A stretch of 64,000 nt of DNA, taken from Actinopolyspora biskrensis. Lineage in GTDB: Bacteria > Actinomycetota > Actinomycetes > Mycobacteriales > Pseudonocardiaceae. Positions 1-64,000 of the stretch are shown piece by piece. Below the pieces are notes generated by a model. That model did no database searches. It was not told where the DNA came from and saw only the letters and a program-made list of their open reading frames with translations. The DNA lies in assembly GCF_013408175.1 (NCBI RefSeq), contig NZ_JACBYW010000003.1:372001-436000 (forward strand), written 5' to 3'. The position numbers and the translations under genes are program-made. Numbering within the stretch: position 1 is the stretch's first letter; each line of letters opens with the position of its first letter.

Positions 1-394
1 GCCGGCGGACCAGGCGCGGGATCAGGTAGTCGTCCAGTGCCTCGACGTCGACCCACTCCCACCGGTCCAATTCGCCGCCGTCGAGTCGAATCCGGTGCTC
101 GTCGTCTGCAAGCTCCCCGCAGTAGAACACCCACAGCAGCTTGTCACCGTCCTGCTCGGTCGGTGCCCAGTCGACCGCCAGCACTCGGAACGGCCGGCGA
201 TCGACTCCCAATTCCTCGACCAGTTCGCGGACGCAGGCCCGCGCGGGCGACTCGCCGGTGTCGACATACCCCCCTGGGATGTCCCACCGTTTGTCGCAGG
301 TCTTGCGGACCAGCAGCACCTTGCCCGCGCCGTTGACGAACAGCGCCCCGGCGGCCACCCGCGGAGTGGCGAACCTGTCGGCCTCCGACCCCAT
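1..394 (-). CDS. Nudix hydrolase, C-terminus cut by the window edge
   Basis: Runs off the left edge, so only about the first 131 codons are present. The Nudix box is complete: GGYVDTGE, seven residues, then RELVEELGI, matching Gx5Ex7REUxEExGU. Nudix enzymes cleave nucleoside diphosphates linked to another group; the substrate here cannot be told. The ATG at 394 starts the protein MGSEADRFATPRVAAGALFV, which leads into the normal first beta-strand of the fold. The frame stays open upstream, so an earlier start is possible. No partner gene is visible inside the window. Confidence 0.85.
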   Translation of the reverse strand, partial: MGSEADRFATPRVAAGALFVNGAGKVLLVRKTCDKRWDIPGGYVDTGESPARACVRELVEELGVDRRPFRVLAVDWAPTEQDGDKLLWVFYCGELADDEHRIRLDGGELDRWEWVDVEALDDYLIPRLVRR

Positions 395-933
395 GAGTGC
401 GACCCTAGTGCTGTGTCCCAGCAGGTCGGCGGGGTGATGGCCTCGGGGACCGCCGACTGGTCCGGCCTGGCGGGCTGCTCGTGGAGGTGGTGCTGGTGGC
501 TCGTCAGCCCGAGGTGTTCGCGCATGAGCTGGAGCCCGCGCAGGCACAGCGTCCGGTGAAGATCACCAGGTCCACGCGGTAACGGGTCCGGCTGCGTCGC
601 ATCAGGCCAGCGTCGTGTTGGCGTCGGTGCGGGGTCGGCCGGCGAGCGAGATCGCGATCTGCTCCATCCACGACCGGTGTGAAGCGGAAAGCTCATCATT
701 GGCACTCCACCGAGTCAGAGACTTGCGGGGGTGCGGATCCCCGGCCCGATCCGAACCAGACGCACACTCCCCACTCGGCGCACGTGACGCGCCGACAGCG
801 GGCTTCGGTGACTTCCATGGTCGCTCTCCGGTCCAGCCGTGTTGATCGCACGCTTAACGACAACTGAGCCGAGTTTCGAACTCACGGTGGATCCAGCCGG
901 ACGGCCGACGCGGCATTCAACTGGAATCGGCCC
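395..933. other. 539-bp intergenic stretch without a supported gene
   Basis: Short frames exist on both strands but none has a ribosome binding site, domain signature or convincing composition. It separates the Nudix gene from the NmrA gene, both read leftwards. A decayed gene or IS fragment is possible; I could not recognise one. Confidence 0.4.
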
Positions 934-1788
934 TTAAGCGGTGATGTGGGACGCGAGCCGATCGGCGACGCTGCTGGGCTCGCGGCCGAGCAGTTCGGTC
1001 AGCAGCGGGCTGGCTTCGGCGAAGTAGCCGGCTCGACTGGCCTGATAGAAGGTGAGCACGAGTCGGGCCATCTGCTCCGGGACACCGATCGCGATCTGGT
1101 CGGCAACCCACTGCTCGTCGTCCAGAACGACGCGCTTGATCGTGCGGCCGGTGAGGTCAGAGGCGATCTTGGCGACGTCCTCGAAGGTGACGGCGGTCGG
1201 CGAGGTGAGGGTGATCGGGCCGTCGAAGGAGCGGTCACCGGCGAGGATGACCGCGGTGGCCTCGGCCACCTCGGCACGGTCGGTATACGGAACGGGACCG
1301 TCTTCCGGTTGGGCGATCGCTGCGGTCTGCTGCCACGGGCCGAGCACCTGTTCCAGCGTGCCGTAGGCGCCGTTGCGCAATGCGGTCCAGGCGACCCCGG
1401 ACTCGGCGAGGATCGCTTCGGTGGCGATGTGGACCTCCGACGGCGGGTACGGATTGCCGGGGATGGAGGCGTGCTGGCTCGTGTAGAGAATTCGCCGGGC
1501 ACCTGCCGTGACGGCTGCCTCGATGGCGTTGCGGTGCAGGCCGACCATGTCGGCCGTCGGGTCGTTGCCGGACACCAGCAGTACCTGGTCGGCACCTTCG
1601 AACGAGTCGCGCAGCGCGGCCGGATCCTGGTAGGACCCCTGTCGCACGCGGACACCCCGGTCGGCGAATGACCGCGCCTTGGCGACATCGCGGACGCTGA
1701 CCCCGATCCGGTCGGCTGGTACGCGCTTGAGGAGGTGCTCGACGGTCGCGCCGCCAAGCCCGCCGGTAGCCCCGGTGACAACGATCAT
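934..1788 (-). CDS. NmrA-type NAD(P)-binding reductase (QorB-like)
   Basis: A 284-residue atypical short-chain dehydrogenase. The N-terminus carries the dinucleotide motif VTGATGGLGG (residues 4-13). The overall pattern resembles NmrA/HSCARG-like proteins and quinone oxidoreductase 2: a redox sensor or an NADPH-dependent quinone reductase, cytosolic. It lacks the classical YxxxK catalytic pair. It starts at ATG 1788 and is divergent from a TetR gene; a perfect 15-bp palindrome lies between them. Regulation of this gene by that repressor is the simplest inference. The substrate is unknown. Confidence 0.8.
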   Translation of the reverse strand: MIVVTGATGGLGGATVEHLLKRVPADRIGVSVRDVAKARSFADRGVRVRQGSYQDPAALRDSFEGADQVLLVSGNDPTADMVGLHRNAIEAAVTAGARRILYTSQHASIPGNPYPPSEVHIATEAILAESGVAWTALRNGAYGTLEQVLGPWQQTAAIAQPEDGPVPYTDRAEVAEATAVILAGDRSFDGPITLTSPTAVTFEDVAKIASDLTGRTIKRVVLDDEQWVADQIAIGVPEQMARLVLTFYQASRAGYFAEASPLLTELLGREPSSVADRLASHITA

Positions 1789-1845
1789 GCGTGTGGCCCC
1801 TCCCTGTGAATCCGCATCCGGCCTGGTGGGGCGATGTTCATAAGT

Positions 1846-1860
1846 TGACCAGCATGGTCA
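1846..1860. promoter_or_regulatory. Putative TetR operator between the NmrA and TetR genes
   Basis: A perfect inverted repeat, TGACCA-GCA-TGGTCA, sits 58 bp upstream of the NmrA start and about 80 bp upstream of the likely TetR start. Its size and place fit an autoregulatory TetR operator controlling both divergent genes. Binding is inferred. Confidence 0.5.
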
Positions 1861-1940
1861 GGTTCGCCCGTGTCGACGACACTAGGTAAACTGACCTTGC
1901 GAGTCAAATTGTGGCGAAGGCCGGGGAGGCGGTGAATGAC

Positions 1941-2540
1941 ATGGCCGGTGCGGCACCTTCGGAACCTCGGCTGCGTGCTGATGCCGAGCGCAACGCCGAG
2001 CAGATCAGGCGCGCGGCGATCGATGCCTTCCGAGGCAGAGGGCTGACCGTGCCACTGGAAGAGGTCGCCAAAGTGGCGGGGGTGAGCAAGGGCACGATAT
2101 TCAACCGGTTCAGCGGCCGGATCGGCCTCATCGAAGCCGTGATCGAAGAAGTCGTCGCAACCGAGCTGTACGCCATCATCGACCGCACCCGATCCATCGC
2201 TGAACCCGGGAAGCAGCTGAGGTACTACGTGACCGCGATCCGCGACCTGCAATACCGCCAGCCCGCCGTCGTGGACACCGTGCTGCAGACCTACCCCGAC
2301 TCGAAGAGTCTCATGGCGATCTGCCGGGCGGGCACCGAGATTCACGACGAACTCGTCGCGGCAGGACGCGCTTGCGGCGCACTGCGGTCCGACTTCACGG
2401 CCGACGACCTCCATGTGTTGCTCCACGACAGCGCACTCACCCTGAAACACGGGACTCGCCCGCAGCGGGACGACTACGACCGCCGAACCACCCACTTGCT
2501 CGACGGAATCCACGCGCAACAGCCCACTGCCGCCGGGTGA
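1941..2540 (+). CDS. TetR-family transcriptional regulator
   Basis: About 199 residues. The N-terminal helix-turn-helix is clear (AIDAFRGRGLTVPLEEVAKV, then AGVSKGTIFNRFSGRIGLIE). The C-terminal ligand domain has no recognisable specificity; the wording resembles SbtR-type regulators. ATG 1941 is chosen because GGGGAGG ends about 11 bases upstream; GTG 1932 and GTG 1911 are in frame and possible. Divergent from the NmrA-like reductase, with a palindrome between, so it probably represses that gene and itself. Confidence 0.85.
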   Translation: MAGAAPSEPRLRADAERNAEQIRRAAIDAFRGRGLTVPLEEVAKVAGVSKGTIFNRFSGRIGLIEAVIEEVVATELYAIIDRTRSIAEPGKQLRYYVTAIRDLQYRQPAVVDTVLQTYPDSKSLMAICRAGTEIHDELVAAGRACGALRSDFTADDLHVLLHDSALTLKHGTRPQRDDYDRRTTHLLDGIHAQQPTAAG

Positions 2541-2568
2541 TGGCAGTTCCTTGAGCAGCCTGCCCCGG

Positions 2569-2682
2569 GCCAGTCAGCTCCGGACCTCGTTCACGGGCCC
2601 GCGCCACAATCTCGGCAGCCAGCCGTTTCCGCACAGACTGCGCACCCTCACCCGAAGAAGTGTCCACAGCATCCAGTGTCAT
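2569..2682 (-). pseudogene. Possible IS256-type transposase N-terminal fragment
   Basis: The reading from ATG 2682 (MTLDAVDTS... then RLAAEIVARARERGPELTGP) looks like the first 35-40 residues of IS256-family transposases, which typically run 'L...LVEQARAEGLELTGPGGLL' before the catalytic region. The likeness stops near 2569 and no DDE part follows. No inverted repeats were found. The 600-bp gap from 2541 to 3145 otherwise holds nothing I can support. Low confidence: the match is by memory of the family pattern only. Confidence 0.25.
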
Positions 2683-3145
2683 CACGCATCGTGCCCACCC
2701 CGCCGAACCCAAGCTCAGCGTGTCGGGTCGAAAACACCGCTGAGGAGGTGAACGACCACACCCCGCAACGTTCGAAGCCCGCACCGCTCACGCGCCGCGC
2801 TCGATCGTGCTCCGGCTCCACGGCACCGCCACCAGCGGGAAGCCGAGCTTCGACGTGCGGGCAACGAGCGGCTGAACGCCCACTTCTGGGAAGTAATCAT
2901 CACAGGGTTCCTTCACGGCAGTGGTGACGGAGAAGGGGCCCCGGCCGCGTGCGGACCTCTGGACGAGCACGATCAAACCCACGCGACCGCGGCGCGGCCG
3001 GGGCTGAGAAATCGCAGATCGCGAACGATCACGGGGGAATGCTGAACCACGTCCTGGGGCTCGGCCGGTCAGGCCTGTGATACCGAGGGATTCGCCAGCG
3101 GTCGCGCCTCTGGGCACGCGCTGGTCACCGTGGTTGCCTGGCGTG

Positions 3146-3547
3146 ATGCACCTCGAGCAGTTGACTCTGATCGTCGACGACTACGACGAGGCGATCCGAT
3201 TCTTCCTGGATGCACTGGAGTTCGAGCTCGTCGAGGATTCACCGTCCTCGACCGACGACGGGCGCGAGAAGCGGTGGGTCGTCGTGCGACCGCCCGGAGC
3301 CACGACAGCTCTGGTGCTCGCACGAGCTGACGACGAGCGGCAGGAGCGAGTCGTGGGAGATCAGTTCGCAGGCCGAGTGGGGCTGTTCCTGCGCGTCGAC
3401 GACTTTCAGGCGTCCTACGACCGGATGCGTGCGGCTGGGGTCGAGTTCGTCACCGAGCCACGCCAGGAACCGTACGGCCGGGTTGCGGTCTTCGTCGACG
3501 TCGCGGGCAACCGCTGGGACTCGCTGGGCCCACGGCCGTCTCAGTGA
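3146..3547 (+). CDS. VOC (glyoxalase/bleomycin resistance) family protein
   Basis: 133 residues forming a single vicinal-oxygen-chelate unit: MHLEQLTLIVDDYDEAIRFF at the start, and YGRVAVFVDVAGNRWDSLGP at the end, the usual last strand of the fold. Members are metal-dependent lyases, dioxygenases or binding proteins. ATG 3146 is chosen because it places the first strand at the N-terminus; GTG 3143 immediately precedes it in frame. It ends before a strong terminator shared with the tRNA cluster. Exact activity unknown. Confidence 0.8.
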   Translation: MHLEQLTLIVDDYDEAIRFFLDALEFELVEDSPSSTDDGREKRWVVVRPPGATTALVLARADDERQERVVGDQFAGRVGLFLRVDDFQASYDRMRAAGVEFVTEPRQEPYGRVAVFVDVAGNRWDSLGPRPSQ

Positions 3548-3616
3548 TCACTCCCGCTGGGAGAGGGACCGGAAGCCACCGGCGAACAACCGAGACCGGA
3601 ACCGAGCCCCCACACG

Positions 3617-3656
3617 CGAGAACGGCCCCCACCGTCTCCGGTGAGGGCCGTTCTCG
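3617..3656. terminator. Bidirectional terminator between VOC gene and tRNA cluster
   Basis: A 12-bp perfect stem (CGAGAACGGCCC at 3617-3628 with GGGCCGTTCTCG at 3645-3656) has a further CACCG/CGGTG pairing inside its loop. It lies between convergent transcripts: the VOC gene from the left and the tRNAs from the right. Confidence 0.75.
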
Positions 3657-3669
3657 CAGCTCCGAGCCG

Positions 3670-3742
3670 TGGCCAGGGACGGGGTCGAACCGCCGACCTT
3701 CCGCTTTTCAGGCGGACGCTCTACCAACTGAGCTACCTGGCC
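3670..3742 (-). tRNA. tRNA-Phe (GAA)
   Basis: Complete 73-nt cloverleaf on the minus strand. Acceptor GGCCAGG pairs with CCTGGCC. The anticodon stem TCCGC/GCGGA encloses loop CTGAAAA, giving anticodon GAA. The T-arm is GGCGG-TTCGACC-CCGTC and the discriminator is A. The 3' CCA is not encoded. It is the last of three tRNAs transcribed leftwards. Confidence 0.97.
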
Positions 3743-3774
3743 GTTCGCGCCCGGCTCTTGGCCGATCGCAATGG

Positions 3775-3848
3775 CGACCCAGACGGGACTCGAACCCGCG
3801 ACCTCCGCCGTGACAGGGCGGCGCGCTAACCAACTGCGCTACTGGGCC
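3775..3848 (-). tRNA. tRNA-Asp (GTC)
   Basis: 74-nt cloverleaf on the minus strand. The acceptor begins GGCCCAG and pairs with CTGGGTC. The anticodon loop is CTGTCAC, anticodon GTC. The discriminator G is followed by CCA in the DNA (3772-3774), unlike its two neighbours. Middle gene of the Glu-Asp-Phe cluster, an arrangement common in actinobacteria. Confidence 0.97.
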
Positions 3849-3880
3849 ATATCTCGTTGTCACCGGACGGGCCGGCTCCG

Positions 3881-3953
3881 TACCCCCAACGGGATTCGAA
3901 CCCGCGTTACCGCCTTGAAAGGGCGGCGTCCTAGGCCTCTAGACGATGGGGGC
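3881..3953 (-). tRNA. tRNA-Glu (TTC)
   Basis: 73-nt cloverleaf on the minus strand. Acceptor GCCCCCA pairs with TGGGGGT. The anticodon loop is CTTTCAA, anticodon TTC. The T-arm is GCGGG-TTCGAAT-CCCGT. First gene of the cluster, so the cluster promoter should lie in 3954-4285. Confidence 0.97.
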
Positions 3954-4285
3954 TTAGCCGGCCAGCGGACCGACCGAGCCTTGCCTCCAACCGGCTTTCC
4001 CGTTTTTGTGGGGTGCCCCGTTGGGAACGATTAAAAGCTTACTGCATGCTTTCGCGGCTTCGAAAAGGGGGGTCCCCCCGAACCCGAGCGAGCCACGCGA
4101 ACCCCCACGCCCGCTTCGACGGCAAAGCCGTGCACTGCGAAGAACAAGTACACCCCCTTGCTTCCACCCCGAACGAGACCCCGCGACGAACCAGCACGTC
4201 CCCTCGAATCCCCCCACGAAGACGCGAAACCGGTTTTTGTGAACCCGGTCTCACACGAAAGCCGGTCAACGCCCCTCGGAAGAAC
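3954..4285. other. Intergenic region holding the tRNA cluster promoter
   Basis: About 330 bp with no supported coding frame. It should contain the leftward tRNA promoter. The AT-rich patch around 4028-4042 is the best place for a -10, but I cannot assign exact elements. A GGGGGG-T-CCCCCC palindrome lies at 4067-4079. Confidence 0.4.
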
Positions 4286-4891
4286 TCATCGGGAACGCCG
4301 GTTGCTCAACCACTCGGGACTGGCCACTCCGCGCAGAGTGACGCGCCAGACCTCCTCCATGCGCGCGGCCGCCCCCGGCCCCGACGCGGAGGCACCGGCC
4401 ACGCTCGCCCCCACCATCGCCGTGTAGGCGACCCGGGCCACCGCCATCGAATCCACCCCGGGGCGCAGCAGACCACTGGCGGCGGAGCGCCGCAGCAGAT
4501 CCTGCAACAACGGCTCCCACTCCAGCTCGTGGCTCTCCTCGCCCTCCGCTATGCGGTGACGCGCGAGCTGGGTTCCGGCACGGATCACGACGTCCTGCTC
4601 GGTCAGGCGGACCGCGTCGTTGAGCAGCCCCACCGCGATCGAGAGCGGATCGAGCTCACGACGCAGCCAAGCACGTTGCAGCCTGGGCCAGCGTTGGGCC
4701 TGCAGCCGGACCAGCGCCAGCGCCAGCTCCTCCTTCGAGGAGAAGTGGAAGTAGAAAGCGCCCTTGGTCACGCCACTACGCCGCAGGATCGCGCTGAGCG
4801 GCACGGCGTCGTAGCCCGCTCGGTCGAACTCCTCCGCGGCGGCCACGACGATCGCACGACGGGTCAGTTGGGCACGACGCTGCTGAGGCAT
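4286..4891 (-). CDS. ScbR/ArpA-like TetR regulator (gamma-butyrolactone receptor family)
   Basis: 201 residues from ATG 4891, with GGAG eight bases upstream. The N-terminus (TRRAIVVAAAEEFDRAGYDA, then SAILRRSGVTKGAFYFHFSS and KEELALALV) closely matches the autoregulator-receptor branch of TetR proteins (ScbR, ArpA, FarA). The ligand domain 'DVVIRAGTQLARH' also fits. Such proteins bind ARE palindromes and release DNA on binding a butyrolactone-type signal, controlling antibiotics and development. There is no AfsA/ScbA synthase or biosynthetic cluster nearby, so it may be an orphan or pseudo-receptor. Confidence 0.8.
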   Translation of the reverse strand: MPQQRRAQLTRRAIVVAAAEEFDRAGYDAVPLSAILRRSGVTKGAFYFHFSSKEELALALVRLQAQRWPRLQRAWLRRELDPLSIAVGLLNDAVRLTEQDVVIRAGTQLARHRIAEGEESHELEWEPLLQDLLRRSAASGLLRPGVDSMAVARVAYTAMVGASVAGASASGPGAAARMEEVWRVTLRGVASPEWLSNRRSR

Positions 4892-5338
4892 GTGCGCGGC
4901 TCCGGCGTACGACTGTGGGCAGCGCACCAAAACTCACCGTAACGGGCAGGCGGCTACCACCCACGAATGGATGATCAACTTTGCGGAATGAAATTACCGC
5001 GCGTGGGCAGCCCTTGCCCATCCGCCTTCCCCACGAACCCGGCCGCGCGAAGCCGAAACGCGCTCACAACCGGGGAAAGGACCACCTGGCGGACGATCAA
5101 AAAAGACCCGGGGGTAGGTTTTCCCCGTGGCCACACGGCGGCCCGCCCGAGTCCCGCGAGACGTTCCACCGGGGGGTGTACGTCTCGCGGGACTTCGAAC
5201 ACGCGCCCTCGCCGTCCGGCCACGGCCTTCCGCCGGGCGAGCGATCACCACAGCGAGCACACGAAAGAGGCCCGTGCCTCCGGCCGGCCACGAACAGGAA
5301 AACGACACAACTCCCACGGCGCCGTTCAGCGGGACCGC
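4892..5338. other. 447-bp intergenic region containing a long hairpin
   Basis: No coding frame is supported. It contains the upstream region of the ScbR-like gene (read leftwards) and the 15-bp inverted repeat at 5150-5194, described separately. Confidence 0.45.
5150..5194. repeat. 15-bp perfect inverted repeat with 15-nt loop
   Basis: Arms AGTCCCGCGAGACGT (5150-5164) and ACGTCTCGCGGGACT (5180-5194) are exact complements around a G-rich 15-nt loop. No T-run follows on either strand. It lies about 145 bp past the stop of the small leftward gene at 5339-5590, so it could be a terminator, an RNA structure or a protein site. Confidence 0.6.
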
Positions 5339-5590
5339 TCAGCTGGACACCGGCGGGTCCTCTTCGCCCTCTTCGTCCTCGTCCGCCGTGAGACCGAGCA
5401 TCTCCAGCAACTTCCTGCAGTCTTCGGTGTCCCTGGCCCCGCGCGCCACCGCCATCCGAGCACGGTGTAGCTGCTCGGGAGAGAACCGCGCCGAGTCACT
5501 GCTGCGCTGCGCGGGCACCGAGGTCGAGGACCTGGGGTGACTTCTGTCCTGGAGCGCCAGGAACTTGCGTACGTCGAGCGAGCCGTCCAT
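5339..5590 (-). CDS. Small conserved hypothetical protein (83 aa)
   Basis: Starts at ATG 5590 behind GGGGAGGGG, which decides the start over longer upstream openings. It begins MDGSLDVRKFLALQDR, has a charged middle (ARFSPEQLHRARMAVARGAR, then DTEDCRKLLEMLGL), and ends in an acidic tail (DEDEEGEEDPPVSS). Soluble, no signal peptide. The central helix pair looks like a small protein-protein interaction module. I do not recognise a named family; function unknown. Confidence 0.7.
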   Translation of the reverse strand: MDGSLDVRKFLALQDRSHPRSSTSVPAQRSSDSARFSPEQLHRARMAVARGARDTEDCRKLLEMLGLTADEDEEGEEDPPVSS

Positions 5591-5782
5591 AACCCCTCCC
5601 CGACTAGGGTTCTGCCGCAGGTTATCCACCGGGAGACCTCCAAAACAGCCCCCTGGAGAGTGACGTATGAACACGCGTCGTAACCAAATGCCTCCACGGG
5701 GAGCACGGGGCACTCCGCGCGAAGGGGTTGTTCCCGAGATGCTCGCCGAATAATCACCGCGGACGAGTGAGAAGCCGCGGCG

Positions 5783-5813
5783 TTGCACAGCACTTACCCC
5801 CTAGGGGTATATT
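5783..5813 (+). promoter_or_regulatory. Copper-responsive promoter with CsoR-type operator
   Basis: TTGCAC (5783-5788) and TATATT (5808-5813) form a 19-bp-spaced promoter. TACCCC-CTA-GGGGTA (5795-5809) fills the spacer and overlaps the -10. This GC-rich palindrome matches CsoR-type copper-repressor operators. It lies 58 bp upstream of the copper chaperone gene. No csoR gene is in the window, so a distant repressor would act here. Confidence 0.7.
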
Positions 5814-5870
5814 GCGAGGTGGCCGAAGCCATCCGAACGAACTTCCCGCAGGTGCGAAAAAGGAGCGGCA

Positions 5871-6089
5871 ATGCCCACTCAGACCTTCACCGTCAACGGA
5901 ATGACCTGCCAGCACTGCGTCGCCTCGGTGACCGAGGAGCTCGGCGAGCTCCCGGGGGTCTCCGACGTCGACGTCGCCCTCGAAACCGGCAGGGTGACCG
6001 TCACCTCGGAATCGGAGATCAGCGAGGAAGCCGCCTCCGCCGCCGTGCAGGAGGCCGGTTACACCGTCTCCGACTGGCCCGGTGAGTGA
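5871..6089 (+). CDS. copZ: CopZ-like copper chaperone (HMA domain)
   Basis: 72 residues, a single heavy-metal-associated domain. The binding motif is GMTCQHC with Cys13 and Cys16. The rest follows the ferredoxin-like fold (VTEELGELPGVSDVDVALET, later AVQEAGYTVSDWPGE). Carries Cu(I) in the cytosol, normally to a P-type ATPase. AGGAG lies just upstream of ATG 5871. Preceded by a CsoR-type operator and followed by a terminator, so it is monocistronic. The CopA exporter it should serve is not in the window. Confidence 0.9.
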   Translation: MPTQTFTVNGMTCQHCVASVTEELGELPGVSDVDVALETGRVTVTSESEISEEAASAAVQEAGYTVSDWPGE

Positions 6090-6312
6090 GCGGCCCGCGA
6101 GCCGCACCACGAGGCCGCCGCGGAAGGGTGTTCCCGCGGTGAGCACAGGGGACCTCGCGGACCGGGTCCGCGACTCCGAGCGGCGGCCCGCTCACGCGGA
6201 CGGCCGAACACGAGGCCGCTTCACGAACCCTCCACAAAAGGCGACCGGACATGCCACAATCGGTCCCGCTGACCCACCCCCGGTCAGCAGCTGTGGAGAT
6301 CGGCATTGCCCT

Positions 6313-6340
6313 GCCCCCGCGTTTCCCCTGGCGCGGGGGC
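6313..6340 (+). terminator. Terminator downstream of copZ
   Basis: Stem GCCCCCGCG (6313-6321) pairs with CGCGGGGGC (6332-6340) around a 10-nt loop containing TTTCCCC. It separates copZ from the next rightward gene. Confidence 0.65.
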
Positions 6341-6425
6341 TTGCCGGACCACGAAACCCCGACACTGACGAGTGAGCACCCCCACATCCGCTGTTCCGGC
6401 CGGTCGGAACCGTTATCGTGTCCGC

Positions 6426-6938
6426 GTGGTTCTAGGACGGGCGAAGATCGGACGTCGACAGCGCACCGACGATGTCGACACACAGCAGCAGGACCAGCCG
6501 GACGGCGAACTCGAGTCCTACCTCGCGGCGCTCTCCCCCGACGAGGACCCGGAGACCACCGGCACCGGCCGCAGCTTCGGCACCTCCGAAGTACATCAAC
6601 TGCGTCTCCCGTTGATGGCCAACGAACGTCTCAAGGAACTGGCCGCCGAGCAGGGGACCTCTCCGAGCGCGCTGGCCAGGGACTGGGTGCTGCAGCACCT
6701 GAACGACCACCCCGCCCCGGAAGAGGCCGAGTGGCCCGGCAGCGCGGAACCCCGGCCCGCGCACGCGCACCCCGAGGCCGGCGGGAACGAGGAGTGGCCC
6801 GCGGACGAGGGCTTCCCCACCGAGTTCCCCGAGGCGACCGCCCCCGGCAGCGGGCAGCCGCCCGCGGGGTTCCCCGACCACGGCGTCGAGGAGACCGACA
6901 CCGAGATCACCATCCCGCACGGCCAGTACCGCTACTAG
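6426..6938 (+). CDS. Ribbon-helix-helix domain protein (170 aa)
   Basis: GTG 6426 lies seven bases after TATCGT (6414-6419), which suggests a leaderless transcript; an ATG-like start further upstream (6372) is less likely. Residues 56-92 (VHQLRLPLMANERLKELAAE, then QGTSPSALARDWVLQHL) look like a ribbon-helix-helix DNA-binding unit of the CopG/Arc type. The C-terminal half is acidic, Pro/Gly-rich and probably disordered. No toxin gene is adjacent, so it may be a stand-alone regulator. Function unknown. Confidence 0.7.
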   Translation: MVLGRAKIGRRQRTDDVDTQQQDQPDGELESYLAALSPDEDPETTGTGRSFGTSEVHQLRLPLMANERLKELAAEQGTSPSALARDWVLQHLNDHPAPEEAEWPGSAEPRPAHAHPEAGGNEEWPADEGFPTEFPEATAPGSGQPPAGFPDHGVEETDTEITIPHGQYRY

Positions 6939-6967
6939 GGAGTCGACGGGTCGGCTCGCGCGGCGGT

Positions 6968-6989
6968 GCGGGGCCGCTGGCGGCCCCGC
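6968..6989. terminator. Bidirectional terminator between convergent genes
   Basis: GCGGGGCCGC and GCGGCCCCGC form a 10-bp stem with a 2-nt loop, extendable outward. It lies between the RHH gene and the acyl-CoA dehydrogenase operon, which converge here. Confidence 0.65.
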
Positions 6990-7086
6990 CGCTCGCCCGG
7001 TGAACGACCCGCGGTGAACGCCCCGGCCGGGCGAGCACCAGGGTTCTCCCGGCGGGCCAGCCGACCCGCGGCCCCGCCGGCTCCGA

Positions 7087-8244
7087 TCAGGCCGGGAGCC
7101 CGAGCTCCCTGGCGATCAGCATCCGCTGCACCTCGCTGGTGCCCTCGCCGATCTCCAGGATCTTGGCGTCCCGGTAGAACCGGCCGACCGGCGTCTCGTT
7201 CATGAAGCCGTAGCCACCGAATATCTGGGTGGCGTCCCGCGCGTTGTCCATGGCCGCGTTGGAGGCGGCCAGCTTGGCCACGGCGGCCTGCTTCTGGTAA
7301 GGCGCGCCGCGCAGCATCCGGCTGGCCGCGTCGTAGTAGGCCAGTCTGGCCGTGTGCGCGCGCAGCTCCATGTCCGAGATCTTGAACTGGATCGACTGGT
7401 TCTGCCCGATCCTGCGCCCGAAGGCGCTGCGCTCCTCGACGTAGCGCAGGCACTCGTCCACGCACCCCTGGGCGAGGCCGACGCCGAGGGCGGCGATGGC
7501 CACCCGCCCCTCGGTCAGGGTGGCCAGGAACTGCGCGTACCCGCGACCACGCTGACCGAGCAGGTTCTCGGCCGGAACCCGGCAGTCCTCGAAGACCAGC
7601 TCGTGGGTGTCGGAGGCGTTCCAGCCCACCTTGGAGTACTTGGGGGCCACGGTGAACCCCGGTGTTCCCGCGGGAACGATGATGGTGGAGATCTCCTTGC
7701 CCCCGTCCGGCTTCCTGCCGGTGACGGCGGCGACCGTGACGAAGCCGGTGATGTCGGTCCCCGAGTTGGTTATGAACGCCTTGGAACCGTTGAGCACCCA
7801 CTCGGAACCGTGCTGTTCGGCCGTGGTGCGGCAGGCGCCCGCGTCGGAACCGCCGTCCGGTTCGGTCAGCCCGAAGGCACCGAGCAGCTCACCCGCGGCG
7901 AGCCGCGGAAGCCACTGCTCGCGCTGCTCCGGCGTGCCGAACCGGTAGATCGGCATGACCCCCAGCGACACCCCGGCCTCCAGGGTCACGGCCACCGAGG
8001 AGTCCACCCGCGCGAGCTCCTCGATGGCGACGCAGAGCGCGAGGTAGTCACCGCCCATGCCGCCGTGCTCCTCCGGGACCGGAAGCCCGAACAGCCCCAT
8101 CTCCCCCATGCTCCCCACCAGCGGGTAGGGGAACTCCTCCCGCTCGTAGTAGTCCCCGATCACGGGGGCCACCTCCTTGAGCGAAAAGGACCTGACCGCC
8201 TGACGCAACTGCTCGTGCTCGTCGCTGAGCTGGTAATCGACCAT
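7087..8244 (-). CDS. Acyl-CoA dehydrogenase (isovaleryl-CoA-type, FadE19-like)
   Basis: 385 residues, full length for the family. It shows the FAD/substrate signatures (GLTEPDGGSDAGACRT, then KAFITNSG) and the C-terminal RDATQIFGGYGFMNETPVGR with GEGTSEVQRMLIA. Glu367 aligns with the catalytic base of medium-chain enzymes. It oxidises an acyl-CoA to the enoyl-CoA with electrons to ETF. It is the last gene of an operon with a biotin-dependent carboxylase, as in the mycobacterial accA1-accD1-fadE19 leucine pathway, so isovaleryl-CoA or a related short branched acyl-CoA is the likely substrate. Confidence 0.9.
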   Translation of the reverse strand: MVDYQLSDEHEQLRQAVRSFSLKEVAPVIGDYYEREEFPYPLVGSMGEMGLFGLPVPEEHGGMGGDYLALCVAIEELARVDSSVAVTLEAGVSLGVMPIYRFGTPEQREQWLPRLAAGELLGAFGLTEPDGGSDAGACRTTAEQHGSEWVLNGSKAFITNSGTDITGFVTVAAVTGRKPDGGKEISTIIVPAGTPGFTVAPKYSKVGWNASDTHELVFEDCRVPAENLLGQRGRGYAQFLATLTEGRVAIAALGVGLAQGCVDECLRYVEERSAFGRRIGQNQSIQFKISDMELRAHTARLAYYDAASRMLRGAPYQKQAAVAKLAASNAAMDNARDATQIFGGYGFMNETPVGRFYRDAKILEIGEGTSEVQRMLIARELGLPA

Positions 8245-8305
8245 CCCGACCTCCTGAGCGGTTCGCGGCGTGGGTGTGCCGCGCCGAATTTCCTCCCGGG
8301 GAGGT

Positions 8306-10426
8306 TCACTCCTCGGGAGGGACGTCTCCGTCCGCGGTGACCACCGCGAGCGGCTGTTCCAGCTCGACCGCCCGGCCCGTCGTCGCGAACACCTCCGTGA
8401 CGGTGCCGTCCACGGGAGCGGTCACGGTGTGCTCCATCTTCATCGCCTCGACGACGAACAGCGCCTGACCGCCGCGCACCCGCTGGCCGGGTTCGACGTT
8501 GCTTACCAGCACCGTTCCGGGCATGGGGCTGGTGACCGCACCGTCGGTCACGTTCGACTTCCCCGCCGCGTCGGCGAGCAGGGTGCGCTCGGTCAGCGAC
8601 CAGGTTCCCCCCTCGGCGGCGAGCCGGACCGTCTCCCCGGACAGGGCGTAGCGGTAGCGCCTGGTTCGTCCGTCCAGGGTGACCGCGAGCACGGAGCCGT
8701 CTCGACCGGCGCGCACCGGGCTCGGCCGGGGGGCCTCCGCGCCGGGTTCCCGCTCGACCAGCGCCTCGGCCGCCGTGGAGTCCCCGCGCAGCCGCACGGT
8801 CCAGCGCACGCCGGATACCTCGAAGGTCCGGCTCATCCAGGCCCGGCCACCTATCCGCCAGCCGGTGAGCGCCTCCCAGGGGTCCCGTGCGGGACCGGCG
8901 GGCTCCAGTTCCATCAGTCGAACCGTGGCGGCGGCGATCAGCACGTGCTCGGGCGGTGCCGCCCGCTCTCCGCTGCCGTCCAGCAGCTCGTCGAGCTCCC
9001 GTTCCACGAGTCCGGTGTCGAGCTCGCCCGCGCGTACGTCCGGGTGGTCCAGCAGCGCCCGCAGGAAAGCGGAGTTGGTGTGCAGCCCGAGCAGCGTCGT
9101 CCCGGCCAGCGCGCCGTCCAACCTGCGCAGCGCTTCGGAACGGGTCCTCCCCCAGCCGATGATCTTGGCAAGCATCGGGTCGTAGTCGGAACCGACCCGG
9201 TCGCCGCCGCGCACTCCCGAGTCGATCCGGACACCGGCTCCCCCCGGCTCGTGGAAACGCACGATCTCGCCACCCGTGGGCAGGAACCCCCTGGCCGGGT
9301 CCTCCGCGTAGAGCCGCGCCTCCACTGCGTGTCCCACCATGTCCAGCTCGTCCTGCCGGAACGGGAGGGGTTCGCCCTCGGCGACGCGGACCTGCCACTC
9401 GACCAGGTCCAGCCCCTCCGGCTGCCCGTCCCGGCTCCGCGCGGACCGGGCGGCGCGCTCCGGTTCCCCGCCCACGGCGGTGACCATCTCGGTCACCGGG
9501 TGCTCGACCTGCAGCCTGGTGTTCATCTCCATGAAGAAGAACTCCTCCGGCTTGTCCGCCGAGACGATGAACTCCACCGTTCCCGCGCCCACGTACCCCA
9601 CGGCACGGGCCGCCTCCACGGCGGAGGCGCCGATCTCCGAACGCGTCGCCGGGTCCAGCAGCGGCGAGGGGGCCTCCTCGACGATCTTCTGGTGCCTGCG
9701 CTGCAGGCTGCACTCCCGCTCCCCGAGGTGCACCACGTTGCCGTGGGAGTCGCCGAGCACCTGGACCTCGACGTGCCGGGGACGCGTGACGAAGCGTTCC
9801 ACGAACAGCGTGTCGTCGCCGAACGACGCGCGGGACTCACGGCGCGCGGCGTCGATCGCCGCGGTGAGCTCCTCCGCGGTGTGCACGAGCCGCATTCCCT
9901 TTCCTCCGCCGCCCGCCGCCGGTTTGAACAGCACGGGGAGCCCGGTTTCCAGGGCCGCCCGCCGGAGCTGCTCGTCGGTGGCCCCCTCCGCGCCGCTTCC
10001 CGGAACCAGCGGCACGCCGGCCTCGGCCACGGTGCGCTTCGCGCGGATCTTGTCGCCCATCGACTCGATCGCGGTCGCGGACGGACCGATGAAGGTCAGG
10101 CCCGCCTCCGCGCAGGCCGCGGCGAACTCGGCGTTCTCGGACAGGAAGCCGTACCCGGGGTGCACGGCCTGCGCACCGCAGGCCGCGGCCGCCTCCAGGA
10201 TCCGTTCGCCGCGCAGGTAGCTCTCGGAGGCCGCGGCCGGTCCGATGCGCACGGCCGTGTCCGCCTCGGCCACGTGGGCGGCCTCCGCGTCGGCGTCGCT
10301 GTGCACGGCCACGGAACGAATCCCCAGGCGGCGCAGTGTCCTGATGACGCGCACCGCGATCTCTCCGCGGTTGGCCACCAGCACCGTGCTGAAACGCCGC
10401 GCTTCCGACGGTTGTGTGTGGACCAT
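8306..10426 (-). CDS. accA1: Biotin-dependent acyl-CoA carboxylase alpha subunit (biotin carboxylase + BCCP)
   Basis: 706 residues. The N-terminal biotin carboxylase has KPAAGGGGKGMRLV (ATP grasp), VERFVTRPRHVEVQVLGD and FFFMEMNTRLQVEHPVTEM. The C-terminal biotinyl domain has VEAMKMEH, with biotin lysine K663. ATG 10426 is preferred because GGAGGG lies five to six bases upstream. It lies between the carboxyltransferase and the acyl-CoA dehydrogenase genes, all leftward. The context points to methylcrotonyl-CoA carboxylase; propionyl/acetyl-CoA specificity cannot be excluded from sequence alone. The symbol is by analogy. Confidence 0.88.
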   Translation of the reverse strand: MVHTQPSEARRFSTVLVANRGEIAVRVIRTLRRLGIRSVAVHSDADAEAAHVAEADTAVRIGPAAASESYLRGERILEAAAACGAQAVHPGYGFLSENAEFAAACAEAGLTFIGPSATAIESMGDKIRAKRTVAEAGVPLVPGSGAEGATDEQLRRAALETGLPVLFKPAAGGGGKGMRLVHTAEELTAAIDAARRESRASFGDDTLFVERFVTRPRHVEVQVLGDSHGNVVHLGERECSLQRRHQKIVEEAPSPLLDPATRSEIGASAVEAARAVGYVGAGTVEFIVSADKPEEFFFMEMNTRLQVEHPVTEMVTAVGGEPERAARSARSRDGQPEGLDLVEWQVRVAEGEPLPFRQDELDMVGHAVEARLYAEDPARGFLPTGGEIVRFHEPGGAGVRIDSGVRGGDRVGSDYDPMLAKIIGWGRTRSEALRRLDGALAGTTLLGLHTNSAFLRALLDHPDVRAGELDTGLVERELDELLDGSGERAAPPEHVLIAAATVRLMELEPAGPARDPWEALTGWRIGGRAWMSRTFEVSGVRWTVRLRGDSTAAEALVEREPGAEAPRPSPVRAGRDGSVLAVTLDGRTRRYRYALSGETVRLAAEGGTWSLTERTLLADAAGKSNVTDGAVTSPMPGTVLVSNVEPGQRVRGGQALFVVEAMKMEHTVTAPVDGTVTEVFATTGRAVELEQPLAVVTADGDVPPEE

Positions 10427-10483
10427 CTCTTCCCTCCGACCGGCCCTGCTCGTGCTGGACATCCGCTCTCGCTCCACGTTCGG

Positions 10484-12097
10484 TCACATGCGGAACACAC
10501 CGTTGTTCACCGGCTCCAACGGAGCGTTCTCCGCCGTGGCCAGGGCCAGTCCGAGCACGTTCCTGGTCTGCTTCGGGTCGATCACTCCGTCGTCCCAGAG
10601 CCGGGCGGTCGAGTAGTAGGGATGTCCCTGCCGCTCGTACTGCTCCCGCACGGGTTGTTTGAACTCCTCTTCCTCCTCGGCGGACCAGTGCTGCCCGCTT
10701 CCCTCGAGCTGGTCGCGCCGGACGGTGGACAGCACCGAGGCGGCCTGCTCCCCGCCCATCACCGAGATGCGGGCGTTCGGCCACATCCACAGGAACCGCG
10801 GCGAGTAGGCGCGCCCGCACATCGAGTAGTTTCCCGCGCCGAACGAGCCCCCTATCACCACGGTCAGCTTCGGGACGCGGGCGCAGGCCACGGCAGTGAC
10901 CATCTTGGCCCCGTGCTTGGCGATCCCCCCGGCCTCGTACTCCTTGCCCACCATGAACCCCGAGATGTTCTGCAGGAACACCAGCGGGATCTCCCTGCGG
11001 TCGCACAGCTGCACGAAGTGGGACCCCTTGAGCGCGGACTCGGCGAACAGGATCCCGTTGTTGGCGACGATGCCCACGGGCCTGCCGTGGATCCGGGCGA
11101 AGCCCGTGACCAGGGTCTGCCCGTACTCCGACTTGAACTCCGAGAAGCGGCTGCCGTCGACGATCCGGGCGATCACCTCGCGCACGTCGTAGGGGGTCCT
11201 GCTGTCCGTGGGAACCACCCCGTAGAGCTGCTCCGGGTCCACGGCGGGCTCCTCGACCGGAGCCGACCGCGGGGAGGGCTGCCGCCCGCTGTCCGTGGTG
11301 CCGACGATGGAGCGCACCGTGCGCAGCGCGTCGGCGTCGTCGGCGGCCAGGTGGTCGGTCACTCCCGAGGTGCGGGCGTGCAGCCCGCCGCCGCCGAGCT
11401 CCTCCGCGCTCACCTCGGCGCCCGTGGCCGCCTTCACCAGCGGCGGACCACCGAGGAAGATGGTGCCCTGCTCGCGCACGATCACCGCTTCGTCGCTCAT
11501 GGCCGGGACGTAGGCCCCGCCCGCGGTGCAGGAGCCGAGCACCGCCGCGATCTGCGGGATTCCGCGTGCGGACATCGTGGCCTGGTTGTAGAAGATGCGT
11601 CCGAAGTGCTCCCGGTCCGGGAAGACCTCGTCCTGGCGCGGCAGGAAGGCACCGCCCGAGTCGACCAGGTAGATGCAGGGCAGGTTGTTGTGCAGGGCCA
11701 CTTCCTGCGCACGCAGGTGCTTCTTCACCGTGACGGGGTAGTAGGTCCCCCCTTTGACCGTGGCGTCGTTGGCCACGACGACGCACTCGCGGCCCGCCAC
11801 CCGGCCGATCCCGGTGATGATCCCCGCCGAGGGGGCCTCGTCCTCGTAGAGCCCGTGCGCGGCCATCGGGGAGAGCTCGAGCAGCGGCGAGCCGCGGTCG
11901 AGGAGCGTGTCCACCCTTTCGCGCGGCAGCAGTTTGCCGCGTTCGACGTGCCGCCGCCTGGTTTTCTCCGGACCACCGGCCCGGGCGCGGGCGAGCTGCT
12001 CCTCGAGGTCCTGGACCAGGGCCGCGTGCTCCGCGGTGTAGCGCGCGTAGGAGTCGGCCGTCGGGTCGACGGCGGTGGACAGTACCGGCGCATCCAT
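10484..12097 (-). CDS. accD1: Acyl-CoA carboxylase beta subunit (carboxyltransferase, MCC-type)
   Basis: 537 residues, the usual length for the homomeric carboxyltransferase. Features include the N-terminal [39 protein letters not shown] (typical of methylcrotonyl-CoA carboxylase beta subunits), and [23 protein letters not shown] 12097 starts [12 protein letters not shown]. It transfers CO2 from biotin on the alpha subunit to the acyl-CoA. First gene of the three-gene operon, opposite a TetR gene across a strong nested palindrome. The final residues ([15 protein letters not shown]) match MCC beta chains well. Confidence 0.9.
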
Positions 12098-12178
12098 CTC
12101 GTTGACCGCACCTTCCGTTCTCGTTCCCGCCCCGCACGGTGGGACTTCCGGCCGGACAGACACACTCTCGGCAACGTT

Positions 12179-12218
12179 GTTAGTGATCGTTAACGTACTT
12201 ATGTTAACGCCTCCTAAC
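12179..12218. promoter_or_regulatory. Nested palindromic operator between carboxylase operon and its TetR gene
   Basis: Two symmetric arms share one centre at 12198/12199: inner CGTTAAC (12188-12194) and GTTAACG (12203-12209), outer GTTAG (12179-12183) and CTAAC (12214-12218), with equal 4-nt gaps. It is 24 bp from the TetR ATG and 81 bp from the accD1 start, so one bound repressor could shut both promoters. Confidence 0.75.
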
Positions 12219-12242
12219 TGGATTCGTCTAGTATCGGAGTCG

Positions 12243-12848
12243 ATGACGCGCAACGCCGCCGAGCAGCCTCCCGCCTCGCCCCAGACCCCCTCACGACGCG
12301 AGCAGATCCTCGGAGCCGCGGCGGAGCTGTTCGCACGGTACGGATTCCACGGGGTCGGGATCGACGACATCGGAGCGGCTGTCGGCGTGTCGGGCCCGGC
12401 GCTGTACCGGCACTTCCGCAGCAAGGACGCGATGCTGGGCGAGATGCTCACCGGCATCAGCGAGAAGCTGCTCCGCGGCGGCCGGGCCAGAACGGCGAGC
12501 ACCGCGAACCCCGCCGAAGCGCTCGAAAGCCTGGTGCGCTGGCACATCGAGTTCGCGCTGACGAACTCAGCGCTGATCACCGTGCACCTGCGCGATCTCG
12601 ACAGCCTGACCGAACCCGACCGGCACCGGGTCAGGGAGTTGCAGCGCGGCTACGTCGAGGTCTGGGTGCGCACCCTGCTCACCGTTCGCCCCGAACTGGA
12701 CGAGGACACCGCGCGGGCCTCCACCCACGCCGTGCTCGGTCTGATCAACTCCACCCCCTACAGCGCGCGGCTGGACACCGGCACCATGTCCGCGCTGCTG
12801 CACCGAATGGCCATGGGCGCGCTGGGCACGGAACCCCGGCCGCGCTGA
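12243..12848 (+). CDS. TetR-family regulator of the carboxylase operon
   Basis: 201 residues from ATG 12243. The HTH is [20 protein letters not shown], then [20 protein letters not shown]. The C-terminal part matches the TetR_C33-like branch common beside acyl-CoA metabolism genes ('[20 protein letters not shown]'). Divergent from accD1-accA1-acyl-CoA dehydrogenase, as Rv2506 is from the equivalent mycobacterial genes. Probably a repressor relieved by an acyl-CoA or keto-acid intermediate; the ligand is inferred from context only. Confidence 0.85.
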
Positions 12849-13204
12849 CCCGGCGGGCCGGGAGCGCCACCGGCCGCCACCTCCCCGGCTCCGAGCCGCT
12901 CGGAGCTCGCAACGGAACGTCGCGCGGCCGGCCGGGCAGCCCGCACGCGAGTCGGCGCCCCCAGGAGCGCTGGAGGGCACCTCGAGCGGCGATCCGCAGC
13001 CACGTGCCCTGCCGCCTCGCGATGCGTCCGAACCACGCGTTCCGCGTCGGCCGAGCACCCGAGCCGGACGGACTCCCGCCGGAAGTTCTCCGCGAACGGT
13101 TCGAGCGGGCCAAACATCAACCCATCGGGTTAAGAACACGTTTTGCGAGCCAACAGCACCGGAGCAAGACTGGACCGGCGTGCCACCGAGCCGAAGGAGG
13201 CAGG
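12849..13204. other. Intergenic region upstream of ctaD
   Basis: 356 bp with no supported gene; frames here are antisense noise. It should contain the ctaD promoter. The ribosome binding site AAGGAGG lies at the right end. Confidence 0.45.
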
Positions 13205-14920
13205 ATGGCTACTTCCGGTACGCGTCCGACACCGGTCCCCACGCGCGCGTCCGAAGGAGCACGCGCCCCGAAGGGTTCGGTGCTCGTGGCGCTGAGCCGC
13301 ACCACCGATCCGAAGCAGATCGGGATGCTCTACCTCTCCACGGCTTTCACGTTCTTCCTCATCGGCGGCCTGCTGGCGATGTTCCTGCGCGCGGAGCTCG
13401 CCGCCCCCGGACTGCAGGTGATCTCGCAGGAGCAGTACAACCAGCTGTTCACCATGCACGGCACGATCATGCTGCTGCTGTTCGCCACCCCGATCCTGTT
13501 CGGATTCGCCAACGTGGTGCTGCCGCTGCAGATCGGCGCCCCCGACGTGGCCTTCCCCCGGCTGAACGCGTTCTCCTACTGGCTGTTCCTGTTCGGCGGG
13601 CTGATCGTGATCGGCAGCTTCATCACCCCCAACGGAGCGGCCGACTTCGGCTGGACCGCCTACACCCCGCTGGCCAGGGGAGAGCACAGCCCGGGGATCG
13701 GCGGGAACCTCTGGATCACGGGGCTGATCGTCTCCGGCCTCGGCACGATCCTCGGCGCGGTCAACATGATCACCTCGATCGTGTGCATGCGCGCACCGGG
13801 CATGACCATGTGGCGGATGCCGATCTTCACCTGGAACATCCTGGTCACCAGCCTGCTGATCCTGGTCGCCTTCCCGATCCTCACCGCCGCGCTGTTCGGG
13901 TTGCTGGCCGACCGGCACCTGGGGGCGCACGTCTTCGACCCGGCCAACGGCGGCAGTGTGCTGTGGCAGCACCTGTTCTGGTTCTTCGGCCACCCCGAGG
14001 TCTACATCGTCGCGCTGCCGTTCTTCGGCATCATCACCGAGATCCTGCCGGTGTTCTCCCGCAAGCCGCTGTTCGGCTACACCGGTCTGGTGTACGCGAC
14101 CTGGACGATCGGTTTCCTGTCGGTGGTGGTCTGGGCCCACCACATGTTCGTCACCGGTGCGGTGCTGCTCCCGTTCTTCTCGTTCACGACGTTCCTGATC
14201 GCCGTGCCCACCGGCATCAAGTTCTTCAACTGGATCGGCACCATGTGGCGCGGCCAGATCACCTTCGAGTCCCCGATGCTGTTCAGCATCGGTTTCCTGG
14301 TGACCTTCCTGTTCGGCGGGCTGACCGGGGTGCTGCTCGCCTCACCACCGCTGGACTTCCACGTCTCGGACACCTACTTCGTGGTGGCGCACTTCCACTA
14401 CGTGCTGTTCGGGACGATCGTGTTCGCCGTGTTCGCGGGGATCTACTTCTGGTTCCCCAAGATGGTCGGCCGGATGATGGACGAGCGCCTGGCCAAGGCA
14501 CACTTCTGGCTGACCTTCATCGGCTTCCACACCACGTTCCTGGTGCAGCACTGGCTGGGCAACGAGGGGATGCCGCGGCGGTACGCCGACTACCTGCCGA
14601 CGGACGGGTTCACCACGCTCAACATGATCTCCAGCGCCGGCGCGTTCCTGCTCGGAGCCTCGATGCTTCCGTTCCTGTACAACATCTTCAAGAGCTACCG
14701 CTACGGCGCGGTCGTCAACGTCGACGACCCGTGGGGCCACGGCAACTCGCTGGAGTGGGCCACCTCCTGCCCGCCCCCGCGGCACAACTTCCACGAGCTG
14801 CCGCGCATCAGGTCCGCCCGCCCCGCGTTCGAACTGCACTACCCGCACATGTCCGAGCGAATGGAGCTGGAGGCTCACGTCACGCGGCAGGGGAACTCCG
14901 GCGGGGAGCACCGAGCCTGA
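13205..14920 (+). CDS. ctaD: Cytochrome c oxidase subunit I (aa3 type)
   Basis: 571 residues with twelve membrane segments. Heme and copper ligands are visible: His85 (FTMHGTIM), His263 with the cross-linking Tyr267 (HPEVY), His312-His313 (WAHHMF), and His396/His398 ([12 protein letters not shown]). Catalytic subunit of the terminal oxidase, reducing oxygen and pumping protons in the plasma membrane. ATG 13205 follows AAGGAGG. It stands apart from ctaC/ctaE and the bcc genes, as is usual in actinobacteria. A tail beyond the last helix (about residues 500-571) is polar. Confidence 0.96.
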
Positions 14921-14989
14921 TCGCCGAGCACCCGCCGGTTCGCGGGCCTTCCCCGCGCTCACGGCGGCGGTGCGGTTCGGTGCGGCGGC

Positions 14990-15610
14990 CTACTCCTCGG
15001 GCATCGGTGCGGCGCCGGGGATCTCCTCCCGGTACTCCCTGGTGCGCGGCGGCATGGTCGGACGCTGCTGCTCGATCCCCGCCGCGTCGAAGCGGGACGG
15101 GTGGGAGTTGTTGTTCGACAGGGGCTGGATCCGCTTGCCCGTGTTGACCACACAGCCCTTCCCGGGAAGGGCCTTGCAGACGGGGCACTTGACCTGCAGC
15201 ACCGTCCGACGCGCCCGGATGTCCTCGATCGCGTTGTCGGGGTCCTGCCCCCTGGCCTCCAGCAACGCCGCCGTGGCTCGTTCCCAGCCGCGCAGCGACT
15301 CCTCCGCCGAGGGGCGTCGCTTCGCCTTGATCTCCGCGCTCTCCGCCTTCTGGATCTGCTGGTTCCGGTACTCCACCCACTCCCGGTGGATCACGCTCGT
15401 CGACACGGAGGTGGAGTTCCTCCGATAGTGCTCGACGACAACGGACTTGGCGAAGTCGGCCGGGATGTCACCGAGCGCCGCGGCCCACGACTCGGCCGTG
15501 AGATCGGCCTTGCCCTGCTGCTGCTCCGTCTTCGGATAGGCCAGGAACTCGAACGACTTGTCGTAACTGGCGACGAGCTGGAAAAGCTCGGGCAGCTCGT
15601 AGGTCTCCAT
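14990..15610 (-). CDS. Phage-type zinc-finger protein (206 aa)
   Basis: The C-terminal half has CPVCKALPGKGC followed by a distant HPSR, matching the C-x2-C-x6-C...H pattern of the zinc finger seen in many actinophage DNA-binding proteins. The N-terminal half is a helical region (ELFQLVASYDKSFEFLAYPK, then SWAAALGDIPADFAKSVVVE) that resembles replication-accessory proteins of actinobacterial phages. Its ATG overlaps the stop of the preceding gene by one base (TGATG), so the two are translationally coupled. Probable role in replication or DNA handling of a resident element; not proven. Confidence 0.65.
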   Translation of the reverse strand: METYELPELFQLVASYDKSFEFLAYPKTEQQQGKADLTAESWAAALGDIPADFAKSVVVEHYRRNSTSVSTSVIHREWVEYRNQQIQKAESAEIKAKRRPSAEESLRGWERATAALLEARGQDPDNAIEDIRARRTVLQVKCPVCKALPGKGCVVNTGKRIQPLSNNNSHPSRFDAAGIEQQRPTMPPRTREYREEIPGAAPMPEE

Positions 15611-16587
15611 CAGGCTCCCTCCTCGTTCGAGGACCCGTCGACATCGACGACCCTGGAATCGTCCTCCCGCTCACGAATGCTCGCACGCAGCCGCTGCTTG
15701 TTCTGCGCGGCGACGTAGTGCGCCTGCCTCGGCAGGTCGAAGGCCCTGCGGCCGAACGTGGGTTCGGGCAGGCACTTCGGGCACTTCCGCACCCGCCCGT
15801 CGTCCTGCTCGATGTAGCCGTTGTCGCACTCCGGGTTGCCGCAGTGCCCCGGCAGCGGTCGCGTGCGCGCGACGGCACCGCCGGACGACGAGTCCGGGAT
15901 GGTGACCTTCCGCTGCTCGGAGCCGTCGGGGCGCGCGGGCTTCGCGGAGCTCTTGGCGACCTCCGCGTTCGAGGAGCTGTCGTACACGTCCCGCGCGGAG
16001 CGCTGGAGCGCCTCCCCGTAGCACTCGGGGAACTTGCTGGGGGCGGCCTTCTTGTCCCTCCAGATGTTGAGGGCCGCTATGAGGTCGCCGGTGTTCGCCA
16101 GCGGGGACAGCTCCCGCTTGGACCGGATCTCCTTGGCCAGCTTCTCCAGTATGGAGTCGGGGAACGGCGTCTTCTGCTGCTCGGCCCACTGGCGCACGAT
16201 GCTTTCCGAGGTCATCGTGTTCGCCGAGGGGGCATCGCCCGCGGACTCCTGCTCGGTCTCGCGCTGCGGAGCCTGTTTGGCCACCGGGGCGGTGACCTCG
16301 GTGGCCAGGGTGGTGCGCTCGCCACGGGAGACGGCACCGGAGTGCACCGTCCAGCGCACGCTGCCCGATTCGGAGGCCCCGGTGAGCCAACCGCTCCGCT
16401 CCAGCTCGGCCACCAGCGCTATCGGATCGGCGGCCCCCGCCGATGCCAGGTCGTCCAGTCGAACGCGGCCGTTGGCCTGGATGAGTGCGTACGCTGCTCG
16501 GGCCTGCAGGCTCACGGAATTGTCCAGAGCCAGTTCGATCGGGACGGCCGTCCAGCCGTCCCACCCAACAGAAAGCGCACCATCCAT
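15610..16587 (-). CDS. Putative replication-associated protein with zinc ribbon (325 aa)
   Basis: The N-terminal 60 residues resemble a winged helix (SLQARAAYALIQANGRVRLD, then DLASAGAADPIALVAELERS and GWL). A charged linker follows. Residues around 250-270 form a zinc ribbon CGNPECDNGY...RKCPKC. Such a layout occurs in phage or plasmid helicase-loader/initiator proteins. It is followed at once by a phage-type zinc-finger gene. No integrase, terminase or helicase is nearby, so this may be a domesticated remnant. Function is inferred from architecture only. Confidence 0.6.
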   Translation of the reverse strand: MDGALSVGWDGWTAVPIELALDNSVSLQARAAYALIQANGRVRLDDLASAGAADPIALVAELERSGWLTGASESGSVRWTVHSGAVSRGERTTLATEVTAPVAKQAPQRETEQESAGDAPSANTMTSESIVRQWAEQQKTPFPDSILEKLAKEIRSKRELSPLANTGDLIAALNIWRDKKAAPSKFPECYGEALQRSARDVYDSSSNAEVAKSSAKPARPDGSEQRKVTIPDSSSGGAVARTRPLPGHCGNPECDNGYIEQDDGRVRKCPKCLPEPTFGRRAFDLPRQAHYVAAQNKQRLRASIREREDDSRVVDVDGSSNEEGA

Positions 16588-17090
16588 AGGACGACTCCTC
16601 CATCGGTGTCACACGCCGTGCCGGGACAGGCTATACCTGCGGACACGGGGCTCCGACAACGTGAGCCGAACTCGGGCCACGTCGCGCCGAGGTGTTCCGC
16701 TCGGGGTTGTCGCAGGTGCTCGGGCGGCGGGCCCCGCTGCCTCGTGAGCGGATTCCCCGCCACCGGGTGACGTCTCGGGAGTCACCCTGCCTCATCCCCG
16801 CGGAGGCTCGTGCGACACCACCCCAGTCTTGTCATCCGGTCGGGTGAAACAGGACCGATCACGTACGTGGCAGCGTTCATAATCGATGCAGGAACAAACC
16901 CGGAACGGGTAACGTTGTGGTGTGCCGGGATGCGCGACGACGCGCGACCCGAATCGATCATGAACGGTCCGGGCCGAGGGCCCACGCTCAGTCGACTGCC
17001 ACCCGATCTCTCAACCGCCGGTGAGGACCCGATGAGTCCCGCGGCGTACGAAGCTGTCGGCGTGTTCGCGCAACACCGGAGGAGAAAGCG
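16588..17090. other. 503-bp intergenic region
   Basis: Separates the leftward zinc-ribbon operon from the rightward MFS gene and so holds two promoters. Short frames (16810-17115 plus, 16782-16985 minus) lack ribosome binding sites and family features. The MFS ribosome binding site GGAGGAG lies at its right end. Confidence 0.45.
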
Positions 17091-18347
17091 TTGCCTGTTG
17101 CCCTGCTGGCACTAGCCATCGCGGCGTTCGGGATCGGCACCACCGAGTTCGTCATGATGGGGCTGCTTCCCGAAGTGGCCGCCGACATGGACGTGACGAT
17201 CTCCGCCGCGGGTGGATACATCTCGCTGTACGCCCTGGGGGTCGTCGTCGGCGCACCGCTGCTCACCGTCGCGGGCATGCGCGTGCGCAGGAAGACCATG
17301 CTGCTGAGCATGCTGGGATTGTTCATCGTGGGCAACCTGCTGTCCGTCGTCGCCCCCACCCACCTCTCGCTGCTGGGCGCGCGGTTCATCGCCGGGCTGC
17401 CGCACGGAACGTTCTTCGGCATCGGCGCCGTGGTCGCCGCGAGCCTCGTCAGCAGGGACAAGCGCGGGCGGGCCATCTCGATGATGTTCGTCGGTCTCAC
17501 CGTGGCCAACATCATCGGCGTGCCGCTGGGCACCCTGCTGGGGCAGGCCATCAACTGGCGCTGGACCTTCGGCTTCGTCGCGCTGATCGGGGCCGTGGCG
17601 CTCGTCGCGGTCAGCGCGCTGGTGCCGCGCCAGGCCAAGCCGACCGAGGCCAGCCTGCGCGGCGAGATGACCGCGTTCAAGCGCCCGCAGGTGTGGCTGG
17701 CCTTCGCGGTCGTGGTGTTCGGCTTCGGCGCGATGTTCTCCTTCTACAGCTACATCAAGCCGCTGCTGGTCCAGGTGAGCGGCTACACCCCGGTGGGGGC
17801 GACCGTGCTGCTCGCCCTGTTCGGAACCGGTATGACGCTGGGGACCGTGCTCGGCGGCAGGTTGGCCGACCACTCCCCGATGCGGACGCTGTACGGCTTC
17901 CTGACCGCACTGGCGATCGTGCTGATGATGTTCACCTTCACCGCGGAGAACACGGTCCTCGTCGCGGCCAACGTCTTCCTCGTCGGCCTGACCGGTTTCG
18001 CCGCGATACCGAGCATCCAGGCGCGGATCCTGGACCAGGCCAAGGAGGCTCCGTCCCTGGGGTCGGCGAGCATCCAGTCCACCTTCAACATCGCCAACTC
18101 GCTCGGCGCCTACCTGGGCGGGCTGGTGATCGCCGCGGGCTTCGGGCTCATCGCCCCGAGCTGGGTCGGCGCGATACTCGCGCTCGTGGGGCTGGCCTTC
18201 GCGGCACTGTCCGGCAGGCTGGACCGGCTGGGCCACGCCGCGGGAACCACCTCCACGGAGGAGGTGCACGGCAGGCACACCGCTCCCGCCCGGGGCGGTG
18301 CGGAACCGGTGGACGCGGGGCGCGGCCCCGGCGACCGGAGCGGTTGA
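17091..18347 (+). CDS. MFS transporter, DHA1 (AraJ/Cml-like) family
   Basis: 418 residues with twelve predicted membrane segments. It starts at TTG 17091, with GGAGGAG six to seven bases upstream. The N-terminal IAAFGIGTTEFVMMGLLPEV is the hallmark of the AraJ/chloramphenicol-exporter group, and GARFIAGLPHGTFFGIGAVV is the second signature. Proton-coupled exporter of sugars, drugs or a metabolite; substrate unknown. The last 50 residues are polar and disordered. A REP-like hairpin and a 19-bp hairpin lie between it and the aldo/keto reductase downstream. Confidence 0.88.
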   Translation: MPVALLALAIAAFGIGTTEFVMMGLLPEVAADMDVTISAAGGYISLYALGVVVGAPLLTVAGMRVRRKTMLLSMLGLFIVGNLLSVVAPTHLSLLGARFIAGLPHGTFFGIGAVVAASLVSRDKRGRAISMMFVGLTVANIIGVPLGTLLGQAINWRWTFGFVALIGAVALVAVSALVPRQAKPTEASLRGEMTAFKRPQVWLAFAVVVFGFGAMFSFYSYIKPLLVQVSGYTPVGATVLLALFGTGMTLGTVLGGRLADHSPMRTLYGFLTALAIVLMMFTFTAENTVLVAANVFLVGLTGFAAIPSIQARILDQAKEAPSLGSASIQSTFNIANSLGAYLGGLVIAAGFGLIAPSWVGAILALVGLAFAALSGRLDRLGHAAGTTSTEEVHGRHTAPARGGAEPVDAGRGPGDRSG

Positions 18348-18425
18348 GCCCGGCGCGGGCGCGCCGGGTGCGCAAGGCCCACGCGGGTCGGGCGAGTGCT
18401 CAGCCGGGACGGGCAGGCCGTCGAG

Positions 18426-18456
18426 CAAGCGGCGCAGCCGCTTGTCACCACCCGAT
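18426..18456 (-). repeat. REP-like hairpin, family 2, copy i
   Basis: CAAGCGGC-GCA-GCCGCTTG (18426-18444) followed by a CCACCCGAT block. Read on the minus strand it matches the copies at 23975 and 51036: CGGGTGG, four variable bases, then the hairpin. Lies 79 bp after the MFS stop. Confidence 0.6.
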
Positions 18457-18560
18457 CGACACGCCAGGCAAACCGAGCCGCCGACGCTCTGAAGGGGAAC
18501 GTGCTGGAATCGCCCCGCCGGGAATGCTTGATCGATTCCATCGGTTGACCGGAATGGTGC

Positions 18561-18607
18561 CGCCTCGTCCGAACGGGCGCGTCCACAACGCCCGTTCGGA
18601 CGAGGCG
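18561..18607. repeat. 19-bp perfect inverted repeat upstream of the aldo/keto reductase
   Basis: CGCCTCGTCCGAACGGGCG (18561-18579) and its exact complement (18589-18607) flank a 9-nt loop. The right arm ends 36 bp before the AKR start codon, so the hairpin is in the promoter or leader. There is no T-run. It may be an operator, a leader structure, or the MFS terminator. Confidence 0.65.
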
Positions 18608-18643
18608 TGCCACGAGTCGACATTCGTGAAGGGAAAAAACCGC

Positions 18644-19474
18644 ATGAACCAGGTTCCGAACATCACGCTCAACACAGGCGCGAAGATGCCGCAGCTGGGT
18701 TTCGGCGTTTTCCAGATCCCGTCTGACGAGGTCGTCGCCCCGGTTCAGACCGCTGTCGAGGCGGGCTACCGCAGCATCGACACGGCGGCGGCCTACGGCA
18801 ACGAGGCGGGGGTCGGCAAGGCCATCTCCCAGTCCGGAGTGCCTCGTGATGAGCTGTTCGTGACCACCAAGCTGTGGAACGACGGTCAGGGCTACGACAA
18901 CGCGCTGCGCGCGTTCGACGACAGCCTGAGCAAGCTCGGGCTGGACTACGTCGACCTGTACCTGATCCACTGGCCGATGCCCGGTCAGGACGCCTACGTG
19001 GACACCTGGAAGGCGTTCGAGAAGCTGCACTCCGAGGGCAGGGCCAAGGCCATCGGGGTTTCCAACTTCCACAAGGCCCACCTGCGCAGGCTGTTCGACG
19101 AGACCGGCATCGTGCCCGCCGTGAACCAGATCGAGCTGCACCCCAACCTGCAGCAGTCCGAGCTGCGCGAGTTCCACGCCGAGAACGGCATCGTCACCGA
19201 GGCGTGGAGCCCCATCGGACAGGGCAAGGGTCTGCTGGAGGACTCCGGGCTGCGGACGATGGCCGAGAAGTACGGCAAGTCCGCCGCTCAGGTCGTGCTG
19301 CGCTGGCACGTCCAGCTGGGCCACGTGGCCATCCCCAAGTCGGCGACTCCTTCGCGGGTGCGGGAGAACCTCGACGTGTTCGACTTCGAGCTCAGCGAGG
19401 ACGACATGGCCGCGATCGGCGAGCTGGAGACCGGCAACCGCGTCGGTCCGGACCCGGACGTCTTCGGGGCGTGA
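18644..19474 (+). CDS. Aldo/keto reductase (AKR5-like)
   Basis: 276 residues, a complete TIM barrel. The catalytic tetrad is Asp46, Tyr51, Lys76 and His109 (YLIHWP). The NADPH-binding end is AIPKSATPSRVRENLDVFDF. Family members reduce aldehydes and ketones, often 2,5-diketo-gluconate or methylglyoxal; substrate not determinable. The start ATG 18644 is preceded by GAAGGGA. Strong terminators follow. The hairpin at 18561-18607 could affect its expression. Confidence 0.9.
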   Translation: MNQVPNITLNTGAKMPQLGFGVFQIPSDEVVAPVQTAVEAGYRSIDTAAAYGNEAGVGKAISQSGVPRDELFVTTKLWNDGQGYDNALRAFDDSLSKLGLDYVDLYLIHWPMPGQDAYVDTWKAFEKLHSEGRAKAIGVSNFHKAHLRRLFDETGIVPAVNQIELHPNLQQSELREFHAENGIVTEAWSPIGQGKGLLEDSGLRTMAEKYGKSAAQVVLRWHVQLGHVAIPKSATPSRVRENLDVFDFELSEDDMAAIGELETGNRVGPDPDVFGA

Positions 19475-19516
19475 CTTCCGCCCGCCCCCGCGCGGGCGGG
19501 GCGGTTTCCTCTGCCG

Positions 19517-19546
19517 GAGCGGGGCGTGCCGCGGCACGCCCCGCTC
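19517..19546 (+). terminator. Terminator after the aldo/keto reductase
   Basis: A 14-bp perfect stem GAGCGGGGCGTGCC with its complement around a 2-nt loop, followed by TTCGTGCTT. A second GC palindrome (CGCCCGCCCCCGCGCGGG) lies just upstream, near 19480-19500. Confidence 0.75.
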
Positions 19547-19627
19547 TTCGTGCTTCCACCGCGAGGGGGCCGGGCCCCGCCGTGCCCGCGGGTTCCGGAG
19601 GATTCCGGAGGGCCCGAAAAACTCCTC

Positions 19628-19856
19628 ACTGATGCTTTCCTGTCATGCTGATGGCTGGTGTGGTGCTTCGGCGCCCGCGGCGCCGAAAGTTTCACCCGAG
19701 CAGCTCGCACCGCCGCGGGTTCTCCCGTGGTGCCCACACGAGGACGGTCCCGACGTCGTGCGGGCCGCTACCCGAGGTCGGGGCACCCGCGGCGAGAGCC
19801 CGCGGGAGATTCCGCCACGGAACCACTTGATCAACCTGAACAGAAGACCTCGGTCA
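19628..19856 (-). repeat. Dispersed double-hairpin repeat, copy A (full)
   Basis: Read on the minus strand it begins at the stop codon of the flavin monooxygenase (TGACCGAGGTCTTCTGTTC). It then has a long palindrome (about 19712-19825, inner stem CCCGAC/GTCGGG at 19749 and 19777), and finally a short hairpin TTCGGCGCC/GGCGCCGAA near 19667-19687. Related copies are at 22710, 24365, 27064 and 39500. No coding potential is shared except accidental frames. Confidence 0.75.
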
Positions 19857-21008
19857 GGCCACGCCCACGCTCACGGAGGGATACGCCAGACCGCGCAGGA
19901 TGTTGCTGCCGGAGCGCAGCGAGATCACCTGGCTGCGGGTGGCGATCCACCCGGGGAACTTGCCGATGCGCTGCAACGGGGTGCGCCGCTGCGCCGAGGT
20001 CAGCGCGGCCGTGCGGGAAACCTTGGCCACCCTGGGGCGACGTTGCTGCTCGTAGTCCCGCAGCATCGGTTCCGGGTCCCCCTCCACGCGCGACAGCGCG
20101 GAGGAGAGCAGCCAGGCGTCCTCCATGGTCTGGTTGGCGGCCTGGGCCACGGCGGGCGGCATGGCGTGCGCGGCGTCGCCGATCAGCGTGGTGCGGGGCC
20201 CGCCCCACACCTTGGGGACCTGGTGCCGGATGTGCGGGAAGAAACCGAGGTCCTCGTCGGTGACGGAAGCCAACAGCTCCTCCACCGGATCCGGCCAGCC
20301 GGTGAAGGCGGCCCGCAGGTCCGAGACCGTCAGCTCGGGGTGGTCCTCGCTCCACGGCATGTCGAACCACCAGTGGAGCAGACCGTCCCCGGCGGGGATG
20401 AGCCCGCAGTGCCCGTCCCGCCCGGCGATGTTCAGCGTCTGGTAACCGTGCGCTATCGGGAGGTCGCTGTAGGTGAGCCCCTGCCAGCTGGCCCAGCCGG
20501 TCAGCCGCGCGGGCTCCCCGCCGAGAACCGTGCGCCGCACCATCGAACGCTGCCCGTCCGCGCCGACCACCACGTCCCCGGTCTCCGAGCCGCCGTCCTC
20601 GAAATCGGCGACGACGTGGTCGGCGAACTCCCGGACACCGACGCAGCGCCTGCCGAAGCGGAAGACCCCTCCCGGCAGCGCCTCCGCCATCCTGTTCAGC
20701 AGCTCACGCCGGGGAATCTCCACCGTGGGAGCGCCGAGACGCTCCGTGACCTCGTCGAGGTCGGCTTCCCAGAGCATCCTGCCCGCCGCGGTCATGGCCC
20801 GCAGGCTGTGCAGCTGACGGCCGACGCCCTCGAGGGAGATCCCCAGCCCGCTCAACGCGGCCGTACCATTGCTCCAGATGGTCACCCCGGCCCCACCGTC
20901 CCGGAGCCGGTCCGCGTGCTCGTAGATCCGAACCCGGTGCCCCTTGTCGAGCAGGCCTTTGGCCACGGCGAGTCCGCCTACGCCTCCCCCGATGACCAGA
21001 ACCCGCAT
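19854..21008 (-). CDS. FAD-dependent aromatic-ring-type monooxygenase
   Basis: About 384 residues of the class A flavoprotein hydroxylase family. The N-terminal dinucleotide fold is MRVLVIGGGVGGLAVAKGLL. The central DVVVGADGQRSMVRR is the DG motif. GPRTTLIGDAAHAMPPAVAQ is the GD motif that binds FAD ribityl. It uses NAD(P)H and oxygen to hydroxylate or epoxidise an aromatic or related substrate, unknown here. ATG 21008 fits the family; ATG 21035 is nine codons upstream. Its stop codon is the first triplet of dispersed repeat copy A. Confidence 0.87.
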   Translation of the reverse strand: MRVLVIGGGVGGLAVAKGLLDKGHRVRIYEHADRLRDGGAGVTIWSNGTAALSGLGISLEGVGRQLHSLRAMTAAGRMLWEADLDEVTERLGAPTVEIPRRELLNRMAEALPGGVFRFGRRCVGVREFADHVVADFEDGGSETGDVVVGADGQRSMVRRTVLGGEPARLTGWASWQGLTYSDLPIAHGYQTLNIAGRDGHCGLIPAGDGLLHWWFDMPWSEDHPELTVSDLRAAFTGWPDPVEELLASVTDEDLGFFPHIRHQVPKVWGGPRTTLIGDAAHAMPPAVAQAANQTMEDAWLLSSALSRVEGDPEPMLRDYEQQRRPRVAKVSRTAALTSAQRRTPLQRIGKFPGWIATRSQVISLRSGSNILRGLAYPSVSVGVA

Positions 21009-21245
21009 CGTCTCCGTCCGTTCGAAAACCGGCATCCCTGCAGAGTGGGCGGGTCGACCGCCGTGGGCCACCCCGGGCCCGCCTGCGACGCCGATTTTAT
21101 CCGGAACGTCTCGGACGGAGTCATTATCCTTGCTCACATCCGGATCACCCGGTTCACCTGTCCGGCCGAGCACGCGGGTCGACGCGTGCCGCTCGCCGCC
21201 GTCTCCGGTCCGGGGCCCCGGGTCGCCGCCGACCGGCGTTACCGT

Positions 21246-21446
21246 TCAGCCTGTACGCTCGAGGAAACGACCGGCGACCAACCCGGGTTCTTCGTCCCCG
21301 TCGAAGCGCACCCACAGCACGGGACCGTCGAACACGTCCGGCAGACCGGTCGCGGTCTCGACCACGGTCCCGATCTGATCCTGAAAGCGACCGAACGAAG
21401 CGCGCACACGCGTGCCGGGCTCCAACGGACTCGATGACTGCTCCAT
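21246..21446 (-). CDS. Small conserved hypothetical protein (66 aa)
   Basis: The body (EPGTRVRASFGRFQDQIGTV, then GPVLWVRFDGDEEPGLVAGR) has the alternating pattern of a small SH3/KOW-like beta barrel. Start ATG 21446 gives MEQSSSPLEPG; an in-frame start at 21494 would add 16 poorly conserved residues. No clear ribosome binding site is seen. It stands alone between the monooxygenase and the YigZ gene. Function unknown. Confidence 0.55.
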   Translation of the reverse strand: MEQSSSPLEPGTRVRASFGRFQDQIGTVVETATGLPDVFDGPVLWVRFDGDEEPGLVAGRFLERTG

Positions 21447-21666
21447 GAGAATGGACGGTACGTGCCCGCTCCACGCGACGAAAATCGCACCCACCGCTCC
21501 CGTGATTCAGGCACGTGCGCAGGGAATAAACACCGCTCACACGAGGTGCCGGAGATCACATCCGACCAGGGGTGACCGCTGTCACGGTTTCCGGCCGTGA
21601 GCCTGCCTTCGGTTCCGTTCGCCGCGGAGCGGCGACGGAACGGGCCACCGAGAACGGGAAGGAAAC

Positions 21667-22284
21667 ATGCGCACCATTCGAAACGCGGGATCCGCCGAGC
21701 TCGTGGAGAAGAAGTCGCGCTTTCTGTGCTCGCTCGAACGCGTCGAATCCGAGAAAGAGGCTCGGGAGTTCATCGGGCGGTGCCGCAAACAGCACCCGGA
21801 CGCCCGGCACCACTGCTACGCGTACGTGCTCGGTGACTCGGGGGAGAGCCAGAAGTCCAATGACGACGGTGAGCCCTCGGGAACCGCCGGCGTCCCCATC
21901 CTGGAGGTCCTCCGCCGCAACGAGCTGACCAACACGGTCGCGGTGGTGGTGCGGTACTTCGGCGGAGTGCTGCTCGGGTCCGGCGGCCTGATCAGGGCGT
22001 ACGGCACCGCCGTCACCACGGCGCTGGAAACGGCGGGGACGGTGCGGCGCCTGCGCGCCCGGACGGTGGTCGTCACGGTGGAGCACTCGCTGGCGGGCAA
22101 ACTGGACCACGAGCTGCGTGCCGCCGGGCACGTGCCCGGCGAGGTCCGCTACGGGCAGCGCGCCGAGTTCGACGTGCCGATCGCCGAGGACTCGCTCGAG
22201 GAGTTCCGGCAGTGGGTCACCGAGAGCACCGGGGGCTCCGCGGACATCGCCGTGGGGGATGTCGTTTTCGCCGAGGCCGAGTGA
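21667..22284 (+). CDS. YigZ/IMPACT family protein
   Basis: 205 residues. The family signature DDGEPSGTAGVPILEVL is at residues 59-75, followed by TVAVVVRYFGGVLLGSGGLI. The N-terminal UPF0029 and C-terminal DUF1949 halves are both present. Homologues are linked to translation control and RNA binding, and structurally to EF-G domain IV. GGAAGGA precedes the ATG. Monocistronic. The precise function is unsettled in the family. Confidence 0.92.
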   Translation: MRTIRNAGSAELVEKKSRFLCSLERVESEKEAREFIGRCRKQHPDARHHCYAYVLGDSGESQKSNDDGEPSGTAGVPILEVLRRNELTNTVAVVVRYFGGVLLGSGGLIRAYGTAVTTALETAGTVRRLRARTVVVTVEHSLAGKLDHELRAAGHVPGEVRYGQRAEFDVPIAEDSLEEFRQWVTESTGGSADIAVGDVVFAEAE

Positions 22285-22462
22285 CGACCCCCGCCCGCGT
22301 CCACCGTCGACATTTCATCCACAGTGGACCTCGCACTGTCCCGCATTCGGACGAATCGGACGTGAGAAGATCAACATCTCCGTGTCCGACCGACTCCGTT
22401 GCGTGTTAGGAACGCCCGGGGGTGATCGACCCACCCCGGAAACACGCGTCCGAAGGAGTCGT

Positions 22463-22669
22463 ATGACCGACATCGCCGAGAAACTGAACAAGGCCTACGA
22501 GGAGAAGACGATCTCCGAGCTCGCCGACGCCCCGGTATCGGCCCTGCAGGGTGTCAGCGAGAACGACGCCAAGCTGCTCGAAGACGCGTTCGGGATCCGC
22601 ACGGTGCGGGACCTGGGGACCAACAAGTACTTCCGCTGGGCTCAGGCGGTCGCCAACCTCGCCGACTGA
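22463..22669 (+). CDS. Small helix-hairpin-helix protein (68 aa)
   Basis: Starts MTDIAEKLNKAYEEKTISEL behind AAGGAG. The C-terminal part (SALQGVSENDAKLLEDAFGI, then RTVRDLGTNKYFRWAQAV) reads like a single helix-hairpin-helix as found in DUF4332 or RNA polymerase alpha tails. Possibly DNA- or protein-binding. Conserved-looking and well translated, but no named family is recalled. It is followed by dispersed repeat copy B. Confidence 0.75.
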   Translation: MTDIAEKLNKAYEEKTISELADAPVSALQGVSENDAKLLEDAFGIRTVRDLGTNKYFRWAQAVANLAD

Positions 22670-22709
22670 CCCGGAGAGCCCGCGGCTCGGCCTGCTCGGC
22701 GGGTCGGGT

Positions 22710-22810
22710 GGGGGAACCTCGGCCGGGGGCTCGCCGCGGGCCCCTCGACATCGAGCAGCCACTACGGCACGTCGGGGCCGTCCTCGCGAGCCCACCGGCT
22801 GAGAACCCCC
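22710..22810 (+). repeat. Dispersed double-hairpin repeat, copy B
   Basis: The same palindrome as copies A, C and E but in the opposite genomic orientation. It begins about 40 bp after the stop of the rightward 68-aa gene, so relative to its upstream gene it has the same orientation as copies A and C. The inner stem reads CCCCTCGACAT with CACGTCGGGG. Confidence 0.65.
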
Positions 22811-23006
22811 GGCGTTGCCGGTGAGCGACGTGGTCACTTCAGCGCTGCCCGCACCGGGAACGGCCCGCGGGCCCGGCACTGCCTCACGATGAAGTAACGA
22901 TCACCGGACGTGGCCACGCCGGGGGAACCTTTCACGGAACCCTTCCGTTCGCGCGACGAATTCGCCGTCGAACCCGGCGAAACGGCCCGCTACGGAAGGA
23001 CCGGAC

Positions 23007-23951
23007 ATGTTCAAACGAATGCTGCAAGCGGTCGGCATCGGCGGCCCCTCGGTGGACACCGTCCTACGGGAAGGAGCCTGCCACCCCGGAGGCGGCGTTT
23101 CCGGTGAGGTGCGCATCGGAGGGGCGAGCGGCAGCACCCGGATACAGCGGATCGACCTGATCCTGATCGCCCAGGTCGAGACCGCCGACGACCAGCAGGG
23201 GGCGCTGGAGTTCCGGCGGTTGACGGTGGCGGAGGACTTCCAGCTGGAAGCCGAGCAGCACACGAACATCCCGTTCGAGATCCCCCTGCCCTGGGAGACT
23301 CCGATAACCGCGCTGCGGGGGCAACCGCTGCCCGGGATGCGAGTGGGCGTGCGCACCGAGGTCGCGGTCGCGCGCGCGGTCGACACCGGCGACATGGACC
23401 CGCTGCACGTGGAACCGCTGCCCTGCCAGCTCCCCGCGATCGAAGCGCTGTTCGGCATGGGGGCCCAGCTGAAAAGCGCCGACGTGGAGCACGGCACGCT
23501 CAGCGGGATCGCCCAGGAGTTCCCCTTCTACCAGGAACTGGAGTTCTTCGCCCCGCCGGAGTTCTCCGGCCGGATCAACGAGGTCGAGCTGACCTTCGTC
23601 ACCCGCGCCGACAGCGTCGACGTCGTGCTGGAGGCCGACCGGCGCGGCGGGTTGTTCACCTCGGGCGGGGACGCGCTCGGCAGGATCCACCGTTCCCAGG
23701 AGGAAGCGGTCCACACCGACTGGACCTCCGAGATCCGTGGCTGGCTGGAGGCCGTCGCCCAGTCCGCGGGCGGTTTCTTCGGCGGAGGCCACGACTCCCA
23801 CGGCAAGCACGAGCACTCGGGGCACTCCGGAGGTTCCGGGATCGGAGGCATGGTCGCCGCCGGAGCCGCCGGAGTCGCGGCGGGAGCCGTCGGCGGAATG
23901 ATGCTCGACGAGGTGTTCGAGGGCGACGAGGAGGAGGGCGACGAGGAGTAG
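23007..23951 (+). CDS. Spo0M-like sporulation-control protein
   Basis: 314 residues. The first 240 form the Spo0M arrestin-like beta sandwich: MFKRMLQAVGIGGPSVDTVL, then FQLEAEQHTNIPFEIPLPWE, and IAQEFPFYQELEFFAPPEF. The C-terminus has a His/Gly stretch (HDSHGKHEHSGHSGGSG), a Gly/Ala-rich segment that could be membrane-associated, and an acidic end. In Bacillus Spo0M affects sporulation and cell shape; in actinomycetes the role is not well defined. GGAAGG is located upstream of the ATG. Confidence 0.9.
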   Translation: MFKRMLQAVGIGGPSVDTVLREGACHPGGGVSGEVRIGGASGSTRIQRIDLILIAQVETADDQQGALEFRRLTVAEDFQLEAEQHTNIPFEIPLPWETPITALRGQPLPGMRVGVRTEVAVARAVDTGDMDPLHVEPLPCQLPAIEALFGMGAQLKSADVEHGTLSGIAQEFPFYQELEFFAPPEFSGRINEVELTFVTRADSVDVVLEADRRGGLFTSGGDALGRIHRSQEEAVHTDWTSEIRGWLEAVAQSAGGFFGGGHDSHGKHEHSGHSGGSGIGGMVAAGAAGVAAGAVGGMMLDEVFEGDEEEGDEE

Positions 23952-23974
23952 AGGAAGGTCGGCGGCTCGGTTCG

Positions 23975-24006
23975 CTCGGGTGGTCGCGAGCGGCTTCGCC
24001 GCTTGA
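23975..24006 (+). repeat. REP-like hairpin, family 2, copy ii
   Basis: CTCGGGTGG, four bases, then AGCGGC-TTC-GCCGCTTG. It lies 24 bp after the Spo0M stop and may terminate that transcript. It matches copies at 18426 (reverse) and 51036. Confidence 0.6.
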
Positions 24007-24086
24007 CCGACGACCGGTACGACCGAGCGGTCGGCACCGCAGGGCGAAGCGGGAAACCGGAGATCCACCGAAGGGAAGGGGAAGCC

Positions 24087-24215
24087 GTGAGCTGGTTCGG
24101 CCAAGCACTCGAGGGAATCGGGGACATGGTGGAGGACGCGGCCGAGGAGGGCAGCGTCACCTCCGAGCTGGGAGACCTCGTCGAGGACCTGGGCGAGTCG
24201 ATGCAGGAGGAGTGA
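24087..24215 (+). CDS. Very small acidic protein (42 aa) next to Spo0M
   Basis: GTG 24087 follows AAGGGGAAG at good spacing. The product, VSWFGQALEGIGDMVEDAAE then EGSVTSELGDLVEDLGESMQ, is an acidic amphipathic helix. It has no cysteine, signal or membrane segment. It lies 135 bp after Spo0M and before a 10-bp hairpin. It may interact with Spo0M or a membrane surface; this is inference only. Too short for most gene callers. Confidence 0.55.
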   Translation: MSWFGQALEGIGDMVEDAAEEGSVTSELGDLVEDLGESMQEE

Positions 24216-24236
24216 GCAATCGGCGCCTCGGGAGTG

Positions 24237-24279
24237 TTGGGCCGCTGGCGCGCAGCCACCTGCGTCGCGAGCGGCCCAA
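24237..24279 (+). terminator. Hairpin after the 42-aa gene
   Basis: TTGGGCCGCT (24237-24246) pairs perfectly with AGCGGCCCAA (24270-24279). It terminates the small gene, and also occupies the place of the short hairpin of repeat copy C. Confidence 0.6.
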
Positions 24280-24364
24280 TCGAGCCGCTGCGAACCCGGA
24301 CAGGAGCTCCCGGAAGAAGGACACCGTCCGACCCAAGCGCTCTGAGCCTGAGCCGCCCGACCGA

Positions 24365-24514
24365 CCGCGGGTTCTCTCGTGGTGCTCTCGCGAGGACAGC
24401 CTCGACGTTGTGTAGGTGCCTACCCGATGTCGAGGAGCCCGCAGCGAGAGCCCGCGAGAGGTTCCGCCACGCAACCCCACCGAGCGACCGGCACCGCCGA
24501 AAAGCTCCCACTCA
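24365..24514 (-). repeat. Dispersed double-hairpin repeat, copy C
   Basis: On the minus strand it starts at the paaE stop codon and contains the same palindrome as copy A. The inner stem CCTCGACGT (24400-24408) pairs with ATGTCGAGG (24427-24435), with paired differences from copy A (CCCGAC/GTCGGG). Its outer arms CGCGGGTTCTC and GAGAGCCCGCG also pair. Confidence 0.75.
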
Positions 24515-25606
24515 GACGTCGTAGTCCACCGCCACCGTCTCCGACACGGGAAGCGCCTGGCAGGTCAGCACGAAACCGTCGTCCAGTTCGGACTGCTCGA
24601 GGGCGAAGTTGCGCCGCATGCGCACCTGCCCCTCGGTCACTCTGGCCCGGCAGGTTCCGCAGACCCCGCCCTTGCAGGCGAACGGGAGATCGGAGCGTAC
24701 CCGCTGCGCCGCGTCGAGCACCGGGGTGCCCTCGTCGAGCGCGACCTCGGTGGTGCGCCCGTCCAGGGTGATCCTGCCCGTGCCCGCGGAACCGTCGCCG
24801 GCCCTCTCCTCGTGCCGCACGGGCTCGGGAGGGAGTTCGTCCACGTAGAACAGCTCGCGGCGCACTCTGCCCGGGGGGACCCCCAGCCCGTCGAGCACGC
24901 GCCCGGCCGCGTCGACCATCCCGTACGGCCCGCACAGCCACCACCGCTCCGAACCGTCCAGCGGGATCAGCGTGCCGAGCAGCCCCCGCAGCTTGTCCTC
25001 GTCCAGCCGCCCGGTGACCAGCTCCGACTCGCGCGGCTCGCGGGAGAGCACGTGCACCAGTTCGAACCGGGCCGGGTACCGGTCCTTGAGATCGGCCAGT
25101 TCGTCGATGAACATCACCGTGTCGCTGCGCCTGTTGCCGTAGACCACCGTGACCGTGGAGCCGGTTTCGGCCAGCAGCGAGGAGGCGATGGACAGCACCG
25201 GGGTGATCCCGGATCCGGCCGCGATCAGCACGTGCCTTCCCGAGGTGTCCGGTTCCGGGGTGAACCGCCCGGACGGGGGCAGCACCTCGACCTCGTCACC
25301 CACACCGACCTCGCCGGTCAGCCAGCCGGAGAACATCCCCCCCGGCACCAGGCGGACACCGATGCGGAGGCGTTCGCCGCGCCGAGCGCAGATCGAGTAG
25401 CTGCGGCGGTGCTCTCCCTCGGCCGTCCACCGCCGCAGGGTCAGCGACTGCCCCGGCCGGAAGTCGTACAGCTCGGCGAGGTCCGCGGGCACGTCGAAGG
25501 TGACGGCGACGGCGTCGTCACACAGCTTCTCGACGTCGGCCACGCGCAGCGTGTGGAAGGCGTTGTCGCCCCGTGTCCTCGGACTCGAAACCGTCGGCGT
25601 CGGCAC
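24512..25606 (-). CDS. paaE: Phenylacetyl-CoA 1,2-epoxidase reductase subunit PaaE
   Basis: 364 residues: FAD-binding ferredoxin reductase domain (FRPGQSLTLRRW, RRSYSICA), NADP-binding region (VLIAAGSGITPVLSIASSLL, LCGPYGMVD), and C-terminal plant-type [2Fe-2S] ferredoxin with Cys311, Cys316, Cys319 and Cys349 (CX4CX2CX29C). Passes electrons from NADPH to the PaaA di-iron centre. It abuts paaD with no gap. Last gene of paaABCDE. Its stop codon begins repeat copy C. Confidence 0.95.
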   Translation of the reverse strand: MPTPTVSSPRTRGDNAFHTLRVADVEKLCDDAVAVTFDVPADLAELYDFRPGQSLTLRRWTAEGEHRRSYSICARRGERLRIGVRLVPGGMFSGWLTGEVGVGDEVEVLPPSGRFTPEPDTSGRHVLIAAGSGITPVLSIASSLLAETGSTVTVVYGNRRSDTVMFIDELADLKDRYPARFELVHVLSREPRESELVTGRLDEDKLRGLLGTLIPLDGSERWWLCGPYGMVDAAGRVLDGLGVPPGRVRRELFYVDELPPEPVRHEERAGDGSAGTGRITLDGRTTEVALDEGTPVLDAAQRVRSDLPFACKGGVCGTCRARVTEGQVRMRRNFALEQSELDDGFVLTCQALPVSETVAVDYDV

Positions 25607-26146
25607 TCAGATCTCCTTGAAGTATTCGAAGGGCTCCAGGCAGCGCAGGCAGCGGTACAGCGCCTTGCACGCGGTCGCGCTGAACTCCGAGGTCCGTTCC
25701 GTGCGCGTCGATCCGCACCTCGGACAGCTGACGCGCCGCCGCGGTGGCTCCAGGGTCAGCGGGACCGGCCCCCCTGCGGTACCGGGAATCCCCGCGGCTC
25801 CGGCCGAGGAGTCGTCCGGGGGGTGTATGCCGTGTTCGGCCAGTTTGCGCCTGCCCCGTTCGCTGATCCAGGAGCTGCTCCACGGCGGGGAGAGCTCGGT
25901 GCGGATCCGCACGTCGTCGAAACCGGCCTCGTTCAGCTTGCGCTGCAGGTCGGAGCGCATCTCGGTCAGCGCGGGGCAGCCGGAGTAGGTCGGCGTGATC
26001 GTCACCAGCACCCCGCCGTCCCCGCTCGGACGGACGTCGCGCAGCACGCCCAGGTCGGCGAGGGTCAGCATCGGCAGTTCCGGGTCGGTGACCGTCTCGG
26101 CCACGGCCCGCGCCGCGGACGTGTCGACTTCGCCGCCGGTCACCAT
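25607..26146 (-). CDS. paaD: Phenylacetyl-CoA epoxidase maturation protein PaaD
   Basis: 179 residues. The N-terminal MIP18/DUF59-type domain (VTDPELPMLTLADLGVLRDV, later PTYSGCPALTEM) is followed by a C-terminal zinc or Fe-S ribbon, CPRCGS...CKALYRCLRC. Needed for assembling the iron centre of the PaaABCE enzyme. ATG 26146 overlaps the end of paaC by seven bases, and paaE follows directly. Confidence 0.95.
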   Translation of the reverse strand: MVTGGEVDTSAARAVAETVTDPELPMLTLADLGVLRDVRPSGDGGVLVTITPTYSGCPALTEMRSDLQRKLNEAGFDDVRIRTELSPPWSSSWISERGRRKLAEHGIHPPDDSSAGAAGIPGTAGGPVPLTLEPPRRRVSCPRCGSTRTERTSEFSATACKALYRCLRCLEPFEYFKEI

Positions 26147-27030
26147 GTCGCCTCCGGATCGCTGCGGGCGAGACTCTGCATCTCGGCCAGCAGGTAGCCG
26201 AAGTGCTCGGTGTGGATCCCGTCCCGGCCCGCTCTGCCCGCGAGCGTGCCCACCGGGGTGACTTCGGGCCGCGTCGCGGCGGCCCGCGCGCACACCTGGT
26301 CGAGCACCTCGTCGAACTCCCGGCGCAGCGCAGCGGGATCGACCGCGACACCGTCCCGCTCGAGGCGGTGTTCCACCGCGTGCGGGGTGAACAGTTCCTC
26401 GGCGAACGGCAGCACGTCCGCGAACCCCGCGTGCAGTCGCTCGGCCGAGTACTCGGTGCCGTCCCCGAGGCGCACGGCCCAGCGGGCCGCGTAGTCGCGG
26501 TGGTAGGCGACCTCCTTGACCGCCTTGGCCGCCACCGCCGCCAGCACCGGATCGGCCGAGCCGGTGAGCCGGTTCAACAGGGCCAGTCGCCAGGTGGAGA
26601 ACACCAGCAGCGCGGCGACGGTCCTGCCGAAGTCCCCCCGCGGCAGCTCGACCAGCCGCACGTTGCGGAACTCGTCCTCGGGCCGGAAGTGGGCCAGCGC
26701 GTCCTCGTCCCGGCCGCTTCCGTCGACCGTTCCCGCGCGTGCCAGCAGCATGCGTGCCTGGCCGAGCAGGTCGAGCGCTATGTTCGCCAGCGCCACCTCG
26801 TCCTCCAGCTCGTGGGCGCGGGTCACCCACTCGGTGAGCCGTTGCGCGAGGACCAGCGCGTCGTCACCGAGCATCAGGCAGTAGCTCGCCAGATCGGCCC
26901 GGTCGATCCCGTCCGGGACGGTGGTGTCCACCCCGGACAGCGGATCCTCGAAGCCGGTCCCGAAGGCCCAGCGCGCGTCCCCTTCCGGGTGCGCTTCGGC
27001 GATGGCCTCGTAAGCGTTGTCGAAGGACAT
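26140..27030 (-). CDS. paaC: Phenylacetyl-CoA epoxidase structural subunit PaaC
   Basis: 296-residue ferritin-like helical protein: SYCLMLGDDALVLAQRLTEW, later ANIALDLLGQARMLLARAG, EFRNVRLVELPRGDFGRTVA and VKEVAYHRDYAARWAVRLGD. It pairs with PaaA as the non-catalytic scaffold of the epoxidase. The intergenic gap to paaB upstream (180 bp) is unusual for this operon and holds repeat copy D. Confidence 0.95.
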   Translation of the reverse strand: MSFDNAYEAIAEAHPEGDARWAFGTGFEDPLSGVDTTVPDGIDRADLASYCLMLGDDALVLAQRLTEWVTRAHELEDEVALANIALDLLGQARMLLARAGTVDGSGRDEDALAHFRPEDEFRNVRLVELPRGDFGRTVAALLVFSTWRLALLNRLTGSADPVLAAVAAKAVKEVAYHRDYAARWAVRLGDGTEYSAERLHAGFADVLPFAEELFTPHAVEHRLERDGVAVDPAALRREFDEVLDQVCARAAATRPEVTPVGTLAGRAGRDGIHTEHFGYLLAEMQSLARSDPEATW

Positions 27031-27063
27031 GACGTTAACCTCCCGGGGCGACGTCCGCTGTGC

Positions 27064-27213
27064 TCACTGATGCTTCCCTGTCCTGTCGTGTTGATGGTTG
27101 GCGTGGTGCTTCGGCGCCGGAGGTGCCGAAACGACCACGTTGCCCACCGGCGCCGCCGCGAGAGGTTCCGCCAAGCGAGCACCGAATCAAGGGCGAACAG
27201 AAAATCTCAGTCA
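27064..27213 (-). repeat. Dispersed repeat, copy D, lacking the second palindrome (empty form)
   Basis: On the minus strand it begins at the paaB stop codon (TGACTGAGATTTTCTGTTC), nearly as copy A. It has the short hairpin TTCGGCGCC-GGA-GGTGCCGAA, but the approximately 105-bp palindrome of copies A and C is absent: CCGCCGCG joins directly to AGAGGTTCCGCC. It interrupts the paaB-paaC junction. Confidence 0.7.
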
Positions 27214-27564
27214 GATGTGCGGGACGTCGTCCGGTATCTCGTAGAAGGTGGGGTGCCGGTAGACCTTGTCCCCGTTCGGCGCGAAGAACGGGTCCTTCTC
27301 GTCCGGGCTGGACGCGGTGATGTGCTCGGCACGCACCACCCAGATGCTGACCCCCTCGTTGCGGCGGGTGTAGAGGTTGCGCGCGTTGTGCAGCGCCATC
27401 TCCTCGTCGGGGGCGTGCAGCGAACCGACGTGCACGTGGTTGAGTCCGCGCTTGCCGCGCACGAAGACCTCGAACAGCGGCCACGCGGCCCGCGGGGCCT
27501 CGCCCCCCGTCGCGTCCGGGGCCTCCGCGCCCCCGGTGCTTTCCCGGTCCGGTCCCGTGGTCAT
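27211..27564 (-). CDS. paaB: Phenylacetyl-CoA epoxidase subunit PaaB
   Basis: 117 residues. The core [20 protein letters not shown], later [20 protein letters not shown] and [13 protein letters not shown] is the conserved PaaB pattern. It has an N-terminal Glu/Gly/Ala-rich extension of about 27 residues. Bridges PaaAC heterodimers. Its ATG overlaps the paaA stop by four bases (ATGA). Confidence 0.95.
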
Positions 27565-28529
27565 ACCGCCGCCTCCCCTCGTGCCGCCTGCTTGGCCGCG
27601 TGGGCTGCGGCGGCCTCGCGCACCCACGCTCCGTCCTCGTGCGCGCTGCGCCTGCGCTCCACTCGCTGGGTGTTGCAGGGACCGCCGCCCTTCAGGACCC
27701 TCCGGAACTCCGCCCAGTCGGGTTCGGAGAAGTCGTAGTGCCCGCGCTCGGAGTTCCACACCAGGCCCGAGTCCGGCAGGCTCACCCCGAGCGCCTCGGC
27801 CTGCGGCACCGTCATGTCCACGAACTTCTGGCGCAGCTCGTCGTTGGTGTGCCGCTTGATCCCCCACTCCATCGACTGGCGGGTGTTCGGGGAGTCCCCG
27901 TCCGGCGGGCCGAACATCATCAGCGAGGGCCACCACCAGCGGTCGGTGGCGTCCTGAACCATCGCGCGCTGCTTCGCGGTTCCGCTCATCATGGTCATGA
28001 GCAGTTCGTAGCCCTGCCGCTGGTGGAAGGACTCCTCCTTGCAGATGCGGATCATCGCCCTGGCGTAGGGGCCGTAGGAGGCGCGGCACAGCGGCACCTG
28101 GTTCACGATCGCCGCGCCGTCCACCAACCAGCCGATCACCCCGATGTCGGCGAAGGTCAGCGTGGGGTAGTTGAAGATCGAGGAGTACTTCTGGCGTCCG
28201 GAGACCAGCTTGCCGGTCAGTTCCGAACGGTCGACCCCGAGGGTCTCCGCCGCCGAGTACAGGTAGAGGCCGTGCCCGGCCTCGTCCTGGACCTTGGCCA
28301 GCAGGATCGCCTTGCGGCGCAGGCTCGGGGCCCGCGTCAGCCAGTTCCCCTCCGGCTGCATCCCGATGATCTCGGAATGGGCGTGCTGGGCGATCTGGCG
28401 CACCAGGGTCTCGCGGTACCCGGAGGGCATCCAGTCCCGCGGTTCGACGCGCTGGTCCCTGGCGATCTTGTCCTCGAAGTGGCCTTGCAACTCCCGCTCG
28501 GCGGTGACCGTGGCTTCTTCGGTGCTCAC
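27561..28529 (-). CDS. paaA: Phenylacetyl-CoA 1,2-epoxidase catalytic subunit PaaA
   Basis: 322 residues. Di-iron ligands lie in [20 protein letters not shown] and [20 protein letters not shown] (ExxH pairs). The family blocks [20 protein letters not shown] and [14 protein letters not shown] are intact. Epoxidises phenylacetyl-CoA in the cytosol. GTG 28529 is preceded by GGAGAGG. First gene of paaABCDE, with a palindrome 22 bp upstream that fits a PaaR site. Confidence 0.97.
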
Positions 28530-28550
28530 ACCGCTTCACCTCTCCCGATA

Positions 28551-28574
28551 GGAACCGACCGCCCGGTCGGTTCC
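28551..28574. promoter_or_regulatory. Putative PaaR operator upstream of paaA
   Basis: GGAACCGACC-GCCC-GGTCGGTTCC is a perfect 10-4-10 palindrome between paaZ and paaA. Its core ACCG-N2-CG-N2-CGGT agrees with the operator-like sites at 30740 and 30878. It could also fold as a terminator, but it is upstream of both the paaA start and the paaZ stop side. Confidence 0.55.
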
Positions 28575-28623
28575 GGTTCCGATTCCCGTCGGCGACGGGG
28601 GAGGGCACAAGTCCCTCCCCGGC

Positions 28624-30669
28624 TCATCCGGAAGTGGTCCCCTCCTTGGCGACCAGGGTCAGGACGTCGTACTTCGCCACCGACTCGCCGTGCTGGTTGG
28701 TCACGTCCGCGTCCCAGCGCACCTCGCCGTAGTCGGCGTTGTGCCGCGGCGTGATCCGCTTGGCCGTCAGAGTCACCGTGATCTCGTCACCCGGATAGGT
28801 CGGAGTGAGGAAGCGCAGGTTCTCCAGCCCGTAGTTGGCCAGCACCGGCCCCGGCTCGGGCGCGACGAACAACCCGGCCGCCAGCGAGACCACCAGATAG
28901 CCGTGCGCCACCAGCCCCCCGAAGAACGGGTTGGCCGCGGCCGCCTCCTCGTCGGTGTGCGCGTAGAACTCGTCGCCGGTGAAGTCGGCGAAGTGCCGCA
29001 CGTCCTCCGCGGTGATACCGCGCGGCCCGCCCACGACGCTGTCACCGACCCGCAGCTGCTCCAGGTACTTGCGGAAGGGGTGCGTGCCGGTGGTGGTCCG
29101 CGTGCTCCCGGGGACCCACTGCCCGGTCAGCGCCGTGAGCGTGTCGGGGTCTCCCTGGACGGCGGTGCGCTGCATGTGGTGCAGCACCCCCCGGATCCCG
29201 GCCATCTCCTCGCCCCCGCCTGCCCTCCCGGGGCCGCCGTGCACCAGCTGCGGCAGCGGGGAGCCGTGCCCGGTGGACTCCTCCGCGTCGGACCCGTTGA
29301 GCACCAGCATCCGGCCGTGCCGGGACGCCGCGCCCAGCACCACCGTCCGGACGAACTCGGTGTCGCCGGAGACCACGGAGCCGACCAGGCTCCCGCCTCC
29401 CCTGTTGGCCAGTTCGACGGCGTGCTCGGCGTCCCGGTAGGGCAGCACCGTGGCCACCGGACCGAACACCTCGATCTCGTGCGGCTGGGGCAGTTCGGGG
29501 TCGTCGCAGCGCAGCAGCATCGGGGGCACGAAAGCCCCCTGCTCGTAGTCGGCGTCCACCGGGTCGAAGGGCTTCCACGGATCGCCGTGGACCAGCCGTC
29601 CGGCCTCCAACAGCCCCTTGAGACCGCGCCGGACCTCCTCCCGCTGCTCCAGGTCGGCCAGCGCACCCATGCCCACCTCGGGGTTCCGCGGATCGCCCAC
29701 CTCGATCCCGGCCAGACGGTCCACGACGGCCTCCACGACCTCGTCGACACGCCCTTCCGGAACGAATGCCCTGCGCACAGCGGTGCATTTCTGTCCGGCC
29801 TTGACCGTCATCTCGGTGACCAGCTGCCGCACGAACAGGTCGAACTCCGCGGTGTCCCGCGTGGCGTCGGGACCGAGGACCGAGCAGTTCAACGAGTCGG
29901 CCTCGGCGTTGAAGCGCACCGACTGCCGCACCACGTTGTCCTGGGCGCGGAGCCGTTGTGCCGTGGAGGCGGATCCGGTGAACGAGAGCAGGTCCTGCTC
30001 GGTCAGGTGATCCAGCAGGTCTCCCGCGTTGCCGCAGAGCAGTTGGACCGAGCCCTCCGGCAGGATCCCCGACTCCACGATCAGCTCCACGAGCCGGTGG
30101 GTCAGGTGCGCGGTCTGCTCAGCGGGCTTGATCAGCGTGGGGACCCCTGCGATGAAGGCCGGAGCCAGCTTCTCCAACGGCCCCCACACCGGGAAGTTGA
30201 AAGCGTTGATCTGCACCGCCACCCCCCGCAGCGGGGTGGCGATGTGCTGCCCGAGGAAGGTTCCCTGCTTGCCCAGCGGCTCCGCTCCCCCGTCGGTGTG
30301 GACGGTGGCGTTGGGGAGTTCCCGCCTGCCCTTGCTGGAGTAGGAGAACAGCACCCCGATGCCGCCGTCGACGTCGAACTTGGAGTCCGCCCTGGTCGCA
30401 CCGGTGCGGGCCGAGAGCTCGTAGAGCTCCTGCCGGTGCTCCCTCAGGTACGAGGCCAGCGATTTGAGCAGGGCGGCGCGCTGGTGGAAGGTCAGCTCGC
30501 GAAGCGCGGGGCCGCCGACCTCCCTGCCGTGGGCGAGCGCGGCGGCCCTGTCGATGCCTGCGGTGGACAGGCGGGCCGTCTCCTCGCCGGTGACGGCGTC
30601 GTGCAGCGCGCTGCCCTCGTCCGAGGGGCTTCGCCACCGGCCCGCGGTGTAGCTGCGCAGTGGTTCCAT
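28624..30669 (-). CDS. paaZ: Bifunctional oxepin-CoA hydrolase / semialdehyde dehydrogenase PaaZ
   Basis: 681 residues. The N-terminal aldehyde dehydrogenase (AVQINAFNFPVWGPLEKLAP, TEMTVKAGQKCTAVRRAFVP with the catalytic Cys) is fused to a C-terminal MaoC-like hydratase (FADFTGDEFYAHTDEEAAAA, later FFGGLVAHGYLVVSLAAGLF). Opens the oxepin ring and oxidises the resulting aldehyde. ATG 30669 follows GGGAGAG. Divergent from paaI-paaK. Confidence 0.95.
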   Translation of the reverse strand: MEPLRSYTAGRWRSPSDEGSALHDAVTGEETARLSTAGIDRAAALAHGREVGGPALRELTFHQRAALLKSLASYLREHRQELYELSARTGATRADSKFDVDGGIGVLFSYSSKGRRELPNATVHTDGGAEPLGKQGTFLGQHIATPLRGVAVQINAFNFPVWGPLEKLAPAFIAGVPTLIKPAEQTAHLTHRLVELIVESGILPEGSVQLLCGNAGDLLDHLTEQDLLSFTGSASTAQRLRAQDNVVRQSVRFNAEADSLNCSVLGPDATRDTAEFDLFVRQLVTEMTVKAGQKCTAVRRAFVPEGRVDEVVEAVVDRLAGIEVGDPRNPEVGMGALADLEQREEVRRGLKGLLEAGRLVHGDPWKPFDPVDADYEQGAFVPPMLLRCDDPELPQPHEIEVFGPVATVLPYRDAEHAVELANRGGGSLVGSVVSGDTEFVRTVVLGAASRHGRMLVLNGSDAEESTGHGSPLPQLVHGGPGRAGGGEEMAGIRGVLHHMQRTAVQGDPDTLTALTGQWVPGSTRTTTGTHPFRKYLEQLRVGDSVVGGPRGITAEDVRHFADFTGDEFYAHTDEEAAAANPFFGGLVAHGYLVVSLAAGLFVAPEPGPVLANYGLENLRFLTPTYPGDEITVTLTAKRITPRHNADYGEVRWDADVTNQHGESVAKYDVLTLVAKEGTTSG

Positions 30670-30739
30670 CCTCGCGCTCTCCCTTGGAATCACGTTGCGT
30701 GGCGGCCGAGCCTGCGGCTCGCGCACTCGACCCACTCTT

Positions 30740-30761
30740 GCCAACCGACCAATCGGTCAGT
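30740..30761. promoter_or_regulatory. Putative PaaR operator near paaZ
   Basis: CAACCGA-CCAA-TCGGTCA with TAGGC beyond it, 71 bp upstream of the paaZ start. On the minus strand it reads ACTGACCGATTGGTCGGTTG, sharing TGACCGA-N4-TCGGT with the site at 30878. Confidence 0.65.
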
Positions 30762-30877
30762 AGGCATTGTGACGTAGAACAAGCTCGTGCACAATCACCG
30801 AATCAAAAGCTGCCCACGACATAACCGGGACCCGAACAGCGGAAACACCACTGCCTTCCCGGTGACAACCGAAATTG

Positions 30878-30899
30878 AGTGACCGACTGTTCGGTCAGT
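30878..30899. promoter_or_regulatory. Putative PaaR operator upstream of paaI-paaK
   Basis: AGTGACCGACTGTTCGGTCAGT pattern: TGACCGA-CTGT-TCGGTCA, a perfect 7-4-7 palindrome, 21 bp before the paaI start. It closely resembles the 22-bp operators known for TetR-type PaaR of corynebacteria. Confidence 0.75.
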
Positions 30900-30919
30900 A
30901 TTCGAGGTGGTGAAGCCAG

Positions 30920-31357
30920 TTGGACGCGGAGCGAGCACCGATAGCCGCCCCCACAGCGGCCATGTTCGACGACGACCACGCATCCAAGGCGCTCGGAGTG
31001 GAGCTGCTGGAGGCCGCCGACGGCCGGGCGCTCACCCGGATGCGCGTCACCCACGAGATGGTCAACGGGCACTCGATCGCCCACGGCGGCTACGTGTTCC
31101 TGCTCGCGGACACCGCCTTCGCCTGCGCCTGCAACAGCCACGGCCCCGTCACGGTCGCCGCGGGCGCGCAGATCACCTTCCTCACGCCCGTGCACGAGGA
31201 CGACGTGCTCTACGCCCGGGCCGTCGAACGCCACACCCGGGGACGCGGCGGCATCTACGACACGACGGTGTTCCGCGGCGAACCCGACTCCGAGATCGTG
31301 GCCGAGTTCCGCGGGCACAGCCGCAGCGTCGAATCCCGAAAGGACGGCGAAGCATGA
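30920..31357 (+). CDS. paaI: Hydroxyphenylacetyl-CoA thioesterase PaaI
   Basis: 145-residue hotdog-fold thioesterase: TRMRVTHEMVNGHSIAHGGY (with HGGY), VFLLADTAFACACNSHG, then GAQITFLTPVHEDDVLYARA. It hydrolyses CoA esters that stall the phenylacetate pathway. TTG 30920 is used, with GAGG upstream; ATG 30962 is an alternative that would remove 14 residues. Its stop overlaps the paaK start (ATGA). Confidence 0.9.
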   Translation: MDAERAPIAAPTAAMFDDDHASKALGVELLEAADGRALTRMRVTHEMVNGHSIAHGGYVFLLADTAFACACNSHGPVTVAAGAQITFLTPVHEDDVLYARAVERHTRGRGGIYDTTVFRGEPDSEIVAEFRGHSRSVESRKDGEA

Positions 31358-32703
31358 CCGAGACGATCCGCGGACAAACCGGCACCGGAGAGACGAGAGC
31401 GGCCGGGACCGCGCACGGACGCGCGGATCCGGACCCGGCGGAACGCATGAGCCGCTCCGAGCTGGCCGAGCTCCAGCTCGAACGACTGCGCGAAACCCTG
31501 CACCACGCCTACGAGAACGTGCCGTGCTACCGGCGCAAGTTCGACGCGGCCGGAGTCCGGCCGCAGGACTGCCGCCGACTGTCCGACCTGGCGAACTTCC
31601 CCACCACCACCAAGGACGACCTGCGCGAGAACTACCCCGTCGGGATGTTCGCCGTACCGCAGGAGCGGCTCAGCCGCGTTCACGCGTCCAGCGGCACCAC
31701 CGGAAACCCCACGATCGTCGGCTACACCGAGCGGGACCTGGACATCTGGTCCGAAGTGGTGGCGCGCTCCATCAGGGCAGCGGGCGGACGCCCCGGCCAC
31801 AAGGTGCACATCGCCTACGGGTACGGACTGTTCACCGGCGGGCTGGGAGCGCACTACGGAGCCGAACGGCTCGGCTGCACGGTGATTCCCGCATCCGGGG
31901 GCATGACCGAGCGCCAGGTCCGGCTCATCCGCGACCTCCGGCCCGAGATCATCATGATCACGCCCTCGTACATGCTGACGCTGCTGGACGAGTTCCGCCG
32001 CCAGGGGATCGACCCCAGAAGCACCTCCCTGCGCATCGGCATCTTCGGAGCCGAACCGTGGACCACCGAGATGCGCGCGGAGATCGAGGAGTCCGCCGGG
32101 ATCGACGCCGTCGACATCTACGGCCTGTCCGAGGTGATGGGCCCCGGAGTCGCGAACGAATGCGTGACCACCAAGGACGGACCGCACATCTGGGAGGACC
32201 ACTTCTACCCGGAGATCATCGACCCCGCCACCGGGGAGAGCCTGCCCGACGGCACGCACGGCGAGCTGGTCTTCACCTCGCTGACCAAGGAGGCGATGCC
32301 GGTGATCCGCTACCGGACCAGGGATCTGACCAGGCTGCTGCCCGGAACGGCCCGGCCGGGGATGCGGCGGATGGAGAAGGTCACCGGACGCAGCGACGAC
32401 ATGATCCTGCTCAGGGGAGTCAACATCTTCCCCGGCCAGATCGAGGAGCTCGTGCTCCGACAACCCGGGCTGTCCCCGCACTTCCAGCTCGAACTGACCA
32501 GGAGCGGGCGGCTCGACGAGCTGTGCGTCCGGGTCGAGACCGAGGGGGACCCCGCCTCGGGGGATCCCGGCGCTTCCACCACGCTGGCCACGTCGATCAA
32601 GGACGCGGTGGGCGTCAGCGCCACGGTGGAGCTCGTGGCCCCCGAGACGTTGCAGCGCTCGGTCGGCAAGTCGCGACGGGTCGTGGACCTGCGCGAGGAA
32701 TGA
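31354..32703 (+). CDS. paaK: Phenylacetate-CoA ligase PaaK
   Basis: 449 residues of the adenylate-forming family. Motifs: VHASSGTTGNPTIVGYTERD (P-loop), YGLSEVMGPGVANECVTTKD, and GRSDDMILLRGVNIFPGQIE. The C-terminal SVGKSRRVVDL carries the family lysine. Activates phenylacetate to phenylacetyl-CoA with ATP. The first 30 residues are an extra Gly/Thr-rich extension. Cotranscribed with paaI. Confidence 0.96.
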   Translation: MTETIRGQTGTGETRAAGTAHGRADPDPAERMSRSELAELQLERLRETLHHAYENVPCYRRKFDAAGVRPQDCRRLSDLANFPTTTKDDLRENYPVGMFAVPQERLSRVHASSGTTGNPTIVGYTERDLDIWSEVVARSIRAAGGRPGHKVHIAYGYGLFTGGLGAHYGAERLGCTVIPASGGMTERQVRLIRDLRPEIIMITPSYMLTLLDEFRRQGIDPRSTSLRIGIFGAEPWTTEMRAEIEESAGIDAVDIYGLSEVMGPGVANECVTTKDGPHIWEDHFYPEIIDPATGESLPDGTHGELVFTSLTKEAMPVIRYRTRDLTRLLPGTARPGMRRMEKVTGRSDDMILLRGVNIFPGQIEELVLRQPGLSPHFQLELTRSGRLDELCVRVETEGDPASGDPGASTTLATSIKDAVGVSATVELVAPETLQRSVGKSRRVVDLREE

Positions 32704-32785
32704 CGCCCGGGACGACGGGACTCGCGGACGTCGCCGCGGCCGGGCCCGGAGACGCCGCCGGAACGGCACTGCGAGACTGACGAAC

Positions 32786-33397
32786 ATGGTGGGCGCGAGC
32801 ACGAACGACGGCGCGGGACGGAAGAAGCCCGGTTACGACCTCGATTCCCTGCTGCGCACCGCCGTCAAGGTCTTCCACGAACGTGGTTACGACGGCACGA
32901 GCATGGAGGACCTGGCCAAACGGCTCGGTATCACCAAATCGGCCATCTACCACCACGTCTCGAGCAAGCAGGAGCTGCTTCGCCTGAGCGTCGACCGGGC
33001 CCTGGACGCGCTGTTCGCGGTGCTCGACGAACCGCGGTCCCGCGAGGGGGAGCCCATGGACCGGCTGCACCACGTGGTGCGGCGCAGCGTCGAGGTGCTC
33101 ATCGACGAGCTCCCCTTCGTCACCCTGCTGCTGCGCGTGCGGGGCAACAGCAAAGTGGAGCGTCAGGCCCTGGCACGCCGCAGGGAGTTCGACCACCTCG
33201 TCGGTGAGCTGGTCGCCGAGGCGGAACGGGCGGGAAGCCTGCGCTCCGACCTGGATCCCGCGCTGACGAGCAGGCTGCTGTTCGGGATGGTGAACTCGGT
33301 CATCGAGTGGTACCGACCGCGGCAGGGACTGAGCAAGGACGAGATCGCCGAAACCGTGACCAGGATCGCCTTCGACGGGATGAGGCGCAGGCAGTAG
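32786..33397 (+). CDS. paaR: TetR-family regulator, probable PaaR
   Basis: 203 residues. HTH: LLRTAVKVFHERGYDGTSME, then DLAKRLGITKSAIYHHVSSK. The C-terminal region has IEWYRPRQGLSKDEIAETVT, the TetR_C_17-like form seen in paa-cluster repressors. Expected to bind TGACCGA-N4-TCGGTCA sites and to release on phenylacetyl-CoA. Located 82 bp after paaK. No palindrome lies directly before it, so it may be read from the paaI promoter. Confidence 0.85.
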   Translation: MVGASTNDGAGRKKPGYDLDSLLRTAVKVFHERGYDGTSMEDLAKRLGITKSAIYHHVSSKQELLRLSVDRALDALFAVLDEPRSREGEPMDRLHHVVRRSVEVLIDELPFVTLLLRVRGNSKVERQALARRREFDHLVGELVAEAERAGSLRSDLDPALTSRLLFGMVNSVIEWYRPRQGLSKDEIAETVTRIAFDGMRRRQ

Positions 33398-33450
33398 GCG
33401 CTGCTGCTCCGTGTTGCCGAGCACCGCCACGTGACCGAGAGTGCTAGGCA

Positions 33451-33464
33451 AACACCTTGGTGTT
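33451..33464. promoter_or_regulatory. Small palindrome before the first APC permease
   Basis: AACACC-TT-GGTGTT lies 26 bp upstream of the ATG at 33491, between paaR and the permease. It could be an operator or a leader hairpin. Confidence 0.4.
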
Positions 33465-33490
33465 TTCAGTCACTCGAATGGGGTGGACAG

Positions 33491-35167
33491 ATGGGAACAC
33501 CGGCCGCTTCGCCGACCAGCGCCACGGTGCAGCTCGATCACGGGGTGCGCAGGGACGTCAACAAGATCAGCCTGCTGTTCACCGGAGTCGGTGCGATCAT
33601 CGGCTCCGGCTGGCTGTTCGGCGCCCTGTACGCCTCCCAGATCGCCGGACCCGCGGCGATCCTGTCCTGGGTCATCGGCGCGATCATGATCATGTTGATC
33701 GGCTTCGTCTACGCCGAGCTGTCGGTGATGTTCCCCGTGGTCGGGGGCATCATCCGCTTCCCGCACTACTCCTTCGGCTCCTTCGCCAGCTTCAGCGCGG
33801 GATGGATCAGCTGGCTCGCCGCGGCGGCGGTCACCCCCATCGAAGTGCTCGCCACCATGCAGTACGCCTACCCCTACGCGGGGTGGCTGATGACCCCGGT
33901 AGAGGGCGAATACCTGGTCAGCGGATACGGCTGGTTGATCGCGATAGCGCTGATGGCGCTGTACAGCACGATCAACGCCCTGGGGGTGGGGGTCTTCGCC
34001 CGGCTGAACAACATCCTGGTGTGGTGGAAGCTCGCGGTGATCGTGCTGGTCGTCATCGTGTTCTTCGCGGTCTCGTTCAACCCGGGCAACCTCACCGAGT
34101 TCGGCGGGTTCGCCCCGGAGGGACTCGGAACGATCTTCACCGCGATCCCGGCCGCCGGGGTCGCTTTCTCCTTCCTGGGCTTCCGCAACGGCGTCGAGTT
34201 CGCGGGCGAGACCAACGACCCCCAGCGCAACGTGCCCTTCGCGCTGATCGGATCGGTGATCATCACCGCGGTGATCTACGTGCTGCTGCAGATCGCCTTC
34301 GTCACGGGGTTGCCGCAGGACGTGCTGGGGCAGGGCTGGCACCAGCTGACCTTCGCGGAGAGCGCCGGGCCGCTGGCGGGGCTGTCCCTGCTGCTCGGGG
34401 TGGTCTGGTTGGCCTGGCTGTTGCGGGTGGACGCGATAATCTCGCCCGCCGACACGGGGCTGATCTACGCGGGTGTGACCACCAGGCTGTCCTACGCCAA
34501 CGCCCGCAACGACAACGCACCGCAGGTGCTGACCCGGCTCAACCGGCGCGGTGTGCCGTGGGTGTCCGTCCTGCTGATGTTCGTGGTCGGCTGCTTCTTC
34601 TTCCTGCCGTTCCCCGCCTGGTCGAAGTTCATCGGCTTCATCACCTCGGCCTTCGCCGTCTCCTTCGCCCCCGGTTGCCTGGTGATCGGAGCGCTGCGGC
34701 GCCAGCTGCCGGACCAGCACCGCCCCTTCCGGCTGCCCGGAGGGGACACCATCCCGCTGCTGGCGTTCTTCTCCTCCAGCCTGCTCGTGTTCTGGTCCGG
34801 CTGGTCGATCAACGAGAAGATGCTGATCGGGCTGCTGGTCGGCTACGTGGTCTTCGCGGCCTACAACCTGTTCGGCAAGCACGCGAAACCACCGATCGAC
34901 TTCAGGTCCGGCTCGTGGTTCCCCGTGTGGCTGCTGGGCATACTCGCGCTGAGTTATTTCGGCGAGGTGACGCCCAACGAAACCGCCGACCCGGCTCTGG
35001 TCCTCCCCGGTGGGGACGGCCCGATCGGTGTGGGGCTCGGCGCGCTGGTCATCGCGGGCTGGAGCGTGCTGATCTACTACTACTCCATGGCCGTGCGGCT
35101 CCCCTCCCGGCGGGCCGCCGCCTACATCGAGAAGACACCGACCGACGCGCCGACCACGGCCGGGTGA
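33491..35167 (+). CDS. APC-superfamily amino acid permease, paralogue 1
   Basis: 558 residues with about twelve membrane helices. The first helix GVGAIIGSGWLFGALYASQI is the APC substrate-site loop; GFRNGVEFAGETNDPQRNVP is the helix-6/7 segment. Imports an amino acid or amine with protons or sodium. Directly downstream of the phenylacetate genes, so an aromatic amino acid or phenylethylamine is possible but unproven. A paralogue with long identical DNA blocks is at 36669-38342. Confidence 0.87.
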   Translation: MGTPAASPTSATVQLDHGVRRDVNKISLLFTGVGAIIGSGWLFGALYASQIAGPAAILSWVIGAIMIMLIGFVYAELSVMFPVVGGIIRFPHYSFGSFASFSAGWISWLAAAAVTPIEVLATMQYAYPYAGWLMTPVEGEYLVSGYGWLIAIALMALYSTINALGVGVFARLNNILVWWKLAVIVLVVIVFFAVSFNPGNLTEFGGFAPEGLGTIFTAIPAAGVAFSFLGFRNGVEFAGETNDPQRNVPFALIGSVIITAVIYVLLQIAFVTGLPQDVLGQGWHQLTFAESAGPLAGLSLLLGVVWLAWLLRVDAIISPADTGLIYAGVTTRLSYANARNDNAPQVLTRLNRRGVPWVSVLLMFVVGCFFFLPFPAWSKFIGFITSAFAVSFAPGCLVIGALRRQLPDQHRPFRLPGGDTIPLLAFFSSSLLVFWSGWSINEKMLIGLLVGYVVFAAYNLFGKHAKPPIDFRSGSWFPVWLLGILALSYFGEVTPNETADPALVLPGGDGPIGVGLGALVIAGWSVLIYYYSMAVRLPSRRAAAYIEKTPTDAPTTAG

Positions 35168-35308
35168 GCGTTCCGAAACCGTCGTGACGGTGGCGCGCCC
35201 GGCGGGCCGGGGTTCGAGCAGCAACGCGGATTCGGACCGGCCCGGTCGAAGACGGGAGTCCTTCCTGCTCTGCCCGCTGTCGTGGACGGACCTGATCCGC
35301 GGGGACAG

Positions 35309-35631
35309 CTACTGGGCCGACAGCCAGGTCCGGGCCTCGTTGACGCGTTCCTTGTCGCACAGGGCCTCGCCGAGGTCGGTGTCGAGGCGGTTGGCGATGG
35401 CGCAGAGGTAGATCAGGATGTCGGCGAGCTCCTCGTCGGCGGTGCCGGTGATCGAGCCCTGCTCGACGGGGGTCTTCCCGCTTGCGGACGGCCTTGCACA
35501 GTTCTCCGTGCTCCTCGCCGAGTTTGAGGGACTGCTCCAGCACGGTGCTGCCGGAGAAACCGTTCGAGTTCCATCTCGGCGACGTAGTGCTGGAGATCGG
35601 TGAGCGTGGTGTCCGTCCGGAGCGGCGGCAT
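35309..35631 (-). pseudogene. MazG-like nucleotide pyrophosphohydrolase with two frameshifts
   Basis: Three frames together give one protein: MPPLRTDTTLTDLQHYVAEM (frame 1), GFSGSTVLEQSLKLGEEHGE and LCKAVRKRE (frame 2), and KTPVEQGSITGTADEELADI, LIYLCAIANRLDTDLGEALC and ending TWLSAQ (frame 3). EEHGEL and DEELADIL are the MazG metal-binding helices. Frame breaks lie near 35570 and 35480. Intact relatives are about 105-110 residues. Either decayed or affected by base-call errors. Confidence 0.75.
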
Positions 35632-35857
35632 GTCGCGGGGCCTTCGAGGGTCAAGAAGCGAGTGGGCCGTACTGTATTCCTTGGTGGGATTTCGTGCTCG
35701 GGGCGTGTTGGAGCAGTGCCAGCTGGTCGTCTGTGGTTCCGCGCGGGGTACTGGACCAGCCCAGCCGGAGGGCGTCGGCGGAGGAACGGAAAAGGGGACA
35801 CCCCTGGCCTGGTGACAGGATCCCGACAGCGCGAGCGCTCGGGGCTGCCGGGTGGCG
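35632..35857. other. Intergenic stretch between MazG pseudogene and HTH gene
   Basis: About 225 bp without a supported gene. It should hold the leftward promoter of the MazG remnant. The frames seen here have no ribosome binding site or domain. Confidence 0.4.
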
Positions 35858-36091
35858 TCACGCGGACGCCGAGATTTCGGGGACGCGGGGTTGATCTGCT
35901 GTGCCGCGGCGAGGCCCGGCTCCTCCAGGTCCGCGCAGCCGCACACCGGCCTCGATCAGCACACGATGGACAAAACCGCACGAGCGGCCCGTCACTGCAG
36001 CGAGAGCTCGGATGCTCGCCCCGCTCTCGTACTGTTTACGGCCCGACGTCCCGATACCCGCCGGTGTCGGGACGTTTTCCTTGACGGCCAT
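35858..36091 (-). CDS. Small helix-turn-helix protein (77 aa)
   Basis: MAVKENVPTPAGIGTSGRKQ then YESGASIRALAAVTGRSCGF and VHRVLIEAGVRLRGPGG is a widely conserved actinobacterial pattern of a resolvase-like HTH: ASIRALAAVTG-RSCGFVHRVL. The tail after RLRGPGG is longer than usual and Pro/Arg-rich. GAGG precedes ATG 36091. Divergent from the DUF397 gene. DNA-binding, target unknown. Confidence 0.8.
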   Translation of the reverse strand: MAVKENVPTPAGIGTSGRKQYESGASIRALAAVTGRSCGFVHRVLIEAGVRLRGPGGAGPRRGTADQPRVPEISASA

Positions 36092-36179
36092 CTATCCTCA
36101 CCCGACCGGCCCTCGCACGGTCGCCGATACAACGGGTACTTCCTGAAGAGGACGTAACCTCACCCCCAGGAGCACCCAC

Positions 36180-36389
36180 ATGACCGCCCCGGACTTCAGT
36201 CAGGCTCGCTGGCGCAAGTCCAGCCGCAGCAACGGAGGCGGTGGAGCGTGTGTCATGGTGGCGCACGTGCCCACCGCCACCGGCGTCGCCGACAGCAAAC
36301 TCGGTGACGACAGCCCCGTCCTGCCGTTCGGCAAAACCGCGTGGACACAGTTCCTCGACGCGATCAAAAGCGACCGCCTCGACGGCTGA
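36180..36389 (+). CDS. DUF397 domain protein (69 aa)
   Basis: FSQARWRKSSRSNGGGGACV then MVAHVPTATGVADSKLGDDS and TAWTQFLDAIK covers the whole DUF397 domain. These proteins usually sit next to an XRE regulator with a DUF5753 domain and act as a pair (BldB-related abaA-type units). Here that partner is absent; a different small HTH gene is divergent. CAGGAG lies before ATG 36180. A terminator follows. Confidence 0.92.
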   Translation: MTAPDFSQARWRKSSRSNGGGGACVMVAHVPTATGVADSKLGDDSPVLPFGKTAWTQFLDAIKSDRLDG

Positions 36390-36400
36390 CCCCGCTTCGC

Positions 36401-36435
36401 GAAGTCCCGCTCGATGTGCCGTCGGGCGGGACTTC
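36401..36435 (+). terminator. Terminator after the DUF397 gene
   Basis: GAAGTCCCGC (36401-36410) pairs with GCGGGACTTC (36426-36435), followed by TTCG. It begins 12 bp after the stop codon. Confidence 0.75.
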
Positions 36436-36534
36436 TTCGTGGCGCGCCGCCGTGCCGAACGTCGTGGTCGCTGTCGCCCGACCCCGTTCCTGCCTTCACC
36501 CGGGTCCACGCAGCGCGTTCGATAAGGCAGCGAC

Positions 36535-36653
36535 ATACCTTTGTGCACGAAATGTTACTTATTGACTTGAAAGTCTAACCGTTTCGTGTTGACGAGCCCG
36601 CTCGAATCCTAGAGAGTCCACGCTCACGGTAGTTATCGACCTCACAAAGGTAT
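36535..36653. repeat. Long-range 11-bp inverted repeat around the second permease promoter
   Basis: ATACCTTTGTG (36535-36545) and CACAAAGGTAT (36643-36653) are exact complements 97 bp apart. The right arm ends 15 bp before ATG 36669, next to the ribosome binding site. Inside lies GACTT-GA-AAGTC (36564-36575), an AT-rich palindrome near likely promoter elements. Confidence 0.55.
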
Positions 36654-36668
36654 GGAAAGGGCGAATAG

Positions 36669-38342
36669 ATGGCGACACCAACTGCGCAACCGACGCAGGC
36701 TAAGGTGCAGCTCGATCACGGGGTGCGCAGGGACGTCAACAAGATCAGCCTGCTGTTCACCGGAGTCGGTGCGATCATCGGCTCCGGCTGGCTGTTCGGT
36801 GCCCTGTACGCCTCCCAAATCGCCGGTCCGGCAGCGATCCTGTCCTGGATCGTCGGCGCGATCATGATCATGTTGATCGGTTTCTCCTACGCCGAGCTGT
36901 CGGTGATGTTTCCGGTCGTCGGCGGAGTCATCCGCTTCCCGCACTACTCCTTCGGCTCCTTCGCCAGCTTCAGCTCCGGCTGGATCAATTGGCTGGCCGC
37001 CGCGGCGGTCACCCCCATCGAAGTGCTCGCCACCATGCAGTACGCCTACCCCTACGCGGGGTGGCTGATGACCAAGGTCGACGGCGAGTACCTCGTCGAC
37101 GGTGCGGGCTGGTTCGTGGCGATCGGACTGATGGCGCTCTACAGCGCGATCAACGTGCTCGGCGTACGACTGTTCGCCTACCTGAACAACCTGCTCGTCT
37201 GGTGGAAGCTCGCGGTGATCGTGCTGGTGATCGTGGTGCTCTTCGCCCTGGCGTTCAACCCGGGCAACCTCACCGAGTTCGGCGGGTTCGCCCCCAGCGG
37301 CCCGGGAGCCGTCTTCACCGCGATCCCCGCCGCGGGCATCGCCTTCTCGTACCTGGGCTTCCGCAACGGCGTCGAGTTCGCGGGCGAGACCAGCAACCCC
37401 CAGCGCAACGTGCCCTTCGCGCTGATCGGGTCGATCGTGATCACCGCGGTGATCTACGTGCTGCTGCAGGTCGCCTTCATCACGGGGCTGCCGCAGGAGC
37501 TGCTCGGCGACGGGTGGGCGAACCTCTCCTTCGCCGAGAACGCGGGCCCGTTGGCCGGCCTGGCCATCGCGCTGGGGGCCTTCTGGATGGCCGTGCTGCT
37601 GCGCATCGACGCCGTCGTCTCCCCGGCCGACACGGGGCTGATCTACGCGGGTGTGACCACCAGGCTGTCCTACGCCAACGCCCGCAACGACAACGCACCG
37701 CAGGCGTTGGCCAAGCTGAACAACCGCGGCGTTCCGTGGGTGTCGATCCTGCTGATGTTCGTGGTCGGCTGCTTCTTCTTCCTGCCGTTCCCCGCCTGGT
37801 CGAAGTTCATCGGCTTCATCACCTCGGCCTTCGCCGTCTCCTTCGCACCGGGTTGCCTGGTCGTCGGAGCGCTGCGGCGCCAGCTTCCGGACCAGCACCG
37901 CCCCTTCCGGCTGCCCGGAGGGGACACCATCCCGCTGCTGGGCTTCTTCGCCTCCAGCCTGCTCGTGTTCTGGTCCGGCTGGTCGATCAACGAGAAGATG
38001 CTGATCGGGCTGCTGGTCGGCTACGTGGTCTTCGCCGTCTACCACGCGGTCACCAACCACGACACCCCGCCGATCGACTTCAGGTCCGGCTCGTGGTTCC
38101 CGATCTGGCTCGCCGGGGTGATGGTGTTCAGCTACTTCGGTGAGGTGGACCCGACCGCCGAGGCGGGGGCCAGCTTCCTCGGAGGCGGTGACGGGCCCAT
38201 CGGCCTCGGTCTCGGCGCCGTGGTACTGGCCGTGTGGAGCGTGGTGATCTACTACTACTCCATGTCCGTGCGGCTGCCCGCGCACCGGGCCGTCACCTAC
38301 ATCGAGAAGACACCGACCGACGCCCCGACGACCGCGAGCTGA
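36669..38342 (+). CDS. APC-superfamily amino acid permease, paralogue 2
   Basis: 557 residues, the same architecture as the permease at 33491-35167, with most residues identical and the two differing mainly at the N-terminus, in residues around 130-180 and 300-330, and before the C-terminus. Transport of the same or a related substrate is expected. It has its own promoter region with AT-rich palindromes, unlike paralogue 1, suggesting separate regulation. GGAAAGGG precedes the ATG. A strong terminator follows. Confidence 0.88.
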   Translation: MATPTAQPTQAKVQLDHGVRRDVNKISLLFTGVGAIIGSGWLFGALYASQIAGPAAILSWIVGAIMIMLIGFSYAELSVMFPVVGGVIRFPHYSFGSFASFSSGWINWLAAAAVTPIEVLATMQYAYPYAGWLMTKVDGEYLVDGAGWFVAIGLMALYSAINVLGVRLFAYLNNLLVWWKLAVIVLVIVVLFALAFNPGNLTEFGGFAPSGPGAVFTAIPAAGIAFSYLGFRNGVEFAGETSNPQRNVPFALIGSIVITAVIYVLLQVAFITGLPQELLGDGWANLSFAENAGPLAGLAIALGAFWMAVLLRIDAVVSPADTGLIYAGVTTRLSYANARNDNAPQALAKLNNRGVPWVSILLMFVVGCFFFLPFPAWSKFIGFITSAFAVSFAPGCLVVGALRRQLPDQHRPFRLPGGDTIPLLGFFASSLLVFWSGWSINEKMLIGLLVGYVVFAVYHAVTNHDTPPIDFRSGSWFPIWLAGVMVFSYFGEVDPTAEAGASFLGGGDGPIGLGLGAVVLAVWSVVIYYYSMSVRLPAHRAVTYIEKTPTDAPTTAS

Positions 38343-38371
38343 GAACGCGGCCGCACCGTCGGAGAACGCAC

Positions 38372-38405
38372 GGGGGCGGGGTCGCCACGCGCGAACCCCG
38401 CCCCC
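38372..38405 (+). terminator. Terminator after the second permease
   Basis: GGGGGCGGGGT pairs with ACCCCGCCCCC (11 bp) around a 12-nt loop, followed by GCTTCTCG. Confidence 0.75.
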
Positions 38406-38535
38406 GCTTCTCGTCCCGCCCGCTGCCCCGCGTCAACGGGAACCGCGAGTAGCACGCACCACACGCCGGGGAGCACGCGCGGCTGCCCGCATACACTGCG
38501 AAGTGTCCGGCGCAGCCGACCCGACAGGAGCAGTG

Positions 38536-39462
38536 GTGTCCACGAACGGCGAAACCGTGAACAGGGTGGCGGTGGTGGTCAACACGCTGTCCCGCACCGG
38601 CAGCATCGCCTACTCCCAGGCGATTCGGAGCCTGACCGCCCAGGGGGTCCCCCTCGGAACGACCTATCCGCTGCGGGACCCCGCCCGGCTGGTGGAGACG
38701 GTGCGTTCGGCCGTGGACGACGGGCACGACTTCGTCGTGATCGGCGGCGGCGACGGGACCATCAGTTCGGTGGTCGACGTACTGGCGCACACCGGGGTGC
38801 CGATGGGCCTGCTTCCCCTCGGCACGGCCAACGACTTCGCCCGCACGCTCGAGATCCCCACGGACCTGGAACAGGCGTGCCGGACCATAGCCCACGGCAA
38901 GGTCGTCGACATCGATCTCGGCCTGTGCGGCAACAACTACTACGCCAACAGGGCGTCGATCGGCATCGGATCCAACGTCGCCACCGCCATGTCGCCGACC
39001 CTGAAGAAACGCATCGGGTCGCTGGCCTACCCGATCGCCTCGGCCAAGGGATTCATGCGGCACCGCCCGTTCCCCGCCCGGCTGAGCTTTCCCGACGGGG
39101 ACCACGAGGCCAGGGAGTACAACAGCCTGATGCAGGTCTCCGTGGCGAACGGACGCTACTTCGGGGGCGGGCAGCTGGCGGTGCCCGACTCCGGCATCGA
39201 CGACAGCACGCTGGACATAACGGTGATCAGGCACGGCAACGTCCGCGAGCTGCTCACCGTCGCCCGGAAGTTCAAGAGCACCGAGCTGCTCGAAACGGAC
39301 CAGGCCGAGCACATCCGGACCCGGCGGGTGCGGATCGAGACCAAGCCGGACCTGCCGATCAACATCGACGGCGAACTGGTCGCCAGCACCCCGCAGGAAG
39401 TGTCCGTGGCACGCAACGCGCTGCACGTCGCCGTTCCCCGCAGCTGGGTCGACGGCGGTTGA
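38536..39462 (+). CDS. Diacylglycerol kinase-family lipid kinase
   Basis: 308 residues. The nucleotide loop GGGDGT is at residues 70-75, followed by PLGTANDFARTLEIP. The C-terminal lobe contains NGRYFGGGQLAVPDSGIDDS and ends with a lipid-kinase strand (INIDGELV). It phosphorylates a diacylglycerol, sphingoid base or related lipid at the membrane surface. GTG 38536 is chosen because AGGAG lies six bases upstream; GTG 38533 is adjacent. Monocistronic. Confidence 0.9.
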   Translation: MSTNGETVNRVAVVVNTLSRTGSIAYSQAIRSLTAQGVPLGTTYPLRDPARLVETVRSAVDDGHDFVVIGGGDGTISSVVDVLAHTGVPMGLLPLGTANDFARTLEIPTDLEQACRTIAHGKVVDIDLGLCGNNYYANRASIGIGSNVATAMSPTLKKRIGSLAYPIASAKGFMRHRPFPARLSFPDGDHEAREYNSLMQVSVANGRYFGGGQLAVPDSGIDDSTLDITVIRHGNVRELLTVARKFKSTELLETDQAEHIRTRRVRIETKPDLPINIDGELVASTPQEVSVARNALHVAVPRSWVDGG

Positions 39463-39499
39463 TGGGCGAGTTTCCGTCTCGGCTCGCGTGGCTCGGTGC

Positions 39500-39660
39500 T
39501 CTCCGGCGCGGGCAGCGCCGGAGCGTCCACGCTGCCCGCCGGCACCGCCGCGGGGTCTCCCGTGGTGCTCCCGCGCGGACGGCCCCGACGTCGTGCAGGC
39601 CGCTACCCGATACCGGCGCCCCCGCAGCGAGAGGTTCCACCAAGCAACCACCCGCGCGAG
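39500..39660 (-). repeat. Dispersed double-hairpin repeat, copy E
   Basis: Contains the short hairpin CTCCGGCGC/GCGCCGGAG (covarying with TTCGGCGCC/GGCGCCGAA in copy A) and the long palindrome from CGCCGCGGGGTCTCCCG to GCAGCGAGAGGTTCC. The inner stem is weaker than in copies A-C. Unlike the others, no gene ends into it in the matching direction: both flanking genes are rightward. Confidence 0.65.
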
Positions 39661-39784
39661 CGGAGCAGGCGGAGTTCCGAAGGTGCCGTTCGGCACACAC
39701 GAACCGGCCGGGTGGATTCGGCGGAGTCGAACCGGTAGACCGGTCGCCGAACCGGCCGGCCCCGACCTCGGAGGGACTACCTCG

Positions 39785-39982
39785 TTGACGATGTGGAACT
39801 ACAGCAACGCGCCACGCTGCACCGTGTGCTCGCACCGCGCGATCATCGACAAGCAGCAGGCGCAAACACTGGTCAACTCCTCGGACGGCAGACTGGTGGC
39901 CTATCAGTGCCCGATAGAGCTGTCCAGCTGGCACGTCTGGGCCCCCGAGTTCGAGAAAGCCGCCGGAGCGAGTTCGGAGTAG
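39785..39982 (+). CDS. Small cysteine-containing protein (65 aa)
   Basis: TTG 39785 has GGAGGG nine bases upstream; ATG 39791 is the next choice. The protein (MWNYSNAPRCTVCSHRAIID, then LVAYQCPIELSSWHVWAPEF) has CTVC and a later QCP, resembling an incomplete zinc ribbon. Soluble, alone in its transcript. Function unknown. Confidence 0.6.
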   Translation: MTMWNYSNAPRCTVCSHRAIIDKQQAQTLVNSSDGRLVAYQCPIELSSWHVWAPEFEKAAGASSE

Positions 39983-40071
39983 GAGCTCCGGGAGACCGGA
40001 ACCACCCGGTGGCCGGTTCCCGAGAGCTTCCCACCGACACTTCGGCGGCCGCTCCCCTCGAACGGGTCCGC

Positions 40072-41724
40072 TCAGCCGAGGTCCCGTGCCAGTGCCCTGC
40101 CCGCGTTCCTTCCGGAGAAGACGCACCCGCCGAGGAAGGTGCCCTCGAGGGCGTTGTAACCGTGCACCCCGCCCCCGCCGAACCCGGCGGCCTCGCCCAC
40201 GGCGTAGAGCCCGTCCAGCACGTCGCCGTCCGGACGCAGCACCCGGGAGTCCAGGTCGGTCTCCATGCCGCCCAGGCTCTTGCGGGTGAGCACGCGCAAC
40301 CGCACCGCGACCAGCGGCCCGTGCCGGGAGTCGAGCAGTTCGTGCGGGCTCGCGACACGCAGCACCCGGTCGCTGACGAACCGACGTGCCGAACGAATCG
40401 CGGTGATCTGCGCGTCCTTGCCGTAGGCGCGGCTCATCTCGCGGTCCCGCGCCACCACCTCGCGCCGCACCCTCTCGTGGTCCAGCAGCTGGTTCCCGGT
40501 CAGCTCGTTCATCCCCGAGACCAGGTCACGCAGGTTGTCCCGCACGACGAAGTCCACCCCGTGGCGTTCGAACGCCTCGACCGGGCCCGGCGGGCCACCG
40601 CCCACTCTGGCCAGCAGGTCCCGCAGCCTCTTGTTGGTCAGGTCGGGGTTCTGCTCCGAGCCGGAAAGGCCGAACTCCTTGGCCAGGATGCTCCGGTCGA
40701 GGACGAACCAGCTGTGGTCGTGACCGGTTTCGAGGATGCGCCGCAGCGTTCCCATGGTGTCGAAGCCGGGGAAGTACGGCGGGGGCAGCCGGTTGCCCGT
40801 CGCGTCCAGCCACAGCGAGGAGGGACCGGGCAGGATGCGGATACCGTGTCCGGGCCAGACCGGGTCCCAGTTGGCGATGCCCTCGGTGTAGTGCCACATG
40901 CGGTCGCGGTTGACGACACTGGCCCCGGCCCGCTCGCCGATCCCCAGCATCCGACCGTCCACATGGGCGGGCACCCCGGTGAGCATGCGGCCCGGTGCCC
41001 GGCCGAGCCGTTCCGGCCAGTTCCGCCGCACCAGCTCGTGATCGCCCCCTATGCCTCCCGAGGCCACCACCACGGCCTGCGCGTGGCGCTCGAACTCGCC
41101 GACCACGGTCCGGGAGGAGGCCACCCCCCGCCGTTCGGCCGAGGGCTCCAGCACACTGCCCCGCACCCCCCGGACCGCGCCTCCGGAGACGAGCAGCTCG
41201 TCCACCCGGTGGCGGTATTCGAAGCGCACCAGACCGGCGCGCTCGGCCCGACGCACCCGCTCGGCGAAGACCCGCACGACCTCGGGGCCCGTTCCCCAGC
41301 CGAAGTGGAACCGCGGGACGGAGTTGCCGTGGCCGGTGGCGGTGCCGTCCCCGCGCTCGGCCCAGCCGACGAAGGGCATGAACCGCATCCCCAGCCCCCG
41401 CAGATAGGCGCGCTTCTCGCCCGCCGCGAAGGCCACGTAGGCCTCGGCCCAACGGCGCGGCCAGTGGTCCTCCGGCCGGTCGAACGCGGCCGAGCCCATC
41501 CAGTCCCGCAGCGCCAGCTCGTGGCCGTCCCTGATGCCGAGCCTGCGCTGTTCGGGGCTGTCCACGAGGAACAGACCGCCCAACGACCAGTGGGCCTGGC
41601 CTCCGAGGTTGTCCGCGTTCTCCTGCTCGACCACCACCACGGAACGCCCGGCACGGGTGAGTTCGTAGGTGGCCACCAGACCCGCGAGTCCGGCACCGAT
41701 CACGACGACGTCCGCGTCCGCCAC
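40072..41724 (-). CDS. FAD-binding dehydrogenase (KSTD/fumarate-reductase-like)
   Basis: 550 residues. ADVVVIGAGLAGLVATYELT binds FAD at the N-terminus, then NLGGQAHWSLGGLFLVD and the C-terminal GLYAVGEAAGFGGGGVHGYN, ALEGTFLGGCVFSGRNAGRA. This belongs to the 3-ketosteroid dehydrogenase/FrdA superfamily annotated as FAD-binding dehydrogenase. Probably oxidises or reduces an alkene/ketone next to a carbonyl; substrate unknown. It is 113 bp downstream of the symporter gene and may be cotranscribed. Confidence 0.87.
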   Translation of the reverse strand: MADADVVVIGAGLAGLVATYELTRAGRSVVVVEQENADNLGGQAHWSLGGLFLVDSPEQRRLGIRDGHELALRDWMGSAAFDRPEDHWPRRWAEAYVAFAAGEKRAYLRGLGMRFMPFVGWAERGDGTATGHGNSVPRFHFGWGTGPEVVRVFAERVRRAERAGLVRFEYRHRVDELLVSGGAVRGVRGSVLEPSAERRGVASSRTVVGEFERHAQAVVVASGGIGGDHELVRRNWPERLGRAPGRMLTGVPAHVDGRMLGIGERAGASVVNRDRMWHYTEGIANWDPVWPGHGIRILPGPSSLWLDATGNRLPPPYFPGFDTMGTLRRILETGHDHSWFVLDRSILAKEFGLSGSEQNPDLTNKRLRDLLARVGGGPPGPVEAFERHGVDFVVRDNLRDLVSGMNELTGNQLLDHERVRREVVARDREMSRAYGKDAQITAIRSARRFVSDRVLRVASPHELLDSRHGPLVAVRLRVLTRKSLGGMETDLDSRVLRPDGDVLDGLYAVGEAAGFGGGGVHGYNALEGTFLGGCVFSGRNAGRALARDLG

Positions 41725-41837
41725 GACCCCGCCTCCTGTCCGTTTCGACGACCACGGCTTCGAGAAGCTCTCGGAGCGAGTCGCGTCACGTTATCCGGAA
41801 CGCGACGGCCCTGAACAGCGTTCTCGGAACGAGCAAC

Positions 41838-43508
41838 TCAACCCGCACGTACCTCGTCGGTCCCGGGCTCCACCCGCTCCCGGCCCTCCCCCGCCCCGGT
41901 GGCCAGGTAGTCGTCCGGGCTGGTGTGATCGGTCCCGCGCGAAGCCCCGGAACGACGCAGCACCGGGGTGAGCACCACGGCCACCAGCAGGTTGAGCAGC
42001 AAAGCGACGGCACCGACGTAGATCTGCGTCCGGACGTCCGGCAGCGGCTGCCAGCCGAAGAGGCTGAAGTCCGACAGCGGCATGGCGGAGCCGCCGAAAT
42101 GCCCCTGACCGGTGACCGGGTCCTTGGGAATCAGGTACAGCTGCCACAGCCCCCAGGACATCCCCACGCCCCATCCGGCGACCAGAGCCCAGCGGTGCAG
42201 CCATCTCGTGTAGAGCGCCACGGCCACTGCGGGCAGCGTCTGCAGGACGATCACACCACCGATGAGCTGCATGTCGATGGAGAACTGCGGATCGATGAGG
42301 ACGATGCTCAGCACCGCTCCGAACTTGACGACCAGCGAGGCGAGCTTGGCCTGCTTGGCCTCCTGGGCCGGGGTGGCCCCCGGCCGGAGATGTTCCTTGT
42401 AGATGTTGCGCGTCCACAGGTTCGCCGCGGCGATGGACATGATCGCGGCCGGGACGAGCGCTCCGATGCCTATCGCCGCGTAGGCCAGCCCGGCGAACCA
42501 GTCCGCGAACATCCTGTCGAACAGCACGGGGACGATCGTGTTGGAGTCCGGTTCGCCGGTGGCCCCGTTGACGATCGGTTCCACCCCGATCGCCAGTGCC
42601 GCGTACCCCAGCAGCGCCAACATTCCGAGCAGGAACGAATAGGCGGGCAGCGCGACCATGTTGCGGCGGATGACCCTGCGTCCCGAGGAGGCCAGGATCC
42701 CGGTCAGCGAGTGCGGGTAGAGGAACAGCGACAACGCCGAGCCGAGGGCCAGCGTGGCGTACTGGAGCTGGTTGTGCTCTCCCAGCAGGATCGAGCCGGA
42801 GGCCTGTCCGGTGTCCGGGTCCGGCCGGGACAGCACGGCGGCCGAATCGTCGATGATCGACCCCCATCCGCCGATCTGCGTGGGCAGGTAGAACACCGCC
42901 ACCAGGATGACCACGTAGATCAGCAGGTCCTTGACGAAGGCGATCAGCGCGGGAGCGCGCAGCCCGGAGTGGTAGGTGTACAGCGCCAGCACCACGAAGG
43001 CGAGGAACAGCGGGGCGTGCCCGGCGAGGCCGCTTCCGTTGAGCCCCATGGTGCGCAGCACTGCCTCCAGCCCCGCCAGCTGCAGCGCGATGTAGGGCAT
43101 CGTCGCCACGATCCCCGTCACGGCCACCAGGGTCGCCAGCAGCGAGGAGTCGTAGCGACCGCGCACGTAGTCGGCCGGGGTGACGTATCCGTGCGCTTTG
43201 GATACCGACCACATGCGCAGCAGCGGGAGCAGCACCAGCGGGTAGAGCACCACGGTGTAGGGCAGCGCGAAGAAGCCCATAGCTCCGGCGCCGAACACCA
43301 GGGCGGGCACGGCCACGAAGGTGTAGGCGGTGTAGAGGTCCCCTCCGACCAGGAACCAGGTTATCCACGATCCGAACCTGCGACCACCGAGCCCCCACTC
43401 GTCGAGGTGCTCCATGGAGGCTGCGCGCCGCCAGCGGCTCGCCGCGAACCCCATGACCGAAACCAGCAGGAACAGCGCGGTGAAAACGCCGAACTCGGTC
43501 CACTGCAT
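41838..43508 (-). CDS. Sodium:solute symporter, MctP-like
   Basis: 556 residues with about thirteen helices. SSS signatures: WGLGGRRFGSWITWFLVGGD near the N-terminus and SGLRAPALIAFVKDLLIYVV. Close in pattern to the monocarboxylate permease MctP, which takes up lactate, pyruvate, propionate and alanine. It starts one base after the DUF3311 stop, so the two are cotranslated; DUF3311 proteins are standard partners of these symporters. Confidence 0.88.
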   Translation of the reverse strand: MQWTEFGVFTALFLLVSVMGFAASRWRRAASMEHLDEWGLGGRRFGSWITWFLVGGDLYTAYTFVAVPALVFGAGAMGFFALPYTVVLYPLVLLPLLRMWSVSKAHGYVTPADYVRGRYDSSLLATLVAVTGIVATMPYIALQLAGLEAVLRTMGLNGSGLAGHAPLFLAFVVLALYTYHSGLRAPALIAFVKDLLIYVVILVAVFYLPTQIGGWGSIIDDSAAVLSRPDPDTGQASGSILLGEHNQLQYATLALGSALSLFLYPHSLTGILASSGRRVIRRNMVALPAYSFLLGMLALLGYAALAIGVEPIVNGATGEPDSNTIVPVLFDRMFADWFAGLAYAAIGIGALVPAAIMSIAAANLWTRNIYKEHLRPGATPAQEAKQAKLASLVVKFGAVLSIVLIDPQFSIDMQLIGGVIVLQTLPAVAVALYTRWLHRWALVAGWGVGMSWGLWQLYLIPKDPVTGQGHFGGSAMPLSDFSLFGWQPLPDVRTQIYVGAVALLLNLLVAVVLTPVLRRSGASRGTDHTSPDDYLATGAGEGRERVEPGTDEVRAG

Positions 43509-43509
43509 G

Positions 43510-43767
43510 TCAGCGCTCTCCCCCGTCCCGCTCCGTCCCGCGTTCGCGCCGATTGGCGGCGCGCACCACGAGTCCTACGCACACCACGCCCAGCGGGACG
43601 AAGAGGAACTGCGCCCAGTAGAACATCGGCAACCCGAGCACCCGGGGCTCGTCGTGGTTCCACAGTGGAGTAACCAGCATCAGCAGCGGCACGAGCAGCA
43701 GCAGGTTCCACGGTGAACGGTCGTGGTTCGGTGTGCGCCCCGTCGCCGCGCGCTCCTGATCGACCAT
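43510..43767 (-). CDS. DUF3311 small membrane protein
   Basis: 85 residues with two helices: PWNLLLLVPLLMLVTPLWNH and FYWAQFLFVPLGVVCVGLVV. The sequence EPRVLGLPMFYWAQFLFVPL is the DUF3311 hallmark. Accessory subunit of the downstream symporter by genomic association. ATG 43767 is used, with GGGGGTG seven bases upstream; GTG 43776 is possible. Confidence 0.9.
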   Translation of the reverse strand: MVDQERAATGRTPNHDRSPWNLLLLVPLLMLVTPLWNHDEPRVLGLPMFYWAQFLFVPLGVVCVGLVVRAANRRERGTERDGGER

Positions 43768-43799
43768 CCACAGCACCCCCGGACGCCGTATTCCTGATC

Positions 43800-43811
43800 A
43801 CTCGATCGAGT
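43800..43811. promoter_or_regulatory. Palindrome upstream of DUF3311-symporter operon
   Basis: ACTCGATCGAGT, perfect, 33 bp before the DUF3311 start. Operator role is inferred from position only. Confidence 0.4.
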
Positions 43812-43957
43812 AGCAGCATGCTAATGGGAGCCGATCCGCGTGGGAAGAGGTCCGAACCGCCCGGACCGGCGGGAGCGCTGAGCGCACTCCTGACGGAAGT
43901 CCAGCGGCCCCGGGGCTCGGCCAACGCGAACCGAGCCCGCCGGCCCTCCGACCTCGG

Positions 43958-44629
43958 TCATTCCCACGGGAGGGCGTCGGGCAGCTGAGCGAGCCCGTCG
44001 AGGACCACCTCCGGTGCCGGGGCGAACGGGTAGTTCGGACTCGCGGGCGAAGCCAGCTGCGCCACCCGCATCCCCACCAGGGCGGCCCCAGCGCAGTCGA
44101 ACGGATTGCCGGAAACCAGCCAGATCCCCTCGAGCGGGACCTCCAGCCGCGCGGCCAGGTGCCGGTACGTCTCCGGTGCGGGTTTGAACGCCCCGACCTC
44201 GGAACAACCGACCACCTTCTCGAACCGGTCCGCGATCCCGTGCTCGGTGAGGATCCTGTCCAGCCCTCGGACGTCCCCGTTCGAGAACACGGCCAGCCTG
44301 GCCCCACGGGTGGAGAGCTCGTCCAGCACCTCGGGGACACCGTCGAACAGCTCGGGGACGGCGACCCGCTCCAGCGCGGCCGCGCGCTGCTGCTCGCCGA
44401 GTTCCACGTGGGTGGCCGCCAGCGCCATGTCCAGGGCCTGGGCCGTCACCGTGGACCAGTCGAGCTTCCTGTCCGCTGCGGTGAGCAACCAGGAGACCTC
44501 CAGCTGGTAGCGCCGCCACGACGCGGCGATCACCTCGGGTTCGCTCGTGTGCGGCCGCAGTCCCCGCGCGTAGCTCGCCGGATCGGCGAGGGTCCCGAAA
44601 ACGTCGAACGCCACTGCCGGTGCGGACAC
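43958..44629 (-). CDS. Haloacid dehalogenase type II-like hydrolase
   Basis: 223 residues. The nucleophile is Asp9 in FDVFGTL; the second motif is LAVFSNGD, and the third [27 protein letters not shown]. The pattern is that of L-2-haloacid dehalogenases, although many relatives act on phosphoesters. GTG 44629 is selected because GAGGGAG lies six to seven bases upstream. Divergent from the dipeptidase gene. Confidence 0.87.
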
Positions 44630-44793
44630 GCCCAACTCCCTCACGTGCGGGTCACGGTCGACGGTTCCGGTTCCCACCGTCCACGACGAAGGTCGCAGAC
44701 CCGTTCGCCCGCGGCAACGCCACCGGAAGCTCCCGGGAGCGGACTGGGATCATCGGGGTGTCCGCCGAGAACCGCACACGAGAACGAGGGCCC

Positions 44794-45996
44794 ATGAGCG
44801 ACACAGCGCGCGCCGAATCGCGAGAACGCGCCCGAGAGCTGCTGTCCACCACCCCGGTCCTGGACGGCCACAACGATCTGCCCTGGGCGCTGCGGGAGCA
44901 GGTGGGCTACGACCTCGCCCGCAGGGAACTCACCGAGGACCAGTCGGAATCGCTGCACACGGATCTGGGGCGGCTGGAGTCCGGTGGGGTCGGCGCGCAG
45001 TTCTGGTCGGTGTACGTGCGCACGGACCTCGGCGGCGACAACGCGGTGACCGCGACCCTGGAGCAGGTGGACTGCGTGCGTTCGCTGCTCGAGCGCTACC
45101 CGGAGCGGCTGGAGCCGGCCCGTTCGGCCTCCGAGATCGAACGGGCCCGTGAGCTCGGGAGGACGGCTTCGCTGATGGGGGCCGAGGGCGGGCACTCCAT
45201 CGCCTGCTCGATGGGTGCTCTGCGCGGGCTGTACGAGCTCGGGGTGCGCTATCTGACGCTCACGCACAACGACAACGTGCCCTGGGCCGATTCGGCCACC
45301 GACGAACCCGCCGCGGGCGGGCTCACCCGCTTCGGGGCCGAGGTGGTGCGGGAGATGAACCGCCTGGGCATGTTGGTGGACCTCTCGCACACCTCCGCCG
45401 ACACGATGCGCGACGCGCTGCGGACCAGCCGTGCCCCGGTGATCTTCTCGCATTCCAGCGCCCGGGCGGTCTGCGACCACCCCCGCAACGTGCCCGACGA
45501 CGTGCTGGGCGCGCTCCCGGACAACGGCGGGGTGGCGATGGCGACCTTCGTGCCGAAGTTCGTGCTGCCCGAGGTGGCCGAATGGGACGCCCGGCTCGAC
45601 CGGTACCTGATCGAGCGGGGACTGCACCCGCTGGCCGACGAGGACGAGGCGTGGCGGGCTCGCCGGGAGTTCGAGGACGCCGAACCGCGCCCGGAGGCGC
45701 GGGTGTCCGATGTGGCCGATCACCTCGACCACATGCGCGAGGTGGCCGGAGTCGACCACGTCGGGCTCGGCGGCGACTTCGACGGGACGGTGTTCACCAC
45801 TTCGGGGCTGGGGGACGTGTCCTGCTACCCCGAGCTGGTGGCCGAACTGCTCGACCGCGGCTGGTCCGAACAGGACCTGGCCAAGCTGACCTGGCACAAC
45901 CCGATCCGCGCGCTGCGCGCGGCCGAGGAGGTGTCCGAACGGCTGCGCCGCACCGAGCCACCGTCGATCGCCACCGTGGAGCGGCTCGACGGGTAG
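44794..45996 (+). CDS. Membrane dipeptidase (peptidase family M19)
   Basis: 400 residues. Zinc ligands: His26 and Asp28 (DGHNDLP), the bridging Glu in GAEGGHSI, then [10 protein letters not shown] and [27 protein letters not shown] near the C-terminus binds substrate. Cleaves dipeptides including D-containing ones; bacterial members are cytosolic, and no signal peptide is seen here. ATG 44794 gives MSDTARAES. Monocistronic. Confidence 0.93.
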
Positions 45997-46124
45997 GCCG
46001 CCGGTCGAGCGGGCTCCGCCGCTTCGGGAGCCTGCCCGGAGAACCGCTCCACGACCAGCGGCTCCGTTCGCGGAGGCTCCGGAGCGGCTTCCGCCCCGGC
46101 GGCGAGCCCGAGCCGAACCGTATT

Positions 46125-46136
46125 TTCGACGTCGAA
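46125..46136. promoter_or_regulatory. Putative MarR operator 1
   Basis: TTCGACGTCGAA, a perfect palindrome 26 bp before the marR start, followed by CTG. Nearly the same sequence (TTCGACATCGAACAG) recurs before the flavin hydroxylase gene. Confidence 0.6.
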
Positions 46137-46162
46137 CTGTCTTCTGGCGTACTATCGCACGT

Positions 46163-46678
46163 ATGACCGGCACCGCCAACGTCCCCGACGGAGTGGAGAC
46201 TTCCGCACGGAGGTGGCGGGAGCAGCGCCCCGATCTCGACGTCTCTCCGCTCGCCGTGACCGGCGGGCTCGCGACGGCCTCCCGCCGGATCGAGGAGCGC
46301 CTGCGGGTGGTGCTGAACGAGCACGGCCTGAACGGCTGGGAGTTCGACGTGCTCGCCACGCTGCGCACGAACGGCGAGCCGTACGAGATGTGCCCCGGAA
46401 CCATCGGGGGGCATCTGAGCGTGTCCAACAGCACGATGACCAACCGGATCAACCGGCTGGAGAGCTCCGGGCTGGTCGAGCGGCACTTCAGCCCGCAGAA
46501 CCGCAGGATCATAATCGTCCGGTTGACGGAACGCGGTTTCGAGGTCGCCGACCGGGCGATGAGCTCCTACCTGGCCGAGAGCAAGAACGCCATCGGCGCC
46601 CTGTCCTCCGCTGAGGTCGACCAGCTGTGCGGGTTGCTGCGCAAGCTGAACGCGGGGGTTCCCACCACCGCCGACTGA
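46163..46678 (+). CDS. MarR-family transcriptional regulator
   Basis: 171 residues. Winged helix: LNGWEFDVLATLRTNGEPYE, then GGHLSVSNSTMTNRINRLES and SGLVERHFSPQNRRIIIVRL. An N-terminal extension of about 30 residues precedes it. MarR proteins often sense phenolics or drugs. It lies upstream of a flavin hydroxylase whose promoter holds a matching palindrome, so it probably represses both. Confidence 0.9.
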   Translation: MTGTANVPDGVETSARRWREQRPDLDVSPLAVTGGLATASRRIEERLRVVLNEHGLNGWEFDVLATLRTNGEPYEMCPGTIGGHLSVSNSTMTNRINRLESSGLVERHFSPQNRRIIIVRLTERGFEVADRAMSSYLAESKNAIGALSSAEVDQLCGLLRKLNAGVPTTAD

Positions 46679-47031
46679 CCCGCCCGTTTCCGCGCACCGT
46701 CGGGCACGTGCTCCGTCCCTGGTTCCCGGTCGCCCGATCCCGGTGGTCGCGGTGGCCGCCGTCCCCCTTCACCTCTCCCGGAACCGCTGTCCACGGGATT
46801 CACGTTCTCAGCCCGTCCACGGCGGAACAGCTCGCGCGGAACCCTTCAGAAACCCGTTGCTCCACGACGTACTGTCCAGTATCTTACTATTCGACATCGA
46901 ACAGTACTCGATCGAAATGTATCTGGCGTGGACGCGGACCCCGAACCGGCGGGCTCCCCGGGATCGGATCGGGCGAACGAGCAGCGACCGGTCGAGCGTC
47001 CTCGGCGGGCGAGGCGGAGAGGCGGGCAACC
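46679..47031. other. 353-bp region upstream of the flavin hydroxylase
   Basis: No gene is supported. AT-rich between about 46860 and 46925, where the promoter and the second MarR-type palindrome lie. The leader after the promoter is about 100 nt. Confidence 0.5.
46890..46901. promoter_or_regulatory. Putative MarR operator 2
   Basis: TTCGACATCGAA followed by CAG, with one change from operator 1. It overlaps an AT-rich promoter-like stretch (AGTATCTTACTAT) at the start of the hydroxylase leader. Confidence 0.6.
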
Positions 47032-48528
47032 GTGAACGAACAAGAGCACGTGGACGTCCTGATAGCGGGCGGAGGCCCGGTCGGCCTGCTGCTGGCCAAC
47101 GAACTCCGCAAGCGGGACGTCTCGGTCCTGGTGGCCGAGGCCGCGTCGGAGATCCGCCGGGAACCACGCGCCGGGACCCTGCACGCGCGCACCGTTCAGA
47201 CGCTGTCCAGGCAGGGGTACCTCCGCGCCCCGAACCCCGGATCGGGATCCCCCGGATCCGCCCCGTTCCACTTCGCCGGACTGCCCGCGCTGACCCTCCG
47301 GACCCCCGCGACGGAAGGGCCACCGCTGCTGAGCGCCCCCCAGGCCGAACTCGAACGGACGCTGGACGAGCTCGCACGGGAGTCGGGAGCCGACGTCCGA
47401 CGTGGCCTGCGCGTCGCGGAGTTCGAACACGACGCCCACGGGGCCGAGGTGGTCCTCCGCTCGCACCACGACGAGCACCACGTGCGGGCCAAGTACGTGG
47501 TGGGAGCGGACGGGGCCCGCAGCACGGTCCGCGAGCACGCCGGGATCACCAGCGCCACCCACCCAGCCAACTTCACCGCCCTGCTCGGAATGGTCCGGCT
47601 CGGTCGTCCCGAAGGGGTCCCGGGCGGGTGGACGCACGGACGCCACGGCTGGACCCTGATCAACCCCAACCCGGCGGGGCACAGCCGGGTGATCGCGCAC
47701 GACTTCACCCGGCCGCTGCCCCACCACCGCTCACCGGCCGACCTCGAACAGCTGCGCGAAACCACCTCACGGATCCTCGGTTTCGAGGTCGCCATGAGCG
47801 ATCCGGAGTTCCTCACCAGGTTCAGCGACTTCTGCAGGCTCGCCGACCGCTTCCGGAACGGCCGCGTGCTGCTCGCCGGGGACGCGGCGCACGTGCACTC
47901 GCCGCTGGGCGGGCAAGGGGTCAACCTCGGACTGCAGGACGCGACCAACCTCGGCTGGAAACTCGCGCTGGTGGTCTCCGGCAAGGCCCCGGATGAGCTG
48001 CTGGAGACCTACCACGTGGAACGACACGCGGCCGCCCGCACGGCGATCGACAACACGCGGGCGCAAGCGGCGCTGATGTATCCCGGCGAGGAGTTCGACC
48101 AGCTCCGCGAGCTGTTCCGGAGCTTGCTGGAACTGCGCGAGGCCAATGACCACGTGCAGGGGCTGATCAGCGGCCAGAGCGTCACCCACGAACCGCTGGA
48201 CACCGCCGATGCCGGACACGAGGGACGTTTCCTGTCCAATCTCGGCCTGTCGACCGGGGGGAGGCGGACGAGCGTCGCCGAGCTGCTGGTGCGCGGCGAC
48301 GGGTTGCTGCTGCTCACCGAAGAGGCCGCGTGCGGCCTCGCGGACGCGGCCCGGCAGTGGAAGGACCGCGTCGACGTTCGCGAGGTGGAGCTCGACGAAC
48401 GGCAGGAGTGGAATGCCGCGCTGCTGCGTCCCGACGGCTACCTCGCGTGGACCGACGCGGCGGGCGACACCTCACCGCGGGGGTTGCGGCGACACCTGAA
48501 CCACTACTTCGGCCCTTCCGAGGATTGA
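47032..48528 (+). CDS. FAD-dependent aromatic hydroxylase (rifampicin/polyketide monooxygenase type)
   Basis: 498 residues. VDVLIAGGGPVGLLLANELR binds FAD; KYVVGADGARSTVREHAGI is the DG motif; RVLLAGDAAHVHSPLGGQGV, NLGLQDATNLGWKLALVVSG is the GD motif. The C-terminal thioredoxin-like domain (after about residue 380) places it with PheA/TetX/Rox-type hydroxylases. Could inactivate an aromatic antibiotic or attack a phenol. GTG 47032 follows GGAGAGG. Control by the upstream MarR is likely. Confidence 0.88.
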   Translation: MNEQEHVDVLIAGGGPVGLLLANELRKRDVSVLVAEAASEIRREPRAGTLHARTVQTLSRQGYLRAPNPGSGSPGSAPFHFAGLPALTLRTPATEGPPLLSAPQAELERTLDELARESGADVRRGLRVAEFEHDAHGAEVVLRSHHDEHHVRAKYVVGADGARSTVREHAGITSATHPANFTALLGMVRLGRPEGVPGGWTHGRHGWTLINPNPAGHSRVIAHDFTRPLPHHRSPADLEQLRETTSRILGFEVAMSDPEFLTRFSDFCRLADRFRNGRVLLAGDAAHVHSPLGGQGVNLGLQDATNLGWKLALVVSGKAPDELLETYHVERHAAARTAIDNTRAQAALMYPGEEFDQLRELFRSLLELREANDHVQGLISGQSVTHEPLDTADAGHEGRFLSNLGLSTGGRRTSVAELLVRGDGLLLLTEEAACGLADAARQWKDRVDVREVELDERQEWNAALLRPDGYLAWTDAAGDTSPRGLRRHLNHYFGPSED

Positions 48529-48948
48529 CACCTCAGCACATCTCGGTACGGTCGTCACAACGAGACGACGACCGCACCGAACGTGTTCGAATCCGACGAC
48601 GGAAACGGAAAACCCGAACCAAGAACATACCGGGAAATCACCGTCGTCCAGCAGAGTATCCGCCGGCGGGGCCCGTCGGCGAAAAATAGTTTCACCGGCA
48701 TTTTTGCTATCCTGGGCAAGGTGATCCCCACCCGGCCTGTCCGGCGCAACGGGCCGCTTCGAGCAAAACCGACAGGAGACGACGCGGAGAAATGTAACCG
48801 ACGGCGAACCGAACGCGACTCGACCCGAAACCGCATCCGGAAGTCCGGCCCGAGCGAGCCACCTCCCCCTTGCGGCCTGTCGGTACCGTAACCTCCACGC
48901 CGCTGTGCGGCACGTTCAACGACCCCGAGCATCCCCAGGAGCGCGCCG
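48529..48948. other. 420-bp region upstream of nhaC
   Basis: No coding frame is supported. A promoter-like TATCCT near 48710 follows an AT-rich tract, which leaves a leader of about 230 nt. I do not see a confident terminator/antiterminator or known sodium riboswitch core. Confidence 0.4.
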
Positions 48949-50520
48949 ATGTCCGACTCGTTCTTATCCCTGGTCCCCCCGATACTGGCCCTCGGACTGG
49001 TCGTGCTCTCACGAAAAGTTCTGCTTTCGCTGAGCATCGGAATTCTTTCCGGTGTGGCCCTGCTGAACGGGTTCGAACCGCTGCCTTCCCTGGGGATGCT
49101 CTACGAGATCGTGGCGGGGATATTCGTGTCGGACGGCGGAATCAACACGGGCAACGTGTTCATTCTCGGTTTTCTGCTCGTCCTCGGAATGACCGCGGCG
49201 CTCATATCGGTGTGCGGCGGGAGCAGGTCGTTCGCCGAATGGGCCGCGCGCCGGTTCGAAACGCGCCGCGGCACCCTTTCCTTCCCGGCGCTGCTCGGGG
49301 TGATCCTGTTCATCGACGACTACTTCAACGCGCTGGTCGTCGGCAACGTCAGCCGGCCGGTGACCGACCGGCACGGAATATCCCGGGCCAAGCTCGCCTA
49401 CACCGTCGACTCCACCTCCGCCCCGATCTGCATTCTCATGCCCATCTCCAGCTGGGGCGCCTACATAATCTCCGTGTTCGCAGGCATGGCGACGGTGAGC
49501 GGATTCGCGGGCGTGGGCGGGCTGGAAGCCTTCGTCCGGACCGTGCCCGCCAACTACTACGCCCTGATCGCGCTGCTCATGGTCGGCTGTGTGGTGTTCT
49601 TCGGCCTCGACATCGGCCCGATGCGCACCCACGAGAAGCGTGCCCTGAGCGGCGGGGGACTCACCGATCCGGCGAAGGGGACCGTCGCGGGCGACACCGG
49701 AGACGAGCAGGCCAACCCCGCGGGCAGGATCCGGGACCTCGTCCTGCCCATCGCGGCCCTGGTGGTCGCCACCGTCACCGCGATGATCGTGACCGGGGCG
49801 CGGGCGAGCTCCGAGACCACCCCGCTCTCGGTCTTCGAGAACACCGACGTTCCCACTTCGCTGCTGTGCGGCGGTGTCGTCGGCTGGCTCGTCGCGATCT
49901 TCTTCGCCCGCCGCCGCGGCACCGGCAACGCGGCGCTGGGCCGCGGGCTGTGGTCCGGGGTGAAGTCGATGATGCCCGCCATCTGGATCCTGCTGTTCGC
50001 CTGGACCATCATCGAGGTGATCGACCAGCTGGGCACCGGGGAATACCTCGCCGGTCTGGTGAGCGGGCGCATCGACACCGCGCTGATCCCGCTGCTGATC
50101 TTCCTGATAGCGGGGTTCATGTCGCTGTCCACCGGAACGTCCTGGGGAACGTTCGGCATCATGCTGCCGATCGCCGCGGACATAGCCGCCTCGACCGACC
50201 CCGGCCTGATGTTCGCCGTGCTGGGGGCCGTGCTGGCCGGTGCGATCTGGGGCGACCACTGCTCCCCCATCTCGGACACCACGATCATGTCCTCGGCCGG
50301 TGCGCAGTCGCACCACATCGACCACGTGGTGACCCAGCTGCCCTACGCGTTGATCATCGCGGGTGTCTCCGCGGTCGGTTACCTGGCTCTCGGGCTGACG
50401 GGGAGTGGCTCGATCGGCCTGCTCGTCTCGCTCGCGCTCTTCGCCGCGACCGTCGCCGTGCTGCGGAGGCTGTCCCGCGAGACGCGCTCCCCCGAGGGCG
50501 AGCCGTCCGGAGCGCCGTGA
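48949..50520 (+). CDS. NhaC-family Na+/H+ antiporter
   Basis: 523 residues with about twelve helices. FIDDYFNALVVGNVSRPVTD and VDSTSAPICILMPISSWGAY are NhaC hallmarks, as is GDHCSPISDTTIMSSAGAQS. It exports sodium against protons, or an organic substrate in related members. CAGGAG precedes the ATG. Its last 140 bp overlap, on the opposite strand, the tail of the small membrane-protein gene. Confidence 0.92.
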   Translation: MSDSFLSLVPPILALGLVVLSRKVLLSLSIGILSGVALLNGFEPLPSLGMLYEIVAGIFVSDGGINTGNVFILGFLLVLGMTAALISVCGGSRSFAEWAARRFETRRGTLSFPALLGVILFIDDYFNALVVGNVSRPVTDRHGISRAKLAYTVDSTSAPICILMPISSWGAYIISVFAGMATVSGFAGVGGLEAFVRTVPANYYALIALLMVGCVVFFGLDIGPMRTHEKRALSGGGLTDPAKGTVAGDTGDEQANPAGRIRDLVLPIAALVVATVTAMIVTGARASSETTPLSVFENTDVPTSLLCGGVVGWLVAIFFARRRGTGNAALGRGLWSGVKSMMPAIWILLFAWTIIEVIDQLGTGEYLAGLVSGRIDTALIPLLIFLIAGFMSLSTGTSWGTFGIMLPIAADIAASTDPGLMFAVLGAVLAGAIWGDHCSPISDTTIMSSAGAQSHHIDHVVTQLPYALIIAGVSAVGYLALGLTGSGSIGLLVSLALFAATVAVLRRLSRETRSPEGEPSGAP

Positions 50521-50807
50521 GTGCAACGCCGCCGGTTCCGGCCGTCGTCGGCGACCGGCGGCTCCCGCCGCCTCCGCCGCTCGTCCGTTCGTTCCCGGCG
50601 CACCGGGGGGTCCTCGCGCTCCGGGCGCGTCCGACCCGACCCGTTCGGCCTCCTCCGGCGGCCGAACAGCACGACCGGGCAGAGCACCAGCAGGATCCAG
50701 GGCCAGTACCAGCCGTAGTTCTCACCGATGTGGCGCGCGGTCAGGTACCAGCCGACGAACAGCGCCAGGGCGGTCACCACCCATTCCGGGGAGAACCCCT
50801 CGTTCAC
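50379..50807 (-). CDS. Small two-helix membrane protein with long basic tail
   Basis: 142 residues from GTG 50807, with GGGAGAA upstream. VNEGFSPEWVVTALALFVGW and NYGWYWPWILLVLCPVVLFG are two membrane segments joined by a short loop (YLTARHIGE). The remaining 90 residues are Arg/Glu-rich and lie partly antisense to nhaC. The membrane part looks genuine; the tail may be a chance extension. Function unknown. Confidence 0.55.
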   Translation of the reverse strand: MNEGFSPEWVVTALALFVGWYLTARHIGENYGWYWPWILLVLCPVVLFGRRRRPNGSGRTRPEREDPPVRRERTDERRRRREPPVADDGRNRRRCTHGAPDGSPSGERVSRDSLRSTATVAAKSASETSRPIEPLPVSPRAR

Positions 50808-51222
50808 GCGGGTGTTCTCCCGGGCCTCGCGCCCGGAGGAGTCGTCTCGCCGCACCGGCACTCTCCCGTCCACTCGTCCGACTCGAACCGGGGGAGAGCT
50901 CCACGACGCGGGCACGATCCGGGCTCCGCCCCCTCGGGTACTCAGCACATCACCGCGAACGCGGGCGCGGCATCAGTACTCGCACCGAGCAGGATCCGGA
51001 AAAACACTCATATAGAGAGCGCGCGGGGTGGTCTGCTCGGGTGGGTGAAAGCGGCTGCACCGCTTTCCCGAGGACCGACCCGAGCGAGCGAGTGCTCGCC
51101 CTATCCGCGCACCCGCTCAGGAGGTTGTGCGGATCGGTTCGCGCGGCTGGTCGGGTAGCCGTCACGTGAGCCGACGCCTCGGGAACGTCGCGGGGCACCT
51201 CGAGCAGCCGCCCCCGCTCGCG
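50808..51222. other. 415-bp intergenic region with REP-like hairpin
   Basis: Holds the promoter of the membrane-protein gene at its left and, at 51036-51068, a family-2 repeat. Right of that the outer palindrome GCTCGGGT...ACCCGAGC (51035-51089) could terminate the two-component operon. No gene is supported. Confidence 0.45.
51036..51068 (+). repeat. REP-like hairpin, family 2, copy iii
   Basis: CTCGGGTGG, then AAAGCGG-CTGCA-CCGCTTT. Stem position 2 differs from copies i and ii but remains paired. It is enclosed by a wider inverted repeat CTCGGGT/ACCCGAG. Confidence 0.6.
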
Positions 51223-51834
51223 TCACAGCCAACCGCGTTGCCTGGCCATGTTGGCCGCCTCCGCGCGATTGCGTGCCCCGAGCTTCGCCAGTGCCGTGGA
51301 CACGTAGTTGCGCACCGTACCCTCCGCCAGGCACAGCTCCTCGGCGATGTCGGCGTTCGTCGCCCCCTCGGTCACGGCCCGCAGCAGCTCGCGCTCCCGT
51401 TCGGTGAGCGGATCCCCGCCCTCCCACGCCGTGACGGCCAGTTCGGGCGCCACCACCCGTTCCCCGGCACGCACCCGGCGAATCGCGTCCACGAGATCCC
51501 CTATCGGGGAATCCTTGAGCACGTAGCCGAACACCCCCGCGTCCATCGCACGACGCAGGTACCCGCTCCGCGCGAAGGTGGTCACGATGACCACGCGGAC
51601 CGCGGACCGCTGCTCGTGCAACCGCTGCGCCACGTCGAGCCCGGACCACCCGGGCATCTCGATGTCGGCGAGCAGCACGTGGGGGCCGTGCAGCCGGACC
51701 GCCTCGAGCGCCTCCCCGCCGGTGGTCACCGAGGCCACCACCGAGATGTCCGGTTGCGCGTCGAGCAGTTCCGCGAAGGCGCCGAGCACCATGGTCTGGT
51801 CCTCGGCCAGCACGACGGTGATCTCTCCGCCCAT
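51223..51834 (-). CDS. NarL/LuxR-type response regulator (DesR-like)
   Basis: 203 residues. Receiver with Asp57 (LLADIEMP) and Lys107 (VLKDSP). C-terminal LuxR HTH: PLTERERELLRAVTEGATNA, then DIAEELCLAEGTVRNYVSTA. The ATG overlaps the kinase stop by one base. It probably controls the ABC exporter of its own operon. Confidence 0.93.
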   Translation of the reverse strand: MGGEITVVLAEDQTMVLGAFAELLDAQPDISVVASVTTGGEALEAVRLHGPHVLLADIEMPGWSGLDVAQRLHEQRSAVRVVIVTTFARSGYLRRAMDAGVFGYVLKDSPIGDLVDAIRRVRAGERVVAPELAVTAWEGGDPLTERERELLRAVTEGATNADIAEELCLAEGTVRNYVSTALAKLGARNRAEAANMARQRGWL

Positions 51835-52946
51835 CAGACGGCCACCTCCAGCGGGAGCGTGACGGTCAACGTGGTTCCGGAGGAACTCCTCCTGCGCAGC
51901 TCCCCGCCCACGGCGGTGACCCGCTCCCGGATCCCGGCCATGCCGTTGCCCTCCCGGAACCTCCCGCCCACCCCGTCGTCCGAGATCGTCATCCGCAGTT
52001 CCCCCCGCTCCGCGCGCAGCCCCACGTGACACGTGCGCGCGCCCGAGTGCCGCACCACGTTGGTGACCGCCTCCCGCAGCACCAGCGCCAGCTCGTGCTC
52101 GGTGGAGGCCACCAGCTTCAGACCGCTGTCCCGCTCGACCGTCAACCGCACCCCGGCGCTGGACAGCGCGTCCCGCGCGGACTCCAGCTCACCGTCGACG
52201 GTGGCGTGCCGCCATCCGCCCACCGCCGAACGCACCTCGGACAGGGCGTGCCGCGCGGTGCCCTCGACATCGCCCGCCACTGAGCGCGCCCGCTCCGGAT
52301 CGACCTCGACCAGCTGCCGGACCAGCTGAGCGTGCATGATCACCGCCGTCAACGAGTGCCCGAGCAGATCGTGCAGTTCCCTGGCCATCCGCTCCCGTTC
52401 GGCTACCGTGGCCAGGTGCTCGATACGGGCCAGGCGCAACCGCAGTTCCGTGGCGTCCCGCTCGCGCTCGGCGTGTTCCACCTGGGTGAAACCGATGATC
52501 CAGACGAACAGCACCGAGGGAACCACTCCCCACAGCCGCCACGGCATCGGCACCGTCGACAACGTCGTCAGCGTACCGAGCAGCAGGGTCAGCCCGATGA
52601 ACCAGCGGACGGCCACGCGCCGGGGCTCGGAGATCCCCGCCGTGGCCGCGGTGTAGACGAACAGCACCCCCGCACCGGTGTTGAACGGCACCGTGAGCGC
52701 GCCGAGCACGGTCATCGGCACCATCGAACCCCAGAGCGCACGGTCCGGACGCAGCCACGGGACCAGGTACAGCGGAACGGTGAGCAGCACGATCACGCCG
52801 TAGAGCCCCCACTCCCACCGCTCGGGGGCGGGATCGAACGCGGGCTGGAACGCGGGGATGCCCAGATACACCAGATGAGCCCAGCCGACCCTGCGCCACC
52901 ACCCGCGGTGCCGCGCGCCGGACCCGGTGGTCGATACCGGGGTCAC
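51834..52946 (-). CDS. HisKA_3 sensor histidine kinase (DesK-like)
   Basis: 370 residues. Five to six N-terminal membrane helices up to about residue 155 act as an integral sensor; no extracellular domain is seen. Phosphorylated His192 lies in MARELHDLLGHSLTAVIMHA. The ATPase N-box is LREAVTNVVRHSGA and the G-box DDGVGG. GTG 52946 overlaps the ABC permease stop (GTGA). Likely senses membrane state or a lipid-soluble drug. Confidence 0.92.
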   Translation of the reverse strand: MTPVSTTGSGARHRGWWRRVGWAHLVYLGIPAFQPAFDPAPERWEWGLYGVIVLLTVPLYLVPWLRPDRALWGSMVPMTVLGALTVPFNTGAGVLFVYTAATAGISEPRRVAVRWFIGLTLLLGTLTTLSTVPMPWRLWGVVPSVLFVWIIGFTQVEHAERERDATELRLRLARIEHLATVAERERMARELHDLLGHSLTAVIMHAQLVRQLVEVDPERARSVAGDVEGTARHALSEVRSAVGGWRHATVDGELESARDALSSAGVRLTVERDSGLKLVASTEHELALVLREAVTNVVRHSGARTCHVGLRAERGELRMTISDDGVGGRFREGNGMAGIRERVTAVGGELRRRSSSGTTLTVTLPLEVAV

Positions 52947-53719
52947 AGCCGGGCGTACCTGTACGACAGCCCGGCCGCCGTCGCCGCCACCGCGGTCGAA
53001 CCGAGCAGCACCGCGACGTGCCCGAACACCTGCCCACCGTCCAGCTGGGCGAGCGCGAGCCGGGCGAGGTGGTGCGTGGGCAGCAGGATCGCGACGTCGG
53101 CGAAGAAATCCGGCAGCATCCGCAGCGGCATCCACAGCCCGGAGAACACGGCGGCGGGCATCAGCACCGCGTTCAGCACGGCCGCCGCGGCGTTCGCCCT
53201 GAGCCGGAACCCCACCGCGACCCCGAACAGCGCGAACGGCACGGACCCCACCAGCAGCACACCGAGAACGCGCAGCAGCTCGGCAGGCGAGGCGCTGAGC
53301 GAACCGGTGAGGGCGGCGGTAACGGTCATCGCCACCAGCACGCCCACCGCGTAGGGCAGCGCGGCCGCGATCTTGGCGAGCAGCGTCACGCCGACCGGAA
53401 CGGCCGATACCCGCTTGGCGCGCAGCCAGCCGAGCTCGCGGTCCTGGGCCACGCCCACACCGGGGTTCATCAGGGTCACCGACAGCACCCCGAAAGTGCC
53501 GAACGTGGCCAGCATCCGGGTGCCCGCGGGTATCGCCCCGGCGTCGTAACCGCCGAAGATCGAGACGAACAGCGCGAAGAACCCGACCGGCATGAGCACG
53601 GAGAACAACAGCGCCGTCGGCTCCCGGAGGATCGAACGCAGCTCGTCGGCGATCTCCACGCGCAGCACCGCACCGAGGAGGACGCGGTTCCGCGCGGAAA
53701 CACCGGTCATCCCGCTCAC
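52943..53719 (-). CDS. ABC-2 type transporter permease
   Basis: 258 residues with six helices. Segments include LLFSVLMPVGFFALFVSIFG and GVLVAMTVTAALTGSLSASP; FSGLWMPLRMLPDFFADVAI, LLPTHHLARLAL is the ABC-2 signature. Works with the ATPase whose stop codon overlaps its GTG start by four bases. Likely exports a drug or lipid. Confidence 0.9.
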   Translation of the reverse strand: MSGMTGVSARNRVLLGAVLRVEIADELRSILREPTALLFSVLMPVGFFALFVSIFGGYDAGAIPAGTRMLATFGTFGVLSVTLMNPGVGVAQDRELGWLRAKRVSAVPVGVTLLAKIAAALPYAVGVLVAMTVTAALTGSLSASPAELLRVLGVLLVGSVPFALFGVAVGFRLRANAAAAVLNAVLMPAAVFSGLWMPLRMLPDFFADVAILLPTHHLARLALAQLDGGQVFGHVAVLLGSTAVAATAAGLSYRYARL

Positions 53720-54639
53720 AGTGCCACCTCCGGCTCCTCGGTGCCGTTTCCCGGAGCGGCGGCGTCGGTCAGCGCCACCACCGACTCCTCGAGCCCGGCG
53801 CCTTCGACCCGCAGATCACTCACCCCCGGGTCCGCGTCCAGCAGCTCGCGCAGCAGCGCCTCCGGAGCCCGGGTGCCCAGCCGTACCGTCGTCCCGCGCA
53901 TCTCGACGGAGATCACCCCGGGAAGCCGGTTCAGCCCGGAGCGGGACAGGCTCGTCCGTGCCGTGACGGTGCGGTCGGGCAACCGGTTCGCCAGTGCCCC
54001 GGGGGGCTCGTCGGCCAGCACCGCTCCGTGGTCGACGACCACGATCCGGTCGGCCACCGCGGCCGCCTCCTCGATCAGGTGCGTGGTCACCAGCACCCCG
54101 GTCCCCTCCGCACGGCGCCGCTCCACGACCCGCCGGAAGTGCCTGCGCGCGGACACGTCCAGGCCGGCCGTCGGCTCGTCCAGGATCAGCAGCGCCGGTT
54201 CGTTGACCAGGGCCATCGCCAACCGGACACGCTGCTGCTGCCCACCCGAGAGTTCGGCGGCTCCCCTGCCCGCGAGTTCGCCCAGCCCGAGCTCGGCGAG
54301 CACCGGCCCGGCGGTCGCGGCCGGGCGACCGCAGCGCACGGCGGCCCCGGTCACCAGCTCCCGCACTTTGAGCGCCTTCGGCAGGCCGAAGGACTGCTGC
54401 ACCACCCCCAGATGCCGCCGGACGGCGGCCCGCCGCGGGTCTCCCCCGGCCGTTCGCAGCGCTCCGTGCCGGGCCGACAGCAGCCCGGTCGCGAGATTCA
54501 CCAAGGTGGTCTTGCCGGCTCCGTTCGCCCCGAGCAGCGCCACGCACTCCCCCGCGTCGACCCGCAGGTCCACTCCCCGCAGCGCATCCGTGCTCCCGTA
54601 CCGGAACCACACGTCCCGCGCGTCCAACACAGTCCTCAT
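53716..54639 (-). CDS. ABC transporter ATP-binding protein
   Basis: 307 residues. Walker A GANGAGKT (37-44), signature ELSGGQQQRVRLAMALV, Walker B LLILDEPTAGLD, switch THLIEE. A C-terminal extension of about 80 residues is typical of DrrA-like exporters. ATG 54639 follows GGGAGGGG. First gene of a four-gene operon: ATPase, permease, kinase, regulator, each overlapping the next. Confidence 0.94.
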   Translation of the reverse strand: MRTVLDARDVWFRYGSTDALRGVDLRVDAGECVALLGANGAGKTTLVNLATGLLSARHGALRTAGGDPRRAAVRRHLGVVQQSFGLPKALKVRELVTGAAVRCGRPAATAGPVLAELGLGELAGRGAAELSGGQQQRVRLAMALVNEPALLILDEPTAGLDVSARRHFRRVVERRRAEGTGVLVTTHLIEEAAAVADRIVVVDHGAVLADEPPGALANRLPDRTVTARTSLSRSGLNRLPGVISVEMRGTTVRLGTRAPEALLRELLDADPGVSDLRVEGAGLEESVVALTDAAAPGNGTEEPEVAL

Positions 54640-54792
54640 CGGCCCCTCCCGTCCGCTCGCCCTCCACGATCGCGCCTGCCGCCCACCGAGCGGTAGTGAA
54701 GTGGCGTCATCTTTCGCGGATGACAAAAGTCAGTCCGGACGGGATCCGCCCGTGGAACGAAAACGCCCCGGGAGGACGGCGGATTCTCGGGG

Positions 54793-56234
54793 TCCTTGCA
54801 ACACCTGATGGCCTATGTGGTTGTTAGTAGATCATGCAGGCGCTCGGCTGGAGATCTCCAGCCGAGCGTTTTGCGTGGTCGTCCGTTGAGTTGCTGGGCG
54901 ACGTGTTCGAGGTCTTCGGCGCTGTGGACGGACAGGTCGGTGCCCTTGGGGAAGTACTGGCGCAGCAGGCCGTTGGTGTTCTCGTTGCTGCCGCGCTGCC
55001 AGGGTGAGTGCGGGTCGCAGAAGTAGACCGGCACCCTGGTCGCCACGGTGAACTGCTTGTGGGCGGCCATCTCACAGCCCTGGTCCCAGGTCAGCGAGCC
55101 ACGCAGGTGTTCGGGCAGGGTCGCGATCAGGGGGACCAGGACGTCGCGGACCTCCTCGGCGGTGTGTCCGCCGGGCAGGTGTCCGAGCATCACATACCGG
55201 GTGGTGCGTTCGACCAAGGTCACGATCGCGGACTGCGACCCGGTGCCGACGATCAGGTCGCCCTCCCAGTGCCCTGGCACGGCCCGGTCGGCGACCTCGG
55301 GGGGCCGGTCGGAGATCATCACCATCTCGTCGACGAAGCGAGGCGTGCGCTGATCAGGCTGGTGATGTGGCTTGCGGCGGGTGCGTCCAGTGCGCAGCGC
55401 GTCGGCGACCTCGCGTCGTAGCCCGCCGCGAGCCTGAACGTAGATCGCCTGGTAGATCGTCTCCGTGCTCACCCGCATGCTCTCGTCATCGGGAAACTCC
55501 TCCACCAGAGCGTGACAGATCTGCTCCGGAGACCACCGTTGCTGCAGCTTGCCAGCGACGTAGTCACGCAAGGACCCGTCCTGAGCGAGCTTGGCCGTCT
55601 TCGGGCGGGCGCGACTGCCTGCCCATGCCCGCTGCGCCGCGTGCGGCCGGTAGACCCCGTCGAACGAACGGGCGTCGATCTCGCGCTTGACCGTCGATGC
55701 CGACCGGCCCAGTGCTCGCCCGATCGCCCGCAGCGAAGCGTCCTGACGGAGTAGGTCGGCGATCATCTCCCGCTCCGTCACCGTAAGGAAACGGGGGTGC
55801 AGGTCAGCCTCAACCGCGGCCAGCGACGGTGCTGACGAGGCGGCGACAATGGTGGTCACACCGATCTTGTAGTCGATCCGACGGCCATCGTCATGGATCC
55901 GCACGTGCCCTTGCTTGCGCCAGCCCCGATCCCAGTCCTGCGCGGTGCGCAGGTGAACACCCACCCGCGAGGCAGCAGCCCGCCGCGGCACGCCCGCCAC
56001 ACGAAGACGCTCGTACTCCAGACGCCCCGGATGCCTGGCAGGACCGACCTTTCCCCGCCCTGAGATGCCAGCCTTACGCGCCCACCCGTAGGCCGTATTC
56101 CGGTTCACTCCCACCACACGGGCAGCCGCCAGAACGTTGCCCGACTCCCGCCCCAACGCCTCGAAGAACCGAGCCTTCAACTCTCCGGAAACCACGATCC
56201 CCGCAACTCCCTGAATCCCAGAGTGTTGCAGGGA
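54793..56234 (-). mobile_element. IS30-family insertion sequence, complete
   Basis: About 1,442 bp. The ends are inverted repeats: TCCTTGCAACACCTGA (54793-54808) and, on the other strand, TCCCTGCAACACTCTG (56219-56234), matching at 12 of 16 positions. One transposase gene fills the element. No clear target duplication is seen (IS30 types make only 2-3 bp). It sits in the gap between the putP and ABC operons and breaks neither. Confidence 0.85.
54813..56195 (-). CDS. IS30-family transposase
   Basis: 460 residues, apparently intact. N-terminal HTH region followed by LTVTEREMIADLLRQDASLR, AIGRALGRSASTVKREIDAR. Catalytic DDE triad: Asp313 (EGDLIVG), Asp371 (TWDQGCEM), Glu405 (NENTNGLLRQYFPKGTD). 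Longer than classic IS30 proteins because of an extra N-terminal HTH. No frameshift, so the element may be active. Confidence 0.95.
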   Translation of the reverse strand: MVSGELKARFFEALGRESGNVLAAARVVGVNRNTAYGWARKAGISGRGKVGPARHPGRLEYERLRVAGVPRRAAASRVGVHLRTAQDWDRGWRKQGHVRIHDDGRRIDYKIGVTTIVAASSAPSLAAVEADLHPRFLTVTEREMIADLLRQDASLRAIGRALGRSASTVKREIDARSFDGVYRPHAAQRAWAGSRARPKTAKLAQDGSLRDYVAGKLQQRWSPEQICHALVEEFPDDESMRVSTETIYQAIYVQARGGLRREVADALRTGRTRRKPHHQPDQRTPRFVDEMVMISDRPPEVADRAVPGHWEGDLIVGTGSQSAIVTLVERTTRYVMLGHLPGGHTAEEVRDVLVPLIATLPEHLRGSLTWDQGCEMAAHKQFTVATRVPVYFCDPHSPWQRGSNENTNGLLRQYFPKGTDLSVHSAEDLEHVAQQLNGRPRKTLGWRSPAERLHDLLTTT

Positions 56235-56332
56235 TCGCTAGAACCCGCCGACGGTGTGCGGGGCACGTCGTCCTCCCGGGGCGGACACGGACCGGCTCGA
56301 GGACCCCCTGCGGAGTGATCCGCAGCGATACC

Positions 56333-57850
56333 TCAGGCCTCAGCGGCAGCGCGCTCCTCGACGGGATCGGTCATGGATCCGGACCAGAGCCGCTCGGGGC
56401 GCTTGCCGAGCCCGTTGAACACCACGACGGCCAGCAGCGCCACGGCCCAGCCGGGGATCATCGCGTAGACGCCCGTGCCGTTGAGCGCGTCCACGTTCTG
56501 CCACACCACGACGGTGACCGCACCGCCGACGATGCCGCCGAGCGCTCCGGTCCAGGTCATGCGCGACCAGAACAGCGAAAGCAGAATCACCGGGCCGAAA
56601 GCGGAGCCGAAGCCCGCCCACGCGTAGGACACGATGTCCAGCACAGCACCGCCGCCGAGCGCGATCACGTAGGCGACTATCGCCACCACGATCACGGCGC
56701 CCCGCCCGACCCACACGAGGGCGCGCTCCGAGGCGGCCCTGTTGACGAAGGCGCGGTAGAAGTCCTCGGTCAACGCCGTGGAGGCGACCAGCAGCTGACT
56801 GTCGGCCGAGGACATGATCGCGGCCAGCACCGCGGCCAGCAGGACACCGGCGATCCAGGGGTTCAGCAGCTGCTGTGCCAGCGCGATGAACACCCGCTCC
56901 GGGTTGTCCAGCGGCTGGTCGAGCAGACCGATGCCGACCAGACCGACCAGCGAGGTCCCGGCGAGGGTCACCAGCACCCAGCCGGTGCTGATCCGGCGGG
57001 CGACGGGAATGTGGTGCACGCTGCGGATTCCCATGAACCGGGCGAGAATGTGCGGCTGACCGAAGTAACCCGGTCCCCAGGCCAGCAGGGACACGATCGA
57101 GATGAACCCGAGCTCGCTGCCGCTCGACCAGCTCCCGTCGGAGAAGCTCGCCTCCTGACCTATGTCCAGCAGCGCCGGGGAGTGCTCGGTCAGCGTGCTG
57201 CCCAGCCCGCCGAATCCACCGAGCAGGACGATCCCCACCATCGGCAGCACCAGCAGCGCCAGGAACATCAGCGTTCCCTGCACCACGTCGGTGAAGCTCA
57301 CCGCGAGGAACCCGCCGAGGAAGGCGTACAGCACGATCACCGCCACGGACACGCTGATCGCCAGCCTCGAGTCCACGCCGAACAAGTCCTCGAACAGCAC
57401 GCCGCCCGCGACGAGACCGCTGGCGACGTACACGGTGAAGAACACCACGATCACCAGGGCGGAGACCATGCGCAGCGCCCGGCTCCGGTCCTCGAACCGC
57501 GACTCCAGGTAGGCGGACAGGCTCACCGCGTTGCTCGCCCGCTCGGTGTAGGTGCGCAGCCGTGGAGCGATGAACAGCCAGTTGAGATACGTGCCGAGGG
57601 CCAGCCCCACCGCGATCCAGGTGGCCCCCACTCCCTGGGCGTAGACCGCTCCGGGCAGGCCGAGCAGCAACCACCCGGACATGTCGCTGGCCTGCGCCGA
57701 GAGTGCCGCCGTCGGCGCGTTCAGGCGGCGGCCGCCGAGTGCGAAGTCCGCGAGGGTGTTGGTTCGTCGGTACACCCACACCCCGATCACGATCATGACG
57801 ACCAGATACGCGGCGAAGGTCGTCAGTACCGATGGGCTGATTTCAAACAC
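56333..57850 (-). CDS. putP: Sodium/proline symporter PutP
   Basis: 505 residues with about thirteen helices. FALGGRRLNAPTAALSAQAS, DMSGWLLLGLPGAVYAQGVG is the PutP substrate/sodium site, and LAWGPGYFGQPHILARFMGI is diagnostic for proline symporters. Imports proline with sodium, as a nutrient or osmoprotectant. GTG 57850 has AAGGAG six bases upstream. Monocistronic; the IS30 element lies just beyond its end. Confidence 0.93.
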   Translation of the reverse strand: MFEISPSVLTTFAAYLVVMIVIGVWVYRRTNTLADFALGGRRLNAPTAALSAQASDMSGWLLLGLPGAVYAQGVGATWIAVGLALGTYLNWLFIAPRLRTYTERASNAVSLSAYLESRFEDRSRALRMVSALVIVVFFTVYVASGLVAGGVLFEDLFGVDSRLAISVSVAVIVLYAFLGGFLAVSFTDVVQGTLMFLALLVLPMVGIVLLGGFGGLGSTLTEHSPALLDIGQEASFSDGSWSSGSELGFISIVSLLAWGPGYFGQPHILARFMGIRSVHHIPVARRISTGWVLVTLAGTSLVGLVGIGLLDQPLDNPERVFIALAQQLLNPWIAGVLLAAVLAAIMSSADSQLLVASTALTEDFYRAFVNRAASERALVWVGRGAVIVVAIVAYVIALGGGAVLDIVSYAWAGFGSAFGPVILLSLFWSRMTWTGALGGIVGGAVTVVVWQNVDALNGTGVYAMIPGWAVALLAVVVFNGLGKRPERLWSGSMTDPVEERAAAEA

Positions 57851-58294
57851 TGCTACTCCTTCAGCCGAGATGGCACATGCACTCCCGACGAGGCGGACTG
57901 CTGGGTCGACGTTCGCGTCTCGAGGCCAACACGTGTATTCGCGGTAAGTGTGCGATGGATAGTAGGTGACCTCACCCACGCCGTATTCATGTGATCCTAC
58001 ACGAGTTGTCCTGCGCTCTTGTCCGTTCGGACAACGAGGAGGCCCGTCGGGACGGCCGAACGCCGCAATCCGCTGCGCCACGCGGATTCATTCGCAATCC
58101 GTATTCGAACCCGCACGATGTGCGCCCGAAATCAGCCGCGGCAGCACTTCTCGCGCACCGCGCGATCGTCGATTTCTTCCGGACCGACTCGGGGAGGCTG
58201 CGGATCCCCGAATGGGCGTGCCGAGATCCGCGTTCCGGAATCGAGTGTCCCGCCACCCGCACCGCGGTTGCCCTGCGCGGGTGGCGGTGCTCCG
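57851..58294. other. 444-bp region upstream of putP and downstream of the XRE gene
   Basis: No gene is supported. It contains the putP promoter (leftward) and the palindrome at 58019-58034. Confidence 0.45.
58019..58034. promoter_or_regulatory. Palindrome upstream of putP
   Basis: TTGTCCG-TT-CGGACAA, perfect, 168 bp before the putP start. It could be an operator for a distant regulator or a terminator for the XRE gene, whose stop is at 58295. Confidence 0.4.
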
Positions 58295-59101
58295 CTACGA
58301 GCCGTCCCGTCCGGGCAGCCGGGCGAAGACCTCGGCGGCCGGGGAACCGGGGTCGGCCGTGACGAGGACGAGCTGCTGGTCGTCCTCCTCGATCGGCAGC
58401 ACGTCGCAGTTGACGCGGAGCCGCCCGAGTTCGGGGTGGGCGAGGACCTTGCGCCGGTGTCCGGGAGCGTGGACCGGGTGGGTGCCCCAGAGCTCGCGGA
58501 ACTCGTCGCTGCTCGCGAACAGCTCCGCCAGCAGTCGCGAGAGCGGTTCGTCGTCCGGGTACCGCGCACTCGCGGCACGCAGCCGTGCCGCCGCTATGGG
58601 GCCGAACGCCTCCGTCTCGGAGTTCTCGTCGGGCCCGATCCGCAGGAAGTGGCGCCGGGCGAGGTTCGGCTCGTCCCGCAGGCCTTCGAGCAGGGCCTCC
58701 GCCAGGGGGTTCCAGGCGATGGCGCTGTAGGTGGCGTCGGTGACGAGGGCAGCCGTGCCCGGGATCCGGTGCAGCATCGCGGTCACGTGGGGGCGAACCC
58801 GGCGCACCGGCCCGGTGAGTGGTGTCGCGCCCGCACCTGCCAGTCGGAAGAGATGCGTTCGCTCCGCCCACGAGAGGTGCAGAGCTTCGGCGAGCGTGCC
58901 CAGGATGCGCGACGAGGGACGCGGTCCGCGCGCCTGCTCCAGTCGGGTGTAGTAGTCGACGGACATGTGGGCGAGCCGGGCTACCTCGTCACGGCGCAGC
59001 CCCGGTGTGCGCCTGCGTTGCCCGGCGGGCACACCGACGTCGGCCGGAGTGAGGCGATCCCGCCTGGTGCGCAGGAAGTCCGCGAGTTCCGTACGTGGCA
59101 T
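58295..59101 (-). CDS. XRE-family regulator with MmyB-like ligand domain
   Basis: 268 residues from ATG 59101, behind GGAGGCG. HTH: TPGLRRDEVARLAHMSVDYY, TRLEQARGPRPS. The C-terminal MmyB-like (PAS-type) domain has YSAIAWNPLAEALLEG and GTHPVHAPGHRRKVLAHPEL, GRLRVNCDVLPIEEDDQQLV. This family controls nearby reductases/SDR genes and may bind a fatty acid. Divergent from the SDR gene, the likely target. Confidence 0.92.
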   Translation of the reverse strand: MPRTELADFLRTRRDRLTPADVGVPAGQRRRTPGLRRDEVARLAHMSVDYYTRLEQARGPRPSSRILGTLAEALHLSWAERTHLFRLAGAGATPLTGPVRRVRPHVTAMLHRIPGTAALVTDATYSAIAWNPLAEALLEGLRDEPNLARRHFLRIGPDENSETEAFGPIAAARLRAASARYPDDEPLSRLLAELFASSDEFRELWGTHPVHAPGHRRKVLAHPELGRLRVNCDVLPIEEDDQQLVLVTADPGSPAAEVFARLPGRDGS

Positions 59102-59178
59102 GTCGCCTCCTGTCCACACTCGTGAGGGGGATCGTCCGTACCTGGTCGGACCGACGGGTGGCTGGAACCGTCAGGGGC

Positions 59179-59895
59179 GTGAAGCATTCGACAGCTCTGG
59201 TCACCGGTGCCAACAAGGGTATCGGCAAGGAAATCGCCCGGCTGCTCATCGCCGCCGGGATGACGGTGCACGTCGGTTCCCGCGACACCGAGCGCGGTCG
59301 GCGAGCCGTCGAGGAGCTCGGCGGTGACGCCCGGCTCGTGCGACTGGACGTCACCGACTCCGCCTGCATCGCCGAAGCCGCCGGAACGGTCAGCACGCTG
59401 GACGTCCTGGTCAACAACGCCGGGCTCTCGGACTCCTTCGCGGAGGCCCCCGATTCCGGGGCGGAGGAGTTCCGGCGCGTCCACGAGACCAACGTGTTCG
59501 GCGTGCTGGAGGTCACCAACGCCTTCCTGCCGGCGCTGCGGCGCTCGGACCACCCGCGCGTCGTCAACGTCTCCAGCGGCACCGGGTCGCTGACGTGGAG
59601 CACGAACACCAACCCCCGGTTCGCGACCGGAGGAGGCGGTGCCGCCGCCTACCGCACGTCGAAGGCCGCGCTCAACGCGCTGACCGTTCTCCACGCGCAG
59701 AGCCTCTCCGGGGAGGGCTTCAAGGTGAACGCGCTCGCTCCCGGGCTGCGGGCCACCGAGCTCAACGACAGGGCGGCGAGCGACGGCGGGGATCCGGCCG
59801 AGGCGGCCGAGCAGGCGGTCCGGCTGGCGCTGCTGGACGACGACGGCCCCAGCGGCGAGTTCTTCTCCTGGGACGGGACGACGGTGCCGTGGTGA
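59179..59895 (+). CDS. Short-chain dehydrogenase/reductase
   Basis: 238 residues. TGANKGIG binds NADP(H); NNAG follows; the catalytic residues are in VNVSSGTGSL and YRTSK. GTG 59179 gives VKHSTALVTGANKGIG, with only weak GGGG upstream; earlier in-frame GTGs exist. The typical partner of MmyB-like XRE regulators in actinomycetes. Substrate unknown. Confidence 0.88.
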   Translation: MKHSTALVTGANKGIGKEIARLLIAAGMTVHVGSRDTERGRRAVEELGGDARLVRLDVTDSACIAEAAGTVSTLDVLVNNAGLSDSFAEAPDSGAEEFRRVHETNVFGVLEVTNAFLPALRRSDHPRVVNVSSGTGSLTWSTNTNPRFATGGGGAAAYRTSKAALNALTVLHAQSLSGEGFKVNALAPGLRATELNDRAASDGGDPAEAAEQAVRLALLDDDGPSGEFFSWDGTTVPW

Positions 59896-59982
59896 GCGAA
59901 CGTCCGGCCGTTCGCGCACTCCCGGCGGAGATCCGCGATCAAGCGTTCACCGGCCGCGGGTGCGGCGGATAGGCTCCCGAAC

Positions 59983-60768
59983 GTGCGACACCACACGATC
60001 CGAGGCGCTGAGCTGGCCACCCGGCAGTCGGGCAACGGCGACCGTGAACTCGTGTTCGTTCACGGCTTCCAGAACGACCACACGGGATGGCGTCCGCTGG
60101 AGGAACGGCTCGACGGGGACAAGTACCGGTCCACGTTCTTCGACCTGGCAGGCTGCGGCGCGAGCGGGGGAGCCGAGACGTGGCGGCGTTGCACGATCGA
60201 CGAGTACGGCGCCGACCTGACGGGCCTGTGCGCGGAGCTCGACATCGACCGGCCGGTCGTGGTCGGGCACAGTCTCGGCGGCGCGATCGCGCTGCGGGCC
60301 GTGCTCGATCACCCGGACCGGTTCGCCGGGCTCGTGCTCGTGGCTCCCGCGTCGACCACCGGGCTCGACTTCCTGCCCGACGAGGCGAGTTTCGACGCGC
60401 TCGCCCACCCGACGCGGGACCAGCAGCGCGCGTTCGCTCGCGCGGCGTTCCGCCGGCCCCCGTCCGCGGAGTACCTGGAGGAACTCATGGGGGCGGTCGA
60501 GTCGGCGTCACCGGAGCACATCGAGGGCTCGGCCCGCGCGATGCGGAACTTCACCCCCCGATCGGAGCTCGCCGCCGTCGACGTACCCACGCTGCTCGTC
60601 TGCGGTGATCGCGACCGGCACGTCCCGCTGCGCAACCACCTGGACACCCAGCGGGCCATTCCGCGGTGCGGTCTGCAGGTGTACTTCGACATCGGGCACG
60701 TGCCGTTCGTCGAGGCTCCCGACAGCTGTGCCGCCGACATCGAGCGGTTCCTCGCCACGATCGCGTGA
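59983..60768 (+). CDS. Alpha/beta hydrolase
   Basis: 261 residues. VFVHGFQNDHTGW carries the oxyanion hole; the nucleophile Ser is in VVGHSLGGAIALRA; the acid Asp in LLVCGDRDRHVP; the His in DIGHVPFVEAPD. Esterase, lactonase or C-C hydrolase; substrate unknown. GTG 59983 lies seven bases after TAGGCT, so translation is probably leaderless. Confidence 0.9.
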   Translation: MRHHTIRGAELATRQSGNGDRELVFVHGFQNDHTGWRPLEERLDGDKYRSTFFDLAGCGASGGAETWRRCTIDEYGADLTGLCAELDIDRPVVVGHSLGGAIALRAVLDHPDRFAGLVLVAPASTTGLDFLPDEASFDALAHPTRDQQRAFARAAFRRPPSAEYLEELMGAVESASPEHIEGSARAMRNFTPRSELAAVDVPTLLVCGDRDRHVPLRNHLDTQRAIPRCGLQVYFDIGHVPFVEAPDSCAADIERFLATIA

Positions 60769-60789
60769 GCGGCGCCGGGACTGGACTCG

Positions 60790-60809
60790 GTAGCACATTG
60801 CGCTACAAT
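60790..60809 (+). promoter_or_regulatory. Promoter-operator of the toxin-antitoxin pair
   Basis: GTAGC-N7-GCTAC (60790-60806) overlaps the -10 TACAAT (60804-60809). The start codon follows six bases later, so the transcript is probably leaderless and the palindrome would block it when bound by the antitoxin complex. Confidence 0.6.
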
Positions 60810-60815
60810 CGGAGC

Positions 60816-61124
60816 GTGACAACCGAGCTCTGGTGGGATGAAGAGGATATCGAGCACATACGTACTCGTTCGATTCGTTATCCCGGAGCGACCGACATCG
60901 AACCGAGCTGGACGGTAGAAGCAGCCGCGGACTCGCACCGGGTGCTACGTGACCCGGACCCGAAAAGCCGAGCGAGCTACATCCGGATCATCGGTTACTC
61001 CGCGAGCGCCGAGTCCGTGATCACCGTCATCGTCGACCCCGAGGACTTCTCAGGGGTCACGGCCTGGAAAACGCGCGGGGCCGACCTGCGCGACTATCTG
61101 GAGAACAAGGAGGCCGGAACATGA
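60816..61124 (+). CDS. BrnT-like toxin (putative)
   Basis: 102 residues. TELWWDEEDIEHIRTRSIRY at the N-terminus and the end GVTAWKTRGADLRDYLENKE, with a central RASYIRIIGYSASAESVITV strand pair, follow the compact BrnT/RelE-like fold (WD..H...R... G.S..... IRI/VTA...R). BrnT toxins are ribonucleases. The stop overlaps the next gene (ATGA), which encodes an RHH protein, as in brnTA pairs. The match is by pattern; it is not a close BrnT. Confidence 0.65.
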   Translation: MTTELWWDEEDIEHIRTRSIRYPGATDIEPSWTVEAAADSHRVLRDPDPKSRASYIRIIGYSASAESVITVIVDPEDFSGVTAWKTRGADLRDYLENKEAGT

Positions 61125-61447
61125 CGAAAACCGAGGACAGCCGGGCGAACCGCCGTGCCAGACATGCCGCGATCCGGGCCGAGGTCGCCGCGGAAGCAGC
61201 CGAGAACGCCGAAGCGGAAGCAGCCGAGAACGCCACGACACTGGACGTCCCGCTGCACCTGCGCATCGACCAGCAACTGGACGCCCAGCTGCGCGAGTGG
61301 GCCGCCACCGAGCACATCCCCACCTCGGCGCTGGTACGCCGCCTGCTGCGACAGGCCATGCGGGAACACCGCGGTGACTCCCCCACCACTGCTCAAGTGG
61401 AAGAGATCGCCCGCCGCGTGGCACGCGAGGAACTCCACCACAGCTGA
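61121..61447 (+). CDS. Ribbon-helix-helix antitoxin (putative BrnA-like)
   Basis: 108 residues. The C-terminal two thirds (LDVPLHLRIDQQLDAQLREW, then AATEHIPTSALVRRLLRQAM) is an RHH domain. The N-terminal part is a charged Ala/Glu helix containing a duplicated unit (AAENAEAEAAENA), encoded by a tandem 24-bp repeat. Overlaps the toxin by four bases. Expected to neutralise the toxin and repress the shared promoter. Confidence 0.7.
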   Translation: MTKTEDSRANRRARHAAIRAEVAAEAAENAEAEAAENATTLDVPLHLRIDQQLDAQLREWAATEHIPTSALVRRLLRQAMREHRGDSPTTAQVEEIARRVAREELHHS

Positions 61448-61481
61448 AAAGCCGGGCAACCACAGCTGAAAAGCCGGGCAA
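61438..61481 (+). repeat. Tandem 22-bp duplication over the antitoxin stop
   Basis: The unit CCACAGCTGAAAAGCCGGGC plus AA occurs twice without change. The first copy contains the antitoxin stop codon TGA; the second lies directly behind it. A recent slippage duplication. Confidence 0.9.
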
Positions 61482-61548
61482 CGCCCCGCAACGAATCCGT
61501 GCTCGACGCCCTGGAGCTGCCGGAGAGCGAAGAGTCCGACCAGGGTTC

Positions 61549-61724
61549 GGGTGGGGCGCCAGGGGATCGAACCCTGAACCGTGGGGCGATGACCCATCGC
61601 TGCCATCCGCTGTCAGCGATGCTCGATCACGCTATGCGCTGCGGCGGAACGCCATTCAGCATATCCGTCGCGGGGCGGGGGCAGGCGTTGTCCGCCAGTG
61701 TCTCGTGCACCTGAAGTGCACTTC
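61549..61724 (-). repeat. 176-bp direct repeat 1 with tRNA 3'-end sequence (att-like)
   Basis: Read leftwards it ends in a tRNA T-arm, CAGGG-TTCGATC-CCCTG (61560-61576), and an acceptor-like GCGCCCCACC. The same stretch, about 80% alike, recurs at 62647-62822. No complete tRNA is attached. Such partial tRNA ends are typical attL/attR remains of site-specific integration. Confidence 0.65.
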
Positions 61725-61856
61725 CACTGGGCTTGGACACCTCGCGCGGAACCGTGTGCTCGACTGGTCACGGTGTCGGGATGGTCGGTGCGGGTGCGGC
61801 AAGGAAATCCCGCGCCCCTGCCTCGGCGCGGGGACCGCTGCCTCGTGCTCGAGCGC

Positions 61857-62195
61857 TCAGCTCTCCGGGAGCACGTGGTAGCTCAGCGTTCCCGGCAGTA
61901 CGTAGCCTTGCCCGGAGGGGTGGACAACTCGCTGGGTCCATGGATCTTTCACACCACAGGAATCGGCGCTGAACAGGATTCGCGCGTTCGTGCCGTTTAT
62001 GACACGACCCAGTTTCTTCCAGTGGTCCGGGAGCTGGTGGCAGCCGTTGGCCGGTTCGTGGGCGATAGCGGCGATCTTCTGCCCTGACCTGCTGAGGAAG
62101 GTGAGTGCTCCCCGGGCGGCGTGGGCCGGGGTCGCGGCCAGTGCCAGCACGCAGACAGCGGCGATCGTGGTCAACGGGCTGGCGATGTGACGCAT
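61857..62195 (-). CDS. Small secreted protein (112 aa)
   Basis: A Sec signal peptide is clear: MRHIASPLTTIAAVCVLALA then ATPAHA with cleavage before ARG. The mature part (about 86 residues) has two cysteines (NGCHQ and DSCGV) that could form a disulfide. It ends GQGYVLPGTLSYHVLPES. GGAAGAGA precedes the ATG. Lies between the two 176-bp repeats, so it may be cargo of an integrated element. Family not recognised. Confidence 0.75.
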   Translation of the reverse strand: MRHIASPLTTIAAVCVLALAATPAHAARGALTFLSRSGQKIAAIAHEPANGCHQLPDHWKKLGRVINGTNARILFSADSCGVKDPWTQRVVHPSGQGYVLPGTLSYHVLPES

Positions 62196-63075
62196 CCACG
62201 TTCTCTTCCGTGTTGATTCGATGGGTTGCTGTCACAACCGGAGGCGTTCTAGCAGCAGTCGCGCACGACCGCACAGCAAGATCACCGGATCGTGGTCGAT
62301 TCCGGGCCGGCAGACCGGTGGGGCCCCTGCCGAACAGAGCCGTCCCCGACATGAGAGCGGGCCGAACTGAGCTCAACCGGATGCGGGACTACACCACGGG
62401 TATGGCGGCCTGCCCGTAAGAAGTGGCCGGCGAGGACGGCCGCGGCGGGACCGGACTTCGCGGGAACAGTAGCTTGACCGGCCATGATGGCCAGTCGAAC
62501 CGGCGTGCGGTGGTGAGCTTCCTCGAGGGGCCCGACAGGAATCGTCCTTGAACGGGCCATCGACAACTAGTTCACGAGTTTTGCGCACTCAAAATGCGCT
62601 CGTGATCTTGATCGGTTACCAGCGGAACTAGCTGACCGGGGATTTCGGTGGGCCGCCAGGGACTCGAACCCTGAACCCGTGGAGTAATGATCCATCGCTG
62701 TCATCAGTTGTCAGCGATGCTCGATCACTGCTGTGCGCTGGGAAGGAACGCCGATCAGCATATCCGTTGCCGGTGGATGTCAGTCGTTGTCTGTCATCGT
62801 TTCGTACACGTAAAGTGCACTCATGATCTTGATCCCGAGTTACCTGACGAGGTAGGGCTTCGTCCTCATCTCGTTTGATCTGACTTTGCCCGACCAGGCC
62901 GTGTTAAACGGTGTAGCAGTCACACTAGACGATACGATTCGTTACCAAGATTGCATCCTTAACCCTGTTTTATCGAGCTCGGGTGGCCAGGCAGGATAAA
63001 AACCCTGGCCACCCCTGAGAAGCAAGTTATCTCTCCAGGACGATAACTCTCAACGTTATAGATTTTTTATGTTAC
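62196..63075. other. 880-bp region without genes, containing the second repeat
   Basis: Contains a third partial copy of the repeat tail (62591-62613), the 176-bp repeat 2 (62647-62822), and from about 62840 an AT-richer stretch leading into the Shedu gene. No coding frame is supported. Confidence 0.5.
62647..62822 (-). repeat. 176-bp direct repeat 2 with tRNA 3'-end sequence (att-like)
   Basis: Same length and order as repeat 1: T-arm CAGGG-TTCGAGT-CCCTG (62657-62673) plus GCGGCCCACC, then GTCAGCGATGCTCGATCAC, CAGCATATCCGT and AAGTGCACT blocks. Repeats 1 and 2 enclose about 920 bp with the secreted-protein gene. Confidence 0.65.
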
Positions 63076-64000
63076 TTATTTTTGCGCTGCCGACTCGACG
63101 TGCCATTCGGCGCGAGCCACCAGTTCGTCGAAAGTTATGATTTCTGGCTCACTTAGGTTCCGTCGAAACAATTCGAAGCTTCGAACCTGGTCGAGTACAG
63201 CCCCTCCTTCAGAGCCAGTGAGTTGGTTCAACGTTCCCACGATGACGAAAGATCTCGGCCGAAGGAGGAACGTGCCCGATGGGAGTCGTTCTCCTTCGGA
63301 CGAAGTGTCAGGAAGGTATTCATCGAGGCTGCTGCACGCTAGGTGGGCGGTCTGTTGTGCTTGAACGACAGCTCCAGCAACTTCATCCGATGGCTTCCAA
63401 CAACCGGCGCGATAGTCTCCCTTTTTGTCGAGCAATTGTGTCCGATGGTGCTTTATCTCGGCAAAGGTGAGCGAACTGATGAGTCCAGTTGTGCGCAGGA
63501 GAGCATCGACCCTCTTGCCGACTCCTTTGACGCTTCGCCCTGTGACATCTTGTTCGAGCTTTCTTTTGTCCCAGGATGTGTATAGCTTCCCCCCGAGTCC
63601 TACCCCGAGGATCCAAGGGTTGTTTTCGAGCAATTCTTGCCACGCCCTCTCGGGGCCGTTTGATTTGGCAGCTGCCGCGTTAAATTCCTCCTCGTTCTCT
63701 AGCCATCTACGCATCTGATCCACAACACTCCTGCGATGTTTAAGTGCTATTACATCATCTGCTTCAGCATCGTTTTCGATCAACTCTCGGAAGCGATTGG
63801 GATATTGTGAATACATATTTTCCACAGCTGAGGGGTCAGCGAAGATATCGCGGAGAAGTTGATCATCAACGCGAACTGATTCTCCGCCCTCAACCGGGAT
63901 ACCATCGACCGCCCGCAGCATCTCAATCAGACGTGTCGCCTGCTCGCGATTCAGCTCCAGAACTTTTTCGAGCCTCGTACGGTCACCGTTAGTTGGCACC
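63076..64000 (-). CDS. sduA: Shedu-type antiphage nuclease (DUF4263), N-terminus at or past the edge
   Basis: At least 307 residues. The C-terminal nuclease domain has ERAWQELLENNPWILGVGLG, then KRVDALLRTTGLISSLTFAE and EIKHH, the PD-(D/E)xK pattern with Asp and E-x-K, followed by GAVVQAQQTAHLACSSLDEY. This is the Shedu (SduA) domain. A GTG at 63999 could be the start, but the frame runs to the edge, so it may be truncated. The region is visibly AT-richer than the rest. Single-gene phage defence; N-terminal sensor domains vary in the family. Confidence 0.85.
   Translation of the reverse strand, partial: VPTNGDRTRLEKVLELNREQATRLIEMLRAVDGIPVEGGESVRVDDQLLRDIFADPSAVENMYSQYPNRFRELIENDAEADDVIALKHRRSVVDQMRRWLENEEEFNAAAAKSNGPERAWQELLENNPWILGVGLGGKLYTSWDKRKLEQDVTGRSVKGVGKRVDALLRTTGLISSLTFAEIKHHRTQLLDKKGDYRAGCWKPSDEVAGAVVQAQQTAHLACSSLDEYLPDTSSEGERLPSGTFLLRPRSFVIVGTLNQLTGSEGGAVLDQVRSFELFRRNLSEPEIITFDELVARAEWHVESAAQK

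Follow-up and report, generated by a model that had tools for sequence, protein, structure and literature searches.

Stop-codon-proximal hairpin units in Actinopolyspora biskrensis and other Pseudonocardiaceae

Results

The window, that is the whole stretch of 64,000 nucleotides analysed from the salt-loving Actinopolyspora biskrensis (Pseudonocardiaceae), contains five sites which a preliminary description had taken for copies of one double-hairpin layout attached to stop codons. Copy A (19628..19856, minus strand) is a whole unit, composed of the upstream-gene stop codon (19854-19856), a leader of 27 nt from stop codon to hairpin (19827..19853), a long hairpin that we call H (19707..19826; 128.7 bits with search model R1), a distal small hairpin (19666..19689; TTTCGGCGCC...GGCGCCGAAG) and a right end resembling the inverted left end. 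Copy B lies on the plus strand, its leader (22670..22699) directly 3' of the stop codon at 22667-22669 and followed by H (22700..22818; 61.8 bits with R1). In copy C, on the minus strand, the leader (24479..24511) directly follows the stop codon of a paaE-like gene (24512-24514) and leads into H (24359..24478; 127.6 bits with R1), whose core (24371-24465) folds with a z-score of -6.4. Copy D (27064..27213, minus strand) begins at the paaB stop codon (27211-27213) and is a unit without H, retaining the outer ends and the distal small hairpin (27109..27131, minus strand); a 33-nt fragment alone scores with R1 (22.1 bits, E 0.055). Copy E, also on the minus strand, has H (39542..39651; 102 bits with R1) and a distal small hairpin read by eye (39501..39523), and does not lie behind a co-oriented stop codon.

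The layout first proposed is confirmed in part. A, B, C and E are copies of one sequence in the orientations given at the outset, and D lacks the core hairpin. A, C and D do begin at the stop codons of the preceding genes, minus-strand open reading frames ending at 19854, 24512 and 27211, and B does follow a co-oriented stop codon, its core starting 30 nt past the stop at 22669 and its leader touching it. The shared start of A and D, TGAC-GAG-T-TTCTGTTC, is present as described; these two copies have the leader and the distal small hairpin in common, and by eye their ends are imperfect inverted repeats. E does not follow a co-oriented stop codon: the nearest is 429 nt away, and this copy does not obey the 3'-end rule. 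In G006, a genome with hardly any copies, the paaB and paaE-like genes stop at the same place, and C and D therefore did not truncate them.

The expectation that a model search of this and related genomes would uncover further copies with a preference for gene 3' ends was borne out. At least 150 matches of R1 to H, about 115 nt in length, are present in the A. biskrensis genome, and the weakest of them has an E-value of 0.002 (the E-values of R1 and of a second model, R2, are rough), which argues that the copies are not chance matches; the 84 best were placed against genes. Searches with R2 considered the best 46, 18 or 150 candidates per genome, so copy numbers are lower bounds, and those with the best 46 or 18 used stricter filters, which makes absence elsewhere a provisional statement. 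The usual order is stop codon, leader, H and, in about half of the units, a second small hairpin, H itself consisting of a variable stem with conserved internal loops and apex. In 39 of the 84 best copies, compared with 8.6 in shuffled sequences, H is followed by a perfect distal hairpin with 7 bp or more in its stem; "double hairpin" accordingly fits about half of the family, and the main element is one long hairpin. Among the matches listed, 82 of 92 in G005 and 45 of 58 in G002 fall in the origin-proximal half. Rfam 15 yielded no match at the gathering threshold at the element in window positions 18000-41000. With E-values up to 5, none of 13 Rfam matches from seven loci of other genera lay at the element, those above the cut-off being tRNAs, and phage and plasmid collections gave no match to one 160-base query.

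The position of H relative to genes is strikingly constrained. In a gene-blind search with R2 of 606 kb from two species, 36 of 46 copies (64 matches minus 18 antisense echoes of stronger matches) lie 38-55 nt past a co-oriented stop codon, a placement that 5.0-5.4% of intergenic positions would satisfy (p about 6e-37). The other ten, E included, are not behind a co-oriented stop; among them are antisense copies and copies that stand between divergent genes. Gene calls came from our own codon-usage finder rather than a standard annotator, and the stop distances depend on it; genes that it missed may precede some of the off-stop copies. Among the 84 best copies of the A. biskrensis genome, H starts 20-45 nt past a co-oriented stop in 62, with all three stop codons represented; 20 have an oppositely read gene upstream and two more are over 200 nt from a stop. 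Of the predicted genes in the stretches examined, 20 of 275 in one species and 16 of 285 in the other are followed by H; when tails that lack H are counted as well as those that have it, and weak leader matches are included, our own count gives a tail at 32 and 34 of 245 orthologues. It is conceivable that these units are a functionless selfish family of the REP or MITE kind, inserted almost at random and surviving purifying selection where a copy falls right behind a stop codon. The family is indeed multi-copy, palindromic, modular, patchy and origin-proximal, and PMC3733652 likewise places other REPs no more than 20 bp from the 3' ends of ORFs. However, the purging of harmful insertions would not be expected to leave a peak less than 20 nt wide in one orientation where 5.0-5.4% of intergenic positions qualify, nor does it sit well with stop codons that change along with the tails (see below), and we regard such a history as distinctly unlikely.

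The same placement recurs beyond the genus. At least ten further Pseudonocardiaceae genera have matches (some just one), with unrelated stems, and presence is patchy: of 96 genomes from the rest of the family, at least 15 have matches. At 25 of the 33 other-genus loci examined, H lies 35-69 nt past a co-oriented stop codon; the strands of seven of the 33 were guessed from a short motif and agree with a separate check, and one locus scored as a miss (L218) would have a stop 54 nt upstream on the other strand, at which the motif hints. The stretches from G022 and G001 were picked partly around known matches or sites and are a biased sample. In many copies a GTAG or GTGG string stands just 5' of the stem.

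Changes on both sides of the stem occur at 22 of 31 modelled pairs, with 198 double-change cells against 54.6 in shuffled and 33-45 in slid controls in an alignment fitted to the model, and 14 of the 31 pairs covary in a sequence-only alignment of one genus. One G-U pair is conserved, being GU in 34 of 36 distinct rows. Folded together with their flanks, whole units have only a modest advantage over shuffled sequences (z -1.6 to -3.9). As judged from sequence comparison, this covariation supports the hairpin; template switching within palindromes can also give compensatory changes without selection on RNA. An RNAalifold fold of the first alignment was poor, we think because two stem registers had been aligned together, and a hand-written structure was tested instead.

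Runs rich in T are only mildly enriched behind H. A T-rich octamer occurs within 150 nt after H in 27 of 84 copies (18.7 in shuffles), and terminator-like sites number four in window positions 19000-28700 (3.2 in shuffles). Site D carries a full H between paaB and paaC in five related species; a strong terminator there would cut the paaB-paaC gene run. An intrinsic terminator is a GC-rich hairpin with a U-tract behind it. Intrinsic terminators of actinomycetes are 3'-end hairpins, and H resembles them in lying at the 3' end, as does the distal small hairpin in its appearance, but H lacks a consistent U-tract and is a dispersed homologous repeat. Of the original suggestion of a reused 3'-UTR or termination module rather than a random REP, the position is strongly upheld (36 of 46 copies; 25 of 33 other-genus loci), whereas the terminator part is hypothetical.

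Comparison of species reveals a turnover of the tails, by gain, loss and swapping, that greatly outpaces change in the genes in front of them; the genes around the copies are syntenic. At one and the same stop codon, sister species may differ by a whole unit or by H alone. Between G000 and G005, two species about 5% apart, 12 stop codons carry H in both (about one expected by our own arithmetic). Three of the 12 pairs are still alike and nine are at 0.56-0.75 identity; at seven of these nine stops, the G005 copy is matched at 0.82-0.92 by a G000 copy that sits behind a different stop. Near-empty sites exist at C3:336488 (251 bp versus 5) and C3:571977 (244 versus 9), with no certain target duplication at the sites inspected. 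Likewise, H of copy E falls inside a 113-bp segment missing from G005, and 83 bases of D (27098-27180) are missing from the sister genomes G005 and G001. Forms without H, such as D and some G005 sites, are probably products of a deletion between direct repeats flanking H. The species differ in the stop codon itself at 7 of the 36 stops that bear a tail, which include weak leader matches (E up to 10), and at 1 of 185 others (p 1.3e-5), a count leaving out 24 gene pairs with shifted ends (18 tail-free, 6 tail-bearing); one of the seven changes, TAA/TAG in gene 183, could be an ordinary substitution. At C3:469823, between convergent genes, the copies are 84.7% alike against 94-96% in the flanks, and the two hairpin types sit on opposite convergent stops in the two species; both features make replacement likelier than simple flipping by in-place inversion. 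We also considered a "stacking" of new units upstream of older ones, which was not established.

It is possible that H is simply a functional 3'-UTR RNA acting in cis, as a transcript-end signal, decay barrier or site for an RNA-binding protein, selected at chosen genes and homogenised by gene conversion with no transposition at all. The sense orientation and narrow spacing, the strong covariation with conserved internal loops and G-U pair, the same stops occupied in sister species (12 versus about one expected) and the H found at site D in five further species all point this way. However, an element selected in place would hardly be expected to leave near-empty sites and to come and go between species about 5% apart, to be patchy in the family (at least 15 of 96 genomes outside the genus) or to occur in antisense or between divergent genes, and we consider this explanation less than probable, if still a serious one.

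Discussion

It seems reasonably probable to us that the five copies belong to a large Pseudonocardiaceae family of REP-like, non-coding mobile units which reside at gene 3' ends and are transcribed as a structured 3' UTR. The units would spread and replace one another as blocks with the stop codon as the left edge; transposition, or else recombination of one copy with another, would move them with the help of a hypothetical enzyme. Once in place, H would form the 3' end of the transcribed mRNA, a little farther downstream than a terminating ribosome reaches, where it may protect or define the transcript end, and this role would select for units behind a stop codon in sense orientation. The gene-end reading suggested at first is compatible with mobility, as gain, loss and swapping suggest REP-like movement or exchange of a module. 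Mobility alone leaves the sharp left edge unexplained, because it is hard to see how an enzyme acting on DNA would recognise that a stop codon is in frame. Perhaps, then, insertion or exchange is itself directed to stop codons, the copy, mostly in gene sense, becoming the 3' UTR of its target with the stop codon, which it can bring along, as its left edge. Such targeting would have to work by way of the mRNA or of the ribosome as it terminates, or else use a homologous landing leader that many gene ends already have. We think this variant unlikely. Should the ruler be set at insertion and not by selection, we know of no enzyme with that kind of target choice.

Bacterial 3' UTRs are poorly understood, and transcript ends in actinomycetes especially so, since U-tract terminators are rare there. 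A strict stop-codon ruler combined with an exchangeable hairpin provides many natural replicates for testing how 3'-end hairpins act, and natural experiments are at hand wherever one gene has different tails in sister species.

How do these units relate to known systems? Integron attC sites are structured hairpins directly behind a stop codon, with a variable stem and fixed orientation, and the analogy with cassettes invites the idea that H is an attC-like recombination site scattered at gene ends. But H lacks the attC core-site motifs RYYYAAC and GTTRRRY: among the 84 best copies the left motif occurs in none, the right in 11 (3.2 in shuffles) and both together in none, which largely refutes the idea, and the neighbourhoods are syntenic between species, with no cassette arrays. 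An integron-like origin is therefore highly improbable. MITEs have terminal inverted repeats and a target-site duplication. ERIC, RU and related MITE-like hairpin repeats of Enterobacteria are intergenic mobile sequences of 100-200 bp, similar to H in size and location; to our knowledge they have neither an edge at the stop codon, nor an orientation rule, nor an exchange of stems comparable to those of H.

Repeats of the REP GTAG superfamily flank a RAYT-type Y1 transposase gene, an arrangement that we did not find for H: in a PF01797 search of ten Actinopolyspora genomes no REP-associated transposase was linked to H, and Y1 genes are absent from G001 and G008, both rich in copies. Of 24 PF01797 matches in Actinopolyspora genomes, ten loci were fetched and one held an H; the three whose frames were read look like IS605-type TnpA by eye. 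In G000 an IS605-like gene does stand next to one copy (L198), apparently a one-off coincidence.

According to Di Nocera et al. (2013; PMC3733652), REPs and BIMEs of the GTAG and CGTC superfamilies are high-copy extragenic palindromes of 20-40 nt, probably transcribed, and mostly found near ORF 3' ends where the neighbouring genes converge or run in one direction; the string "actinobacter" does not occur in the main text of that paper. H is likewise extragenic, high in copy and close to ORF 3' ends. Compared with the repeats described there, which are palindromes of 20-40 bp that bear an unpaired GTAG or CGTC tag at one end, it is larger, with about 115 nt and 31 modelled pairs; its stem can be exchanged whereas the internal loops and the apex stay conserved, and it stands mostly in gene sense at a narrow spacing. 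GTAG and CGTC strings do occur within the H apex. In the literature searched, which leaves out most subscription journals, no earlier description of a stop-anchored actinobacterial repeat came up. Proximity to stop codons is already known for REPs; the orientation and spacing rule, the exchangeable stems and the in-place swapping look new.

Position and orientation of the repeat units

Most units read outward from gene ends, in the direction of the gene and at a nearly constant distance past its stop codon. The preliminary description counted five related copies, A to E; this stands for A, B, C and E, which share one sequence, while D retains only the outer parts of A. At the core of the unit lies H, a hairpin of ~115 nt. 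Five core sequences fold into one long hairpin (z-scores -2.9 to -6.4), and whole units with their flanks fold less strikingly (z -1.6 to -3.9). The further copies sought with a model are present: R1, a model of H, has at least 150 matches in the 4.95 Mb genome. Copy A as query gave at least 43 matches (40 of 307 candidates scored), and a short-pattern search allowing up to 3 mismatches gave 113, against 28 for the reversed control.

In 300 kb of contiguous sequence from this genome (G000), 17 of 20 R1 matches of at least 55 bits have a co-oriented gene upstream, and H starts 24-34 nt past its stop in 16 of these and at 4 nt in one. Among the best 84 of the at least 150 genome-wide matches, the upstream gene is co-oriented in 64 (62 of them at 20-45 nt) and oppositely read in 20. 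R2, a structure model, yielded 64 matches over 606 kb of G000 and its congener G005, or 46 after removal of 18 antisense echoes. The suggested preference for gene 3' ends is thereby borne out in these two species, with 36 of the 46 lying 38-55 nt past a co-oriented stop (binomial p ~6e-37; under random intergenic placement 237/4744 and 248/4561 qualify); the other 10 are exceptions, copy E among them. TGA, TAG and TAA are all represented ahead of H. When only the leader, the stretch between stop and H, is modelled (E up to 10), 49 of 86 and 20 of 37 matches fall between -3 and 20 nt from a co-oriented stop. The congener G006 is nearly free of copies, with no pattern match and only two R2 matches at E up to 0.0001. 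Since its paaB and paaE-like stops lie at the same place as in G000, the units at C and D stand behind native stops.

It is possible to regard the unit as a termination module, as initially proposed. However, a consistent U-tract is absent, and in the paaB-paaC gap (window 27031-27210), where family members occur in six genomes, H lies between the two genes in five species (G002, G004, G007, G008 and G009); G000, with copy D, lacks H there, and G006 has almost no gap. These two features make it unlikely that H is just a strong terminator.

Structure of H

The hairpin is maintained while its sequence changes. In a sequence-only alignment of 18 diverse copies, scored against a hand-written hairpin of 31 pairs, 91.8% of cells are paired (81.2 when shuffled), 14 pairs vary at both partners (9.4) and double-change cells number 54 (19.6); sliding the partners abolishes the signal. 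Among 36 distinct rows, most of them from other genera and in an alignment fitted to the model, 22 of the 31 pairs change on both sides against 17.5 shuffled, with 198 double-change cells against 54.6. An RNA role does not follow from the covariation by itself, since template switching in palindromes can also yield compensating changes. Within the changing stem a G-U pair is conserved in 34 of the 36 rows. By eye, a mid-stem loop, CGCT-N-CGGGATC facing GCTGTCCTCGCG, is kept in most rows from other genera, and an apex at or near ATCRRG-stem-CACNACGTC in many rows. Such conserved parts inside a changing stem point to a recogniser of the folded strand, be it RNA or single-stranded DNA.

Gain, loss and swapping between species

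Units have been gained, lost and swapped between species. Flanking DNA of G000 and G005 is ~95% alike, and in 55 of 228 orthologous pairs of adjacent genes the length of the gap differs by 60 bp or more, to which differing gene-start calls contribute. Near-empty sites occur at C3:336488 (251 bp against 5) and 571977 (244 against 9), 83 bp of copy D are absent from G005 and from a third species, G001, and at E a 113-bp segment that contains H is absent from G005. G005 also carries units without H, consisting of leader and distal part, at C3:316626 and 340382.

H stands behind 12 stops in both G000 and G005 (~1 shared stop expected by our own arithmetic), behind 8 more only in G000 and behind 2 only in G005. 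At 9 of the 12 shared stops the identity between the two copies is only 0.56-0.75, and in 7 of these 9 the G005 copy is matched at 0.82-0.92 by a G000 copy from another stop, in one case the tail (the unit behind a stop, with or without H) of the neighbouring convergent gene. With G001 (~91%) included, some sites, for example C3:305903, 344931 and 469823, hold three different copies. The stop codon itself differs at 7 of 36 tail-bearing but 1 of 185 tail-free orthologous ends (p 1.3e-5), as if the exchanged block began at the stop codon. Between more distant genomes (~80% identity) the occupants persist at some sites, where same-site copies average 0.82 identity and copies from different sites 0.75-0.76 (31, 21 and 158 pairs).

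At G000:C3:469526-469969 and in the orthologous G005 gap, two convergent genes each carry a different tail type, and the types lie on opposite sides in the two genomes. A second stem type, "S", with the same apex and a different stem, also stands behind stops in the G000 and G005 stretches (e.g. C3:508823 and 467016), with a leader near TAACTC-TAACGGAGCTTTGCG.

Proposed mechanism and known kinds of repeat

We rather favour the view that the unit is a REP-like mobile element residing at gene 3' ends and read into the transcript as a structured 3' UTR. The units would be mobilised as such, and H may act as RNA at the message end, either as a barrier to decay or by setting where the transcript ends. 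A ribosome at a stop codon covers ~12-15 nt beyond it. H begins just past this region and therefore would not hinder termination.

REPs are the nearest known kind. A passage of Di Nocera et al. (2013; PMC3733652) places most convergent REPs of two genomes within 20 bp of ORF ends; closeness to a stop is therefore no novelty by itself. H does not agree with REPs in size and tag, nor, in the Actinopolyspora genomes, in having a REP-associated transposase. The only Y1 transposase match in G000 (L198, on C5 near 89 kb) lies ~180 bp from an H copy, and its gene is IS605-like by eye. H was also considered as an integron attC site and rejected, as it does not conform to attC. Rfam has no family matching at the element.

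Distribution among genomes

Exact matches to a 22-base part of the repeat lie in 48 stretches from named genomes, every one of them Actinopolyspora (A. xinjiangensis, alba, mzabensis and righensis). The first search pattern is essentially confined to the genus, with 17 to 71 matches in G000 and 8 of 9 congeners and 0 or 1 in 51 other genomes. Of 100 genomes of the family, at least 19 have R2 matches at E up to 0.001; 15 of these come from 10 other genera and, among the matches listed, four of the 15 have a single one. With more candidates scored, counts reach at least 116 in G022, 43 in G068, 13 in G078, 11 in G014, 9 in G021 and 5 in G035, all family genomes. In a class-wide sample of 246 genomes (E up to 0.0001, 18 candidates scored per genome) only G000 matched.

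The position past the stop recurs in other genera despite differing stems, the stop of a co-oriented gene preceding the R2 start by 35-69 nt at 25 of 33 loci. Corresponding figures, from samples that are not unbiased, are 9 of 13 matches at 31-61 nt in G022 stretches and 9 of 10 at 36-56 nt in G001 stretches. The leader, ..TTGCGTRG.GGT..GGCGGAACCT, is recognisably alike in the loci from other genera and in both sets of stretches.

On two whole chromosomes, H copies are concentrated near the replication origin, counting listed, best matches only: the origin-proximal half holds 82 of the best 92 of 134 in G005:C2 (dnaA at 166 kb) and 45 of the best 58 of 123 in G002:C1 (dnaA at 1.6 kb). The leading strand carries 62 of the same 92 and 41 of the same 58, respectively.

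Elsewhere in the window, two similar long genes lie close together at 33481-38342. In stretches of nine related genomes, the part at 33.5-35.2 kb also matches the counterpart of 36.7-38.3 kb, at ~82-86% DNA identity where the cross-match is long.
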